Shown: one piece after another, positions 1 through 64,000 of the stretch
Numbering within the stretch: the first letter of the stretch is position 1
Layout of the letters: every line of letters begins with the position of its first letter
From: Pomphorhynchus laevis
Lineage: Eukaryota; Acanthocephala; Palaeacanthocephala; Echinorhynchida; Pomphorhynchidae
Length of the DNA: 64,000 nt
NCBI GenBank assembly: GCA_012934845.2
Contig: WNNJ02003786.1
Location: 117,943-181,942, forward strand
Direction: 5' to 3'
Position numbers and translations under genes: made by a program
The notes under the pieces: generated by a model
The model's input: the letters and a program-made list of their open reading frames with translations, nothing else
The model's database searches: none
Told to the model about the DNA's origin: nothing

Positions 1-278
1 ACTCAATTCGGTGTTTGCCGTGTACATCTACCAGCGCAACGCCTCATGAACGCATGTTCAAGTACGACCGAGGATCTTCAACAGGCCGTTCGCTACCAAG
101 TTGGCTTTTAAATTTGGGGCCGGTTCTGGTTCGTTGTCGTAATAAAGGAGACAATGTGGTACAAGAAGCACTGTTGCTAGAATCGAACCAGCACTACGCT
201 AGAATACAACTAAAAAGTGGGCACGTTTCCACGGTTTCAACGCGGGACTTAGCACCTTGCCCTGAAGATCACGATTAA
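1..278 (+). pseudogene. Ty3/gypsy (CsRn1-like) pol C-terminal end, cut by window start
   Basis: The reading frame entering at base 3 gives SIRCLPCTSTSATPHERMF, which matches the end of an integrase core of the CsRn1/Kabuki-type gypsy lineage (usual form HSIRSLLCTATNATPHER). A short C-terminal domain follows and ends STRDLAPCPEDHD at a TAA. The corresponding stretch of the next copy is at 2640-2920, so this is the tail of an upstream element in the same orientation. Only about 90 bases without a recognisable LTR separate it from the next gag region. It is open here, but no complete gene can be judged because the window begins inside it. The family call comes from remembered motif patterns, not a search. 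Confidence 0.75.
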
Positions 279-367
279 TTTGAGCACGTCTGTTGGAGTC
301 TCAAACACTCAGTAAAGAAGACGCTTGCGATCACGCACGTGTAATTTAGTCAGCGCACAGTCGAGCA

Positions 368-916
368 ATGTATTTCAATCCTATTTGTTCGTCATCACCT
401 CAATTATCGAACGAACCCCTTACAACCAATGATGTGACCGTTGAAACAACGATTGAGCCAATGGAGGTTCGATCTTTTGATGGATCTGCTGCAGTACGAT
501 TTTATTCTAAATGTTATTTTTGCGGAAATGCAAGATATGCGCGAATTCAGTGTCCAGCAAAAGACGTTATTTGTCGTAAATGTAATAAAAGAAGACATTT
601 CGCAAAAGTATGCAGAGCTAAAAATGCAACATCGTCTGCTGTTATAGCAACTAGCATTTGTGGGAATCTTCATACACTGCAACATAACGTGGGACTCAGA
701 TATCACGAGGTTGGGATTGGTGATCATGTTTTCTGTTCCTTGATTAATAGTGGCAGCGCTGTCAATTTGATTTGAAGGGATATTGTACGATGTTGTAACT
801 TAGTCGAGCAGACCTCCGATTTGAATGTTAGTGTGGTCTCGTCAGATTTCAAATGAAATCTCAAAAGTGCTGTTTTATGCACTCTTCACTTAAACGGCAG
901 GGGTTACCATAATGTT
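368..916 (+). pseudogene. gag nucleocapsid zinc fingers and protease remnant
   Basis: The first part encodes two cysteine clusters, CYFCGNARYARIQC and CRKCNKRRHFAKVC, the paired nucleocapsid knuckles typical of CsRn1-like gag, which bind the element RNA. The same frame continues into an aspartic protease region. Its active-site triad reads NSG (INSGSAVNLI) where DTG or DSG is expected, so the catalytic Asp has become Asn. In-frame stops follow at about 774 and 853. The protease C-terminal motif VTDVILGLP appears at about 940, in the next segment. The gag N-terminus is absent. Domain assignment is firm; activity is excluded by the stops. Confidence 0.75.
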
Positions 917-1711
917 ATGCTGTTTGCTATCCGTACACTGGTTACTGATGTCATTTTGGGTCTACCACTTATGAATCGACATTCTGTTGTGCAAATGAAC
1001 TTTGGAGGAAACGACGGGCAACTTGTGATAAGCTCTGTACGCTCTATGATGAAAATTGATTCACCTGAATTATTTTCTCACTTTTCGAACGATGTACATC
1101 CAATTGCAATTCCATCATGCCGGAGAAGTTTAGAAGACCAATCCTTCATTAACAATGAATTTAAAGTCCTTCTTACGGATGACATTATCGAACCAAGTAA
1201 TTTGCCATGGAGGGCTCAAGTTGTATTAGTCAAATCACAACAGAAAACGCGCATGGTCATTGATTACAGTCTTACCAATAATAGATTCACGATGTTGGAT
1301 GCATTCCCACTACCACGCATTGACGATATTGTCGATCGACTATCCAACTATTCATTATTTAGTCGCCTAGAACTTGTGAGGAAGATAGAAAATTCACGTC
1401 TATTCGAAGCATCGGGTCAGCTTTTCCATTTTAAACGCATACATTTTGGCCTAACTGACGCTGTAGCAGCTTTCTACCGAGTAATGTCCCATCTAATTGA
1501 CAAAGAGCAACTCAAATACACGTTTTGCTATCTGGATGATGTCGTCATAAGCGGAAAGACGGAGAAAAACCATGAAAATAATTTAGAACGATTTAGAAAA
1601 GTAGTTACACAATACAATTTGCAGTTAAATAGAGAAAAGTGTGTGTTTGGCGCGTCGAGCATTTGCTTTGCTGCCTACCATATTGGTGGAGGTCGAATAT
1701 CCCCTAATTAA
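917..1711 (+). pseudogene. gypsy reverse transcriptase (copy 2)
   Basis: The segment opens with the protease end (VTDVILGLPLMN) and runs into RT. Recognisable blocks are DDIIEPSNLPWRAQVVLV, the TRMVIDYS strand and the YLDD catalytic box (CYLDDVV near 1530). Motif A, which normally reads LDLRRAYYQI, is degraded to LELVRKIENS, losing a catalytic Asp. A TAA ends the frame at 1709-1711 before the RNase H region, which resumes in the same frame about 25 bases later. The related minus copy at 3971-4531 keeps motif A. Confidence 0.8.
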
Positions 1712-1735
1712 AGTCGAGTACAACCTATTGTAGAA

Positions 1736-2330
1736 TTGGCAGAGCCTAAGGATTCATCCGAATTGAAGCGAATAATTGGTTTATTTACACACTACTCTCG
1801 CTGGATCATGGATTTTTCAAAGATTGTTCAACCACTTGCGACATCGAGTTTTCCTATATCGACCAAGGCACGAGAGTCATTTACACTATTAAAAGAACGT
1901 TTATCAACGGCTACGCTTTCTGATATCAATTTTACTGCTCCGTTCACACTGTAGGCCGATGCGTCGGATTGTGCAATTGGTGCGACATATACGCAAAACT
2001 GTAAGCCCGTTGCTTTCTTTTCAAGAACCTTAGATGAGAATGCCAAACATTATGCCGCAGTTGAGAAAGAAGCACTCGCTATAGTTGATGTGGTTAGATT
2101 TTGGCGGCACTATCTTTCTGGTCGATTATTCACCATCATCACTGATCAGCGAGCTGTCTTTTATTTTTACTAAATCTGGACACAGTAAAATCAAAAACGA
2201 CAAGATGGAAAGATGGCGTTTTGCGCTTTCTGAATTTAATTTTGAAATAATATACCGACGGGGTCCTGAGAATATTGCTGTCGACGCGTTATCACATTGC
2301 TCTGTAAATAGTGTTACTTAGAATTTTTCA
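1736..2330 (+). pseudogene. gypsy RNase H region (copy 2)
   Basis: The connection segment (AEPKDSSELKRIIGLFTHYS) leads into RNase H. The acidic landmarks are visible as ADASD, VEKEALAIV, TDQRA and VDALS. A TAG interrupts the frame just before ADASD, and a +1 shift near 2160 moves the rest into another frame (KSGHSKIKNDKMERWR). In an intact element this domain degrades the RNA strand of the RNA:DNA hybrid during reverse transcription. Confidence 0.75.
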
Positions 2331-3154
2331 ATTATCCGGGAACTTCATAATCGTTTATGCCATAATGGAATCACTCGATTCTGGCACTAAGATCTCATAA
2401 CCTGCCTTTCTAAATCGACGATTCTCAATCTTCGGTTTGCCACATAGTATTCATACTGACAGGTACCCCGTTTACATCCTTACAATTCCGCCGCTATCTT
2501 ATCGAAAAGAAAATTTTATTGTCACATTCTACCCCTTATCATCCAGCTGCGAACAGTCAAGTCGAAAAGTACAACGACGTAATTTGGAAAGCGGTTCTAT
2601 TGCGATTACACGGGCTGTCATTTGGTGTTGAGAAGTGGCAAAGTGTACTTTACGAGGCATTACATGCTGTCCGGTCGCTATTATGTACTGCTACGAACTC
2701 GACTCCACACTAACGGCTTTTCAACTATATACATAAAACAGAGGTAGGTAGACGCATCCCGAACTGTTTGTAAACTCAGATCAAGTATTTGTCAAACGAT
2801 TCAATCGTACTAACAAATACGAGGTTATTTTTGAACCTGCTAAGCTAATACACGCAAACGATTATTACGCTTATATTCAAAGATCAAATAGGGTTGAGGA
2901 TACCATTTCACAGTATACTTATTAAGGTGTCCACCTGATATATTCAGATGTAATGATAAAAACTTTGAACCATGCCCCGAATACGTTCCTCCTACAGGAT
3001 TATCTCAAAGTCCGAATGAGTGTTGTGAAAGTAAAAATCTTATTTCATGCCTGCAAGAAACGGAGGTGCAACGCCAAACAACAGAGCTATCGAATACTGA
3101 ATTGAGGGACATTAAAACTTTACCACAAGAATTGATAACTTGCTTTATGTATTA
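2331..3154 (+). pseudogene. gypsy integrase remnant and pol C-terminus (copy 2)
   Basis: An incomplete zinc-binding region (ELHNRLCHNGITRFWH) is followed by a deletion. The frame then shows a frameshifted second catalytic Asp region (TDR, then TPFTSLQFRRYL) and HPAANSQVEKYN, which carries the third catalytic residue, Glu. After ALHAVRSLLCTATNSTPH a stop occurs. The C-terminal domain continues (ELFVNSDQVFVKRFN, AKLIHANDYYAYI) and a Cys-rich tail stays open to a TAA at about 3154. The first catalytic Asp of the DDE triad is lost in the deletion. Confidence 0.7.
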
Positions 3155-3237
3155 ACTACCTTTTTGATTGTAGGATTGTAGATGTTTTGAGTAAAGTCAT
3201 AGTTCTCTGTTTGCTAAATTATACGCTTTCGGTACAA

Positions 3238-3773
3238 TTAGTGAACCAATTGATGGTTTGTGAAAAGAAACTTCAAAACAGCATAATTTTTACATTTTTG
3301 TGTTATTTGATGTACATCACCTATTGAATAAGGTAGATTTTGCGTTTGAACGAAATGCCACATTTTTGTGACTTCTGGATGGCACCGGGTTTTATTAAGG
3401 TTCCTAAGGGTGGACAGAACATCGGATACATTCTTCACATAACAGCGTGAGAATGCATCAGCAGCCTCAATATCTCGTCCTGGGCGATATGAAAACTCAA
3501 GCAGTGCTGTGACAATTCCAAACGCCATCGTTCCAACTTATCGTTTTTAATTTTACTACGACCGGTTTGAATAAATATGTACAATACTGTTCGTTGGTCG
3601 GTTATTATCGTGAATAATCTTCCTGCTAAGTAAAAGCGAACATTTTCTATTATTACTAATGCCTCTTTTTCGACAGAAACGTAGCGTTTGGCACTTTTGT
3701 CAAGTGCTATAGAGAAGAACGCTACGGGCTTATGGTTTTGCGAGAGAGTAGTCCCTATCGCACAGTCAGACAC
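3238..3773 (-). pseudogene. RNase H and integrase zinc-binding domain (minus gypsy copy)
   Basis: On the minus strand the order is SDCAIGTTLSQNHKPVAFFS, VEKEALVII, TDQRTVLYIF and, after a frameshift, FSYRPGRDIEAADAFSRCY. The HHCC finger of integrase follows: CHPEVTKMWHF and later QKCKNYAVL. Its last Cys is replaced by Tyr (CKNY for CxxC). The integrase core does not follow; the frame ends at 3238. RNase H and the finger are therefore in two frames. Confidence 0.72.
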
Positions 3774-3970
3774 ATCATTTTCTAACAGAAAAGGCTCTGA
3801 AGAATCAATTGACGAAAGTGTAGTGCATGATAAGCATTGATTTAACGTGTAGAAGCTATTACGTACATATGTCGATAACTTGGTGTTTGCAAAGGGATAT
3901 ATGATCGTTGAAAAAATATTTATCTACTTTGAATAGTGTGCGAATTGGCCGAGTACGCCTTTTAGTTCAG

Positions 3971-4531
3971 TTAAGTTTGTAGGTTCGGTAGCCCCATAAC
4001 AAGCTTTAATCGACTTAAATCAGGAGAAATTGTGCCATTTTCAATATGATACCCTAGAATGCAAATACTAGTAACATCGAAAACACATTTATCCATATTC
4101 AACTCTAGGCTATATTTTCTCACAACTTGATTGAGACTATCCAGGTTTCGTTTGTGATCATATTTTGTTTTTCCAGCAACCACGATATCGTCAAAATAAC
4201 AAAATGTAGCTTCTTGACATTCACCCTCAATTATTTGTGACATTACACGCTGAAAAACTGCTGGGGAATTCGTTAGACCAAAAGGCATACATATGAATTG
4301 AAAAAGTTTTCCAGCAGCTTCAAAACCTGTATACTTCCTGTCTTCACCGCGACTCTGAATTTGATAGTAAGCGCGTCGGATATCTAGACGGCTAAATACA
4401 CGATAAGATGAAAGGTTGTCAATTATATTATCAATTCTGGGCAGCAGAAAACCGTCTAACAAGGTAAATTTGTTGATTGTCTGACTATAATCGACCACCA
4501 TACACGTCTTTTGTTTGGGCTTGACCAACAC
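3971..4531 (-). pseudogene. gypsy reverse transcriptase (minus copy)
   Basis: The best-preserved RT of the three CsRn1-like fragments. The open stretch contains TCMVVDYSQTINKFTLLD, motif A SRLDIRRAYYQIQ, FQFICMPFGLTNSPAVFQ and the catalytic box CYFDDIVVAG, so both catalytic Asp motifs remain. It starts within the finger region and ends where the connection domain begins. Upstream coding is shifted and stop-bearing. It is about 186 codons, shorter than a whole RT plus connection. Confidence 0.82.
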
Positions 4532-4534
4532 GAC

Positions 4535-4900
4535 TTGTGCTTGCCATGGCGAATTGCTCGCAATAGTGAATTACTCGACTCGATGATATTGTCCTGTAAA
4601 AGTCCTTTTATTTCTCTATTAGAATAAATGTTTGGTCTTTGGAGTTTCGTCTGCGGAAGGCGATCGCAATCGGACGTATATCACTAGCTAAATGTGAAAA
4701 TAATGAAGGTGATTTGATCTTCATAACTTAATTCACTTCAAGTTGAGGTTTGCTCCCATTTAACTTCGTCATAGCAGAATGAAGATTCATGAAGGGCATT
4801 CCGAGGATCACGTCTGTAACCGTGAGGACGTGATCTGTCGTGGTTTGGAGGACGAACAAACGAACGTTATTATATCATCTGTCGTTAAAACTAACTGTGC
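4535..4900 (-). pseudogene. gypsy protease end and RT fingers (minus copy)
   Basis: The minus-strand translation gives VTDVILGMPFMNLHSAM, the C-terminal block of the protease, then a stop. KIKSPSLFSHLASDIRPIA and other RT leader sequence follow, parallel to 930-1110 in the plus copy. There are stops and a frameshift near 4560-4610, including a duplicated short stretch around AATTCAC/GCGA. The protease active-site triad is not visible. Confidence 0.6.
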
Positions 4901-4933
4901 AAGATATCATGCTTTTCTATGAGCATTTGTGCA

Positions 4934-5800
4934 TTGACGAGGCTATTCGTTAAACAAATCACGTGCACTGAAATACACTTTCTTAATCCTATTCACGGAA
5001 ACATACATCCAATTAGATAATTTTGCCAAAAACAGCAACTTCCATAATGAAAAGTAACTCCCCTTTCAAATTTTCCGTACAAGTGTCTGATTGCAATGCG
5101 ACCCACGACGAAACCTCTTAGTGATAGTTGGCAGTTATAATCGTTCTTCATTTCCTCAAATTGTTTCGATCACTTTCAGTTGTTTTGTTATTCACTTTGC
5201 TTTTCTCGATCGTTGGTTGTTTTCCATATCCTTAAGTAATTCAATAATTCTGCTACCAAGAAACAATAAACACGCCTTCAAAGGCCGCTTACAAATCTAT
5301 TTGTCAAGTTCATCTTTAGTGACTGTAGAAAATCTGAGATAGCTACAGGATTAGTAACTCGATGTTTGTCACGAAAACATAGTTGCGAGACCAAATACAT
5401 GCCAGTAATGAATTTTCTCTGATAAAATTTTATTATCTTTAGTAATTCCTTATTCTAACACAGCGTATATTATATAGTTCATTCAAAGAGCAAGAAAGTT
5501 AGTTCATTCGCCGCTGAAAATCAGTTAAGGCTTTATCAGTTATGACATCCCATGAATAAGCTAACTTAGGAAGCAAACTTGAAAGTTAGCCCATGAATAA
5601 GAGCTAACTTAGGAAATAAATTTTGAAACTACTATAATTGAGACAATTGAATAATCAGCACTAAGTAGGCCAAATTCTCAAGATTATTAAAAGCAGAAGC
5701 ATATATTTACCCTATATCTCAAAGACGATGTATTAAACTTTTAATAGTCATTCGATTTAACTCAAAATGACAAAATCGTTTAACGCTACAATTGATGGAT
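4934..5800. repeat. Dispersed repeat D, left copy (inverse of 44096-44830)
   Basis: The stretch is the reverse complement, with small indels, of 44096-44830; for example the GTGCACGT core at about 4961-4969 pairs with 44793-44801. It contains the short block CCAAATACATGCC at 5391, also found at the ends of Penelope-like copies near 26401 and 37090, so it probably carries a terminal module of such an element. An internal near-repeat, CCCATGAATAAG, occurs at about 5549 and 5590. No coding is recognised. Confidence 0.7.
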
Positions 5801-5893
5801 CATCTGAGTATATTTAACACAGAGTAAATTATATAATTCATCCATAAAAAGCTTTTAATAATATTATTAAATTATAATCTTAACAGTTCCCCT

Positions 5894-5936
5894 TATTTTT
5901 AGGTGTGATGCTTCACCTAAAAATAGAAGCATCACA
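5894..5936. repeat. Two overlapping short palindromes
   Basis: TATTTTTAGGTG (5894-5905) pairs with CACCTAAAAATA (5914-5925), and TGTGATGCTTC (5904-5914) pairs with GAAGCATCACA (5926-5936). They sit at the border between repeat D and the LINE fragment. Confidence 0.85.
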
Positions 5937-6186
5937 CAACAGGCTAGAAAATTTCATCCTGATGGCCATTGGGGCCGTTAACACGAATCCTACAGTGCCA
6001 GCACCACCGAATATTCCTGCATCGAAGAAAAGGGGAGGCTCGGCCCATCCCGTCCCCCCAATCAAGATCGGGAAGCTCCTCAAGAACAAGAAAGGGGGAA
6101 ATGAAGATATTGACCAGGGACAAGTATCGACCCCTAGTGGGGCTAGTGGCGGGAAGGATAACCTTCCTGCACCTAGCTCTGTCTAG
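5905..6186 (+). pseudogene. LINE ORF1 C-terminal fragment
   Basis: A proline- and lysine-rich open stretch (PAPPNIPASKKRGG, KIGKLLKNKKGG) ends at a stop at 6184-6186, 34 bases before the endonuclease ORF. This ORF1 then ORF2 spacing, and the presence of the same ORF2 family at 29770-33060, suggest the tail of a LINE ORF1, an RNA-binding protein. No finger motif is seen in this piece. The first codons overlap the palindromes, so its start is a truncation. Confidence 0.5.
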
Positions 6187-6219
6187 GTAGGCAATCCCCC
6201 ATCCAACTAATCCATCGCA

Positions 6220-6800
6220 ATGCAGAGACCTCGTGAGCCTTTTTCACTTAATGTTCTTCAGTGGAATTCGGGAGGTGCTTCTGCCCTTAGACTTTTATCT
6301 GGTAGATATGCAGATGTTATAGTCCTTCATAAGACGCGGTCTATCCGTCTCCCCCAGGACATTACTCGATTTATCCCAAAGCATATCAGTTCCCACTATA
6401 CTCCGTACATAACCCCACCTCACTGCTCTTCTTCTCAATGACTCTTGACCTTAGTTAAGTGCTCCTTAAGGTCCTCCCTCCTATTTAACTACTCGTGTCC
6501 AGCCATGTCATGTTTGGTAGTTTCACTCTGTAAGAACGGTAACCGACTCAGTCTTGCCAATGTCTACATACGTCCTGGGGAGATTCACAAGAACCGTGAC
6601 CTCCTGGATGGTATTATTGTTAGTGGATATGACATGATACTTAGAGACTTCAACGACAGAACTGGTCGTTGGATCAACTCAGCACATCGCACAGCCAGGA
6701 ACGATTACTTTATTCACAAATCACCGTCCCTACCTTTCACTGCATATCAACAAATTCTATCCTCGACACTTTACTGCTTCACTCGAGGTGGTTGTTAAAA
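6220..6800 (+). pseudogene. LINE ORF2 endonuclease domain, truncated
   Basis: The start ATG is followed by the apurinic-like endonuclease opening SLNVLQWNSGG. DVIVLHKTRSI replaces the usual QETR, so the catalytic Glu is gone. After a frame change at about 6440, SLANVYIRPGEIHKNRD and YDMILRDFNDRTGRW follow (normally GDFN). It ends at TAA 6796-6798 in the domain's C-terminal part; the RT is missing. The domain would nick target DNA for target-primed reverse transcription. A homologous copy runs on the minus strand at 31430-31965. Confidence 0.78.
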
Positions 6801-6802
6801 CC

Positions 6803-6846
6803 CCTGTGCACGGAGCAGTTGCGCCAGCAACTGCTCCGTGCACAGG
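6803..6846. repeat. Perfect 20-bp inverted repeat with 4-nt loop
   Basis: Arms 6803-6822 and 6827-6846 are exact reverse complements around GCCA (6823-6826). The palindrome begins where the LINE fragment ends and is GC-rich against an AT-rich background. No run of T follows it on either side. Confidence 0.9.
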
Positions 6847-7045
6847 AGTTTATCTTCACACCGTTTCTTCTGCTATTCATTCGTTCATTAAAAGTCTTTT
6901 GTTCTCATCAATATATTGTTTTGCGCAATTAAAATTGCGCAAAATTTAATTGCGCAATTAAACACAGGGGTTTATCTTCACACCGTTTCTTCTGCTATTC
7001 ATTCGTTCATTAAAAGTCTTTTGTTCTCATCAATATATTGTTTTG
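6840..7045. repeat. Direct repeat pair enclosing an AATTGCGCAA palindrome
   Basis: A stretch of about 80 bases beginning CACAGG and including TTTATCTTCACACCG occurs at about 6841-6920 and again at 6964-7044, nearly identical. Between the copies is a palindrome TTGCGCAATT (6921-6930) with AATTGCGCAA (6933-6942), whose arm recurs at 6950-6960. The duplication is immediately outside the boundary of inverted segment A. Confidence 0.85.
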
Positions 7046-7917
7046 AGCAATTAAAATATTCCATCAAATATGTCGATTCTTGCGTTTGCATTTATTGACA
7101 CCTCTTACTAGATACTCCAGCTTTGTGTTATTGCTTTTAAAGGCCTGCAAGCTTAGCATCTCAACATTTGAATGTTATTTTTAAGAATCATTTTGAATAA
7201 TGATTATTTTCATTGTTAACTATTCGTATCGACTGAAATTTTGAGTGAACTTGATCATCCTTGAGATTTCTATTACAAGAATAACATATCATAGGTTTAA
7301 TAGATGATTCTTATAGGTCTTCAAGAGGAATTAATCTGTGAGACTTGGCCTTAAAGTTACGCTAGCCAGGAAGAAGTGATACACTTTACTTGATATGTTA
7401 GACACTTAGTTTGGAATATTCTGGTGTTGGACAATTTAATTTTTGAAGAATATGGGTGCTTTAGAAATTCCATCAGATGATACTAAAACATGTTTTATGA
7501 TTAAGATCGATAATCATAGAATTGTTTTTTAAGTACATATGATCTGTATGTTCAACGCTCAATCCTGTAAAGATTTTGTGGACGCTATTATATGATCAAA
7601 TATTTCCCCCCTTAATTCCTAACTTACTACATCATCACATGATTTATTTATTTAAATGCGTCTAAGCGGAATTTATCTATAAAGAATTGCGAGGAAGTTA
7701 CCATTTTATACGCCAAGTTAACATATTAAATTACATAAAAATATACGAAATATATTCAAGATAATATTTTATGTAATATTAAATTATATAGATACAATTA
7801 GCAAACATATAAGCTTACAATTAACTTCAAACTAATTAAAAACGTAACTTGTCCTTATAAAAAGCATTTTTAAATTTACTGCTCAAAGCAACAAATATTT
7901 AAGTAATTTATACTTAC

Positions 7918-7990
7918 AAATACTGGACGTTGGGAATAGATTTAAATATAAGCGAAATTCAATTCTTCGATAATGTTGCCAGAAAGTGAA
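7918..7990 (-). pseudogene. LRR exon copy, frameshifted
   Basis: Left-arm copy of the 72-nt exon at 56850-56921, flanked by the same splice sites (TAG acceptor, GTAAGT donor on the minus strand). It has one extra T in the stretch reading CGCTTATATTT, against CGCTATATTT in the right arm, making 73 nt. The frame then meets a TAA two codons later. The right copy is intact, so this exon cannot contribute a full LRR unit. Confidence 0.8.
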
Positions 7991-8639
7991 CTACAATTTA
8001 ATAAATATAATAAAGATTTTCGGATAATGTGATCATTTACAGATGAGTTAAGTAAGGAGCTTTAACACGGTAAAGGAAATCCATGGAAGCAATATTTGAA
8101 CTCAGTATCGATCTTGGTACAGAGGAGAAACAATTAATATTTTATAAAAATAAGATATTCCAAATTATATATAATAAAAATAACAATTGTTCTACGTGCC
8201 ACCAACTTTCATAATATCCACTTATCTAAGAACATTAAAAGAATAAATCTTTAAATATTCTTTAGAAACATAAAATCATTACGATTATATTAACTAAAAA
8301 GCAATAAAATGTATAAAAGGTACTTTACAAACCTACCCGACTACAACCTCGTAATCAAGTATTGATACAAAGAAATATAGTATTACAAACTTTTATATTA
8401 AAAATTCATATTATGAATCTATAATATAAATCTAAATAAATTTAAATTTCTAATATTCATATCTTAAATATAATTATTATTCTAAAATACATTGTATTTC
8501 GAAAGGTTCATTTATTTAATGATAAAATCAATTTATCAGCATAAACTTATCAACAGTATTTTTCTGAAGAGAGTTTTAGAAAAATATTACGACTTTTAAC
8601 TTTTGAAATTTTTGATGGCAATGCAAATTACTTTAATTT

Positions 8640-9250
8640 TATCTAAGACAACAGCTGTACGTTACATTTCATATATAAGTGGATATCACCAGCTACTAAA
8701 ACAATACAACAGTTTCATGTTTCGTTGCTTTTAAAGATGGCTGACGATCACTTGACTTGTTTGCTTTATTGAAAATTAGATTGAATGAAAGACTTTCGTC
8801 ATGCATTTTGCAAATTTAATTGGAATTATTTATGATTTCAAATTAAATCAGCATTGGTAAAAAAAGCGTCAACCCTCAATTTGAAAACCTACCTATTTTG
8901 TAAAGTAGTTACTATTAGCAAACTAGTCATATTTTGATTTTTAGATCATCGATTTGATAACTTTATAACTTTATAACTAGTCGGATATAACTAAAGACGG
9001 CTAGTTTAACAATACTAATCATTAAAAAACGGTAGGTTTTCAAATTGAAGGTAGCACCTTTTCTACCAACGCCGATTTTATTTAAAATCAGAAATCATTT
9101 CGATTAAATTTGCAAAATTAATGAGAAAGTTTTATTAAATCTAATTTCAATAAAGCAAACGAGTCGAGTGATCGTCAGCCCAACTTTAAAAGGACCCAGA
9201 TGTGAAACGTTAATATCGGATCAGTAACTTATGAGGTCCACCAATACTGA
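8640..9250. repeat. Diverged palindrome present only in the left A arm
   Basis: The block at 8640-8945 reappears inverted at about 8985-9250; for example GGCTGACGATCA near 8740 pairs with TGATCGTCAGCC near 9170. The right arm has one half only (about 56090-56370). The half-palindromes are visibly more diverged than the A arms. Either the left arm gained an inverted duplication or the right arm lost half of one. Confidence 0.75.
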
Positions 9251-9908
9251 AATGTAGCGTACTTCTGTTGGCTCATAGATAGGATTAAAGCAAATGCAGT
9301 GTCATCGAAAAGTTCAATTGTTGCAATGACTGCACAGTTATATAAAAATTTGACTTTTAACATTTGATATTTAAATGACACCAATTATTCGCGCAATCAA
9401 ATAGTTAAACGAGTTCAATCAAACAATATGCAATAATGCTTGATATATATACAATATAATAATTATCCTTCTCCATATTGTCAGCGTTGTTCATATAATA
9501 GTTGTAAAAATAACTTTAATCTGGAAATGGAATATTATTAAAAATATCAAAATTACAGTTTATTTTAAATTTTGTTAATAAATTTCATGCGAATAATTTT
9601 GAAATTAAATAAAGACTAAAAATGACGAATGTTTCAGCATAATATATCTGAGATAAAAGTTTTTTTTTATAAAAAACTACACTAATATAATATCAATAAT
9701 ATAAAACTGAAGGCAATTTGAAATTTTTTCATAAATTTTGTTTGGCTACAGTTGTGGATTCAATATATAAATTTCGGCACTTTGAACGATAATGATTAAA
9801 AATCAATTTATTGATTAATAAATGTGTTAATGAGAAGATCACCAGTAAATATTAAACAAAACATTTAAATTACAGGCAAAAATAACAAGATTTAATAATG
9901 TATCTCAC

Positions 9909-9974
9909 ATAGTAGAAGCTCCGGTTGTTCCATAAAGCAAATCAAAGTCCGTCAACACTGTTGATTCCAATTCT
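9909..9974 (-). pseudogene. LRR-like exon copy, left arm
   Basis: Left-arm counterpart of 55401-55466, 66 nt with the same acceptor (AG) and donor (GTGAGA). It differs by one silent base (TTC/TTT in LTDFDLL). It begins one base into a codon and ends two bases into one, as all LRR exons here do. It is open, but belongs to a cluster without a first exon in this window. Confidence 0.6.
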
Positions 9975-10355
9975 CTAATAATAAAACAAAAACATTTTAC
10001 AACCTCAGAATATTAAACTAGGATAAAAATAAATAAACCAATTTTGCCTATAAAATATATTCTTTAGAAATAAAGGGATTTTAGTTATTAAAGAAGTTAA
10101 AATCAAAACGAATTTAATAAATTCAAAATTTGTTTATGATTTTATTAATTTTAAAGAAAATCTTGCAACTTTGGTGAATTAGCATTTTGTAAAATTTATA
10201 CGGCATGTGTTTCAAACAACGAACATATATATGTGTTCGTATACAAGATATTCAAAAATATAAAGGATATATTAAAAATGCCCATTAGCAATCATTTACA
10301 GAAATTAACGTTTGTAAAAAGTAACACTGATTTGTTTAAGATTTCATAAACTTAC

Positions 10356-10418
10356 ATATAAGTCAAATTATCCAAGCCAAAATAGTCCTTCATGTTAATT
10401 TGACAACCAGAAAACTTT
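10356..10418 (-). pseudogene. LRR exon copy, left arm
   Basis: A 63-nt counterpart of 54957-55019 with the same splice sites. It encodes KFSGCQINMKDYFGLDNLTY; the right arm has NIKDYF instead of NMKDYF. The hydrophobic spacing fits one LRR. It is open and in the shared phase. Confidence 0.65.
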
Positions 10419-10992
10419 CTAAAATTTAAATTATCAAATTAGATTTTATTAATAAAATCGTTCACATTTTTTAGTCAAAACAATTTGTTGATTTAAAAAT
10501 TATAGTAGCTAAACTAATTAATACAATTTATTGACTTTAATTGTCTTTTGCTTTTACATAAAGATTTTAACTTTAATCGTTTTATTCAATTTTCTACATT
10601 CGATAAAATTCAAGTTTAAATTATTACCAAAGAATTTTGTTTATAAAATATTTTGCACATTTAATCAGCGATGATAAAGACAACCATCTCTATTATATCT
10701 GTTACTTAGAATATTCTTAGTGAATATTTATTCTATATTATTATTTTAGGAGTCAAATATGCTGAATTAAAATCTATAACAGTTAAAAATAACAATCAGA
10801 GTATATAATTGTTTCGTATTAATAAATCACAAGTATCAGTTAATATTTATTGCTTTATAATACATTAAATAGAAATTACTATACATTTCACAAAGATACC
10901 TCTAAAACAATAACAAATATATCAATAACTAAGATCTATTATGTTCATTTCACGTGAAAAGAAACGAACATTTCAGATTATCTAGAAGAAAA

Positions 10993-11965
10993 TTCGCTGA
11001 CATAAATTATTCGTGGCAATTAAAGTAATGTCCCTAGACGATATATTTAATTAGCAAGGCATATTTGTAAATAATATGAATATCTGTATTTTAAATGTAA
11101 CTTATCAAAATTATTTTTAATAAATAAATTTCATCAATCTCATGATGAATCTTAAATAATCCAATTTTAAATATTTGGAAGAAATTGACGAACATGACAT
11201 ATTCTTGTCAATGCCAGTTATGTTTATAGATGATATATTAAAATAGCTAGACAAATTACTGTAACGAAATTGTCGAAATTATTTTAAACAAATGAGTTTT
11301 ATCAATCGCAAAACAAATCTCAAATAAGTACAATTAGATATTACACAAAATACATTATTACACAATATTAAATATTACAGAAAATATTAGATGATATTTG
11401 TTAAGCGATTTAGTGCAAGCAGATGAATACTTTTAAATAAAATCAATGTTTGTAAAAATTAAATATAGTTAAAAACTTTTTTAAATTGTTGCAATTTTCT
11501 ATTCATAGATTTGATAATTCAATAGAAAATTAGAAAGTATTATCGACATCTATACGGTTTGCGCATTTAATTATTTTGCTTTCCTGTTCCGAACACTATA
11601 GCTTGTGCTTTTTTAAACATTCAGTTTCGAATTGCAAACATTTATACAATTAATGTTTAGATTTCGCTGACATAAATTATTCGTGGCAATTATAGTAATG
11701 TCCCTAGACGATATATTTAATTAGCAAGGCATATTCGGAAATATTATGAATATCTGTATTTTAAATGTAACTTATCAAAATTATTCTCAATAAATAAATT
11801 TCATCAACCTCAAGATGAATCTCAAATAATCGATTTCTGAATATTTAGAAGAAATTGACGAACATGACATATTCTTGTCAATGCCAGTTATGTTACTAGA
11901 TGATATATTAAAATAGCTAGACAAATTACTGTAACGAAATTGTCGAAATTAATATGAATATCTGA
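10993..11965. repeat. Direct repeats inside segment A (about 670-bp spacing)
   Basis: The stretch beginning TTCGCTGACATAAATTATTC at 10993 recurs at 11663 and stays similar for about 300 bases. A second block (AATTCAATAGAAAATTAG at 11516) recurs in diverged form near 12124. The right arm holds the same pair at about 53400-53715 and 54080-54384, so the repeat predates the duplication of A. It is noncoding and intronic in the right-arm gene. Confidence 0.8.
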
Positions 11966-12633
11966 ATTTTAAATGTAACTAACTTGTCGAAATTATTTTG
12001 AATAAATTAATTAACGAAAACATAAGTAATCAATTCCTTTTTAGTTTAAAGGATTCCAAAGAGATTCACCAAAATAAAAAGATATTCAAAAATAATGTCG
12101 TTGTTTCCTAATTATAGATTTGATAATTCAGTCGAAAACTAGATGCCAGTATCGACATAGATACGGTTTGCCCATTTAATTATTTTGCTTTGCATATACC
12201 GCAATAAAACTAGTAATTGTTAAATTTACAGCAGGATCCTTAGTTTTGAAATCTAGTATCGAATGGCAAACATTTATACAATAAAGTATGCAATAAGTTA
12301 ATAAATAGAGAACAAATAATATTCAATTATTGAAAGATTGTAAATAAAAAAGTATTTTGCCAGTAAAACTATAATTTAAGTAATTAAGATATTTATTAGT
12401 TTAACTTTAATCAACAAGCAAATCGAAGAAATAATTAACACTTCATTTCATGTTTTATATTGTTTTAATACCTACAATTCAAATTTCAGATTTAAAGTCC
12501 ATTTCTATATTCATATTAATTTAATGTTTTGTAAATTTTTATATATTTGGACAATGATAATACAATTTTTTAAATAAGAGACAGCTTTTATCAAATGAAT
12601 TTATTTTTAAAATGCACCATCAATCAAACTTAC

Positions 12634-12699
12634 ATTTCTTCTATCTGACTGGAAATTCGGCTTGCATTAAAACATTGACGATGTTTTAAAGTCATTGCA
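12634..12699 (-). pseudogene. LRR-like exon copy, left arm
   Basis: A 66-nt counterpart of 52676-52741 with identical splice sites. It encodes MTLKHRQCFNASRISSQIEE, whereas the right arm reads ISNQIEE. It is open and in the shared phase. Confidence 0.6.
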
Positions 12700-14210
12700 C
12701 TAAAATAAAATTAATAGGAAAAAATATTCGGCAATTTGACAATAACCTGCGAAACATATATAGTAGCAAAATTAAATGAAAGAACAGTTCTGTTATTGAT
12801 GATTTTTAGAAAACAGCAGGCTGCGTTCATATCTTTTGATATTTAGTGAACACGTTCTTGTTGATATCTAGTAGGCAACAACATCAACAAAAACATTCTT
12901 AAAGTCGATTTGTAATTAAGTTACAATTACGAATCGACCTTTTACAAAAATTAATTTATAATTTTAATTTTTTTTTGATGAAATATTTGAAGACTCGTCA
13001 TTGCTAATTTGGATTATTTTTAGACTAAAGAAATGTATAATTTAATCAAACACAAAAATGTTTATCGTGAGATAAATCATAAAATACAAAAACATGTCTT
13101 AATAAATCACTCAAGATATCATTTTTATCTATTATTAGACTTAATTATTTAGTAATTAATTTGATATCTAACTGCTATTTTAATTCATTATTTATTAAAT
13201 ATATTTTAAATTATATAAAAATATATTTAAGTATATTTAATTATATTTAAATGCAGGCCATTTGATTTATATGGTTAGTCAGCTTTTTGTTCATACCTGG
13301 AAAAATCTTGATTTGTAAATTAAATATTGTTTTTATTATTTATAAATGTCAAGTTAGTAAAAATCGTTTATTAAAACAGAAAAAGTAGCTTATTTGAGTA
13401 AACATGTTGCTTAATCTCATTCTTTGACTTCAAGGTAAATAAATTAAATACCAATTGTGGTCAAATAATTCAAGAATGAAATCTATTATGACCAAATACA
13501 TCCATAAAATATGGTAATGCTACCTTGATAAAATCACATTTCCATGCAATGAAATTAAATGAAAGTATGCAAGAATATTTGTGTTATAGCCTAATTCATG
13601 AAATTACACATTTGTATTCAACCCACTGATTACATATCCAGTGTGATAAAAACAAAAAACGAATCAGCTTACAATCAAAAATACAACGATGCAAATCCTT
13701 TTCTATAACATATTATGATTGAAGGAATTCTACTTGCATATTATTGGTGAAATATAATAGGAAATGCAGTTACATAGCTTTAAACAACGTCTTATTTGAT
13801 TAATAATTCATATCTGCACTATTAATGGTATATAATCTTTTATTCTATGATTGAAAGCATCCATACATACTAATGCTATATGGTTTAGAAACTGAAATCC
13901 ATAGCTATTTTTAGTAGTCCTATTGATTTTAGATTTTGACAATTTGAAGTATTATATAAAATAAAGATGTTATAGAGCGCGCCCCGCAATAAATTACATC
14001 TATACTTATGTTTTGCTAAAACACAGTAGAATTGATCATTAATAATTTAAAATCGTTTATTTTAAATGTCTTATAATATAAATAGCGATTAATTGAGTAT
14101 CTATTTAATCTATCAGTACTAAACGAGACTAATATATTCGTGATAATCAATGAAATTTTATATTCCTACATTCGATATAAATTCAATTCACGACAAGCCA
14201 ATTTACTCAC

Positions 14211-14282
14211 ATTGATTTTAACGTGGATGATAAGCTCAGGAAGTCGGACGGAATGTCGGTAATTGGATTGCCAAATAATCGC
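14211..14282 (-). pseudogene. LRR exon copy, left arm
   Basis: A 72-nt counterpart of 51083-51154, differing by one silent base (TTC/TTT in SDFLSL). It encodes RLFGNPITDIPSDFLSLSS and so on. The acceptor (TAATAG) and donor (GTGAGT) are retained. It is the first of the five minus-strand LRR exons in the left arm; no upstream LRR exon was found between it and 24.6 kb. Confidence 0.7.
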
Positions 14283-14695
14283 CTATTACATATAATTCAA
14301 ATATCAATGTTTCAATTATTTATCTCAAACGATATAAGAGAAAAATATGTTCAAGTATTGCAGTTCTGAAAAGACTTTGAAAGAAATTAATGTACAAATA
14401 ATATAGTAAAAGGTATCAGTTCCAAAAGGCATTGCCAGCTGATATATGCTAGATCTTAAAATAATGAAAGTTAAAAAACCTTTAGGATAACACAATACGC
14501 AAATGTTAATACGAAAGAATTAAACGATTGTTTTTGTCTGAGATGATAAAAAACTCCTTTATATTTTACTGATATTTTATCACGGCACTAGATTTATACT
14601 TGTTAAATTCCATCAAATTTAAAGATAAAATGTTTCATTTCTTAAGTGAATTACAGAATATATCACTAATCCTAACTCTATCAACTCCTAAATAT

Positions 14696-16494
14696 CCTCT
14701 GTTAGTATAATGCTTGTTGATTTGTTAAAATTTGAACTAACAGTTTGCTCAAATCGCCAATCTTTCAGCTAGCATAGCATATATTTATATTTAAAGTACA
14801 ATTTTGAGTATTTATTTTTACTATAATTAAATTTAATGATAAATTCAAACTAAGAATGCACGTTTATTTAAATCAATAGATAATTTCGTATCCAATTTTT
14901 AAACTTAATTCGATGTTGCTAATTCACTCAAATATTTAATATATCTTCATCGCACAAAGTATAATTTTAGTTATTTTTACGACAATTTAAGAATTTTTGG
15001 AATGTTTTTAACTATAGAGAAGAAAAATGGATACATCAGTCACAATTTAAATAATCATATATATCATCATTATATATACTTTAATTATTATTAGTAGTAG
15101 GATATGATATTATATTAGCGATCTCGTCAAACGTTACAATATAATTATATTAAATTATAAAAATACTAAGTTAAGAAACGTTTACGCTATTTCGTAAGCA
15201 TCATAGCATATACAGTGTACATATAAATTATATCAGTTGATTCAAATGTTGAATTCAAATGTTAAATTCAAATGTCGAATAAGGTAATTTTCTAATTTTC
15301 ATATTTCATAAAGTTCAATCGTCATTATTATTTCATTATTTTTATTTATTTTTGCAATAGTAAGAGAAATATTATTGATATTCGTATTATTAATAAATAA
15401 TCGTCAATCATAATGTTCATTAAAGTTAAATATTATACATTCGACGTTACTAATATTTATATATTAATTATTACTGTAAATTTACTGAATTTTCTTATAA
15501 CGTTGAACGTTCGGCTTTATCAAATACGGAAATATTCAATTTTAAGTTTTCAATTATTTGCTCAGTTTCCATATTTTCAGAGTGAACATTATTTTGCATG
15601 CATAGATCTTCACAGAGTAAAATAAACTTTATGAATATTTTTCAGAAGGAACTTTTCTCGCAATGAAACATTTCATCAGGCCATGAACAAAAATATAATA
15701 AATCAGATAATTTAGCTAAGGCTACATATCTTGTACTACAAATACACAAGATATGCAAATATCTTAATCATAAAATAATTTCTATAACCTAATGTATTTA
15801 CTGTTCAGTAATCGTATTAAGCCTCTTTAGATTCGTAAATTACTTGATTTCCACATTAATTAAAGATTAATACAATATTGGATAACGCAAAAATAATATC
15901 TACAATGTTTAGACAACTTTACATTACAAGCCTATGTGATATTACAACTAGAAACTGTCTTTTTCAGTGGTACAGAGCTTAAGCGGTATGTTTTGATTGT
16001 GTTGGATATTTCCATTATTTCTCAATAGATCGTTATTTAAATTGCACAAGACAATTTTAGCAAAAACAATTTTAGCGAAAATGTGTTAGTTACCTCATTT
16101 TCAATTACCATATTTTAAATCCAAAGAATTTAGTTGCTTTAATTAATGACTTAAACAAATTGATTAAATTTCCTATATCTGCAGTATCTGTGTTTCTCTT
16201 TATACACTAAAGTCTCATAATTGCAGACTCAAAGTGAGGATCAAGATGGTAATTTAATATCTCACAAATGGACGAATACTTTCGATTTCATTCACCTATC
16301 AGCGTCTGTAAAATCCGTGATTTTAAACTAATTTTTAATTTATAAAATGTTTTTAAGTAAGGACAAAGTAGAGAAGATTTTTTTGTCCTGTAAAGGAATT
16401 TTACTCCAGAATTGCATTAGATTATCGAAATTACATTGACGCTTTTATGGATATTTGTTTTTCAATATTGCTTAGCTACAATTTGGAAGATGGC
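14696..16494. other. Unpaired segment B, no gene recognised
   Basis: AT-rich DNA between arms A and C, with no counterpart inside the window. The right copies would place it beyond base 64000 or lose it at about 50660. No LRR-type exon was found on either strand. A 70-codon open stretch at 15413-15625 is AT-driven and not credible. An acceptor/donor pair at about 16476-16530 (+) frames a short open piece but breaks the phase pattern. Confidence 0.6.
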
Positions 16495-17564
16495 TTGAAA
16501 GAAGGAATAATAGTGTCTTTCCGAGTCGATTGTGAGTTAATACTTAAATTTTTATTTTTATTTTTTCGTGTTTAGAAATTGTTCGAAGCTCCACATAATC
16601 ACAAACTCGTGGACTTGTGAAGATGATGACAAACTAGTCCTTAATTTGGAGTGCAATGATCAGTTTTAAAGTATTTATTAAAATTGAAAATTGTCAACAG
16701 TACAGAAAATAGTGGATATCGCTTACGTCTTTACCCAGACTGTTTTATGCTTACATGTTAATTAGAACTGTGCTCATCCTAAAGATATATAGCAAATCTT
16801 TGGTTATATATTTAATAAAAGAATTTAATCTTTTTGCTTAACATAACTTCATTAGTTTCTGTCAAATAATTCTTTTAGCATTTTATAGCCTGCATTAAAT
16901 AGAGTAAAGTCAAATAGGTTATTTGCACGTCAGGTACCACATGATCTAATTATATGCAATTCAATAAAAATGATTTTATTGGGAATTAATATTCCAAATG
17001 GCGAACTCGTGTAAAAGTTAAGTTACATGTAATGCTGGTGGTTGTCTCATACCGCATTCATATAATCATAAATTTAATGAATCAAAATTATTGAAAGTTA
17101 CTTAATTGGATTAACCGAATAGCAATTCCGTCTTAAATTCCACACCGATTTCATGAAAATGATATTTTTATCTTAACAGTAACTGTTTGTATAAAGTGAT
17201 TTTTCTTGAATTTTACTTTGAAAGTCCGATTTTCAATCGACAGCATTCGAACATTGTAGCATGCAGTGCTAAATTGTCGTTTAATATAATCATGGTTTTA
17301 AATTATTATGTAGCAAAGATGTCCTGAAAATCTGAACTACCGAATCTACAAATTGCAATGTCGATAAATAGTAAATAAATATTGAGTCTACGACAATATT
17401 GATTTTAGCAAATATTCTAAAATTAAGATTAATATTGAATTGAGTTTATAATTAAGAATATTATAGTTTTTCTAGCATGTCAAAAATATCTGCATCATTG
17501 CAGTGATTTTAAATTGTCGGTAAATCTAATATCAAACTTGTTTAAACTATAATTTATTGAAATT

Positions 17565-17691
17565 TAAAAATATCTTGTAAACACTTTGTTGAAACGACTT
17601 CCGTCATATTCTATATAACAATCCTCATTATGTGATACTACAGATACAACATTATTGTGGAACGTGTTAAGTTTTAACACTTCTATATTTC
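17565..17691 (-). other. Candidate exon-like open stretch, left copy
   Basis: Left counterpart of 62804-62930, apparently identical. A TTAG acceptor is followed by an open frame in the LRR phase ending in TAA. See the right copy for details. It may be chance. Confidence 0.25.
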
Positions 17692-17907
17692 TAACAAACA
17701 GAGAACGCAGTTCAAAGTTCAACAGTTATATTAAAAACTAGATCTTTTATGAGCGAACAGTAAATAAAGAGTTAATATTTTTAAGTACACCATCGAGATA
17801 TATATAAACTTTTTATACTGTTGTATTTTAAGTGAAAGTATGCATTTGTGTTTTTCAGTTAAAATATACAAATTTTCAGTAGACAAAACTTGATTAAAAA
17901 AGTAGTT

Positions 17908-18088
17908 TTAATAATTTTTGTCTGAGTCACTTTCTTTTCGTTGTATGATGTTCAAGGACAAAATGTTTGTATAAAGTAAAAATACATTAGGATGAAAAGT
18001 ATGGGGTTGTATATGTTTGCAACTATAAATATACAAATGTTCCTTCAACAATTTCTTGAATGAATCACATCTTCTCTTTGGTTGCAGT
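17908..18088 (-). other. Candidate terminal exon, left copy
   Basis: Left counterpart of 62406-62586, with the same open frame (begins LQPKRRCDSFKK, ends SDSDKNY). It is preserved in both arms but lies amid short AT-rich near-repeats (GTATATTTATAG), so it could be noise. Confidence 0.28.
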
Positions 18089-19097
18089 CTCAAAACAAAA
18101 TGTACGTTTAAGGTTTATTACAAAATGTTGAAATTTCTGTTTGCAAAATTTTCTACTATAAATATACGAATTTTCCTTAGCGAGAAAGAATTTTTCTAAA
18201 CGGGAATCTAAAAGTAGTCGGAATATTTTATGTCAAAATTTGATATATGACATAAGTTTAGCTCTGCATTTCATCATCTTAATTTATTTTATCATTCTGG
18301 CCATTGTTATTAAAGTCCGTAAGTATTGAAAGTATTTTCATTTTTTTGATTAAACTATATTGACGGTGGAATATCAGCAAAACAATCTATTTGCAGTAAG
18401 ATATAATTGGATGAAACTTTTATATTTTTGTAAAATAGATTGCAAACTTATTCCATAAAAAAGAACTTATTATTTTAATTAACCAATTCTAAGCTTTATA
18501 TCGAAATATTCTCAACTTTGATATAAAATTTACTAGATTTTAACTAATCATTAAAATTCGTTTAATTTAGAGTTTAAACTTTAGCAGGTTTTAACCAATT
18601 TTTGGAATAAAGTGTATTTAAATATAAAAGTACGAATTATATTTTTAAAATTAATGCATTATACCAACATTTTGATTATAAATGTCTTTAGCAAAATATA
18701 AAAAGGTCAAAAAATTGTAACATAAAAAAGAACGTTATTAAATTCATCATAAAAATAACAATATATGTAACGACATTTTCAAGCATGTATAGAATAAAGA
18801 TTATTTTTGACATTTTTAATGAGTATTAATGCTTTCTTATAAGATTAAGTAATTTTTAGAATTAATAGTATTTTTTTTAAATAATTTTAATTAAATGTAT
18901 AATATAAAATTGAAAATAAGATATTTAAAAAGCATTAAGGATATTGTAAATAAAAAATGGTTAATTCAGCAAAATAATTGGTTTCGTATTGAGCACCAAA
19001 TATTTATATAAATTATTAATCTTATGTATAGAGCAATTGTATCATGTAATATGTATACCTACAAACGATTATTTACATATAAGACATTGATTATATT

Positions 19098-19295
19098 TGC
19101 ATTTACGTTCATCACAATGCAAATAAAGATTTAAAGTTTTTACTTGTTGTTCGCTACCAAAAAAACTGTCCACATGCAAACTGAGTGTAACATATATACA
19201 AATAAATCAAAGCGTTACCGCAACATAGTGTTAATGAACAATCAATAGAGTTTTACCGACAGTGTATGAATTAGATGCACTGCCACTACGTAACA
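19098..19295 (-). repeat. 3' LTR of left gypsy element
   Basis: 198 bases nearly identical to 22551-22747. On the minus strand it starts TGTTACGTAGTGGCAGTGCA and ends GTAAATGCA. The tail ORF runs into it. Confidence 0.9.
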
Positions 19296-19299
19296 TTCC

Positions 19300-20240
19300 T
19301 CTTCACCATCAATTACTTGGACGATCTTAGGTTGCCACATTCCAGCCGTATCGGACAGGTACTCTTTTTGTACTTGTAGATCGTCGCAAAGTTTGTTGCT
19401 CTTCATATCCGGTTCTTGCAATTGATTTGACGTTGTTTTGGTCGGTTTATTCTGGTGAACACTAGATCTCTTAATCGGACAATCAGGTTGAAGTAAACTT
19501 TTTCCATCAACTTTCTTGCTAACGATATTCGGTCTTTCAGTCTCACTCTCGTATTGAACTGACTCTTTATTCACATCAACATTGATATTCTTGTCAAATC
19601 CGCGTATAGTATCAGCGTTGTACTTTGTGATTCTTGCCATTTCCATTAATTACGTATGATGTCCACTCACTAAGGTCGATTATATGTCCTCGTGACCATG
19701 GTTTTGTGTTGTTTTTTCGATACCATACTTTTTCGTCGAACTCGAACTGTTGAGGTTTACTTTTCTTATCAAAATAACGCTTGTTATTTTCTTGATAGTG
19801 GTGAATTGTCGATTGTGGTGTAGGCTATATCCGATCTAATAGTGTCGGTAACCTATATCCTTTTAACATTTCCGAAGGCGGTTTACCGGTAGCACTATGA
19901 GGGGTATTACGATATGACAACAAGAACTGCCGCAGTCGTTTTGGACGCTCGCCAACACCATAAGGTCGCAAAACCCTACTTTCGAGAACTTGAATGCGAA
20001 TTGCTCTGTCCTGCGAAGTCAACATGTATTCTTGTCAAGGCTGTGAAGGAATATACCAGCTATGCAAGAGATGACTAAGTTCGTTATTACGATATCGTTG
20101 ACAATATTCACATTGTTGTATATAATTCTCAGTCTGAGCCGATGTTAGACCACCAAACATAAACACGAGACAGCGCCTTCATCGATACAATACCCGGAAG
20201 ACCCGCATGCAAAACTCTCAGCACGTCTTTCCGCAACGTT
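19300..20240 (-). pseudogene. Integrase remnants and pol tail (left gypsy)
   Basis: Near 20040-20230 the minus strand encodes the integrase HHCC finger: VLHAGLPGIVSMKALSR, then QQCEYCQRYRN, with a stop between. The DDE core is missing. Directly after comes VLRPYGVGERPKRLRQFLLS and YRNTPHSATGKPPSEML (19825-20025), the conserved segment behind the core, and a C-terminal module with YQENNKRYFDKKSK and KPWSRGHIID. A 134-codon open tail (19242-19646) then enters the LTR. It cannot catalyse integration. Confidence 0.78.
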
Positions 20241-20552
20241 GATTAAACTACTACTCTTGCTCCGAGTAGAACAATGCCACCCTCAGTTGATAACTATGAC
20301 CGTCGACAACTGTAAGGCTGCCTTAATTCATCAATTTTATAAGGCCAGTTTGTTTTTAAATATCCGCAAACTTTACTTAATATATGGCTTGTCTAGTTGC
20401 CTCTCTCAGCGCCAATTCAGTTAGCATATGTGCACCTTTAAACTGATGGTTATCCACTAATAAATTTATATTGGTGATGAAATTCTCCTTGTTTCGACTT
20501 TAGTATTGGATGGAAATCGCGATAATTTAAGATGTTCATTATCCGTCCCTGC

Positions 20553-21655
20553 TCATATTATAATGTCATCGACATAATCCGCTACACCGGGAATGCTACC
20601 TAGTAAATTGTGCATATACCTCTGAAATACAAGGTGTGCTACAGACAAGCCGAATGGAAGACGGTGATAGCGGTAAAAGCCAAACGGAGTTGAAATGTTA
20701 AGATATTTTCTGGAATCCTTGTCAACGTGCATTTGTGCGTATGCATCCTTCAAATCGAGAATTGTATAGGAAGTACCAACAGATCTTTTACTCAACAATT
20801 CCTCAAATGTCGGCAACTCATAAGTATCACATCTTAAGAATGGATTTATTGTCGCCTTAAAATCCGCACACATTCTCAATAAATTGTCTTTTTTGGAACT
20901 AAAACTATAGGACTCGCCCATTCAATAAATTCACGCCTTAAATCTACAGGCTCAATAATTTTATTATCAACTAATCTCAAAATCTCGTTCTTTAACTTGT
21001 CTTTAAGAGGCAGTGGTACTCGACGAGCAGGTACACATTTTGGAATTGCATTCGGACTAAGTTTTAACTGTACTACACAACCCTTTTCACTTTCAAGATC
21101 GTTACTAAATACCTCTTTCATCTGATTTAATATCTGACTTAATCTTTCAGCCGATTCTAATTGACTTACAGAAATATTACGATTGATCTGTACTTGTGGT
21201 GACAAAGGTATTTCGAATGCTTTAATCCAAGGCTGACCAAATAAGTTTTTCTCTGATCCGGAAATCACCTCTGCATGCAGACACTTTTCGACCCCATTTA
21301 AATTCGCCCTGAGCAGACATCGACCCAAGCTTTTTAATTTCGAACAGCCATAATTGCAAAGCCACCGGCTTTCACTTAATTGTGGCGCTCATATTGCCGA
21401 CCAGAGTTCACCTGATATAGTCGTGTTTATGACACCAGTATCATACTCCATCACTGCTGGAATTTCATTTAAGGTGACTTTTATGACTGGTAGAAAATCA
21501 CGACCATTCTGGCTAACATTGCAAATTTGTAAATTGGCTAATTCTTCTTCCTCAGAACGTTCGCTACCGTATAATACCACTTGGTTGACAGCACCTTTGT
21601 GATGTTTGCAGCATCGGCGAATATGCCCCATTTTCCCGCAGTTGTAGCATTTGAC
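20553..21655 (-). pseudogene. Protease and reverse transcriptase (left gypsy)
   Basis: The protease begins near 21490 with VMEYDTGVINTTIS, an intact DTG triad, and ends early at a stop (ELWSAI). After a gap the RT N-terminal part follows: RRVPLPLKDKLKNEILR, IIEPVDLRREFIEWASPIVL. A frameshift at about 20880 leads to RMCADFKATINPFLRCDTY, motif A (YTILDLKDAYAQMHV), HRLPFGLSVAHLVFQRYMHN and the catalytic box DYVDDIII. A stop follows immediately, and the thumb and RNase H are missing. The right-arm copy has the same breaks. Confidence 0.85.
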
Positions 21656-22500
21656 GTTTGTTCCCAGCATTGTTGTTCGTAGCTATGATTGTAGCCATTA
21701 CAACGAGGACACTGTGGCCTCATATTCTTATCTACATTCGATCGATACTGTGTATTCATTTTACGAATAACCTTTATGTTGTTGACATTGTCAATTTTTT
21801 CGTCAGGCGTTTGATTTGCATTTGTCGTTAACATGTTTTTTGTACGTTGGGTCATTTCCCAATTTGTCGCGATTCGAATTACTTCATCGAGTGAAGGATT
21901 TTCTAACCTAAGTGCAGCTGTTCTAATTTCTTCAACCGGCGTAAATGCGACAATCAAATCTCGAAGTCTATCGTCGATTGCTTGATGAGCATTTATAATT
22001 GAGGCGTCGTAAAAAGCACACCGGCTTGCCAAACATCTCGCCTCTGCCATCCAATCTTTTTGAGACTGGTTCGATTTGTGTCTGCATTGAGAAAATGCAA
22101 ACCGAACAGCAACAACATGACAAAGTTTTTGAAAATGTCCATCCAAACACTTTATGAATGCATCAAATGTAATTTCTTCTTGCTCGTGTGTTGGTAATTA
22201 CTGACCAATTATGCGAAAAATACATCTACCGCAACATGACAGCAGAAATTGTTTCTGACGCTCGCTCGATGTCACCCCAAACATCTTAAGATAATTCTGC
22301 AACTGTATTGAATAATCCTGCCACGAATCATCATTGGAATCAAATGGCTGAAACAACGGAATACTGCAGTAAACATCCTGGTAATTATTCGTTTAAAGAT
22401 TAGCAACAACTTGACTTAGCGTTCACTGTTGTTCTAATACCAATTGCAGCATGTCATAAGGTAATAATCTTTCTTGTTGCTCGTTATTAACACCCTCGTC
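21600..22500 (-). pseudogene. gag (left gypsy)
   Basis: Capsid sequence is clear: SIQLQNYLKMFGVTSSERQK, FLLSCCGRCIFRIIGQ, HVVAVRFAFSQCRHKSNQSQ, AIDDRLRDLIVAFTPVEEI, IRIATNWEMTQ. Two zinc knuckles follow in different frames, CPRCNGYNHSYEQQC and CYNCGKMGHIRRCC, so a frameshift lies between them near 21670. There are a few stops upstream (around 22200 and 22395). Gag would form the virus-like particle core and bind RNA. The start is uncertain: the open frame runs back through the primer-binding site into the LTR. Confidence 0.82.
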
Positions 22501-22550
22501 GCCATTTAAGTAAGTAAGTAAGGGTTTTATTAATAACCGTCGCCATTTGT

Positions 22551-22747
22551 TGCATTTACGTTCATCACAATGCAAATAAAGATTTAAAGTTTTTAATTGT
22601 TGTTCGCTACAAAAAAACTGTCCACATGCAAACTGAGTGTAACATTTATACAAATAAATCAAAGCGTTACTGCAACATAGTGTTAATTAACAATCAATAG
22701 AGTTTTACCGACAGTGTATGAATAAGATGCACTGCCACTACGTAACA
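22551..22747 (-). repeat. 5' LTR of left gypsy element
   Basis: 197 bases, nearly identical to the 3' LTR at 19098-19295. The right-arm counterpart lacks its first 30 or so bases because arm C begins inside this LTR. Confidence 0.9.
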
Positions 22748-22859
22748 ATTATTTATTATTTTACATCTGAAATTCATTGATTCCCACTTCGATAAACATT
22801 TATAAAGGCTAAGGTTTCTCAAGCTCTTCGTCTCTCGATTACCCAGCATAGTCGCGTCG

Positions 22860-23015
22860 ATTGGACTTTTCAAGGAGTGAAAGACCCCGGGTGGTTCAGA
22901 CGAGGGCCGGCGTGTTGGATTGGCTGTTGGGCTCAGATCCCACTGAACCTGAGGCCATGAAGATGATGGAAGAAGTAGACAAGTTTTTCCGAAAGACGAT
23001 GATTTCTGATTTCTG
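22860..23015 (+). pseudogene. LINE ORF2 C-terminal tail, probable
   Basis: The open end VLDWLLGSDPTEPEAMKMME, then VDKFFRKTMISDF and a stop, looks like the extreme C-terminus of a Jockey-type LINE ORF2. An upstream frame (FQGVKDPGWFRR) is shifted by one base. GC content is higher than the surroundings. It lies 110 bases beyond the gypsy LTR. The family assignment is from motif resemblance only. Confidence 0.45.
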
Positions 23016-24276
23016 ACGTCTCTTTTTTCTATATTTGTTTTAATTCTATTTAACCTATGTATTATTTTTGTTAAGAAAATCATTATTATACACATTTATA
23101 ATCAAAAAATCTTATTCGTGTTTGATTTCCTGTGTGATACTCGATTATAACTTTAGTTAACACATAATGTAGAAACTCGAATTTGAAGATGAATAATTAT
23201 AAAGATTATGATCGAAAGATAAAATTATCTTTAACCGCTTATATTTTCATTATAAAACAAATATTATAATGAAATTAAAAACAACTAGCGCATGCTTATT
23301 AGTATTTGAATTACATTTTAGATTTACCCGTAATTGACCCATTATTGTTCAAACAGTTTAAAAGAGTTGTTATTATAATATTATATTCACAACTCCTAAT
23401 ATAATAGTATAGTAGTATAAAATATGTGAAATTAAATTTGTTTCATTTGAATGTAGCTATATGAATTATTTGTAAATCCCGATTTCAATGCGATAACTAG
23501 CAAGGCGCTTATAATTTGAAATGTTTAAATATGTTACAACCTAAACTTAACTAACACAATTTATAGAATAAGTAATATAAAGTATATTCAAATTTGTATT
23601 TTTGAAGCTAATATTTGAATAATCAAACCTTTATCTGTAAAATAAATTTCTAGCTATTTAATTTAAAAAATGTTGAATTATTAATGAATTATTAAAATTT
23701 AACTTTATACCATAACTTAATAAATTGTTAGTATTGCAAATAAGTATCAAATGCGTATGAAATATAACACTACTTCAAATTTTTGTAATTAGCATTCATG
23801 ACTATGTAAATTAAATTTAGTTAATTCGTTAAGATAATTTGTTCGTTTCGTACTGAGCACCAAAACAGCATATTTGAGTCTTGAACTTAGACATTCTGTA
23901 GATCAAACCAAATCAATTTCGCAAATAATCCGCCTTGAAATGTCAACATTACATCACTATACTGCATAACAAGAAAGTCACTTGTTATAAAGTAATATGG
24001 AAAGTTACTTATTATGTAACTTTCCATAATACTAAAAACTTTATAAATGGCAACTAACGAAATTACAGCTGCTAATTATATGACCATGGCCTGACTTAAT
24101 TACCAGTAATTTACCCATAATTGTTCAAAGAGTTAAAAGGAGTCTTTTTAGACTATCCTCATCCTATACTTTTTATTTAAACTGAATATTCTTCATATTA
24201 TAAATTAATAATATCCATCTAAATATTTGTCAAAAGCTACGTAAATAATAGAGTTATTTTAATTTATATAATATTA
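23016..24276. other. AT-rich DNA upstream of the LRR gene
   Basis: No coding is recognised. It contains a 13-bp perfect palindrome (23996-24008 with 24016-24028, GTAACTTTCCATA arm). A promoter cannot be assigned from the sequence. Confidence 0.5.
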
Positions 24277-24516
24277 GCAGCCATATCAATTATTAGCATC
24301 CATATCAATTAGTAGCAGTCACTTTTTTATGTAATTTATCAAATTTAATCAGTTGATCAGCAATTCATTAATTTGTAATTCTTTTATTTTGATTTGTGAT
24401 GTTTTTCTAAGTTAGAAGTAAAATAATTAGCAGCCGTATCAATTATAAGCATCCATATCAATAATAAGCAGCCGTATCAATTATTATTGCCGCCTTATCA
24501 ATTATTTGCAGCCATT
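24277..24516. repeat. Short tandem repeat of CAGCCRTATCAATTA-type units
   Basis: Units of about 15-17 bases (GCAGCCATATCAATTATTA, GCATCCATATCAATTA and so on) occur at least seven times in two clusters, 24277-24315 and 24427-24516, with an intervening unrelated 100 bases. They lie 160-400 bases upstream of the first exon of the LRR gene. Confidence 0.75.
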
Positions 24517-24678
24517 GAAATCACAATTTTAATTCTAAATTTATTGCCTATTGATTGTTAATAAATTTTAATGATAAATTTTTTAATGATAAATTTTTTA
24601 AGATTTGATTTGTGATCTTTGTTTATAAGTTAGACGTAATATGAATAAATACCGTACTTTAAAACAGATTAATTGTAG

Positions 24679-24923
24679 ATGCTTACAGTATACTTATGTT
24701 TTTGGATTATCGCATGCTTTGTTGTGCGAGCTGTCACTGATGTTCATACATCATGTGATCTGAGTAATAGAGGTTTCATGGAGATTAGTGATATTGTGAA
24801 ACATTCTACTTCCTTTGTAAATACACCGGGCAACCATCAAATTCACAGTCTCGAATATTTACAACGCATTCCCATAATCGCTTATTGCATACAAAATAAC
24901 TGCTCTTGGCAATGCGACGAGGT
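24679..24923 (+). CDS. LRR gene exon 1: signal peptide and Cys-rich N-terminus
   Basis: The ATG at 24679 opens a frame beginning MLTVYLCFWIIACFVVRAVT, a good signal peptide of about 19-20 residues. A segment with four later cysteines follows (SCDL, YC, NNC, QCDEV), compatible with an LRR N-terminal cap. The frame stays open to a GTAAGT donor at 24924, leaving two bases of a codon (phase 2), the phase required by the first LRR exon at 28366 (GT+G gives Val). TTGTAG immediately precedes the ATG, an acceptor-like site, so the 5' leader may be spliced on. The product would be secreted or membrane-anchored. The role is unknown; the exon design resembles LGR/relaxin-receptor ectodomains. Confidence 0.7.
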
Positions 24924-25429
24924 GTAAGTATTATTTAGTTATTTTATTTTGATTTAAATGTGTTTGTTGAAATACATGTCTCAACATCGTTACGACATTA
25001 TTGATTGTGTATGCAATATACAAAAGAGAATATACACTGTATATTTTTTAAATGTAAGATTATCGTTCCCAATGATTTTTTAAAATTATTCATAGGCTAC
25101 CTTAAAGTTAGATTTTGCATATCGTTGTTTCATTAGATTCCCGTGTTCCGCTGTCGATGTCTAATTGGTATCAAAGTTCTTGTTATTTTGATTCTAATTA
25201 CTTGACACTATCTGAAAGCATTCTAACTTTTTCAGCAAATTCATAAGGAATGAACATACAATATGATCAGTCAATAAGCTTTTAAATAGTAAATACTCTC
25301 GTGATTAATTCATGACGTCAATAGAAGAAAAATGATTAAAATTAACATTTAAATTAAATGATCCAAACAACAAACATTAACATTTAAATTAGTACAATTG
25401 TAAATCATGGAGTAAGTTGAATTAGCTGT

Positions 25430-25680
25430 CCGTTTTATTGCCTTTAAATACATCGTTGCCCTTCTAGGTAAGAACAATGCCTCTTTTACAATACGAAGTT
25501 TCTTGTTGGCCTCCCGACACAATACATCGATTCCATCAAAATCAATTAAATGTTCAGCGGCCGCCTTTGATTACAAACTGCTGACGCGGTGTTAGCAATA
25601 TAATGACGGTGCATTTCAACACGTATATCAAGTTGCTCGCCTGTTTGACCTTTATATTTCTGATGACAACCCCCACAGTG
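25430..25680 (-). pseudogene. GIY-YIG endonuclease fragment of a Penelope-like element
   Basis: The minus strand encodes CGGCHQKYKGQTGEQLDIRV and EMHRHYIANTASAV, matching the GIY-YIG core (Y.GQTG..L..R...H). After a one-base shift comes HLIDFDGIDVLCREANKKLR and IVKEALFLPRRATMY, the helix with the catalytic Glu region. Penelope-like elements use this endonuclease for target nicking. It lies 800 bases beyond the stop of the RT ORF at 26470, separated by the structured terminal module, so it may come from another copy. It is in intron 1 of the LRR gene. Confidence 0.65.
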
Positions 25681-26259
25681 TATATAGTTATATATACATA
25701 TTTATATTTATATATACCTATATATTTCATTCATTAATCTGTATATATTTGATCTATATATTTCCGATGACAATCTGCATCGGCTGTCATCAACAATATA
25801 TAGTTAAATCGGCGAGTAATTTGATACACGTTTAGGACACCGCCATCGATAATCTAAAACGGCTAACACCACATACATGCATTTTGATTGAGTGCATACA
25901 GTTGACTCTAACCCAGTAGAACAAACGTATTGTAAAAAGCTTGAATTAGCAAAATATTAAAATCAGAAACATTTTAACTTTATGCTCCAAACAGATATTT
26001 TTTAAATATCTATAATACACATAAAATATTAGTCCATGCGAAAAATTAAATGAACTAAAATATAATTTTATTAATATTAATATCAATTTTAAAATATTAT
26101 TTTATTAATCAAATCAGCTAACTGAGTCTACGTATTTAATATAATTATAAAATAAACAAAACATAATAATGCTAAATCAAAATTTAATAATTAAATAATA
26201 AAATTAATAATTGTTTTTAGATTTTTTATAATTTAAATCAAGTTAAAATAAAAAATTGA

Positions 26260-26470
26260 AATTTAAAATAAACGTCATTTTTATGAATTGACTAATAAAT
26301 AACAGACGTTGTATCAGAATAAGAATTAGAGGTCATCAGGAGGAACTGCTATGCTATCAGGTTTCGGCCCCTAACTCCTCTACCCAACATAGCAGCGGGG
26401 CCAAATACATGCTAATGATGTATTTCCTCTGAAATAACTATCTAGTATCTTATTCTAATACAAAGTATAT
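26260..26470 (-). repeat. Structured terminal module of Penelope-like element
   Basis: It is directly downstream of the RT stop. The block shares sequence with 36880-37170 and a short core (CCAAATACATGC, then TGATGTATTTCCTCTGA) with repeat D. Two stems interleave: 26346-26353 (CTGCTATG) with 26388-26395, and 26366-26371 (GGCCCC) with 26397-26402, a possible pseudoknot. Penelope-like elements are known to carry ribozymes in terminal repeats, but no complete hammerhead core was found here. Confidence 0.5.
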
Positions 26471-28060
26471 TATTTATTATCCATCCATAAAAATTTGCCA
26501 CTTAAGAGTTTAAATTTATTCTTTATATTATTGTGTTGATTTATATATTTTACTATTTTCTGCTTGATGTTATTTTTATAGTAACCTAGTTTAAAATATG
26601 TATCTATTAAATTATTTAAATGATTTTGAAGAAAGCCAATATCATTACATATTGTTGCAATTCTTAAAATTTCATTATTTAATGTATTATATTTTATATT
26701 ATATGGTATGCATGAATGCTCATGCAAAAATATGTTTCTTGTAAATTTAAATATGTCATCTTGACGATATAAATTAAAAGTAGTTTTGATTGATGTCAAT
26801 TTAATGTTCATATCTAGATATACACCTTCTTTATCATTAATATTGGTTTTGTTAAGAATAAGGCTTTCTGGATAAATTTGTTCACTAATTGAATAAAAAT
26901 TATTAGAATTAAATACACATATATCATCAATGTATCGAAACATATATTTTATATATTTATATTGTTTAGATTTAGTTTTTACACAGTTATGAAAAAATTC
27001 ATATTCTATAAAGCTTAAAAACAAGTCAGCTGTAATTGGGCTATTATTACCACCCATTGGAACACCTTTTACTTGTAAAATGTGTTCCAATGGGTGGAGC
27101 ACCTTTTATGTTCCACCAATTGGTGGAACATCTAAATATAGATGTCACTACCTTATATTTACTTGATGGTTTAATTTTTGTTAGATAGGCGTTATAATTA
27201 TTATAACATATATATGTATATCTTTTTCCGAATATAATGTTAATTAATTTTACTAACGCTTCTTTAATATCTACTAAATCTAGATTTGTATAAAGCGTAC
27301 TAAAATCGTATGTATTTATATTTTGAAAATTTATTCCTTTTGTTTATTCTAAAAAATCTTTTGTAGAATTAATACTGAAATAGTGTTTTATACCAGTATT
27401 AATTTCGATTATCTTACAATATTTTTTAAAGTGTGCTTTAATTACTTTAAGTATTTTATTCATATAGACAGAAAGTGGTTTTAATGTACATTTAAACGCA
27501 CTATATATGAACCTAAGTTTTATTGGATTTTCATGCAATTTTGGATTCCAATATAATATAGGTATAGTTTTATTATCTGATTCAACCTTTATACACATTT
27601 TATCCATTATAGAACAGTGACTTGTAATAATTGTTTCTAAACTTAAATCACTTTGTTCATATGTTGGATTTACATTTATATCATTAGAATTAACTTCTTT
27701 CATTAGTATATCATAATAAAGATTTTTGCATATAAAGACAAAGTTATTACTAGCTTTATCAATAGTTGTTATTATATAGTTATCCTTTAATTTAGTAAGT
27801 TCTTTATACATATCTTTATTAATTTTATCTTTCCTTTTGTAATTGTTTGCTATTTTCATTTTATTTTTAATTTTATCAAATATATAATCTGTCTAAATAT
27901 CTATCTTAGATATATTCGTGCTTTCACTATTAATCAGCTTACTAAAGTAATCATTTAAGTTATTATATAACGAATTGTAAATTTTATTTTTGTCGTTGTT
28001 ATTCTTGACAAAGTATATCATTTGTTTATTTCTTTTAAAATACACTAATATATACGTTTT
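26470..28060 (-). pseudogene. Penelope-like element reverse transcriptase
   Basis: Three pieces in order. 27344-28060: KRNKQMIYFVKNNNDKN, one stop near 27893, then TTIDKASNNFVFICKN and PILYWNPKLHENPIKLRFIY. 27111-27343: FSTLYTNLDLVDIKEALVKL. 26470-27102: QVKGVPMGGNNSPITADLFL, the catalytic box MFRYIDDICVFN, and YPESLILNKTNINDKEG. DKASNN, YWNPKLH and GVPMGG are typical of Penelope-like RTs of the kind abundant in invertebrates. Between pieces two and three a run of short palindromes (27050-27130) disrupts the frame. It lies in LRR intron 1, antisense to the gene. Only two disruptions suggest a rather recent insertion. Confidence 0.85.
27050..27130. repeat. Short palindromes inside the Penelope-like RT
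   Basis: 27050-27064 (CCACCCATTGGAACA) is an exact inverse of 27083-27097. 27109-27130 is a perfect 22-bp palindrome (half: TTGGTGGAACA). They interrupt the RT frame just before GVPMGG and look like a local inverted duplication of that coding stretch. Confidence 0.88.
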
Positions 28061-28365
28061 ATGAAAGCAGGATTATGTTTCGTTTAAAAATTATATTTAT
28101 CTAATTAGTCTTCCCATGGACAGAAAAATATGTTTTTACTTATTTCGCCTGATGTAACAAGATGTAATTTTGTAATTTTTTAAAGATGCTAAAAGTAATT
28201 GGCGAAATATCAAAAATATTTTCTTCTTTCCTTTGATCCAGCTCCAATAATTATTTATCAATAATGGATAAACTATTTAAAAAGAATATTTATATTTTTG
28301 GCACTTTTTTATATAATATTTTAATAATAGTTCATTTTTTATATTAAAGTTTCTTGTGTTATCAG

Positions 28366-28434
28366 GAACTTGAATAACAACTATCTTCATCAATTGCATG
28401 ACTTTTCTCACATGTTGGCCGGTGTACAAATACT
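28366..28434 (+). CDS. LRR gene exon (LRR unit)
   Basis: 69 nt between TTATCAG and GTATGA. It encodes NLNNNYLHQLHDFSHMLAGV then QI, with N at the asparagine position and leucines spaced as in one LRR. The junction codons are GT+G upstream (Val) and CT+A downstream (Leu). The next intron is only 51 nt, so the two exons form a convincing pair. The donor is the weakest in the set. Confidence 0.8.
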
Positions 28435-28485
28435 GTATGAAATTTTATAAACTGCATTTTTATTTTTTGGGTTTTTGCTCTTAAG

Positions 28486-28554
28486 ACAATTAGATTACAA
28501 TTTGATTAAATGTGTTGACCCACTATTTGTGATAGCATTCAGTCTTCAAGAATT
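28486..28554 (+). CDS. LRR gene exon (LRR unit)
   Basis: 69 nt, acceptor CTTAAG, donor GTAAGT. It encodes QLDYNLIKCVDPLFVIAFSL then QE, matching the LxxNxIxxIxxxxF pattern. It ends in TT, completed to Leu (TTA) by the next exon at 36219. Confidence 0.85.
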
Positions 28555-29769
28555 GTAAGTATTTTCTAAGTTTATCTAACTATTAATTTTATCAAATATA
28601 AAATCAGTTTAAAAGCATTTAAACGATATGACTCCTCCATATCTCAGTATAAATAAGATTTTTAATTAAAAAATTCAAATATTTTAATATTTTAACGTAT
28701 TGATGCCAAATAAATATCGATGGCGCAATATATTTTTTAAATTCAAGAAATAAACTTTAAAAAAACATAATTGCTAGTTTCCTAATTATTGAGAATAAAG
28801 GAGTTTGACTAAAGGTGATCGACTAAACATTGCATTCAGCTAAGGCAGATATAAGTTTTTGAAAAATTTCTCTTGGAATTTGCAAATAATAAAAACAACT
28901 AGGAAAATTTGAAATTATGGAAATTATCTTTTGCATTTGATATATCGTAGGTGATTAACTTAACTGATGAAGCTAATATTGTCTATATATTCGTCTTCTA
29001 TTTGTTTTCCTAAGCAATCTCGTTTGCATTCTTTCGAACATTCTGATTACGAAATTAATCCATCTTTTGCATATGCGAGCAATATCGTTGTGTTTTTTAT
29101 TCTATATTACCCTCACGCGATTACACGAATTGAAGATATGGGCATTCTACTTACTGAAGTGATGGTATTAGGATTAGAATTATCATCCGACGGTTATATA
29201 TGAAACCTCACAAATATGAAATCAAGTAATACCTTTTTACAAATGTGATTCGAGACGATATTTCTAAAATGCAACTCAGGATCTGGACCCAAAATATATT
29301 CTTGATTAAATGACGCAGTGGTTTTATTACACGATGATGCTTATTTGACACGTACTTAATTAAGAGTCATACTTTTATCAACATATAAAATGAAATATGT
29401 ATAACTGACCTATGTATAAAATTTGTAATGTTGTAGATAATTCACCATTAGCAATGATTACAGTTATGGATTTCGGCTGCTCCACTCACTAATACATTGC
29501 AAAATGTAAAAGTTTAAAGGTTATTGAATATTTATTTGTTATATAACAAATGACAAAAATGATTGCAGTATCTAAAAAAGACAAATGTTTTTTACATGCA
29601 AATCTTTGAGGTAAATATACAAGTACAAAAACAAGGAGCCAAAAATAAAATCTTAAAGGGAGTCAGATAAAGTGAAGTCATACGAATAATTAAGTATTAT
29701 GATGACGGGCAAAGGAAATCAGATCCCTTCAGCTTACACCAGTGCGCCGCTTCCATAATGAGTCATCCA
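28555..29769. other. Intronic AT-rich DNA
   Basis: Part of the 7.7-kb intron. A 78-codon open stretch at 28967-29203 with a hydrophobic run (IVVFFILYYP) has no splice or domain support. The stretch at 29690-29800 is less AT-rich but not recognised. Confidence 0.5.
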
Positions 29770-29809
29770 GTGTCTCACACACACCTGACGGTTTAGTCGA
29801 GGCGTACTA

Positions 29810-31260
29810 TGGTAGGTAACCTCGAAAAAGCCTTAGTCATTACTTTGTTGGTCGATTATTTGATGTTAATGGCACACCCCAGGTATTTTACTAGATGTGT
29901 AATGTTGGGAGTGGTGGATTGTTTAATAAAGAATAGAGAGATGAGATTTCTAGACTCATTAGTCTTTCTTTGTCGCGGGAGCACCATTAAATACAACCAC
30001 CTGTGATTTATACGAGTTGAGAATAAGATTTAACGTTGTTAATTGATCTTTTAATCTTAAAAGAAGCGGCTGATCTTTGAAACTACATCTATACACATGT
30101 GTTCAGAGAACAGGGATGTTGTATCATCAGCGTTTACCACTAGACGTTGTTTGCGTTTAAATGTTTTAAAGAGTACGATTGAAGCAGCAAAATATAAGAT
30201 AGTAGAAAGTGTGGAAACATGAGGCATACCTGTAATAGGATAGAACTTACGAGCATCAGGGTCATCTTCATAAAATAACAGCTTGGTGTACAGCAGTATC
30301 TCCACCCTGTTAACAATTCTCGTAGGCAACCCGAGGGACCTAAGCGAAAAGATAACAAATTGCATTAAAATGCAATCAAATGCAGATAAAAAGTCAAGAA
30401 AAACAGTTATCGCAAGCTGATAAGTGTTATCGTTTCAAAACCGATGTACTTCACCTATTTCTGAATGAGCCGAGCGACCTTTGACAAACCCATAAAAACC
30501 TGGAGGGATTAAATTACAATACTTCGATTGTCGCGGATTCTACGTGTAAACACTTTTTTGTAGACGGATATGAGTTAGTTTTGAATCGAAATGGGCCACA
30601 GATCTTTAGAGAATGTTATCAATATCTTTTTTGGTAAAAATATACGTCGGCTAATGTTGATGCTGGCAACATCGAACGGTGTTGACAGCATAGCGACCTC
30701 TTTTCTCTGACTGCCTGTTTAAAGCTGACAGACCCGAGTAGAGAGTGCCGCGTGAGATCTGGAGATTCCCGGGAGTAGCTCCCAGGAGTTTAGGATATAT
30801 GGAACACTTAGATCCCTGCTACTGAAGTCACCCCAAGGCGGGCTTGGTTGGGGAGATTCAGTGGCTCCATAATTATGTTGGGATCTCCTCCAAAAATCTG
30901 TCAGGGCCTATACTACCGATCCAATTTAAAGCCCTCTCCTTCCAGCAACAAACGTTTTCTTGAATCTCTTCCAAAAGGAAGAGTGAGAAGGGATAAGGCG
31001 AGTGATGTTCTCCATGTCTCTACTCTGCTCTAATCGATATCTAGAGCTCCAGTATTCATTTGAAAGGGTATGTCTGACGGAAACAGATATATTGAGAATA
31101 TGTAGAATTGTTGCTGGGACCTCGAGTTTTGGTTTTGTGGGGTTGTTTAAGCGACCTTTATATGTACTCGAAAGGATCGCGGTAGCTTGCGATTACTGGT
31201 TAGAATTGAATAGGGTAAGACTCGCATTTCCTACTTTTGGGAAGAGTTGGGTAGCTGCCT
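29810..31260 (-). pseudogene. LINE reverse transcriptase
   Basis: Recognisable parts include FWRRSQHNYGATESPQPSPP, a run through FVKGRSAHSEIGEVHRF, AITVFLDFLSAFDCI (motif A), LPTRIVNRVEILLY, MPHVSTLSTILYFAASIVLF and LVVNADDTTSLFSE (catalytic box). HLVKYLGCAINIK is in the thumb. At least eight stops or shifts separate them. It would have copied LINE RNA at nicked target sites. Confidence 0.72.
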
Positions 31261-31429
31261 GAAGCAGGTTACTCTGATTTGATCAAAATAAAACCTTATA
31301 ATCAATGTATCTTAATCTAACCTTCAATGGAGTAAGTCGTTCGAGGTGAACAGTTGTTGACCCGACTGTTCAATTCAGATAGGCTTAAGCAGCTACCTCT
31401 CGTGTAGCAGAAGAATCTCGATGAGAGAT

Positions 31430-31965
31430 TTTGTTGTAGTGCGATGAAAGGTGGGAGATTGTGGTTTACGCTTAAGATAGTTGTTCCTGGCTCTGCAGAG
31501 TCTGCATTTATCCAACAACCAGTTATGTTGTTGAAGTCACCAAGTACCAGGTCATAGTCGCTACCTAATATACGATCCAGGAGGTCACGGTTCTTGTGAA
31601 TTTTTCCTCGCCGGTATAAACATTAACTATGCTGATGCGTTTACCGTATTTTTCCATAGTGTTATCACTAAACAAGATAGGGTTAGCAAGAGTAGTTTTA
31701 TAGGAAGGATGATATCAAGGAGCTCTTTACTAGGTTTAAAAGACCTTAAAATGAAGAGGAGTGAGGTGTGGTTATTTACAGATTAAAGTTGATTGTTATG
31801 TGCATCGGAATAAATCGAGTAATGTTCTGGGAGTCTGGATAGATCTAGATTCCTGAAGGACTATAACATTTGCATTTCGACCAAATAAAATGCTAAGGGC
31901 AGATGCACTTCCCGAATTACACTGATTGATGTCCAGCGAAAACGGTTTGGAATTACTTCACATAC
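31430..31965 (-). pseudogene. LINE endonuclease
   Basis: The minus strand shows VIVLQESRSIQTP with the catalytic Glu retained, ISIVNVYTGEEKFTRTVTSW (shifted), YDLVLGDFNNITGCWI and a C-terminal block ending FFCYTRGSCL that aligns with FTRGGC in the 6220-6800 copy. The frame is broken by stops. Comparing the two copies shows the copy at 6220 lost its Glu. Confidence 0.72.
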
Positions 31966-31999
31966 AAGGATGTCACTAGAAGGGCCATCAGATCCACTA

Positions 32000-32720
32000 G
32001 TTAGGTCCAGATGGGAAAAGTTGTCCTTCCGGCTTCCGCCCTTTGCAGCAGGCCAATGACCGCTTCTTCGTTGTTGAGGCAAATATCATCATTTTCCACC
32101 ATCTTCGATGTGTTGTTTTGTTTTTGGAGTTTGACCAGAGCAGTCTTGGAAGACGATGAGCGCTTGTTTGAATTTTTGAATAAAGGTAATGCTACGTTGT
32201 TCGGCGTCAATAATGCATCGGTGTAGTTTTTTATTAGCGTCATGATGGGCGTTATTTGATCCTTGATTTTTATATCAATAATTTTCATGATATCGGTCAA
32301 GATCGGCATGTTATAACTGGCGGAACGGCGTAATTTTGATTCGTAGACTTGAAAGGGATGGCTGAAATAGTTGCCTGTCGTCTTTGATAGTACTTGAACT
32401 TTGGACATTTTCGGGACTAAGTCAGATTTGCTGCTTTCAGTTGGTGCAACAATGACGTTGAAAGAGGCTGGATTGTCCTGGTTTTGTGAGCCGCAGATAC
32501 TGCAGATCTCGCTTACTTTACACGTTTATGCCAAGTGTTCCCAACTGTGACAATGGGTGATCGGGATAATTGTATTCATCTATATGTATGAATGTAAATC
32601 CCAGATTGCAACTCATGAAAGTGTTTCAGCTGGATTTGGATGATATGCGTTTTCGGCAGTTGTATTCGCGGACGCGATTGAAAGGGGTACCATTCTTCCA
32701 TTTATGAACCTCTGATTAGA
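32000..32720 (-). pseudogene. LINE ORF1 (zinc-knuckle protein)
   Basis: The 135-codon open stretch (32001-32408) starts MSKVQVLSKTTGNYFSHPFQ and ends before the endonuclease. Upstream, around 32480-32560, the frame shows HCHSWEHLA, a stop, then CKVSEICSICGS, resembling the C-H-C knuckles of insect-type LINE ORF1 proteins. These bind element RNA. The N-terminal part is unreadable. Confidence 0.5.
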
Positions 32721-33060
32721 TAAATGGTAATCTTGTTGGAGAACGATCAGGTCCTCGTCATCTAGCTAAGATAACAAATTGAGAATATTGATGGTCGCCT
32801 GGATAGGCTTGAAGCATATGTTGGCTATCTTTTTAATGAAGATTACTGAACTTCATGTAGTCCTTAGTTATGTTTTCAGTTGAAAAGGACACCCGATAGA
32901 ACGTGCCAACTGACTTTGCAAAGTTGAACAATATTCTATGTTTAGGATATCTGATATAAAGTTTCTAAGAAAAATGTTAAAATAGTCCTCAGTGCCAATA
33001 GTTGTGGTGGGTGTAGTTATCACCAGATTAACTGATTTTTTTGATTGGAGGAAGTTCCTC

Positions 33061-34529
33061 TGTATTAGCTCTTTTAAAAAGTTTAAGTCACACTAACCTG
33101 CATTTCCGTTGCTTGAATTTCGTTTATTGCAAAATGTTTGATGTTCCGAAACTAACTTTACTGCACATTTTTTAACTTTTTATCTTTACAATATCTCCAC
33201 TACGTTGATCACGCACCAGCACATATAGATCACAAAACTAATCTCATAAATCTAAAAATTATTGTTTAATGTAATAATGCAATAATTGTTTCGTACCTGT
33301 CGAATACAAATTCTATATTGTGATTACAAAATGCGGTATAACGCAGTTTCGTTAAAATTTACATTTGCAGAATTTAGTTGTATCGTGATAATGTTTTATA
33401 ACACCTGCACTTTAGGTCATTAAAAGGTAATCGCATCCGACATTTTGATACAAATTCAAATCAGCTTATTCATTTAACGTATTTGTGAGTATAATGGACA
33501 TTGTGCGAACGTTGAATTGACATTTTTTATAAATTGAACACTTTAAGTTACAAAATACAACTTTAACTATTTCTCTTGATGGAATAATTATTCGTTGAAA
33601 TAACTATTATTTGAATGATTTTTTTTAAATAATTAAAAATATTTATTCCTTTATTTGATATAATATGATCAGACTTAATAGTTTTGCTAAATACATTTTA
33701 TTATTATAAAAATATTTAGTCTCTAACTCTTAATTTACAGAGACAATTTTCACACGATACATGCTGCCTGTTGTTTTGACAACGTTTATGTTTTTCTATT
33801 AAACATATTAAATATAACGACAGCTTATTCATTAGTGGAGAGAGTGAAGTAAAATATTTATTTAATCGAATTTTCAATAGCCTACTGCTATCATCTTCAA
33901 GAGTAAATGTTACAAAAAATATTTTTACAGTATAAAAAATTATAATTTATATAAATTTATAATATAACGACAGCTTTGATATTATTATTTTTGAATTCAA
34001 GGCTCTAGACACGTCAAAATAAAAATCATGAAAACTGTAGTTGTCTGCTCAGCTGATGACAGAAAAGCTCTGTGTTATTTTACATTTCAATGTTAAATAA
34101 AAATTTATAAATTATTATTGTTTTTTCAATTTGATCATTATTTTAAATATTTTTTAACTTATTGATTAACTTATTTAATAACAGAGACAAATTTGAATCT
34201 ATATTTGCTTACTAATTTACAGGTTGAATAAAAGATGAAAAAAGCCATGGCAATAATATTAAATTAACATTTATCTCATAATATTTATATCCATCTAGTG
34301 ATGATAGCTAGAATAATATTGTTGATGAGAAATTTATTGCTTTATTCTTTTCTTCATCAATCGTACTGTTATGAATAGAAACGAATGACCTACCTCAATA
34401 GTACGAGCTGAAGTTTTGAATGAAGCTTTTTAATTAAATTTTTGAGATAAGAGTTATCTGTTCTGCATTTGTACAGCATTTGTACAATTAATCAATAAAA
34501 TCTTGATTATGGGCTTTGTTGTTAATCAT
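33061..34529. other. Intronic AT-rich DNA, nothing recognised
   Basis: No coding, RNA gene or repeat is recognised. An acceptor at about 33740 (TTTACAG) leads into a short open frame without a good donor. A CTGATGA string at 34053 lacks the partners of a hammerhead. Confidence 0.5.
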
Positions 34530-34728
34530 ATTATTGTATATGCTGGCCCCCGTGGCCGAATGGTGGAGGCGAGTGCATTGCAAACTCTTTGTACGGAGTT
34601 CAAACCTCATGCATGCACTCTCTCTTGACTTCTCTGTATGCACACGTCAAAGCTACAAGATCGCGTTGTCGAAAGACGTAGGGGCACCCGATGATGAAGC
34701 GGGTTCACTTTTCATTATTGTATATGCT
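34530..34728 (+). mobile_element. tRNA-derived SINE with 15-bp target-site duplication
   Basis: The body 34545-34713 is 169 bases. Its head has a perfect A box (TGGCCGAATGG, 34553-34563) and a B box (GTTCAAACC, about 34598-34606), the internal RNA polymerase III promoter, and the wording GTGGCCGAATGGTGGAGGCG resembles Ser/Leu-type tRNAs. ATTATTGTATATGCT at 34530-34544 is repeated exactly at 34714-34728, the target duplication. The tail ends GCGGGTTCACTTTTC. Exact flanks point to recent mobilisation by a LINE. No second copy is visible in this window. It lies in an LRR gene intron. Confidence 0.88.
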
Positions 34729-36218
34729 CAGAAGTGATTCAAGTTTTTATGTTATATTAATCGGTAAAAAATGTATTTTATCGAGTTTGGCCTTATCACG
34801 CAAGGACGCATTGCAGTACTATAGGATAATCGTATATTAATATCGATCTGATTAAGGCGATATAGACGGTTTCGAGCTGTTGTGGATTAGCTTCAAGTGA
34901 TGAAATGCGTCTCAGTAGAAACAATCTAGATCTGCATTTAGAAAACGTTTTATGTAAAGTAAATAAAATATCTGAGGCAAAATATGATTTCTGAATAGCT
35001 AGATCCTTAACTCATATGAGACCGTAATCCCGTAGTGGTCTGGCAGAAAGACTTTTAAATCTTGTTTAGTAGAAGTCAATTCTGAGTAGTCCAGTTAATT
35101 AGATTTTCCATCTCAGCTTTAACATTAACAGTAATTTTTTTGTTGCGATAATTATATTTTTTGCTATAAAAAATAGTATACAACAGCCACAATATTAGTT
35201 TCCCTCAAATATGCCTAAAAAAACATGTTACATTGTTATGTATCCGTAAATTGCGATCGGCCCATCACCTATCTGACGAGATGATAGCGTTAACCATTCT
35301 ATCCAGGCGACGAATACCCAAAGCGGCTTGCTCTGCGTATCAATAACAATAGTAACAATAATAATAGTAACATCAATAACAATAGTAATAATAATTGTTT
35401 CAAAAGAGTCAACGTTTAAATTTGGCAAGTGAGGTTTACGTATCCTCATTGTTGCTGAATTAATTTAGTAAGTAATGTAAAATCGGAATGCGATTGAACT
35501 CAGCTACCTGAGTAGCTGAGTGATTAAACTCAGCTACCTGAATACATACTTTGGTCAATTTTTAGCACTTTATTCCACACACTTTTAATGTTTTCAAGTT
35601 AATCAACATTTGCTCCAACGTCTGCATGTCATCGATATGTTATTCCAGGCAAGTGCTCTTGCATTTATCAGTAGCAGACAGTTGTTAACATACTTCTCGA
35701 ATTCATGTTGATTTGAGTGAACTGCCGCTTCGGTACCGCTGCATTGCCCTGCACATAGTTGAATTTGACCGCATACATCAGTTAGGTACATATATACTAC
35801 TCACATTATTACCTTTCTTACAATGCGCCTATCACCTCGCCTTTGTCAAGAGAAATTAATTTGCTCACTAGGTATGATTTAAAATGTTCAGGCTTAATGG
35901 GTTGTGTTGAAATTGATACGGTATTTAGCTCATTACGTAGAATATTTTATGAATTGCTTTTTTATATAAAAATATGTAAAATTTAAATTACAGTTTTTAA
36001 TTTGGGATTTTAATTTATAAGTTTGAATTAATTATTGAATGTTATTAAATGTTATATAATTATTTGGGATTTTAAAATTAACATCATTTTATTTTATTTG
36101 CCATGATTGTACTAATACAACTTTGTATATAAATCTAACATTTAAAACGTTTACTTTTTTGGAAATTTATAAATTGATTAGTCAATTGAAATTACAATTT
36201 TAATCGTAATCATTTTAG
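34729..36218. other. Intronic DNA with small repeats
   Basis: Holds CAGCTACCTGA duplicates near 35503 and 35529 and a TAACAA/TAATAA-rich simple run at 35338-35397. A 62-codon minus frame at 35603-35791 (DVCGQIQLCAGQCSGTEAAV) has unusually mixed composition but no family I recognise; it could be a retroelement scrap. Confidence 0.45.
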
Positions 36219-36278
36219 AGATTTGTCAAACAATATTCTTTCGCTAGTCCATATTTGGGAAGTCATAAATCTCGAATT
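36219..36278 (+). CDS. LRR gene exon (short LRR unit)
   Basis: 60 nt, acceptor TTTTAG, donor GTGAGT. It encodes DLSNNILSLVHIWEVINLE, with the DLSxN signature but four residues shorter than the 24-residue units. The junctions give TTA (Leu) and TTG (Leu). Confidence 0.8.
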
Positions 36279-36879
36279 GTGAGTAGCCTTTGTTTAAGTT
36301 TGTTTTTGTCATTATTTCTTTATTAAAATTTGAAAAAATTAATAGAAAACAAGAAATGAAAATTGATTTTTTGCTCAAATTGCGAGATAAGTAGTATATG
36401 AAAGATAGTATGACAACTGTTTATTGACTTAGTTTTATTCCGTAAACAATTAAAATTATAAAAATAATCTTTTAGACGTTTTTTTAAATTTGAATAAAAT
36501 ACAAGTGACCATTTTGAATATCTATAAATAATATAATAATATAATAGCAGAAATAACATAAATATTATGTTATATATTTAAATAATAAACAAGATAATAT
36601 TTTTAATAAGCGCTTTTTTGCGAAATTTGATTATTTTCAAATATATTTCACTGCAAAATGTTGTTTACTAAGTTCTCTATTAAAGACAATGACACGTTTA
36701 TGTACTGTATACTAAAATATGATTTTGTAATGATGAATGACTTCAAAAATAAGATCAACTGAGTCAACGTATTTACTAAATAATCTCTAATAAAGATAGA
36801 TAATTATAAATGAAGGTAGATAATTATAAAAATTAAATAATTATTTAAGCTTTTTTATAATCTATATTACAAAAATGCT

Positions 36880-37660
36880 AAAATTTAAAATAGAAATTTA
36901 AAATAAAAATCAATTTTTATGAATCGACTCTTGAATAACAAACGATGTATCATAAAAAGTTTATTGTTTATTTTGGGGAACTACTATGTTATCATGGTTC
37001 GGCCATTTTGTTCTACAAAATGGCCGAACCATTTTGTAGAACAAAATGGTTCTACAAAATGAATTATGCCCGCCCCCTAGGGGCGGGGCCCAATACATGC
37101 TAATGACGTATTTCCTTTGATGTTTTTTGATTACATATTTTGTTCTTATACAAAGTATTATTGTCTATTATACATCAATAAACATAATTTGTTAATAACT
37201 TGTTTTTAATAATATTTAGTTGATTTGTATATTTTACGATTTTCTGTTTGACTTTATTTTTATAGATAAAGTATATTTTTATTATAAATCCACTTGACCT
37301 CCGAAGTAGTTCACATAATCTCCGAATTACTTATAAAAGTATTAAAATAAAATTATTTAAAGTTTTGAAATTTGAGCAATTTTGAACATTGAAACGAATT
37401 GAGGTTTATTCTTGTGAGCTAGCAAACGCCAGGTCGGCTTTGAGTCTGAATTATAATAAAATTTCATTTAGGCATATTTTTGATAAAGTCAATATTTTTA
37501 TTATTTTAAAATATATATATCTATCCCATTATTTAAATGATTTTGAAAAAACACAATATCATTATATATTATAGTAATTCTTAAAATTTTATTATTCAAT
37601 GTATTTTATTATATATTATATAATATGCATGAATGCACATATAAAATGTGTATTTTATAA
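36880..37660 (-). mobile_element. Penelope-like element fragment 2
   Basis: 36880-37270 aligns with 26260-26590 (terminal module and RT C-terminus) and 37510-37650 aligns with 26620-26730. Between them about 230 bases are unrelated. The module is interrupted by palindromes at 36996-37090, including a perfect 16-bp pair (36996-37011 with 37015-37030, loop TCT) and a GC-rich CCGCCCC/GGGGCGG stem. Coding is destroyed. Confidence 0.75.
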
Positions 37661-37679
37661 ATTATTATAAATATTATAT

Positions 37680-38416
37680 TATATTATTTACAACAATATA
37701 TTTAAAAACTATAATGTTCATCATTTTTTTATAATCTCTTCGAGATTATCTTATTTTGCAGTGAAAGTTAATGAAGTTCGAGCTCTTCTCAGACAGAGAC
37801 TAGCAGACTTTGCTATCACCATACTTATTAATCCCTTGAGGTTTCTTACTTCTTCGACATAATCGGTTTTGAGACTATCAGCCGACTTTTTGCTAGCATC
37901 TTTATTAGTGTCGTGGCCTCCTTGCTTGCTGATCCTGTCGTTGAAAATACTGCAGGTATAAAACATCATGGTATACTAGCTCTATTCTATCTTGATACTT
38001 TGCAAGCTTGCACTTTTCATGATATTCAAAGGCATCCGCGTCTATGTGAATTACATTTGATTGAGCATGTGTTTTAAAAACGCAAACATCTATAAAGATA
38101 CGTTCAAAAACTTTATTGAACATTCCGATAGCCGCTACTTCAAGCCTAGCATCATCATCTTTCGTAGTTGTTTTTGTTGAAAGTGGATATTACTATGAAC
38201 TGGTCTAAGTCGTGGTTCAAGATATACGCTGCGACAATGTTTCTTTATTTCTTTTGGAGAATGTTTCGCACAGCATTGTGCCCTAGCAATTATAACCCCT
38301 ATACGACCACATGATTGCGCGTGAGATATTGTGTTGTCGTATCCGCATGCAAATTTTTTTTGCCACGTCGTCTGGTTTCCATCCATATCTTGCCGAAATG
38401 CTAATACGAAATTCAT
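37680..38416 (-). pseudogene. Unrecognised minus-strand ORF pieces with shared tail
   Basis: Three overlapping open pieces (38135-38416, 37905-38123, 37751-37969) read MNFVLAFRQDMDGNQTTWQK, FERIFIDVCVFKTHAQSNVI, and YVEEVRNLKGLISMVIAK before a stop. Their composition looks protein-like (Cys, His, Trp present) and frame changes connect them, suggesting one broken gene of about 220 residues. No domain is recognised. Its 3' side is a 75-base tail (37680-37755) shared with 39750-39845 and 40110-40205, so it was probably carried by a retroposon. Confidence 0.4.
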
Positions 38417-38759
38417 GCGCGGTTAGTCGGAACTTTTTTGTGGACTACAGTACTGGGAACAAGCCTTGTTGATGATCCCTTTTAAGAGGCATGTCAAAAT
38501 GCTGTTTATTTCTCATTTTCGATGTTTCAGCTATCCACTCGATTTCTTATTTGTAAATTTCACTCTTCTCAGCCAGTATTTTTTATCAATTCTTTATATA
38601 GCGCTGATAGACAATATCCAGTGTATCTTAAATCTAGTTGTTTACTCATATCCATAGACCATTTATTTTCTCTTTTCACGTTTATATTCGGTATATTTGA
38701 GTCCTAACCCTCCAAAACAGAGTGGAAGAACGATCAATTTATTATAATATTTATTAGGA

Positions 38760-39100
38760 AGAAAGCCAATATCATAAAATAAGTTAAAACATATTTTTTT
38801 TAAATATGTTCCGCTTAAGAGTTTAAATTTATTTTTAATAATAAATGTGTTGTGTTGATTTACTATTTCCTGTAGAAGCTTTCTGTAGTAGTTTATATAG
38901 TAGTTTTAATTGATGTTAATTTAATGTTTATATCTGGATATATTCCTTATTTATCATCAAAATTGGTTTTGTTAAGAATAAGGCTTTCTGGATAAATGTG
39001 CTCACTAATTGAATAAAAATTATTAGAATTAAATACACAGTTATGAACAAATTCATATTCGATAAATCTTAAAAAGAGACAGCTACACTAACCTTTAACC
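38760..39100 (-). mobile_element. Penelope-like element fragment 3, active site deleted
   Basis: Aligns with 26460-27020 in pieces. At about 39040 the sequence jumps from AAATACAC to AGTTATGAAC, removing some 80 bases that encode the YIDD catalytic box in the other copies. ACAC at both ends suggests a microhomology deletion. Confidence 0.7.
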
Positions 39101-39274
39101 ACATTACTTCCACTAATTCATTGTATCATCTTGTTTAATACTAATGGCTGTATAGAATCGAGCGCTTTAATCCAAAAATATATTATGCATATTATTTTAT
39201 ATTTTATATTTACCCTACGTAAATGTTTAAAATATGCACTTATTTTACGTTTTAGAAAACTTTAGGTTAACTTT

Positions 39275-39574
39275 TTATTTTATGACATCAATTACAATTT
39301 GAGCTTTAATTGATGTCAATTTAATGTTCATATCTAGATATACACCTTCTTTATCATTAATATTGGTTTTGTTAAGAATAAGGCTTTCTGGATAAATTTG
39401 TTCACTAATTGAATAAAAATCATTAGAATTAAATACACATATATCATCAATGTATCGAAACATATATTTCATATATTTATATTGTTTAGATTTAGCTTTT
39501 ACACAGTTATGAACAAATTCATATTCTATAAAGCTTAAAAACAAGTCAGCTATAGTTACTGTCAGATGCGACAC
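39275..39574 (-). mobile_element. Penelope-like element fragment 4 (RT core)
   Basis: 99 open codons include TIADLFLSFIEYEFVHNCVK, the catalytic box YMFRYIDDICVFN, and YPESLILNKTNINDKEG, almost identical to the RT at 26470-27102. It ends abruptly at both sides and lacks the GVPMGG block. Confidence 0.82.
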
Positions 39575-40935
39575 TTTTTACATCTAACATAACGCAAATG
39601 TAAATAATAAATTTGATTTACAAAATAAAATATTATTTTTATTAAAAATAAGTTTATCTTTAGATTTTATAAGATGAATATATATGACCCATGATTTGAG
39701 CAAAATCTAAAAAATTTGTCATTTTCTCTAAGTCTTAAACTTTAAACTACATCGTTTATTATATGTTGTTTACAACAATATTTTTATTTCAAAACTACAA
39801 TCGCTGTTCATTATTTTTTTATAATCTCTTCGAGATTATCTTACATGTAGTAACCAGGTATATGCGCCGAGTCAACTGAACTGCTTGATATCCAAGGTTC
39901 CACTATCAATAGTATGTCTAAATGGTACTGATGCGCACATAGCTGAAGAGAGCATAGCTTGTTCATTATGCTGCGAGCATTTGTAAAATATATTGAGGGA
40001 TATTTCATAGAGTTGCAACTGTTTTTTAGCGTGTCGTCTTTATAGTCCTGACAAGTTACCTCATTTGATTCATCGTCAGTCGAAGTGGTAGACGTTACCG
40101 CATCGTCTACATCGTTTATTATATGTTGTTTACAACAATATTTTTATTTCAAAACTACAATCGCTGTTCATTATTTTTATATAATCTCTTCGAGATTATC
40201 TTATTTTGCCGTCAAAGTTATAACTGCAAAGTTAAAGTCTATTAATTCAATTTTATCCATATATTTATATTTGTATGAAATGATAGCTCTGGAAACAACG
40301 TATACATTTGTACTGTTCAAAATTTACTGTAAAATCATAAAATCATTAATTTTAGAGAATTTTTACCGTTGTTCTCCTCCAGAATAAAAAAAACATAAAA
40401 AACAAGATTTTGTCGAATACTTGAAAGTTGGGGCTATATTGCTGATCCTCAAAAAAATAAAAACTTAAGTTGTCTTATTTATGAAAATAGCTATCTAGCG
40501 AGATGATGAGCGATTGTCAAACAAACCATATTTGTCACGTTCCACTTATATAATCTGTATATTTCATCGTTTAAGTTTGAAATTACAAGGTGAATATATA
40601 TGACCCATGATTTGAGCAAAATCTAAAAAATTTGTCATTTTCTCTAAGTCTTAAACTTTAAACTAATGTCACTGATACTTCTGTAGTATAAAATTTTATT
40701 TTAACAAAATACAATTTAATTCATATTCTATAAAGCTTAAAAACAAGTCAGCTATAATTGGGCTACTATTACCTCCCGTTGGAACACCTTAGTGATTTAA
40801 TTTTGTCTAAGCATGTTACTGTCAGATGCAACACTTTTTACATATAACATAACGCAAATGTAAATAATAAATTTGATTTACAAAATAAAATATTATTTTT
40901 ATTAAAAATAAATTTATCTTTAGATTTTATAAAAT
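39520..40935. repeat. Scrambled direct repeats around Penelope and LINE scraps
   Basis: 39520-39676 recurs at about 40722-40935 (including GTTACTGTCAGATGC); 39677-39750 recurs at 40590-40667 (GACCCATGATTTGAGC); 39750-39845 recurs at 40110-40205. Order is not preserved, so several local duplications occurred. A small Penelope piece with CTCCCGTTGGAACACC is at 40770-40790. Confidence 0.8.
39846..40110 (-). pseudogene. CR1-like LINE endonuclease N-terminus
   Basis: Minus strand: VDDAVTSTTSTDDESNEVTC, then SIYFTNARSIMNKL, LDILLIVEPWISSS and SAHIPGYYM, followed by a stop. TNARS..NK, ITETW and PGY are hallmarks of CR1-type LINE endonucleases; the catalytic Glu is present in VEPW. Only about the first 50 residues of the domain remain, followed by the shared tail with GATAATCTCGAAGAGATTAT. 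Confidence 0.7.
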
Positions 40936-42615
40936 ATCTTTAATTATAATAAATTATGAATTATTAAAGATCTTAAGTTTAAAATACTTACATTTTTAAA
41001 TTATTGTAAATTACAGAGTATGTATATAACTAATATAAATTATTTGAAATTTTTTGGTAGTAATTAATATTTGTGATCGTTTAGATATTTAATGTTTATT
41101 TAAAATCTTTTTAGTTGCTTATAATAATCTTTCGATTGTATAGTTTTATTGACATATGAAATTGATTTTAATGATAAAAATTTTAAATAATACAGATTCT
41201 TGGACATTTAAACATTATGACGTAGATGACAAGAAGAATTTAAAGGAAACATGTAACCTAGTTTGACTGTTTGGGCATATTGTGTCTTTTCAGTGACGGG
41301 TACTTCCTACTGCTGGATGCAGAGGATGACCGAAAGATAGCCAATGCAAATATGTCCTTCAGATGTATGTCAAATTAATTATTACAGATAATTCAGATGT
41401 ATGTCAAGTAAATTATTAGTCTTTTTGTGTGTAAACTGCTTTTTAAAACAAACAAATACCTTGTTTTATTACTTGCATTTTACTCGTATGTCATGTTATG
41501 CTGGATTCTATAAATAGCTGACTTTCAATGATAAATAAAAATTTCTCATTAATATCTCTTAATAATTTAAACTTAAATATTCCACGCTTCCAATGCATAT
41601 TTTATAGACGACTAACTCACAATCCGAACGACTTTGAGTTAGAATGTAATACACAGCTAACGTAAGTTCGTTTTGTACTAAACGATTACTTATTTAATCT
41701 TTTATGAAGGGATCTTCGTTTCAACAAATTACAATCAGGGCAAATAAAGCAGAAGATAATCATATCGGCAATGCTTCTGTACGTTTTTAAAATTTTAAGT
41801 TTTGAACATAACTTTGTCGACGTACTTATCTTAATTTCTAAATGTAGTGGAGAACAAAATGTTTGATCATAATAGTTATGTATTAACGTTTGAACTTCTC
41901 AAGATGTAGATGAATGATGTCTCATGTTTAATATATGCTATTTATGATATTTAATTTAATTGTTTCACTTCCTTTACTTCTATTTGTCTAGATTATGATC
42001 TTTTGATTAACAAACAAGTTACGCTACTTACCACAACAACATTTTATTTGTTAGTTACTTTGCTAGAACGGAAAATGAAACTTTAAACATTTTAAGATGT
42101 AGAAAAAGATGTCTGATGTGAATATATGTCATTTATGATATTTAATTGAATTGTATATATGAAATGTTTACAGCGATAATAATACATTAAAATTGATAAT
42201 AATATTATATAATAATATTTATTAATAATACATTAATACATAATAATACATAAAAGTTTTTTATTACCACAATCATGTTTACTCTTATGTTTACTTAAAT
42301 TATTTGGCAATATGTTACAGCTGCCTTCCTTATCATCTTGTATCTGGACAAATATAATCTATAAATTTATTATGATATTTAATTTGAATCACTTCCTTTA
42401 CTCTATTTTTCTAGATTATAATCTTTTAATTACCACAGTAATGCTTTACATCTGTGTTCACTAAATAATCTTTTAATAAAAATAAATAAATTTTTGAAGA
42501 AATTATATCGCCTTGATGTATTTATTTTGGAATAAATTAAATAAAAGACTTAAATAAAATTAAATAAATTGAATAAAACTCGGTTAGATATATGTTTTGT
42601 TGTCTTTTACTTTAG
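40936..42615. other. Intronic AT-rich DNA with one exon-like remnant
   Basis: At 41608-41645 an acceptor (TTATAG) is followed by RLTHNPNDFELE and GTAATA, LRR-like but only 38 nt and out of phase, so probably a decayed LRR exon. CTACTGCTGGATGCAGAGG at 41310 recurs at 43516 in similar form. A duplicated block, TTTCTAGATTATAATCTTTTAATTA-like, occurs near 41989 and 42410. Confidence 0.4.
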
Positions 42616-42687
42616 GCTTGACTACAACCTACTCGTTGATCTCAATTTTCTCTCTGCTAAACATTATCTACGTACACTTAAATATTT
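42616..42687 (+). CDS. LRR gene exon (LRR unit)
   Basis: Exactly 72 nt, acceptor TTTAG, donor GTAAGT. It encodes LDYNLLVDLNFLSAKHYLRT then LKY, the classic 24-residue LRR spacing. The junctions give TTG upstream and TTA downstream, both Leu. Confidence 0.88.
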
Positions 42688-43193
42688 GTAAGTATCATTT
42701 TAAGTTCAGCTTAAGTAAAACTTTTGAATTATTTATCATAATTTAAACTTTTTTAAATAATATTTTTAAAAGATTATTTTTTATTTTTTATACCAATTTA
42801 AATAACATCAAATTTTTATATCAAATTGCTTTAAAGGGATAACAATGTATCACACCACTGTGAGTGTGTTGTCCAGAAAGTTATCCACATCATGTTTTTT
42901 TGAATTTAACTTTTAAGTTACATTGCATAATATACTATGAACAGTATAAGATTACAAATTCAAATAAACATTTTTTGATATTAGCATAATTAACGAAATA
43001 TCGTAAAGATCGCTATTTCCGGATTTATTTAAAACAAACAATTACAATAATGCGAAATACCAATAGTTTTTATAATTTAAATTGATACAAATGTATTTAT
43101 TTCGTAAACTGCAAGGCCTTCGTTGTCAATAACAGCGTTTTAAATTAATTTTAACTATTTCAATGTTATGTACTTTGTTTCATCTGCTTTTAG

Positions 43194-43265
43194 AAGCTGC
43201 AGTCACAATCTGATCCGCACAATCAATGAAGAATTTTTCGAATCGGCGATTAATCTTGAGAGACT
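43194..43265 (+). CDS. LRR gene exon (LRR unit)
   Basis: 72 nt, acceptor TTTTAG, donor GTAAGT. It encodes SCSHNLIRTINEEFFESAIN then LER. N at position 5 and F in the middle fit the LRR consensus. It ends CT, completed by A to Leu. Confidence 0.88.
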
Positions 43266-44095
43266 GTAAGTGTGGCAATTAGAAACGATTTCTAGTAATA
43301 TATATTGTTAAATATACTGCAGCCGTTTACAAGTTTATAAAAAAGTATATTTAATTTTATATTTACGTTTACTTAAAACAGTGACTGATTACAAAACGAG
43401 AGTGATACCAATCCGCGTGAATTTTGTTAGTTATTTTAGCTAGACGCGGAAGAACAACGAAAAACACTGCTAAATGCAGTTTCACAATCACTATGACTAT
43501 TCAGTCCGGTTCTCTCCCACTGCTGGATGCAGAGGAGGACTAGCAGACGGCTCCATCAAAGAATCATTTGAATGATGCACTGGGAAACCTTTAATTGACA
43601 TCATCATTAAGTGCTAAACCAGCACTACCGCTTCACCAAATAGGATCATCAGCGCAAAAGCACTGGCATATGATTTGTTCAATTGTTGATCAAATGAAAT
43701 GATTATATAGTTGTTAGAGTAGTGGTTTATGGACGATTTTTATAAATAACAATTTGATATGTGGGTTGCAACTGATATCTATAGATGAGGCACCTTCTTT
43801 ATTCCAATGTTAAAGTATGAGATAAAACAAATTTAACGATTTGTACAGGACAATTTAAACATTTTTAATTTGATAAAAACTTTGTGTGTTTGTATAGAAT
43901 ATAGTTGACCTATAGCTTTTTTAAAAGAACGAGACAATGCATTCTAGATAGATTAGCCAAATGTTCACATCTTTTGGAAAGCAAAGAGAACATTGTGAGA
44001 CAATTCATTGCCTATTCTAATTGAATAAATATTACTTTTGCAATATTTAAATGATCTTATTTATGATAAAATATTAATTTAAACAATTCTCAGTT
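43266..44095. other. Intronic AT-rich DNA
   Basis: No gene is recognised. A somewhat less AT-rich patch at 43430-43680 shares a short block with 41310-41330 (CCACTGCTGGATGCAGAGGA) and may be an unidentified repeat. Confidence 0.45.
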
Positions 44096-44830
44096 GATAC
44101 ATCAATTGTAGCGTTAAACGATTTTGTCATTTTGAGTTAAATCGAATGACTATTAAAAGTTTAATACATCGTCTTTGAGATATAGGGTAAATATATGCTT
44201 CTGCTTTTAATAATCTTGAGAATTCAGCCTACTTGTTTCTGATTATTCAATTGTCTCAATTATAGTAGTTTCAAAATTTATTTTTCCTAAATGTTATGGC
44301 TAACTTTCAAGTTTGCTTCCTAAGTTGCTTATTCATGGGATGCCATAATTTTTACTGATTTTCAGCGTCGAATGAACTAACCATTGTCATCTTTGGATTG
44401 ATTATATAATATAATCTGTGTTAGAATATGGAATTACTAAAGATAATCGAATTTTATCAGAGAAAATACATCACAGGCATGTATCTGGTCTCGCAACTAT
44501 GTTTGCATGACAAACATCGAGTTAGTAACCCTGTAGCTTTCTCAGATTTTTTGCAATCACTAAAGATGAACTTGACAAATAGATGTGTAAATGGCCTTCA
44601 AAGGCGTGTTTATTGTTTCCAATAAAGTTATTGTTTCCAATAAAGAGGTTTGGTAATGGGACGGATTGCAATCAGACACTTTGTACGGAAAATTCGAAAG
44701 GGGAGTTACTTTTTATTATGGCAGTTGTAGGTTTTTGATAAAATTATCTAATTTGATGTATGTTTCTCTCCGTGAATAGGAAGGTGTAGTTTAGTGCACG
44801 TGATTGATGTTTAACAAAATTAGTTAGCAG
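44096..44830. repeat. Dispersed repeat D, right copy (inverse of 4934-5800)
   Basis: Reverse complement of 4934-5800 with indels and clear divergence. It includes GGCATGTATCTGG at 44476, the counterpart of the Penelope terminal core. A 65-codon open stretch (44428-44625) is within the repeat and not preserved in the left copy. It lies in the intron between LRR exons 43194 and 44983. Confidence 0.72.
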
Positions 44831-44982
44831 GCCTTGTTTATTGCAAATTATTAACTTTTAAATAAATATGTTCACAGACGTTTTTGTTCCTATTTATAAT
44901 ACAAACGTATGTCCAATTAAAACCGGGTTTTACTAAAGCTCAGTTATTAGATGACAATTAGTATTTTTATTACTTTATTTAG

Positions 44983-45054
44983 AGATCTGTCTTACAATTA
45001 CATTAAGAATATTCCTCATAGATTCTTACACAGCAAACACGCAATTTCATACTT
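44983..45054 (+). CDS. LRR gene exon (LRR unit)
   Basis: 72 nt, acceptor TTTAG, donor GTAAGT. It encodes DLSYNYIKNIPHRFLHSKHA then ISY, the best consensus LRR of the gene (LxLSxNxIxxIPxxF). The junctions give CTA and TTA, both Leu. Confidence 0.9.
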
Positions 45055-45698
45055 GTAAGTCAATGTTTATTATTCACTTTCTGTCATCATTGTTTTATTA
45101 ATGTTGATTAACTTCTAAATTTTATATTTGATATAAAATGTTATATTTGATATATATGTGAAATATTGTTTGTCCCAAAATTTTATAAGATGATCAAAAA
45201 CGGTCAATTTTGAATATATCCTTATATAAATTTTAAAAATTAGACTAAATTTATAATAATTTGACAATGACATATTCAGATTATGATATTGTTTTAAATT
45301 GACTATCTTTATTTATGCTCTGGAAGAATTTCATAACGTTATAATAATTTTGTTCGACAATTTTAGTTGATAACTAAATATTATTTGCGATATATTAATT
45401 ATATAACGATTGAATTTTAAATCGATATGTATTGAATTTGTAAATTTTTAACTTTGAAAATAATCGAATTTGGTGGCAATTAAGAAATTGATTTATATTT
45501 TACAAATTGTACAAAATAGATATCATTACACTCCGCTGATATAGTAATAAATTAAATAAAATAAATAAAAACAAATTTTAAAATTGTCAATGTTGATCTT
45601 TTTTATATGGGACATGTTTGTCTGTTTTAAGTTTTCAAGATGCTTTTAATAAAAGATCTTTTTAATATTTGATAAGTTAAGGGAATGTACATTTTTAT
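45055..45698. other. Intronic AT-rich DNA
   Basis: No gene or named repeat is recognised between the LRR exon and the tandem LINE tails. Confidence 0.5.
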
Positions 45699-47860
45699 AA
45701 AGTAATGCTGTCTTTATGAATTAAATTAATGAGGTTTTTTACACTTGTTGAAATAAACGCTAAATAATAAGATTTTGCTATTGTTTTCTTCGTTCAAAAT
45801 TATTACTTTGATGTCGCTCTGAAATTTGAATTCGATATCAAAATTAAATGTGTTGCTCAATAATTTGTTGCTTAGTAACTTTAAACTAACAAAATAATAA
45901 AGTTTTTAATATTTAACATGCATCATATTTCTAATAAATATTTATATAGTATCTAATATTTATATAATATTTTGAGTAATACTTTCACTTATAAAATGAT
46001 CTATATTGAACACATGGAAGGAAATTATAAGTTTCGATGAAATGAGTCGAATCTGCATTAAATCTTTTTGCCTTCCTAAATAATGTGTGTTGTCAAAAAC
46101 GATGTACAATACGATGAATGTTGCATCTAAGTAAATTGTTAAGTAACAACAACAATTTCTTGACAAGAAAAAACAAATAATATAAAAAATATTTCTTGTC
46201 TACCCCTGGTCCGGGTGTCGTGTTGTGGAAGCAGTGCACGAAGCAAACTAATCCAGGCATCTCGATCCTCGGCAACAGACCAGAAGTATCGTCCAGTTAC
46301 TCCAAAGCTGTTTTCGGCTAGTTTCAAGATTTGATCTCTCCACTGGTATCGAACTCTACTTTGATGTCTCTTTCCAGAGAGTCCAGACTGGAAAACCCTC
46401 CGAGGAAGGCGATTCCTAAAGTAATGCTATGTCTTTATGAATCAAATTAATGAGGTCTTTTACACTTGTTGAAATAAACGCTAAATAATAAGATTTTGCT
46501 ATTGTTTTCTTCGTTCAAAATTATTACTTTGATGTCGCTCTGAAATTTGAATTCGATATCAAAATTAAATGTGTTGCTCAATAATTTGTTGCTTAGTAAC
46601 TTTAAACTAACAAAATAATAAAGTTTTTAATATTTAACATGCATCATATTTCTAATAAATATTTATATAGTATCTAATATTTATATAATATTTTGAGTAA
46701 TACTTTCACTTATAAAATGATCTATATTGAACACATGGAAGGAAATTATAAGTTTCGATGAAATGAGTCGAATCTGCATTAAATCTTTTTGCCTTCCTAA
46801 ATAATGTGTGTTGTCAAAAACGATGTACAATACGATGAATGTTGCATCTAAGTAAATTGTTAAGTAACAACAACAATTTCTTGACAAGAAAAAACAAATA
46901 ATATAAAAAATATTTCTTGTCTACCACTGGTCCGGGTGTCGTGTTGTGGAAGCAGTGCACGAAGCAAACTAATCCAGGCATCTCGATCCTCGGCAACAGA
47001 CCAGAAGTATCGTCCAGTTACTCCAAAGCTGTTTTCGGCTAGTTTCAAGATTTGATCTCTCCACTGGTATCGAACTCTACTTTGATGTCTCTTTCCAGAG
47101 AGTCCAGACTGGAAAACCCTCCGAGGAAGGCGATTCCTAAAGTAATGCTATGTCTTTATGAATCAAATTAATGAGGTCTTTTACACTTGTTGAAATAAAC
47201 GCTAAATAATAAGATTTTGCTATTGTTTTCTTCGTTCAAAATTATTACTTTGATGTCGCTCTGAAATTTGAATTCGATATCAAAATTAAATGTGTTGCTC
47301 AATAATTTGTTGCTTAGTAACTTTAAACTAACAAAATAATAAAGTTTTTAATATTTAACATGCATCATATTTCTAATAAATATTTATATAGTATCTAATA
47401 TTTATATAATATTTTATGTAATACTTTCACTTATAAAATAAAATAAATTAAAAGCGTGGAAGGAAATTATAAGTTTCGATAAAATGAGTCGAATCTGCAT
47501 TGAATCTTTTTGCTTCCCTATATAATGTGTGTTGTCAAAAACGATGTACAATACGATGAATGTTGCATCTAAGTAAATTGTTAAATAACAACAACAATTT
47601 CTTGACAACAAAAAAAACAAATAATATAAAAAATATTTATTGTCAACCACTGGTCAAGGTGTCGGGTCGTGGAAGCAGTGCACGAAGCGAACTAATCCAG
47701 ACATCTTGATCCTCGGCGACAGACCAGAAGTCGCTTTCAGATACCCCAAGGCGGTTTTCGGCCAGTTTCTAGATTTGATCTCTCTACCGGTATCGAGGTC
47801 TACCTCGATGTCTTCCAGAAAGTCCGGCCTTGAAAACCCTCCGAGGAAGGCGATCATTTG
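45699..47860 (-). repeat. Three tandem copies of a LINE 3' end (721-bp unit)
   Basis: Units start at 45699, 46418 and 47139, each opening AAAGTAATGCTATGTC. Units 1 and 2 are nearly identical; unit 3 matches until about 47430, then diverges and runs on into the LINE RT at 47861. On the minus strand each unit encodes the C-terminal tail (SVAEDRDAWISLLRALLPQH) and a 3' untranslated region. Units 1 and 2 break at the same point (CGATTCCT, then AAAGTAATG), so they arose by tandem duplication, not separate insertions. Confidence 0.92.
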
Positions 47861-49118
47861 CCATCTTCAGAACGCGGCCTAGCAACCTCAGCTGACTTTC
47901 TTCGATGTGGAGAAACAGCGACTTTACTTCGTGTCCATCCTGGATGACCGAATTTCAAACCTTATCTCTAAGGCTAAGACCAACCATACCGCGAAAGAAC
48001 CTCATTTCGGTCTCCTGTATCCGAGATATTATCCTTTCGGTCATTACCCAAAGTTCATAACCATAGGTTAAGAAATGAAAAGAAAGCCTCGCCCGAAGAC
48101 TCAACTCTTGTTTCACCACAACACTCGTACAAAGAACGCATTGCCGCGTTAGCTGCACAAATCCGCTCTTAATCTCGTTGATGTTCCTGCCTAACTTAGA
48201 TAACAATACCCCAAGATACTTAAAATCCTCCACATCAGGCAAAACATTTTCCCAATCCGGATTGATATTGGCATCAGGATCCGAGACGAACACATAGAGA
48301 CAGTCTTGGAGGTACTAACCAACATCCCTGCCGCTTGTCATTCCATCGTGAATCGATCTAGTAGGCATTGTAAATCCTCAGGACAAGAAGCCAACAAAAT
48401 AACGTAATCTGCAAAAAGCAGAGATGGTATCTTGATGGTTCCGAACTGAATACCCACATCCGTCAGAGCAGCCCGTTTCAAAATTTTCAATGTAAACAAC
48501 GAAACTAGTGGAGACAAAGGACAACTCTGACGAAGCCTAATGCCTACTGGAAATGATTCAGACTTTCTACCTAGAACATGTACACAACTCATACTTTGTT
48601 CATACTGAGAAGCCACAGCTGCTCGAAGATAGTGTGATACTCCATACTCGCTTAGTACTTTCCACAACCTATCTCAAGAAACTCGGCCGTACGCCTTGTC
48701 CAAATTTACAAAACATGTAGACCGGTTGAGCGAACTCCCAAAACCGTTTAAGGATAGTTGAGAGAGTAAAGAGCTGATCCGTAGTTCCACGACCTGGACA
48801 AAAGCCGCATTGTTTTTCTTGCGACTGTACCTCAACTATAGTTCGTATCCTTAACTCAAGGATCCCAGCAAATAGATTACCAGTTAGGCTAAGAAGAGTG
48901 ATGCCTTGATAATTTAAACACACTCTTCGGTGACTTTTCTTTAAGATCGGTACCACCACCCCAGTTCGCCACTTACTAGGAACCTTTCCCATCTTCAATG
49001 CCACATTGAAGATCCGTGTTAGCCACTTCATGGCAACAGCGTCGAGAGCCTTTAGCGCTTCAAGTCGAATCTTGTCCACTCCAGAAGACTTGCCGTTACG
49101 AAGTTCATTAAGTAACAA
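47861..49118 (-). pseudogene. LINE reverse transcriptase, 5'-truncated
   Basis: Order on the minus strand: NGKSSGVDKIRLEALKALDA, LNYQGITLLSLTGNLFAG, KQCGFCPGRGTTDQLF, a broken motif A (VYMFCKFGQGVR), EYGVSHYLRAAVASQYEQS, GIRLRQSCPLSPL, and LLFADYVILLAS. The catalytic FADD is FADY, losing one Asp. Then EDFKYLGVLLSKLGRNINE, FLTYGYELWVMTERIISRI and GLSLRDKV. The wording is that of a LINE group common in fish and other animals. It starts within the RT fingers; no endonuclease is present. It is intronic, antisense to the LRR gene. Confidence 0.85.
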
Positions 49119-49360
49119 AATAATATATTTTTAATATCTAAAAAGTACTATTTTTTAATACTTATATAATAACTGTATGTTTAAACACTTAAAATATAGC
49201 GCTTTAATTTTTGCTTCAAATTTGTATTTAAATAATTTTGGGAATGTTTATATTAAAGAATAAAATAAGCTAAAATGTATGATATAAATTATAATAATAT
49301 AAAAGACAATTTTCCGATATGGGTTATTTCCAACTTTACAAATAACAAATTTTAATTTAG

Positions 49361-49432
49361 AAATTTATCGTTCAATTTAATTGCTGCAGTAAACACTGGT
49401 GATCTCTATAACATGATCGGCCTTCAAGATGT
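49361..49432 (+). CDS. LRR gene exon (LRR unit)
   Basis: 72 nt, acceptor ATTTAG, donor GTACGT. It encodes NLSFNLIAAVNTGDLYNMIG then LQD. The start fits NLSxNxI; the middle is less typical (GDLYN). The junctions give TTA (Leu) and GTG (Val). Confidence 0.85.
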
Positions 49433-50664
49433 GTACGTAGCTCGAGTTATTCTCTTCTGTTAGTTTTGTTACCATTTTGCATTTCGATTACATTTAATAT
49501 TTGATGAAATCACATTTATAACATTTTATACATATTTTTAATTATTTGTATATTAGAAATTATAAACGTATTTTAAACTTTACTGATACCTGACAGCAAT
49601 ATTTATTCGCCTCTTTGAAATTGTTAATAAAGATTTTTATAAAGATTACTAAAATTGATAATAGTCAAAAATGTAGTTGTCAATATTGTAATAATGTTGA
49701 CGACAATACCTCGTCCAGTTTTGAAAATAAATGTATTATTCTGAATTAAAAAGAGCTTTTAGCAATACTGGATTAAAAATGATGAATTATCCGATAAAAA
49801 TATTTCTTAACATTTGACACATTAAAATACATTTGTATATCCCTCCTTAAGACAAATTGCACATTTTACTGATGTTGTAAAATGTTTTTGTAATACCTTA
49901 TCTATATTGTTAGTTCACCAGCATGTGGAAACAACAAATTATAAATAAATATTATTTATTTTATAAATTATACATCATAATGTATAATGTGTAATTATTA
50001 TAATATTTAATTAACAGTTATACCTTATATATTATTTCATTAGAGTTTTCCACTTTTATTTTAAATAAAATTTTAAGTGATTAGTTATTTAAGATATAAG
50101 AAGTTAAAATGATTTTTTTTATCTGAATATGAAAATTTACTTAAATTGTTATTGAAGACTAAAATTAATAAGAAAAATTAATAATTTAGCCTGTTTTTTG
50201 TCTTAATTAACATATTAATTTAAAATCAATAATAAAATCAATAATCAATTTCTTGATTCGTACACTGCCTCCACTATCACTGGTGGACACGTGTATCTCT
50301 CTTCCGACACCCGTATCAGTGGTGGACAAGAAAAATCTTGTGTGCTTATTTCTAGTCAAGAAATTGTTGTGTTGTTGTAATACATATTGTGTTTTTGTTA
50401 ATAAGACATTTACTAAAATGAAATGTTATGAAATCGTAATGTAGGGAGAAAAAGTATCTCATATTATATAACATAACATTTATCAAATTTTGAAAAATAT
50501 TTTTATAGATAATTAAATCGTTTAATCAATGTTAAATCTTCTTTTTATTTATTGGTGTCAGTTTTACTTATTAATATATTCGTTTACTCAGTTTATTGCA
50601 AGTTTGAAGATGTAAACATGTTTAGATTTTCTCTTAAACTATTATGTTCTATTTGTTAAATCTG
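49433..50664. other. Intronic DNA with an inverted LINE 3' scrap
   Basis: Mostly AT-rich. At about 50300-50390 the + strand reads GACACCCGTATCAGTGG, TGGACAAGAAA, then TCAAGAAATTGTTG, a diverged copy of the 3' untranslated region of the LINE at 45699-47860, in opposite orientation. The stretch ends where segment A begins. Confidence 0.6.
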
Positions 50665-51082
50665 TTAGTTATTTAAGAGTTTGTAGAGTTAGGATTAGTG
50701 ATATATTCTGTAATTCACTTAAGAAATGAAACATTTTATCTTTAAATTTGATGGAATTTAACAAGCATAAATCTAGTGCCGTGATAAAATATCAGTAAAA
50801 TATAAAGGAGTTTTTTATCATCTCAGACAAAAACAATCGTTTAATTCTTTCGTATTAACATTTGCGTATTGTGTTATCCTAAAGGTTTTTTAACTTTCAT
50901 TATTTTAAGATCTAGCATATATCAGCTGGCAATGCCTTTTGGAACTGATACCTTTTACTATATTATTTGTACATTAATTTCTTTCAAAGTCTTTTCAGAA
51001 CTGCAATACTTGAACATATTTTTTCTCTTATATCGTTTGAGATAAATAATTGAAACATTGATACTTGAATTATATGTAATAG

Positions 51083-51154
51083 GCGATTATTTGGCAATCC
51101 AATTACCGACATTCCGTCCGACTTTCTGAGCTTATCATCCACGTTAAAATCAAT
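51083..51154 (+). CDS. LRR gene exon (LRR unit)
   Basis: 72 nt, acceptor TAATAG, donor GTGAGT. It encodes RLFGNPITDIPSDFLSLSST then LKS, a clear LRR (NxIxxIPxxF). The junctions give GTG (Val) and ATT (Ile). The left-arm copy at 14211-14282 differs only silently. Confidence 0.9.
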
Positions 51155-52675
51155 GTGAGTAAATTGGCTTGTCGTGAATTGAATTTATATCGAATGTAGG
51201 AATATAAAATTTCATTGATTATCACGAATATATTAGTCTCGTTTAGTACTGATAGATTAAATAGATACTCAATTAATCGCTATTTATATTATAAGACATT
51301 TAAAATAAACGATTTTAAATTATTAATGATCAATTCTACTGTGTTTTAGCAAAACATAGGTATAGATGTAATTTATTGCGGGGCGCGCTCTATAACATCT
51401 TTATTTTATATAATACTTCAAATTGTCAAAATCTAAAATCAATAGGACTACTAAAAATAGCTATGGATTTCAGTTTCTAAACCATATAGCATTAGTATGT
51501 ATGGATGCTTTCAATCATAGAATAAAAAATTATATACCATTAATAGTGCAGATATTAATTATTAATCAAATAAGACGTTGTTTAAAGCTATGTAACTGCA
51601 TTTCCTATTATATTTTACCAATAATATGCAAGTAGAATTCCTTCAATCATAATATGTTATAGAAAAGGATTTGCATCGTTGTATTTTTGATTGTAAGCTG
51701 ATTCGTTTTTTGTTTTTATCACACTGGATATGTAATCAGTGGGTTGAATACAAATGTGTAATTTCATGAATTAGGCTATAACACAAATATTCTTGCATAC
51801 TTTCATTTAATTTCATTGCATGGAAATGTGATTTTATCAAGGTAGCATTACCATATTTTATGGATGTATTTGGTCATAATAGATTTCATTCTTGAATTAT
51901 TTGACCACAATAATTTTATCTGGTATTTAATTTATTTACCTTGAAGTCAAAGAATGAGATTAAGCAACATGTTTACTCAAATAAGCTACTTTTTCTGTTT
52001 TAATAAACGATTTTTACTAACTTGATATTTATAAATAATAAAAACAATATTTAATTTACAAATCAAGATTTTTCCAGGTATGAACAAAAAGCTGACTAAC
52101 CATATAAATCAAATGGCCTGCATTTAAATATAATTAAATATACTTAAATATATTTTTATATAATTTAAAATATATTTAATAAATAATGAATTAAAATAGC
52201 AGTTAGATATCAAATTAATTACTAAATAATTAAGTCTAATAATAGATAAAAATGATATCTTGAGTGATTTATTAAGACATGTTTTTGTATTTTATGATTT
52301 CTCTCACGATAAACATTTTTGTGTTTGATTAAATTACACATTTCTTTAGTCTACAAATAATCCAAATTAGCAATGACGAGTCTTCAAATATTTCATCAAA
52401 AAATAAATTAAAATTATAAATTAATTTTTGTAAAAGGTCGATTCGTAATTGTAACTTAATTACAAATCGACCTTAGGAATGTTTTTGTTGATGTTGTTGC
52501 CTACTAGACATCGACAAGAACGTTTTTACTAAATATCAAGAGATATGAACGCAGCCTGCTGTTTTCTAAAAATCATCAATAACAGAACTGTTCCTTCATT
52601 TAATTTTGCTACTATATATGTTTCGCAGATTATTGTCAAATTGCCGAATATTTTTTCCTATTAATTTTATTTTAG

Positions 52676-52741
52676 TGCAATGACTTTAAAACATCGTCAA
52701 TGTTTTAATGCAAGCCGAATTTCTAATCAGATAGAAGAAAT
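52676..52741 (+). CDS. LRR gene exon (atypical unit)
   Basis: 66 nt, acceptor TTTTAG, donor GTAAGT. It encodes AMTLKHRQCFNASRISNQIE then E. The hydrophobic spacing is looser and the Asn ladder position is absent, so the LRR call rests on phase, size and position. The junctions give ATT and ATA (Ile). Confidence 0.68.
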
Positions 52742-54956
52742 GTAAGTTTGATTGATGGTGCATTTTAAAAATAAATTCATTTGATAAAAGCTGTCTCTTA
52801 TTTAACAAATTGTATTATCATTGTCCAAATACATAAAAATTTACAAAACATTAAATTAATATGAATATAGAAATGGACTTTAAATCTGAAATTTGAATTG
52901 TAGGTATTAAAACAATATAAAACATGAAATGAAATGTTAATTATTTCTTCGATTTGCTTGTTGATTAAAGTTAAACTAATAAATATCTTAATTACTTAAA
53001 TTATAGTTTTACTGGCAAAATACTTTTTTATTTACAATCTTTCAATAATTGAATATTATTTGTTCGCTATTTATTAACTTATTGCATACTTTATTGTATA
53101 AATGTTTGCCATTCGATACTAGATTTCAAAACTAAGGATCCTGCTGTAAATTTAACAATTACTAGTTTTATTGCGGTATATGCAAAGCAAAATAATTAAA
53201 TGGGCAAACCGTATCTATGTCGATACTGGCATCTAGTTTTCGACTGAATTATCAAATCTATAATTAGGAAACAACGACATTATTTTTGAATATCTTTTTA
53301 TTTTGGTGAATCTCTTTGGAATCCTTTAAACTGAAAAGGAATTGATTACTTATGTTTTCGTTAATTAATTTATTCAAAATAATTTCGACAAGTTAGTTAC
53401 ATTTAAAATTCAGATATTCATATTAATTTCGACAATTTCGTTACAGTAATTTGTCTAGCTATTTTAATATATCATCTAGTAACATAACTGGCATTGACAA
53501 GAATATGTCATGTTCGTCAATTTCTTCTAAATATTCAGAAATCGATTATTTGAGATTCATCTTGAGGTTGATGAAATTTATTTATTGAGCAAGATTTTGA
53601 TAAGTTACATTTAAAATACAGATATTCATAATATTTCCGAATATGCCTTGCTAATTAAATATATCGTCTAGGGACATTACTATAATTGCCACGAATAATT
53701 TATGTCAGCGAAATCTAAACATTAATTGTATAAATGTTTGCAATTCGAAACTGAATGTTTAAAAAAGCACAAGCTATAGTGTTCGGAACAGGAAAGCAAA
53801 ATAATTAAATGCGCAAACCGTATAGATGTCGATAATACTTTCTAATTTTCTATTGAATTATCAAATCTATGAATAGAAAATTGCAACAATTTAAAAAAGT
53901 TTTTAACTATATTTAATTTTTACAAACATTGATTTTATTTAAAAGTATTCATCTGCTTGCACTAAATCGCTTAACAAATATCATCTAATATTTTCTGTAA
54001 TATTTAATATTGTGTAATAATGTATTTTGTGTAATATCTAATTGTACTTATTTGAGATTTGTTTTGCGATTGATAAAACTCATTTGTTTAAAATAATTTC
54101 GACAATTTCGTTACAGTAATTTGTCTAGCTATTTTAATATATCACCTATAAACATAACTGGCATTGACAAGAATATGTCATGTTCGTCAATTTCTTCCAA
54201 ATATTTAAAATTGGATTATTTAAGATTCATCTTGAGGTTGATGAAATTTATTTATTAAAAATAATTTTGATAAGTTACATTTAAAATACAGATATTCATA
54301 TTATTTACAAATATGCCTTGCTAATTAAATATATCGTCTAGGGACATTACTTTAATTGCCACGAATAATTTATGTCAGCGAATTTTCTTCTAGATAATCT
54401 GAAATGTTCGTTTCTTTTCACGTGAAATGAACATAATAGATCTTAGTTATTGATATATTTGTTATTGTTTTAGAGGTATCTTTGTGAAATGTATAGTAAT
54501 TTCTATTTAATGTATTATAAAGCAATAAATATTAAGTGATACTTGTGATTTATTAATACGAAACAATTATATACTCTGATTGTTATTTTTAACTGTTATA
54601 GATTTTAATTATGCATATTTGACTCCTAAAATAATAATATAGAATAAATATTCACTAAGAATATTCTAAGTAACAGATATAATAGAGATGGTTGTCTTTA
54701 TCATCGCTGATTAAATGTGCAAAATATTTTATAAACAAAATTCTTTGGTAATAATTTAAACTTGAATTTTATTGAATGTAGAAAATTGAATAAAACGATT
54801 GAAGTTTAAATCTTTATGTAAAAGCAAAAGACAATTAAAGTCAATAAATTGTATTAATTAGTTTAGCTACTATAATTTTTAAATCAACAAATTGTTTTGA
54901 CTAAAAAACGTGAACGATTTTATTAATAAAATCTAATTTGATAATTTAAATTTTAG

Positions 54957-55019
54957 AAAGTTTTCTGGTTGTCAAATTAACATAAAGGACTATTTTGGCT
55001 TGGATAATTTGACTTATAT
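54957..55019 (+). CDS. LRR gene exon (LRR unit)
   Basis: 63 nt, acceptor TTTTAG, donor GTAAGT. It encodes KFSGCQINIKDYFGLDNLTY. Cys replaces Asn at the ladder position, a common LRR substitution. The junctions give ATA and ATA (Ile). Confidence 0.78.
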
Positions 55020-55400
55020 GTAAGTTTATGAAATCTTAAACAAATCAGTGTTACTTTTTACAAACGTTAACTTCTGTAAATGATTGCTAATGGGCATTTT
55101 TAATATATCCTTTATATTTTTGAATATCTTGTATACGAACACATATATATGTTCGTTGTTTGAAACACATGCCGTATAAAGTTTACAAAATGCTAATTCA
55201 CCAAAGTTGCAAAATTTTCTTTAAAATTAATAAAATCATAAACAAAGTTTGAATTTATTAAATTCGTTTTGATTTTAACTTCTTTAATAACTAAAATCCC
55301 TTTTTTTCTAAAGAATATATTTTATAGGCAAGATTGGTTTGTTTATTTTTATTATAGTTTAATATTCTGAGGTTGTAAAATGTTTTTGTTTTATAATTAG

Positions 55401-55466
55401 AGAATTGGAATCAACAGTGTTGACGGACTTCGATTTGCTTTATGGAACAACCGGAGCTTCTACTAT
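55401..55466 (+). CDS. LRR gene exon (atypical unit)
   Basis: 66 nt, acceptor ATTAG, donor GTGAGA. It encodes ELESTVLTDFDLLYGTTGAS then T. The fit to the LRR consensus is modest, but phase and splice sites match, and the only coding difference from the left arm is silent. The junctions give ATA and ATT (Ile). Confidence 0.68.
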
Positions 55467-56849
55467 GTGAGATACATTATTAAATCTTGTTATTTTTGCT
55501 TGTAATTTTAATGTTTTGTTTAACATTTACCTGGTGATCTTCTCATTAACACATTTATTAATCAATAAATTGATTTTTAATCATTATCGTTCAAAGTGCC
55601 GAAATTTATATATTGAATTCACAACTGCAGCCAAACAAAATTTATGAAAAAATTTAAATTGTCTTCAGTTTTATGTTATTGATATTATATTAGTGTAGTT
55701 TTTTATAAAAAGAACTTTTATCTCAGATATATTATGCTGAAACATTCGTCATTTTTAGTCTTTATTAAATTTCAAAATTATTCGCATGAAATTTATTAAC
55801 AAAATTTAAAAATAAACTGTAATTTTGATATTTTTTAATAATATTCCATTTCCAGATTAAAGTTATTTTTACAACTATTATATGAACAACCCTGACAATA
55901 TAGAGAAGGATAATTATTATATTGTATATATATCAAGCATTATTGCATATTGTTTGATTGAACTCCTTTGACTATTTGATTGCGCGAATAATTTGTGTCA
56001 TTTAAATATCAAATGTTAAAAGTCAAATTTTAATATAATTTTGCAGTCATTGCAACAATTGAACTTTTCGATGACACTGCACGTTGCTTTAATCCTATCT
56101 ATGAGCCAACAGAAATACGCTACATTTCAGTATAGGTGGACCTCATAAGTTACTGATACGATATTAACGTTTCACGTTTCGGTCCGTTTAAAGTTGGCTG
56201 ACGATCATTCGACTTGTTTGCTTTATTGAAATTAGATTTAATGAAACTTTCTCATTAACTTTGCAAATTTAATTGAAATCATTTCTGATTTCAAATTAAA
56301 TCGGCGTTGGTAGAAAAGGTGCTACCTTCAATTTGAAAACTTACTTATTTTTCTAATGATTACTATTGTCAAACTAGTCATCTATTATTATATTTAAAAT
56401 GATAACTACTAATTTTTTATGGAATGAATAATAATATTTTAATATAAAAGTTTGTAATACCATATTTCTTTGTGTCAATACTTGATTACGAGGTTGTAGT
56501 CGGGTAGGTTTGTAAAGTACTTTTTATACATTTTATTGCTTTTTAGTTAATATAATCGTAATGATTTTATGTTTCTAAAGAATATTTAAAGATTTATTCT
56601 TTTAATGTTCTTAGATAAGTGGATATTATGAAAGTTGGTGGCACGTAGAACAATTGTTATTTTTATTATATATAATTTGGAATATCTTATTTTTATAAAA
56701 TATTAATTGTTTCTCCTCTGTACCAAGATCGATACTGAGTTCAAATATTGCTTCCATGGATTTCCTTTACCGTGTTAAAGCTCCTTCCTTGACTCATCTG
56801 TAAATGATCACATTATCCGAAAATCTTTATTATATTTATTAAATTGTAG

Positions 56850-56921
56850 TTCACTTTCTGGCAACATTATCGAAGAATTGAATTTCGCTATATTTAAATC
56901 TATTCCCAACGTCCAGTATTT
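56850..56921 (+). CDS. LRR gene exon (LRR unit)
   Basis: 72 nt, acceptor TTGTAG, donor GTAAGT. It encodes SLSGNIIEELNFAIFKSIPN then VQY, a good LRR. It is the last confident exon. Its left-arm counterpart (7918-7990) carries a one-base insertion. It ends TT, so a following exon starting with A or G would restore Leu. Confidence 0.88.
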
Positions 56922-57750
56922 GTAAGTATAAATTACTCAAATATTTGTTTTTTTGAGTAGTAAATTTAAAAATGCTTTTTATAAGGACAAGCAACGTTTT
57001 TAATTAGTTTGAACTGAATTGTAAGCTTATATGTTTGCTAATCGTATCTATATAATTTAATATTACATAAAATATTATCTTGATTATATTTTGTATATTT
57101 TTATATAATTTAATATGTTAACTTGGCGTATAAAATGGTAACTTCTTCGTAATTCTTTTAGATAAAATCCCCTTATACGCATTTAAATAAATAAATCATG
57201 TGATGATGCAATAAGTAAGGAATTAAAGGGGACAAATATTTGATCATATAATAGCGTCCACAAAATCTTTACAGGATTGAGCGTTGAACATACAGATCAT
57301 ATGTAGTTAAAAAACAATTCTATGATTATCGATCATAATCATAAAACATGTTTTAGTATCATCTGATGGAATTTCTAAAGCACCCATATTCTTCAAAAAT
57401 TAAATTGTCCAACACCAGAATATTCCAAACTAAGTGTCCAACATATCAAGTAAAGTGTATCACTTCTTCCTGGTTAGCGTAACTTTAAACCGGGTTTCAC
57501 AGATTAATTCCTCTTGAAGACCTATAAGAATCCTCTATTAAACCTGTGATATGTTATTCTTGTAATAGAAATCTCAAGGATGATAGAGTTCACACAAAAT
57601 TCTAGTCGATACGAATAGTGAACAATGAAAATAATCCGTATTCAAAATGATTATTAAAAATAACATTCAAATATTGAGAGATAATGGTAAGCATACGGAC
57701 GATAAAAGCAATAACACAAAGCTTTAGTGCATTGTAAAGGGTGTCAATTA

Positions 57751-57779
57751 GTTCAAATCTAAGGAGCTAGATATTTTAC
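57751..57779. other. Junction joining outer edges of segments A and C
   Basis: Homology with the left outer edge of A (about 7091) stops at GGGTGTCAAT near 57750. Homology with the left outer edge of C (22715, inside the LTR) starts at ACTGTCGGTAAA near 57778. The intervening 25 or so bases match neither arm convincingly. Confidence 0.8.
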
Positions 57780-57999
57780 TGTCGGTAAAACTCTATTGAT
57801 TGTTAATTAACACTATGTTGCAGTAACGCTTTGATTTATTTGTATAAATGTTACACTCATTTTGCATGTGGACAGTTTTTTTGTAGCGAACAACAATTAA
57901 AAACTTTAAATCTTTATTTGCATTGTGATGAACGTAAATGCAACAAATGGCGACGGTTATTAATAAAACCCTTACTTACTTACTTAAATGGCGACGAGG

Positions 58000-58900
58000 G
58001 TGTTAATAACGAGCAACAAGAAAGATTATTACCTTATGACATGCTGCAATTGGTATTAGAACAACAGTGAACGCTAAGTCAAGTTGTTGCTAATCTTTAA
58101 ACGAATAATTACCAGGATGTTTACTGCAGTATTCCGTTGTTTCAGCCATTTGATTCCAATGATGATTCGTGGCAGGATTATTCAATACAGTTGCAGAATT
58201 ATCTTAAGATGTTTGGGGTGACATCGAGCGAGCGTCAGAAACAATTTCTGCTGTCATGTTGCGGTAGATGTATTTTTCGCATAATTGGTCAGTAATTACC
58301 AACACACGAGCAAGAAGAAATTACATTTGATGCATTCATAAAGTGTTTGGATGGACATTTTCAAAAACTTTGTCATGTTGTTGCTGTTCGGTTTGCATTT
58401 TCTCAATGCAGACACAAATCGAACCAGTCTCAAAAAGATTGGATGGCAGAGGCGAGATGTTTGGCAAGCCGGTGTGCTTTTTACGACGCCTCAATTATAA
58501 ATGCTCATCAAGCAATCGACGATAGACTTCGAGATTTGATTGTCGCATTTACGCCGGTTGAAGAAATTAGAACAGCTGCACTTAGGTTAGAAAATCCTTC
58601 ACTCGATGAAGTAATTCGAATCGCGACAAATTGGGAAATGACCCAACGTACAAAAAAAACATGTTAACGACAAATGCAAATCAAACGCCTGACGAAAAAA
58701 TTGGCAATGTCAACAACATAAAGGTTATTCGTAAAATGAATACACAGTATCGATCGAATGTAGATAAGAATATGAGGCCACAGTGTCCTCGTTGTAATGG
58801 CTACAATCATAGCTACGAACAACAATGCTGGGAACAAACGTCAAATGCTACAACTGCGGGAAAATGGGGCATATTCGCCGATGCTGCAAACATCACAAAG
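58000..58900 (+). pseudogene. gag (right gypsy)
   Basis: Same capsid and knuckle motifs as 21600-22500. The longer A run near 58654 shifts the frame between EMTQRTK and MLTTNANQTPDEK, a break not found on the left. IGNVNN replaces IDNVNN. Confidence 0.8.
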
Positions 58901-59942
58901 GTGCTGACAACCAAGTGGTATTATACGGTAGCGAACGTTCTGAGGCAGAAGAATTAGCCAATTTACAAATTTGCAATGTTAGCCAGAATGGTCGTGATTT
59001 TCTACCAGTCATAAAAGTCACCTTAAATGAAATTCCAGCAGTGATGGAGTATGATACTGGTGTCATAAACACGACTATATCAGGTGAACTCTGGTCGGCA
59101 ATATGAGCGCCACAATTAAGTGAAAGCCGGTGGCTTTGCAATTATGGCTGTTCGAAATTAAAAAGCTTGGGTCGATGTCTGCTCAGGGCGAATTTAAATG
59201 GGGTCGAAAAGTGTCTGCATGCAGAGGTGATTTCCGGATCAGAGAAAAACTTATTTGGTCAGCCTTGGATTAAAGCATTCGAAATACCTTTGTCACCACA
59301 AGTACAGATCAATCGTAATATTTCTGTAAGTCAATTAGAATCGGCTGAAAGATTAAGTCAGATATTAAATCAGATGAAAGAGGTATTTAGTAACGATCTT
59401 GAAAGTGAAAAGGGTTGTGTAGTACAGTTAAAACTTAGTCCGAATGCAATTCCAAAATGTGTACCTGCTCGTCGAGTACCACTGCCTCTTAAAGACACGT
59501 TAAAGAACGAGATTTTGAGATTAGTTGACAATAAAATTATTGAGCCTGTAGATTTAAGGCGTGAATTTATTGAATGGGCGAGTCCTATAGTTTTATTTCC
59601 AAAAAAGACAATTTATTGAGAATGTGTGCGGATTTTAAGGCGACAATAAATCCATTCTTAAGATGTGATACCTATGAGTTGCCGAAATTTGAGGAATTGT
59701 TGAGTAAAAGATCTGTTGGTACTTCCTATACAATTCTCGATTTGAAGGATGCATACGCACAAATGCACGTTGACAAGGATTCCAGAAAATATCTTAACAT
59801 TTCAACTCCGTTCGGCTTTTACCGCTATCACCGTCTTCCATTCGGCTTGTCTGTAGCACACCTTGTATTTCAGAGGTATATGCACAATTTACTAGGTAGC
59901 ATTCCCGGTGTAGCGGATTATGTCGATGACATTATAATATGA
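58825..59942 (+). pseudogene. Protease and reverse transcriptase (right gypsy)
   Basis: It contains CYNCGKMGHIRRCC, the protease DTG triad (VMEYDTGVINTT), the RT fingers, the frameshift at about 59600, motif A (YTILDLKDAYAQMHV) and DYVDDIII, then a stop as on the left. Differences from the left are single substitutions such as LKDTLKN for LKDKLKN and YELPKFEE for YELPTFEE. Confidence 0.85.
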
Positions 59943-60244
59943 GCAGGGACGGATAATGAACATCTTAAATTATCGCGATTTCCATCCAATACTAAAGTCG
60001 AAACAAGGAGAATTTCATCACCAATATAAATTTATTAGTGGATAACCATCAGTTTAAAGGTGCACATATGCTAACTGAATTGGCGCTGAGAGAGGCAACT
60101 AGACAAGCCATATATTAAGTAAAGTTTGCGGATATTTAAAAACAAACTGGCCTTATAAAATTGATGAATTAAGGCAGCCTTACAGTTGTCGACGGTCATA
60201 GTTATCAACTGAGGGTGGCATTGTTCTACTCGGAGCAAGAGTAG

Positions 60245-61255
60245 TAGTTTAATCAACGTTGCGGAAAGACGTGCTGAGAGTTTTGCATGCGGGTCTTCCG
60301 GGTATTGTATCGATGAAGGCGCTGTCTCGTGTTTATGTTTGGTGGTCTAACATCGGCTCAGACTGAGAATTATATACAACAATGTGAATATTGTCAACGA
60401 TATCGTAATAACGAACTTAGTCATCTCTTGCATAGCTGGTATATTCCTTCACAGCCTTGACAAGAATACATGTTGACTTCGCAGGACAGAGCAATTCGCA
60501 TTCAAGTTCTCGAAAGTAGGGTTTTGCGACCTTATGGTGTTGGCGAGCGTCCAAAACGACTGCGGCAGTTCTTGTTGTCATATCGTAATACCCCTCATAG
60601 TGCTACCGGTAAACCGCCTTCGGAAATGTTAAAAGGATATAGGTTACCGACACTATTAGATCGGATATAGCCTACACCACAATCGACAATTCACCACTAT
60701 CAAGAAAATAACAAGCGTTATTTTGATAAGAAAAGTAAACCTCAACAGTTCGAGTTCGACGAAAAAGTATGGTATCGAAAAAACAACACAAAACCATGGT
60801 CACGAGGACATATAATCGACCTTAGTGAGTGGACATCATACGTAATTAATGGAAATGGCAAGAATCACAAAGTAAACGCTGATACTATACGCGGATTTGA
60901 CAAGAATATCAATGTTGATGTGAATAAAGAGTCAGTTCAATACGAGAGTGAGACTGAAAGACCGAATATCGTTAGCAAGAAAGTTGATGGAAAAAGTTTA
61001 CTTCAACCTGATTGTCCGATTAAGAGATCTAGTGTTCACCAGAATAAACCGACCAAAACAACGTCAAATCAATTGCAAGAACCGGATATGAAGAGCAACA
61101 AACTTTGCGACGATCTACAAGTACAAAAAGAGTACCTGTCCGATACGGCTGGAATGTGGCAACCTAAGATCGTCCAAGTAATTGATGGTGAAGAGGAATG
61201 TTACGTAGTGGCAGTGCATCTAATTCATACATTGTCGGTAAAACTCTATTGATTG
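60245..61255 (+). pseudogene. Integrase remnants and pol tail (right gypsy)
   Basis: The HHCC finger (VLHAGLPGIVSMKALSR, QQCEYCQRYRN) with an internal stop is followed, without a DDE core, by VLRPYGVGERPKRLRQFLLS and the C-terminal module. The open tail starts later than on the left because one base is missing after AATCACAAAGTA. Confidence 0.78.
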
Positions 61256-61396
61256 TTCATTAACACTATGTTGCGGTAACGCTTTGATTTATTTGTATAT
61301 ATGTTACACTCAGTTTGCATGTGGACAGTTTTTTTGGTAGCGAACAACAAGTAAAAACTTTAAATCTTTATTTGCATTGTGATGAACGTAAATGCA
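61199..61396 (+). repeat. 3' LTR of right gypsy element
   Basis: 198 bases from TGTTACGTAG to GTAAATGCA, counterpart of 19098-19295. Confidence 0.9.
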
Positions 61397-62405
61397 AATA
61401 TAATCAATGTCTTATATGTAAATAATCGTTTGTAGGTATACATATTACATGATACAATTGCTCTATACATAAGATTAATAATTTATATAAATATTTGGTG
61501 CTCAATACGAAACCAATTATTTTGCTGAATTAACCATTTTTTATTTACAATATCCTTAATGCTTTTTAAATATCTTATTTTCAATTTTATATTATACATT
61601 TAATTAAAATTATTTAAAAAAAATACTATTAATTCTAAAAATTACTTAATCTTATAAGAAAGCATTAATACTCATTAAAAATGTCAAAAATAATCTTTAT
61701 TCTATACATGCTTGAAAATGTCGTTACATATATTGTTATTTTTATGATGAATTTAATAACGTTCTTTTTTATGTTACAATTTTTTGACCTTTTTATATTT
61801 TGCTAAAGACATTTATAATCAAAATGTTGGTATAATGCATTAATTTTAAAAATATAATTCGTACTTTTATATTTAAATACACTTTATTCCAAAAATTGGT
61901 TAAAACCTGCTAAAGTTTAAACTCTAAATTAAACGAATTTTAATGGTTAGTTAAAATCTAGTAAATTTTATATCAAAGTTGAGAATATTTCGATATAAAG
62001 CTTAGAATTGGTTAATTAAAATAATAAGTTCTTTTTTATGGAATAAGTTTGCAATCTATTTAACAAAAATATAAAAGTTTCATCCAATTATATCTTACTG
62101 CAAATATATTGTTTTGCTGATATTCCACCGTCAATATAGTTTAATCAAAACAATGAAAATACTTTCAATACTTACGGACTTTAATAACAATGGCCAGAAT
62201 GATAAAATAAATTAAGATGATGAAATGCAGAGCTAAACTAATGTCATATATCAAATTTTGACATAAAATATTCCGACTACTTTTAGATTCCCGTTTAGAA
62301 AAATTCTTTCTCGCTAAGGAAAATTCGTATATTTATAGTAGAAAATTTTGCAAACAGAAATTTCAACATTTTGTAATAAACCTTAAACGTACATTTTGTT
62401 TTGAG
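61397..62405. other. AT-rich DNA, nothing recognised
   Basis: Shared with the left arm (18089-19097). No exon with LRR phase and good splice sites was found. Confidence 0.5.
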
Positions 62406-62586
62406 ACTGCAACCAAAGAGAAGATGTGATTCATTCAAGAAATTGTTGAAGGAACATTTGTATATTTATAGTTGCAAACATATACAACCCCATACTTTTC
62501 ATCCTAATGTATTTTTACTTTATACAAACATTTTGTCCTTGAACATCATACAACGAAAAGAAAGTGACTCAGACAAAAATTATTAA
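62406..62586 (+). other. Candidate terminal exon of the LRR gene
   Basis: An acceptor-like TTTTGAG precedes a frame in the LRR phase (one leftover base, then LQPKRRCDSFKKLL, YIYSCKHIQPHTFHPN, ILSLNII) ending SDSDKNY and TAA. HIQPHTF and the leucines loosely recall an LRR. It is preserved without stops in both C arms. Against it: similar AT-rich near-repeats surround it and the acceptor is weak. Confidence 0.3.
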
Positions 62587-62803
62587 AACTACTTTTTTAA
62601 TCAAGTTTTGTCTACTGAAAATTTGTATATTTTAACTGAAAAACACAAATGCATACTTTCACTTAAAATACAACAGTATAAAAAGTTTATATATATCTCG
62701 ATGGTGTACTTAAAAATATTAACTCTTTATTTACTGTTCGCTCATAAAAGATCTAGTTTTTAATATAACTGTTGAACTTTGAACTGCGTTCTCTGTTTGT
62801 TAG

Positions 62804-62930
62804 AAATATAGAAGTGTTAAAACTTAACACGTTCCACAATAATGTTGTATCTGTAGTATCACATAATGAGGATTGTTATATAGAATATGACGGAAGTCGT
62901 TTCAACAAAGTGTTTACAAGATATTTTTAA
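62804..62930 (+). other. Candidate exon-like open stretch
   Basis: TTTGTTAG precedes a frame in LRR phase: NIEVLKLNTFHNNVVSVVSH, then NEDCYIEYDGSRFNKVF and TAA. IEVLKLNTFHNNV could be an LRR start, and Cys appears where a C-terminal cap would have one. No convincing polyadenylation signal was seen nearby. It is identical in the left arm. Confidence 0.3.
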
Positions 62931-64000
62931 ATTTCAAGAAATTATAGTTTAAACAAGTTTGATATTAGATTTACCGACAATTTAAAATCACTGCAATGAT
63001 GCAGATATTTTTGACATGCTAGAGAAAACTATAATATTCTTAATTATAAACTCAATTCAATATTAATCTTAATTTTAGAATATTTGCTAAAATCAATATT
63101 GTCGTAGACTCAATATTTATTTACTATTTATCGACATTGCAATTTGTAGATTCGGTAGTTCAGATTTTCAGGACATCTTTGCTACATAATAATTTAAAAC
63201 CATGATTATATTAAACGACAATTTAGCACTGCATGCTACAATGTTCGAATGCTGTCGATTGAAAATCGGACTTTCAAAGTAAAATTCAAGAAAAATCACT
63301 TTATACAAACAGTTACTGTTAAGATAAAAATATCATTTTCATGAAATCGGTGTGGAATTTAAGACGGAATTGCTATTCGGTTAATCCAATTAAGTAACTT
63401 TCAATAATTTTGATTCATTAAATTTATGATTATATGAATGCGGTATGAGACAACCACCAGCATTACATGTAACTTAACTTTTACACGAGTTCGCCATTTG
63501 GAATATTAATTCCCAATAAAATCATTTTTATTGAATTGCATATAATTAGATCATGTGGTACCTGACGTGCAAATAACCTATTTGACTTTACTCTATTTAA
63601 TGCAGGCTATAAAATGCTAAAAGAATTATTTGACAGAAACTAATGAAGTTATGTTAAGCAAAAAGATTAAATTCTTTTATTAAATATATAACCAAAGATT
63701 TGCTATATATCTTTAGGATGAGCACAGTTCTAATTAACATGTAAGCATAAAACAGTCTGGGCAAAGACGTAAGCGATATCCACTATTTTCTGTACTGTTG
63801 ACAATTTTCAATTTTAATAAATACTTTAAAACTGATCATTGCACTCCAAATTAAGGACTAGTTTGTCATCATCTTCACAAGTCCACGAGTTTGTGATTAT
63901 GTGGAGCTTCGAACAATTTCTAAACACGAAAAAATAAAAATAAAAATTTAAGTATTAACTCACAATCGACTCGGAAAGACACTATTATTCCTTCTTTCAA
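62931..64000. other. AT-rich DNA with a 24-nt micro-exon candidate
   Basis: At 63717-63740 CTTTAG and GTAAGC bound 24 nt in LRR phase (MSTVLIN), possibly an LRR exon with an internal deletion. At 63172 TTTTCAG leads into SLLHNNLKP and a stop. Both could be chance. Nothing else is recognised. Confidence 0.35.

Follow-up and report, generated by a model that had tools for sequence, protein, structure and literature searches.

Several gene families are known in which each LRR is encoded by its own phase-2 exon. In the brown-algal LRR-ROCO genes, one LRR occupies each 72-bp phase-2 exon, and splice variants with different combinations of LRRs have been described (PMC11378527); that source assigns the one-LRR phase-2 layout to the gonadotropin receptors. 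Likewise, Tetrahymena has an expanded family of LRR genes with exons of exactly 90 bp, an extreme phase-2 bias, waves of exon duplication, and retrotransposons nearby (PMC6564038). The gene described here, which comes from the fish-parasitic thorny-headed worm Pomphorhynchus laevis (Acanthocephala), belongs to a family that resembles each of these systems and differs from each. With the brown-algal genes it shares phase-2 one-LRR exons and the 72-bp size, but those genes encode ROC-COR GTPases and have shuffled exons, whereas the P. laevis family keeps its exon order and has exons of 54–87 nt where read. A Pfam search of the joined exons and of six sister proteins found LRRs and no ROCO domain. 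The Tetrahymena genes are likewise expanded, phase 2, and near retrotransposons, but their exact 90-bp exons arose by exon duplication, whereas the modules within the P. laevis gene have diverged. Finally, LGR and gonadotropin receptors match the P. laevis gene in their one-LRR phase-2 exons, although LGR receptors have a 7TM region and the P. laevis sister gene has none, stopping after an LRR/Cys-containing end.

Within the window, a stretch of 64,000 nucleotides of P. laevis DNA, 17 exons lie on the + strand (Table 1). All 17 have splice sites and an open frame, most encode one LRR each, and the LRR exons span 54–72 nt, with 72 nt in 7 of 16. Phase 2 is found at all 16 joins and the joined exons leave 444 codons open, with join codons reading, in order, GTG CTA TTG TTA TTA ACG CTG TTA CTA TTA GTG ATT ATA ATA ATA CTT. 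A TAG lies immediately 5′ of the exon 1 ATG, and the N-terminus is hydrophobic, with a 19-residue Kyte-Doolittle average of 2.22 at residue 1, and is read from this hydropathy value as a signal peptide. There is no terminal exon among the 17 and the gene extends past the window; what lies here is a genuine gene that is cut short, the 5′ portion of a single member of an LRR family. A preliminary description of this DNA had proposed one-LRR phase-2 exons in series behind a signal-peptide exon on this strand, which is borne out together with the splice sites, as is its view of a single gene in which exon skipping keeps the frame, every join being phase 2. It gave no exon list, and we worked out a 13-exon path by hand from the exon ends (exons 1–3, 5, 8–15, and 17 of Table 1). 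This path yields the same twelve join codons in the same sequence and contains the twelve LRR exons it counted, but six of these, rather than seven, are 72 nt long, and four exons (4, 6, 7, and 16) had been missed if the path is right. Its statement that the joins give only Val or Leu/Ile codons and no stop is correct as to the stop; with all 17 exons, one of the 16 codons is Thr (ACG). The transposon content that it gave to the introns was checked in part, by repeats.

Table 1. Features of the window, in window coordinates.
Feature	Position	Strand	Description
Inverted partial copy of exons 12–17	7030..14694	-	98.0% over 8985-14694, 94.4% over 7094-8412
Inverted copy of exon 17	about 7918-7990 (estimated)	-	frame shifted by one base
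Inverted copy of exon 16	8041-8112		
Inverted copy of exon 15	9909-9974		
Inverted copy of exon 14	10356-10418		
Inverted copy of exon 13	12634-12699		
Inverted copy of exon 12	14211-14282		
Region upstream of gene	16495..22747	.	LTR-like direct repeats 19097-19295 and 22550-22747
Exon 1	24679..24923	+	245 nt: ATG, signal peptide, Cys-containing N-terminus; donor gtaagt; ends 2 bases into codon
Exon 2	28366..28434	+	LRR NLNNNYLHQLHDFSHMLAGVQI; phase 2 at each end
Exon 3	28486..28554	+	LRR QLDYNLIKCVDPLFVIAFSLQE; own scan and protein P0002
Exon 4	33416..33484	+	LRR SLKGNRIRHFDTNSNQLIHLTY; own scan; absent from preliminary path
Exon 5	36219..36278	+	LRR DLSNNILSLVHIWEVINLE
Exon 6	41608..41661	+	54 nt, RLTHNPNDFELECNTQL; from annotated sister proteins; absent from preliminary path
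Exon 7	41710..41778	+	LRR DLRFNKLQSGQIKQKIIISAML; own scan; absent from preliminary path
Exon 8	42616..42687	+	LRR, 72 nt
Exon 9	43194..43265	+	LRR SCSHNLIRTINEEFFESAINLER, 72 nt; via sister proteins
Exon 10	44983..45054	+	LRR, 72 nt
Exon 11	49361..49432	+	LRR, 72 nt
Exon 12	51083..51154	+	LRR, 72 nt
Exon 13	52676..52741	+	AMTLKHRQCFNASRISNQIEE, 66 nt; via sister proteins
Exon 14	54957..55019	+	LRR, 63 nt
Exon 15	55401..55466	+	LRR, 66 nt
Exon 16	56728..56799	+	LRR, 72 nt; own scan; absent from preliminary path
Exon 17	56850..56921	+	LRR, 72 nt; final exon located on the window's contig
Inverted copy of 16495-22715	57778..64000	.	99.65%; reaches contig end; start inside LTR-like repeat

Positions 24600–57000 were scanned for symmetric exons with an acceptor, a donor, and an LRR start motif, the motif having been picked after the exons were seen. 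On the + strand, the scan returned 13 exons in phase 2 (12 real and one false, ending at 38552), none in phase 1, and two in phase 0; on the − strand it returned none. Dinucleotide shuffling, repeated 100 times and scored for phase 2 on one strand, gave a mean of 0.2 and a maximum of 3, versus the 13 observed. Because the motif was chosen post hoc, independent support comes from the match to annotated P. laevis proteins, which share 244 of 255 and 287 of 300 aligned residues with the window protein. The profile search that the preliminary description had named as a check was positive: 14 of the 17 exons, joined, match LRR_8 with E 1.5e-17, and six sister proteins also have LRR profile matches. 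An AlphaFold2 model (A1 alignment, 13 sequences, query P0026) reached a mean pLDDT of 55.9, which is low confidence, so the assignment of the fold rests on these profile matches. Three exons, at 41608, 43194, and 52676, escaped the scan and came to light through the sister proteins.

The contig folds back on itself at 57778, which is a misassembly or a rearrangement and cuts the gene after exon 17; the P. laevis assembly is a merger of two drafts (PMC7310846). The region upstream of the gene is taken as a putative LTR retrotransposon, judged by its direct repeats, and the arrangement of the inverted exon 12–17 copy is seen again on C2292. Exon 18 was read on a sister contig, C3068, and was not found by tblastn on C2632. 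As the 3′ half of the gene is missing from its contig, we infer its end from sister genes.

It is informative to examine the gene as one of many. Exon 1 has 38 assembled copies in the genome, some of which are perhaps haplotypes; the 33 rows of full length give 20 bit-score classes, and two of these rows carry a stop. The frame is open in all 11 copies fetched, 10 of which have the ATG and 10 a phase-2 GT donor, the damaged ones being C1076 (ATA for ATG) and C456 (no donor). Exact pattern matches genome-wide, window copy included, number 30 for exon 4 and 27 for exon 9. All 29 other exon 4 copies have an AG acceptor and an open frame (a frame that the pattern used for the search fixes in part), with a GT donor in 28 and GC in one. 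Pooled pN/pS values are 0.54 over 21 distinct sequences of exon 4 and 0.53 over seven sequences of exon 1, where dN < dS in 21 of 21 pairs. Positive selection was rejected on these values of about 0.5, which come from two exons and few sequences and are pooled, not per site. The window protein is 63–78% identical to 11 of 13 paralogues, the other two being fused models at 41% and 44%. P. laevis accounts for 19 of 25 protein matches, the best nearly identical, and family proteins are annotated only as hypothetical. A shared-word protein search, in which the best 7975 and 7980 candidates were scored in two of the comparisons, found no close relatives outside P. laevis. The window gene probably belongs to a multigene family whose products are large LRR proteins, best read as secreted, and is not an LGR receptor on this reading.

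The preliminary description had likened the exons to those of LGR-type receptors; on that reading, the gene would encode an LGR-type G-protein-coupled receptor whose 7TM exon lies past the contig end. The exon layout shared with the gonadotropin receptors is consistent with this, and the top PDB sequence matches include the ectodomains of LGR4 and LGR5; however, LRRD1 ranks first, and the matches as a whole are generic LRR proteins. A complete family gene has about 43 exons, the remainder being supplied by sister genes: in the 3′ half, on C214 and C603, 17 exons begin and end in phase 2 and two others begin in it. One of these two is the last exon of the C214 gene, the sole last exon read, which ends in TAA right after ...LLHLECTGNN, and none of the 14 family proteins that reach the common C-terminus has a membrane-like stretch >1.6 (Kyte-Doolittle, 19-residue average). 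Tested on sister genes only, the receptor is rejected by this stop codon and these hydropathy values, and we consider it extremely improbable. Scoring of 22 more family proteins gave one stretch at 1.69, in P0010, and it falls within the LRR of exons 7–8.

A different possibility is that regulated alternative splicing of interchangeable LRR exons makes the locus combinatorial and yields many binding surfaces, as proposed for the brown-algal LRR-ROCO genes. Phase 2 throughout means that exon omission costs no frame, and among the annotated isoforms of single sister genes, entire LRR exons are present in some and absent from others (P0003/P0004 and P0007/P0008/P0012). Furthermore, of the 31 internal gaps that span at least 8 residues in family proteins, 15 correspond exactly to the loss of one exon, versus about 9.5% for random gaps (isoforms counted apart), and C136 and C214 carry an intact exon 4, yet it is missing from P0004 and P0026. 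However, the isoforms are annotation, and gene-prediction software loses no frame by skipping a symmetric exon; the remaining 16 gaps fall in the divergent first exon, at false starts, in fused models, or at a differing end. Nor is the concave face hypervariable: its mean column entropy is 0.60, versus 0.92 in loops and 0.49 in the core (a descriptive comparison over exons 2–17 in 14 of the 34 aligned sequences), values on which a VLR-like face was rejected. We regard a combinatorial locus as unlikely. Ongoing exon shuffling or tandem exon duplication, giving LRR-number variants as in the Tetrahymena 90-bp-exon genes, is a very unlikely source of diversity, even though the inverted exon 12–17 copy adjoins the gene and exon 15 is missing from P0026 and P0030. 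Exon 15 was also not found on C214, C1738, C603, or C1154, but this is weak evidence, the search (≤2 mismatches) giving 23 matches versus 22 in the control. Exons 1, 4, 9, and 12 keep the same order in 20 of 20 contigs tested, on which shuffling was rejected for these four. The mean identity between modules of the gene is 22% (maximum 53%), whereas the window protein is 63–78% identical to 11 of 13 paralogues. The fixed order and low identity do not support recent or current shuffling, which the preliminary description had raised as a way to LRR variants. That the array is a pseudogene or an assembly artefact is, in our view, quite unlikely. The fold-back at the end of a contig from a merged assembly (PMC7310846), the frame-shifted exon 17 copy in the left arm, and damage in some sister copies would fit, but all 17 + strand exons have an open frame and splice sites, C2575, C2906, and C3068 carry exons 1, 4, 9, and 12 in the same order, and substitutions are constrained.

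On the preferred reading, a family of secreted LRR proteins, the product would have about 1000 residues arranged as an LRR solenoid, in two blocks flanking a Cys-containing stretch, and would serve as an adhesion or ligand-binding scaffold. The family probably expanded as whole genes, or segments of them, were duplicated within repeat-rich DNA, and differences in LRR number would be tolerated between genes, and possibly between transcripts, because exon omission keeps the frame. One can imagine a gut parasite whose dozens of secreted LRR genes, through whole-exon skipping as well as gene number, release changing sets of LRR scaffolds where worm and host meet, which would make them an animal equivalent of the LRR exon arrays in brown algae, although we think this rather improbable. 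The 38 assembled first exons, with their apparently secreted LRR proteins, are a candidate set for adhesion or host interaction, and the family is a natural place to ask if an animal draws on phase-symmetric one-LRR exons for splice diversity. The open-licence literature searched has little on acanthocephalan surface or secreted proteins and no mention of an acanthocephalan LRR family, including in term look-ups within PMC7310846, PMC9523657, PMC12690905, and PMC12256650.

Among the best candidates scored, the nearest named proteins from outside P. laevis include chaoptin, artichoke, convoluted/ALS-like arthropod proteins, and insect proteins labelled “toll-like receptor 3” (23–32% identity over part of the query). 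Chaoptin is a GPI-anchored LRR protein. A chaoptin-type anchor was rejected for the P. laevis family, as a hydrophobic tail is absent from the last 60 residues in 14 of 14 proteins. Chaoptin, artichoke, and the convoluted/ALS-like proteins have LRRs and are mostly about 1000–1400 aa long; the P. laevis family differs from them in lacking the hydrophobic C-terminal tail and in having its LRRs split by the Cys-containing stretch.

The LRR exons of the array gene each start one base and end two bases into a codon, and when all 17 exons of the gene are joined, phase 2 is found at 16 of 16 joins and 444 codons stay open. The twelve join codons of the preliminary description are obtained again from 13 of these exons; its set would then have fallen short by four others, at 33416, 41608, 41710 and 56728. 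The LRR character ascribed to the exons likewise stood up in a profile search, in which the joined exons match LRR_8 (E 1.5e-17, 14 of the 17 exons used). A scan for symmetric-exon motifs returned 13 in the array region; the shuffled control averaged 0.2 and never exceeded 3. The same design is seen in brown-algal LRR-ROCO genes, described as having 72 bp, phase-2 exons with one LRR each (PMC11378527), in gonadotropin receptors, to which the same source attributes the one-LRR, phase-2 layout, and in Tetrahymena LRR genes, with their 90-bp LRR exons (PMC6564038).

Features of the array gene and its surroundings (window positions)
Feature	Position	Strand	Remark
Array gene	24679-56921	+	17 exons
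Inverted partial copy of exons 12-17	7030-14694	-	
Inverted copy of 16495-22715 (upstream of array gene)	57778-64000		99.65%
TAG immediately 5' of the start codon	24669-24679		
~720-bp repeat, intron 10	45698-47854		three tandem copies
289-bp tandem duplicate, intron 13	53424-53712, 54094-54382		LRR-like open frame
Same duplicate, left arm	10993-11281, 11663-11951		
LTR-like element, upstream of array gene	19097-22747		direct repeats ~199 bp
LTR-like element, inverted and slightly truncated, after exon 17	57778-61397		

On its own contig the array gene breaks off after exon 17. The annotated relatives extend beyond exon 17, and exon 18 lies on the sister contig C3068, ~0.75 kb past the end of homology with the window. 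The 3' half was read on two contigs carrying paralogues, C214 and C603: 17 of its exons begin and end in phase 2, two more show phase 2 at the start only, and five shorter phase-1 matches there are pieces within phase-2 exons. On C214 the gene's final exon has TAA immediately after ...LLHLECTGNN, and a hand count of annotated modules placed one after another gives a full gene of ~43 exons. Taking a 19-residue Kyte-Doolittle average above 1.6 as membrane-like, none of the 14 proteins with the common C-terminus has such a stretch (highest 1.57, in P0026); one of the 22 other family proteins scored, P0010, reaches 1.69 within the LRR encoded by exons 7-8. The array-gene protein is best read as a secreted LRR scaffold that may bind a ligand and may play a host role. 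Among the matches listed outside P. laevis, the named proteins that come closest by sequence include chaoptin, artichoke, convoluted/ALS-like and TLR3-labelled arthropod proteins, which share 23-32% identity with a portion of the query. In P0026, residues 327-461 form a Cys-containing stretch (CLHSMCIPG...YTCP...) separating two LRR blocks; it is possibly an island domain, and model confidence there is very low.

The gene belongs to a multigene family. P. laevis hypothetical proteins make up 19 of the 25 protein matches to the joined exons. Close agreement is seen with the annotated sister proteins P0002 (244/255 aligned residues identical), P0011 (110/112) and P0001, which has a different start and 287/300 over its last 300 aligned residues. 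The genome searched comprises 249 Mb in 3,242 contigs; the published draft is stated as 260 Mb and 4,021 contigs (PMC7310846). The first-exon protein gave 45 rows: 33 are near-full-length copies, of which 2 contain a stop, another 5 copies are split over two rows apiece, and the last 2 rows are fragments. Since the 33 form 20 bit-score classes, haplotypes may be included among them. All 11 first exons fetched are open, with ATG in 10 (ATA on C1076) and a phase-2 GT donor in 10 (none on C456). Exact patterns for exons 4 and 9 have at least 30 and at least 27 matches, respectively (control 0 for each). The exon-4 copies outside the window have an AG acceptor in 29/29, a stop in 0/29, and a GT donor in 28/29 with GC in the other, the search pattern itself selecting part of the open frame. 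Exons 1, 4, 9 and 12 keep the same order in 20/20 contigs with at least three of the four, in a test with one gene per contig, entered by hand, that excluded contigs with fewer than three, the multi-copy contigs C1572, C922 and C456, and C2292, where exon 1 alone was entered.

C2292 is arranged like the window, exon 1 on the plus strand coming after a minus-strand copy, and therefore the inverted partial copy of exons 12-17 is probably real. In the stretches compared (50670-52600, 57000-57777, 57778-58600 and 62000-64000), C2292 is listed at 100% to the right arm and end of the window. The window takes in the final 64 kb of contig C2632 (181,942 bases), and the fold-back with which it ends, its junction falling within an LTR-like repeat, may be an assembly error. 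Pieces of the LTR-like element, so labelled from its direct repeats, also occur on other contigs.

Modules within the array gene share 22% identity on average, and the window protein shares 63-78% with 11 of 13 paralogues and 41-44% with two fused models. Pooled over 21 distinct sequences out of 30, pN/pS for exon 4 is 0.54; for exon 1 it is 0.53 over 7 sequences, an identical copy having been dropped together with four rows that differed in length or in which the script found no donor. On the concave face the column entropy is 0.60, below the 0.92 of the loops (14 of 34 aligned sequences, exons 2-17). These values look like constraint rather than a recognition repertoire under diversifying selection. 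Whole-exon differences also occur among annotated isoforms: P0003 and P0004 differ by exons 4 and 14, and relative to P0007, P0008 is without exons 5 and 11 and P0012 without exon 11. Of the 31 gaps of 8 or more residues counted in the family, 15 correspond to the loss of exactly one exon, versus ~9.5% at random, and the other 16 reflect divergence in the first exon, false starts, fused models or an end that differs. Such annotated differences may be transcripts or predictor choices; exon 4, absent from P0004 and P0026, is nonetheless undamaged on C136 and C214.

A TAG stands immediately before the start codon in 16/16 exon-1 copies (11 fetched and 5 further loci; one with ATA for ATG), which suggests either an intron in the 5' UTR or trans-splicing of a spliced leader onto the ATG. 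Around exon 12 (50600-52600), stretches of up to ~1 kb, mostly intron, are ~67-78% alike between distant paralogues, so the family either expanded fairly recently or has introns under constraint. Three peptide words of the 289-bp duplicate matched none of the proteins compared; its open frame includes NLSSYFNISSSNITGIDKN.
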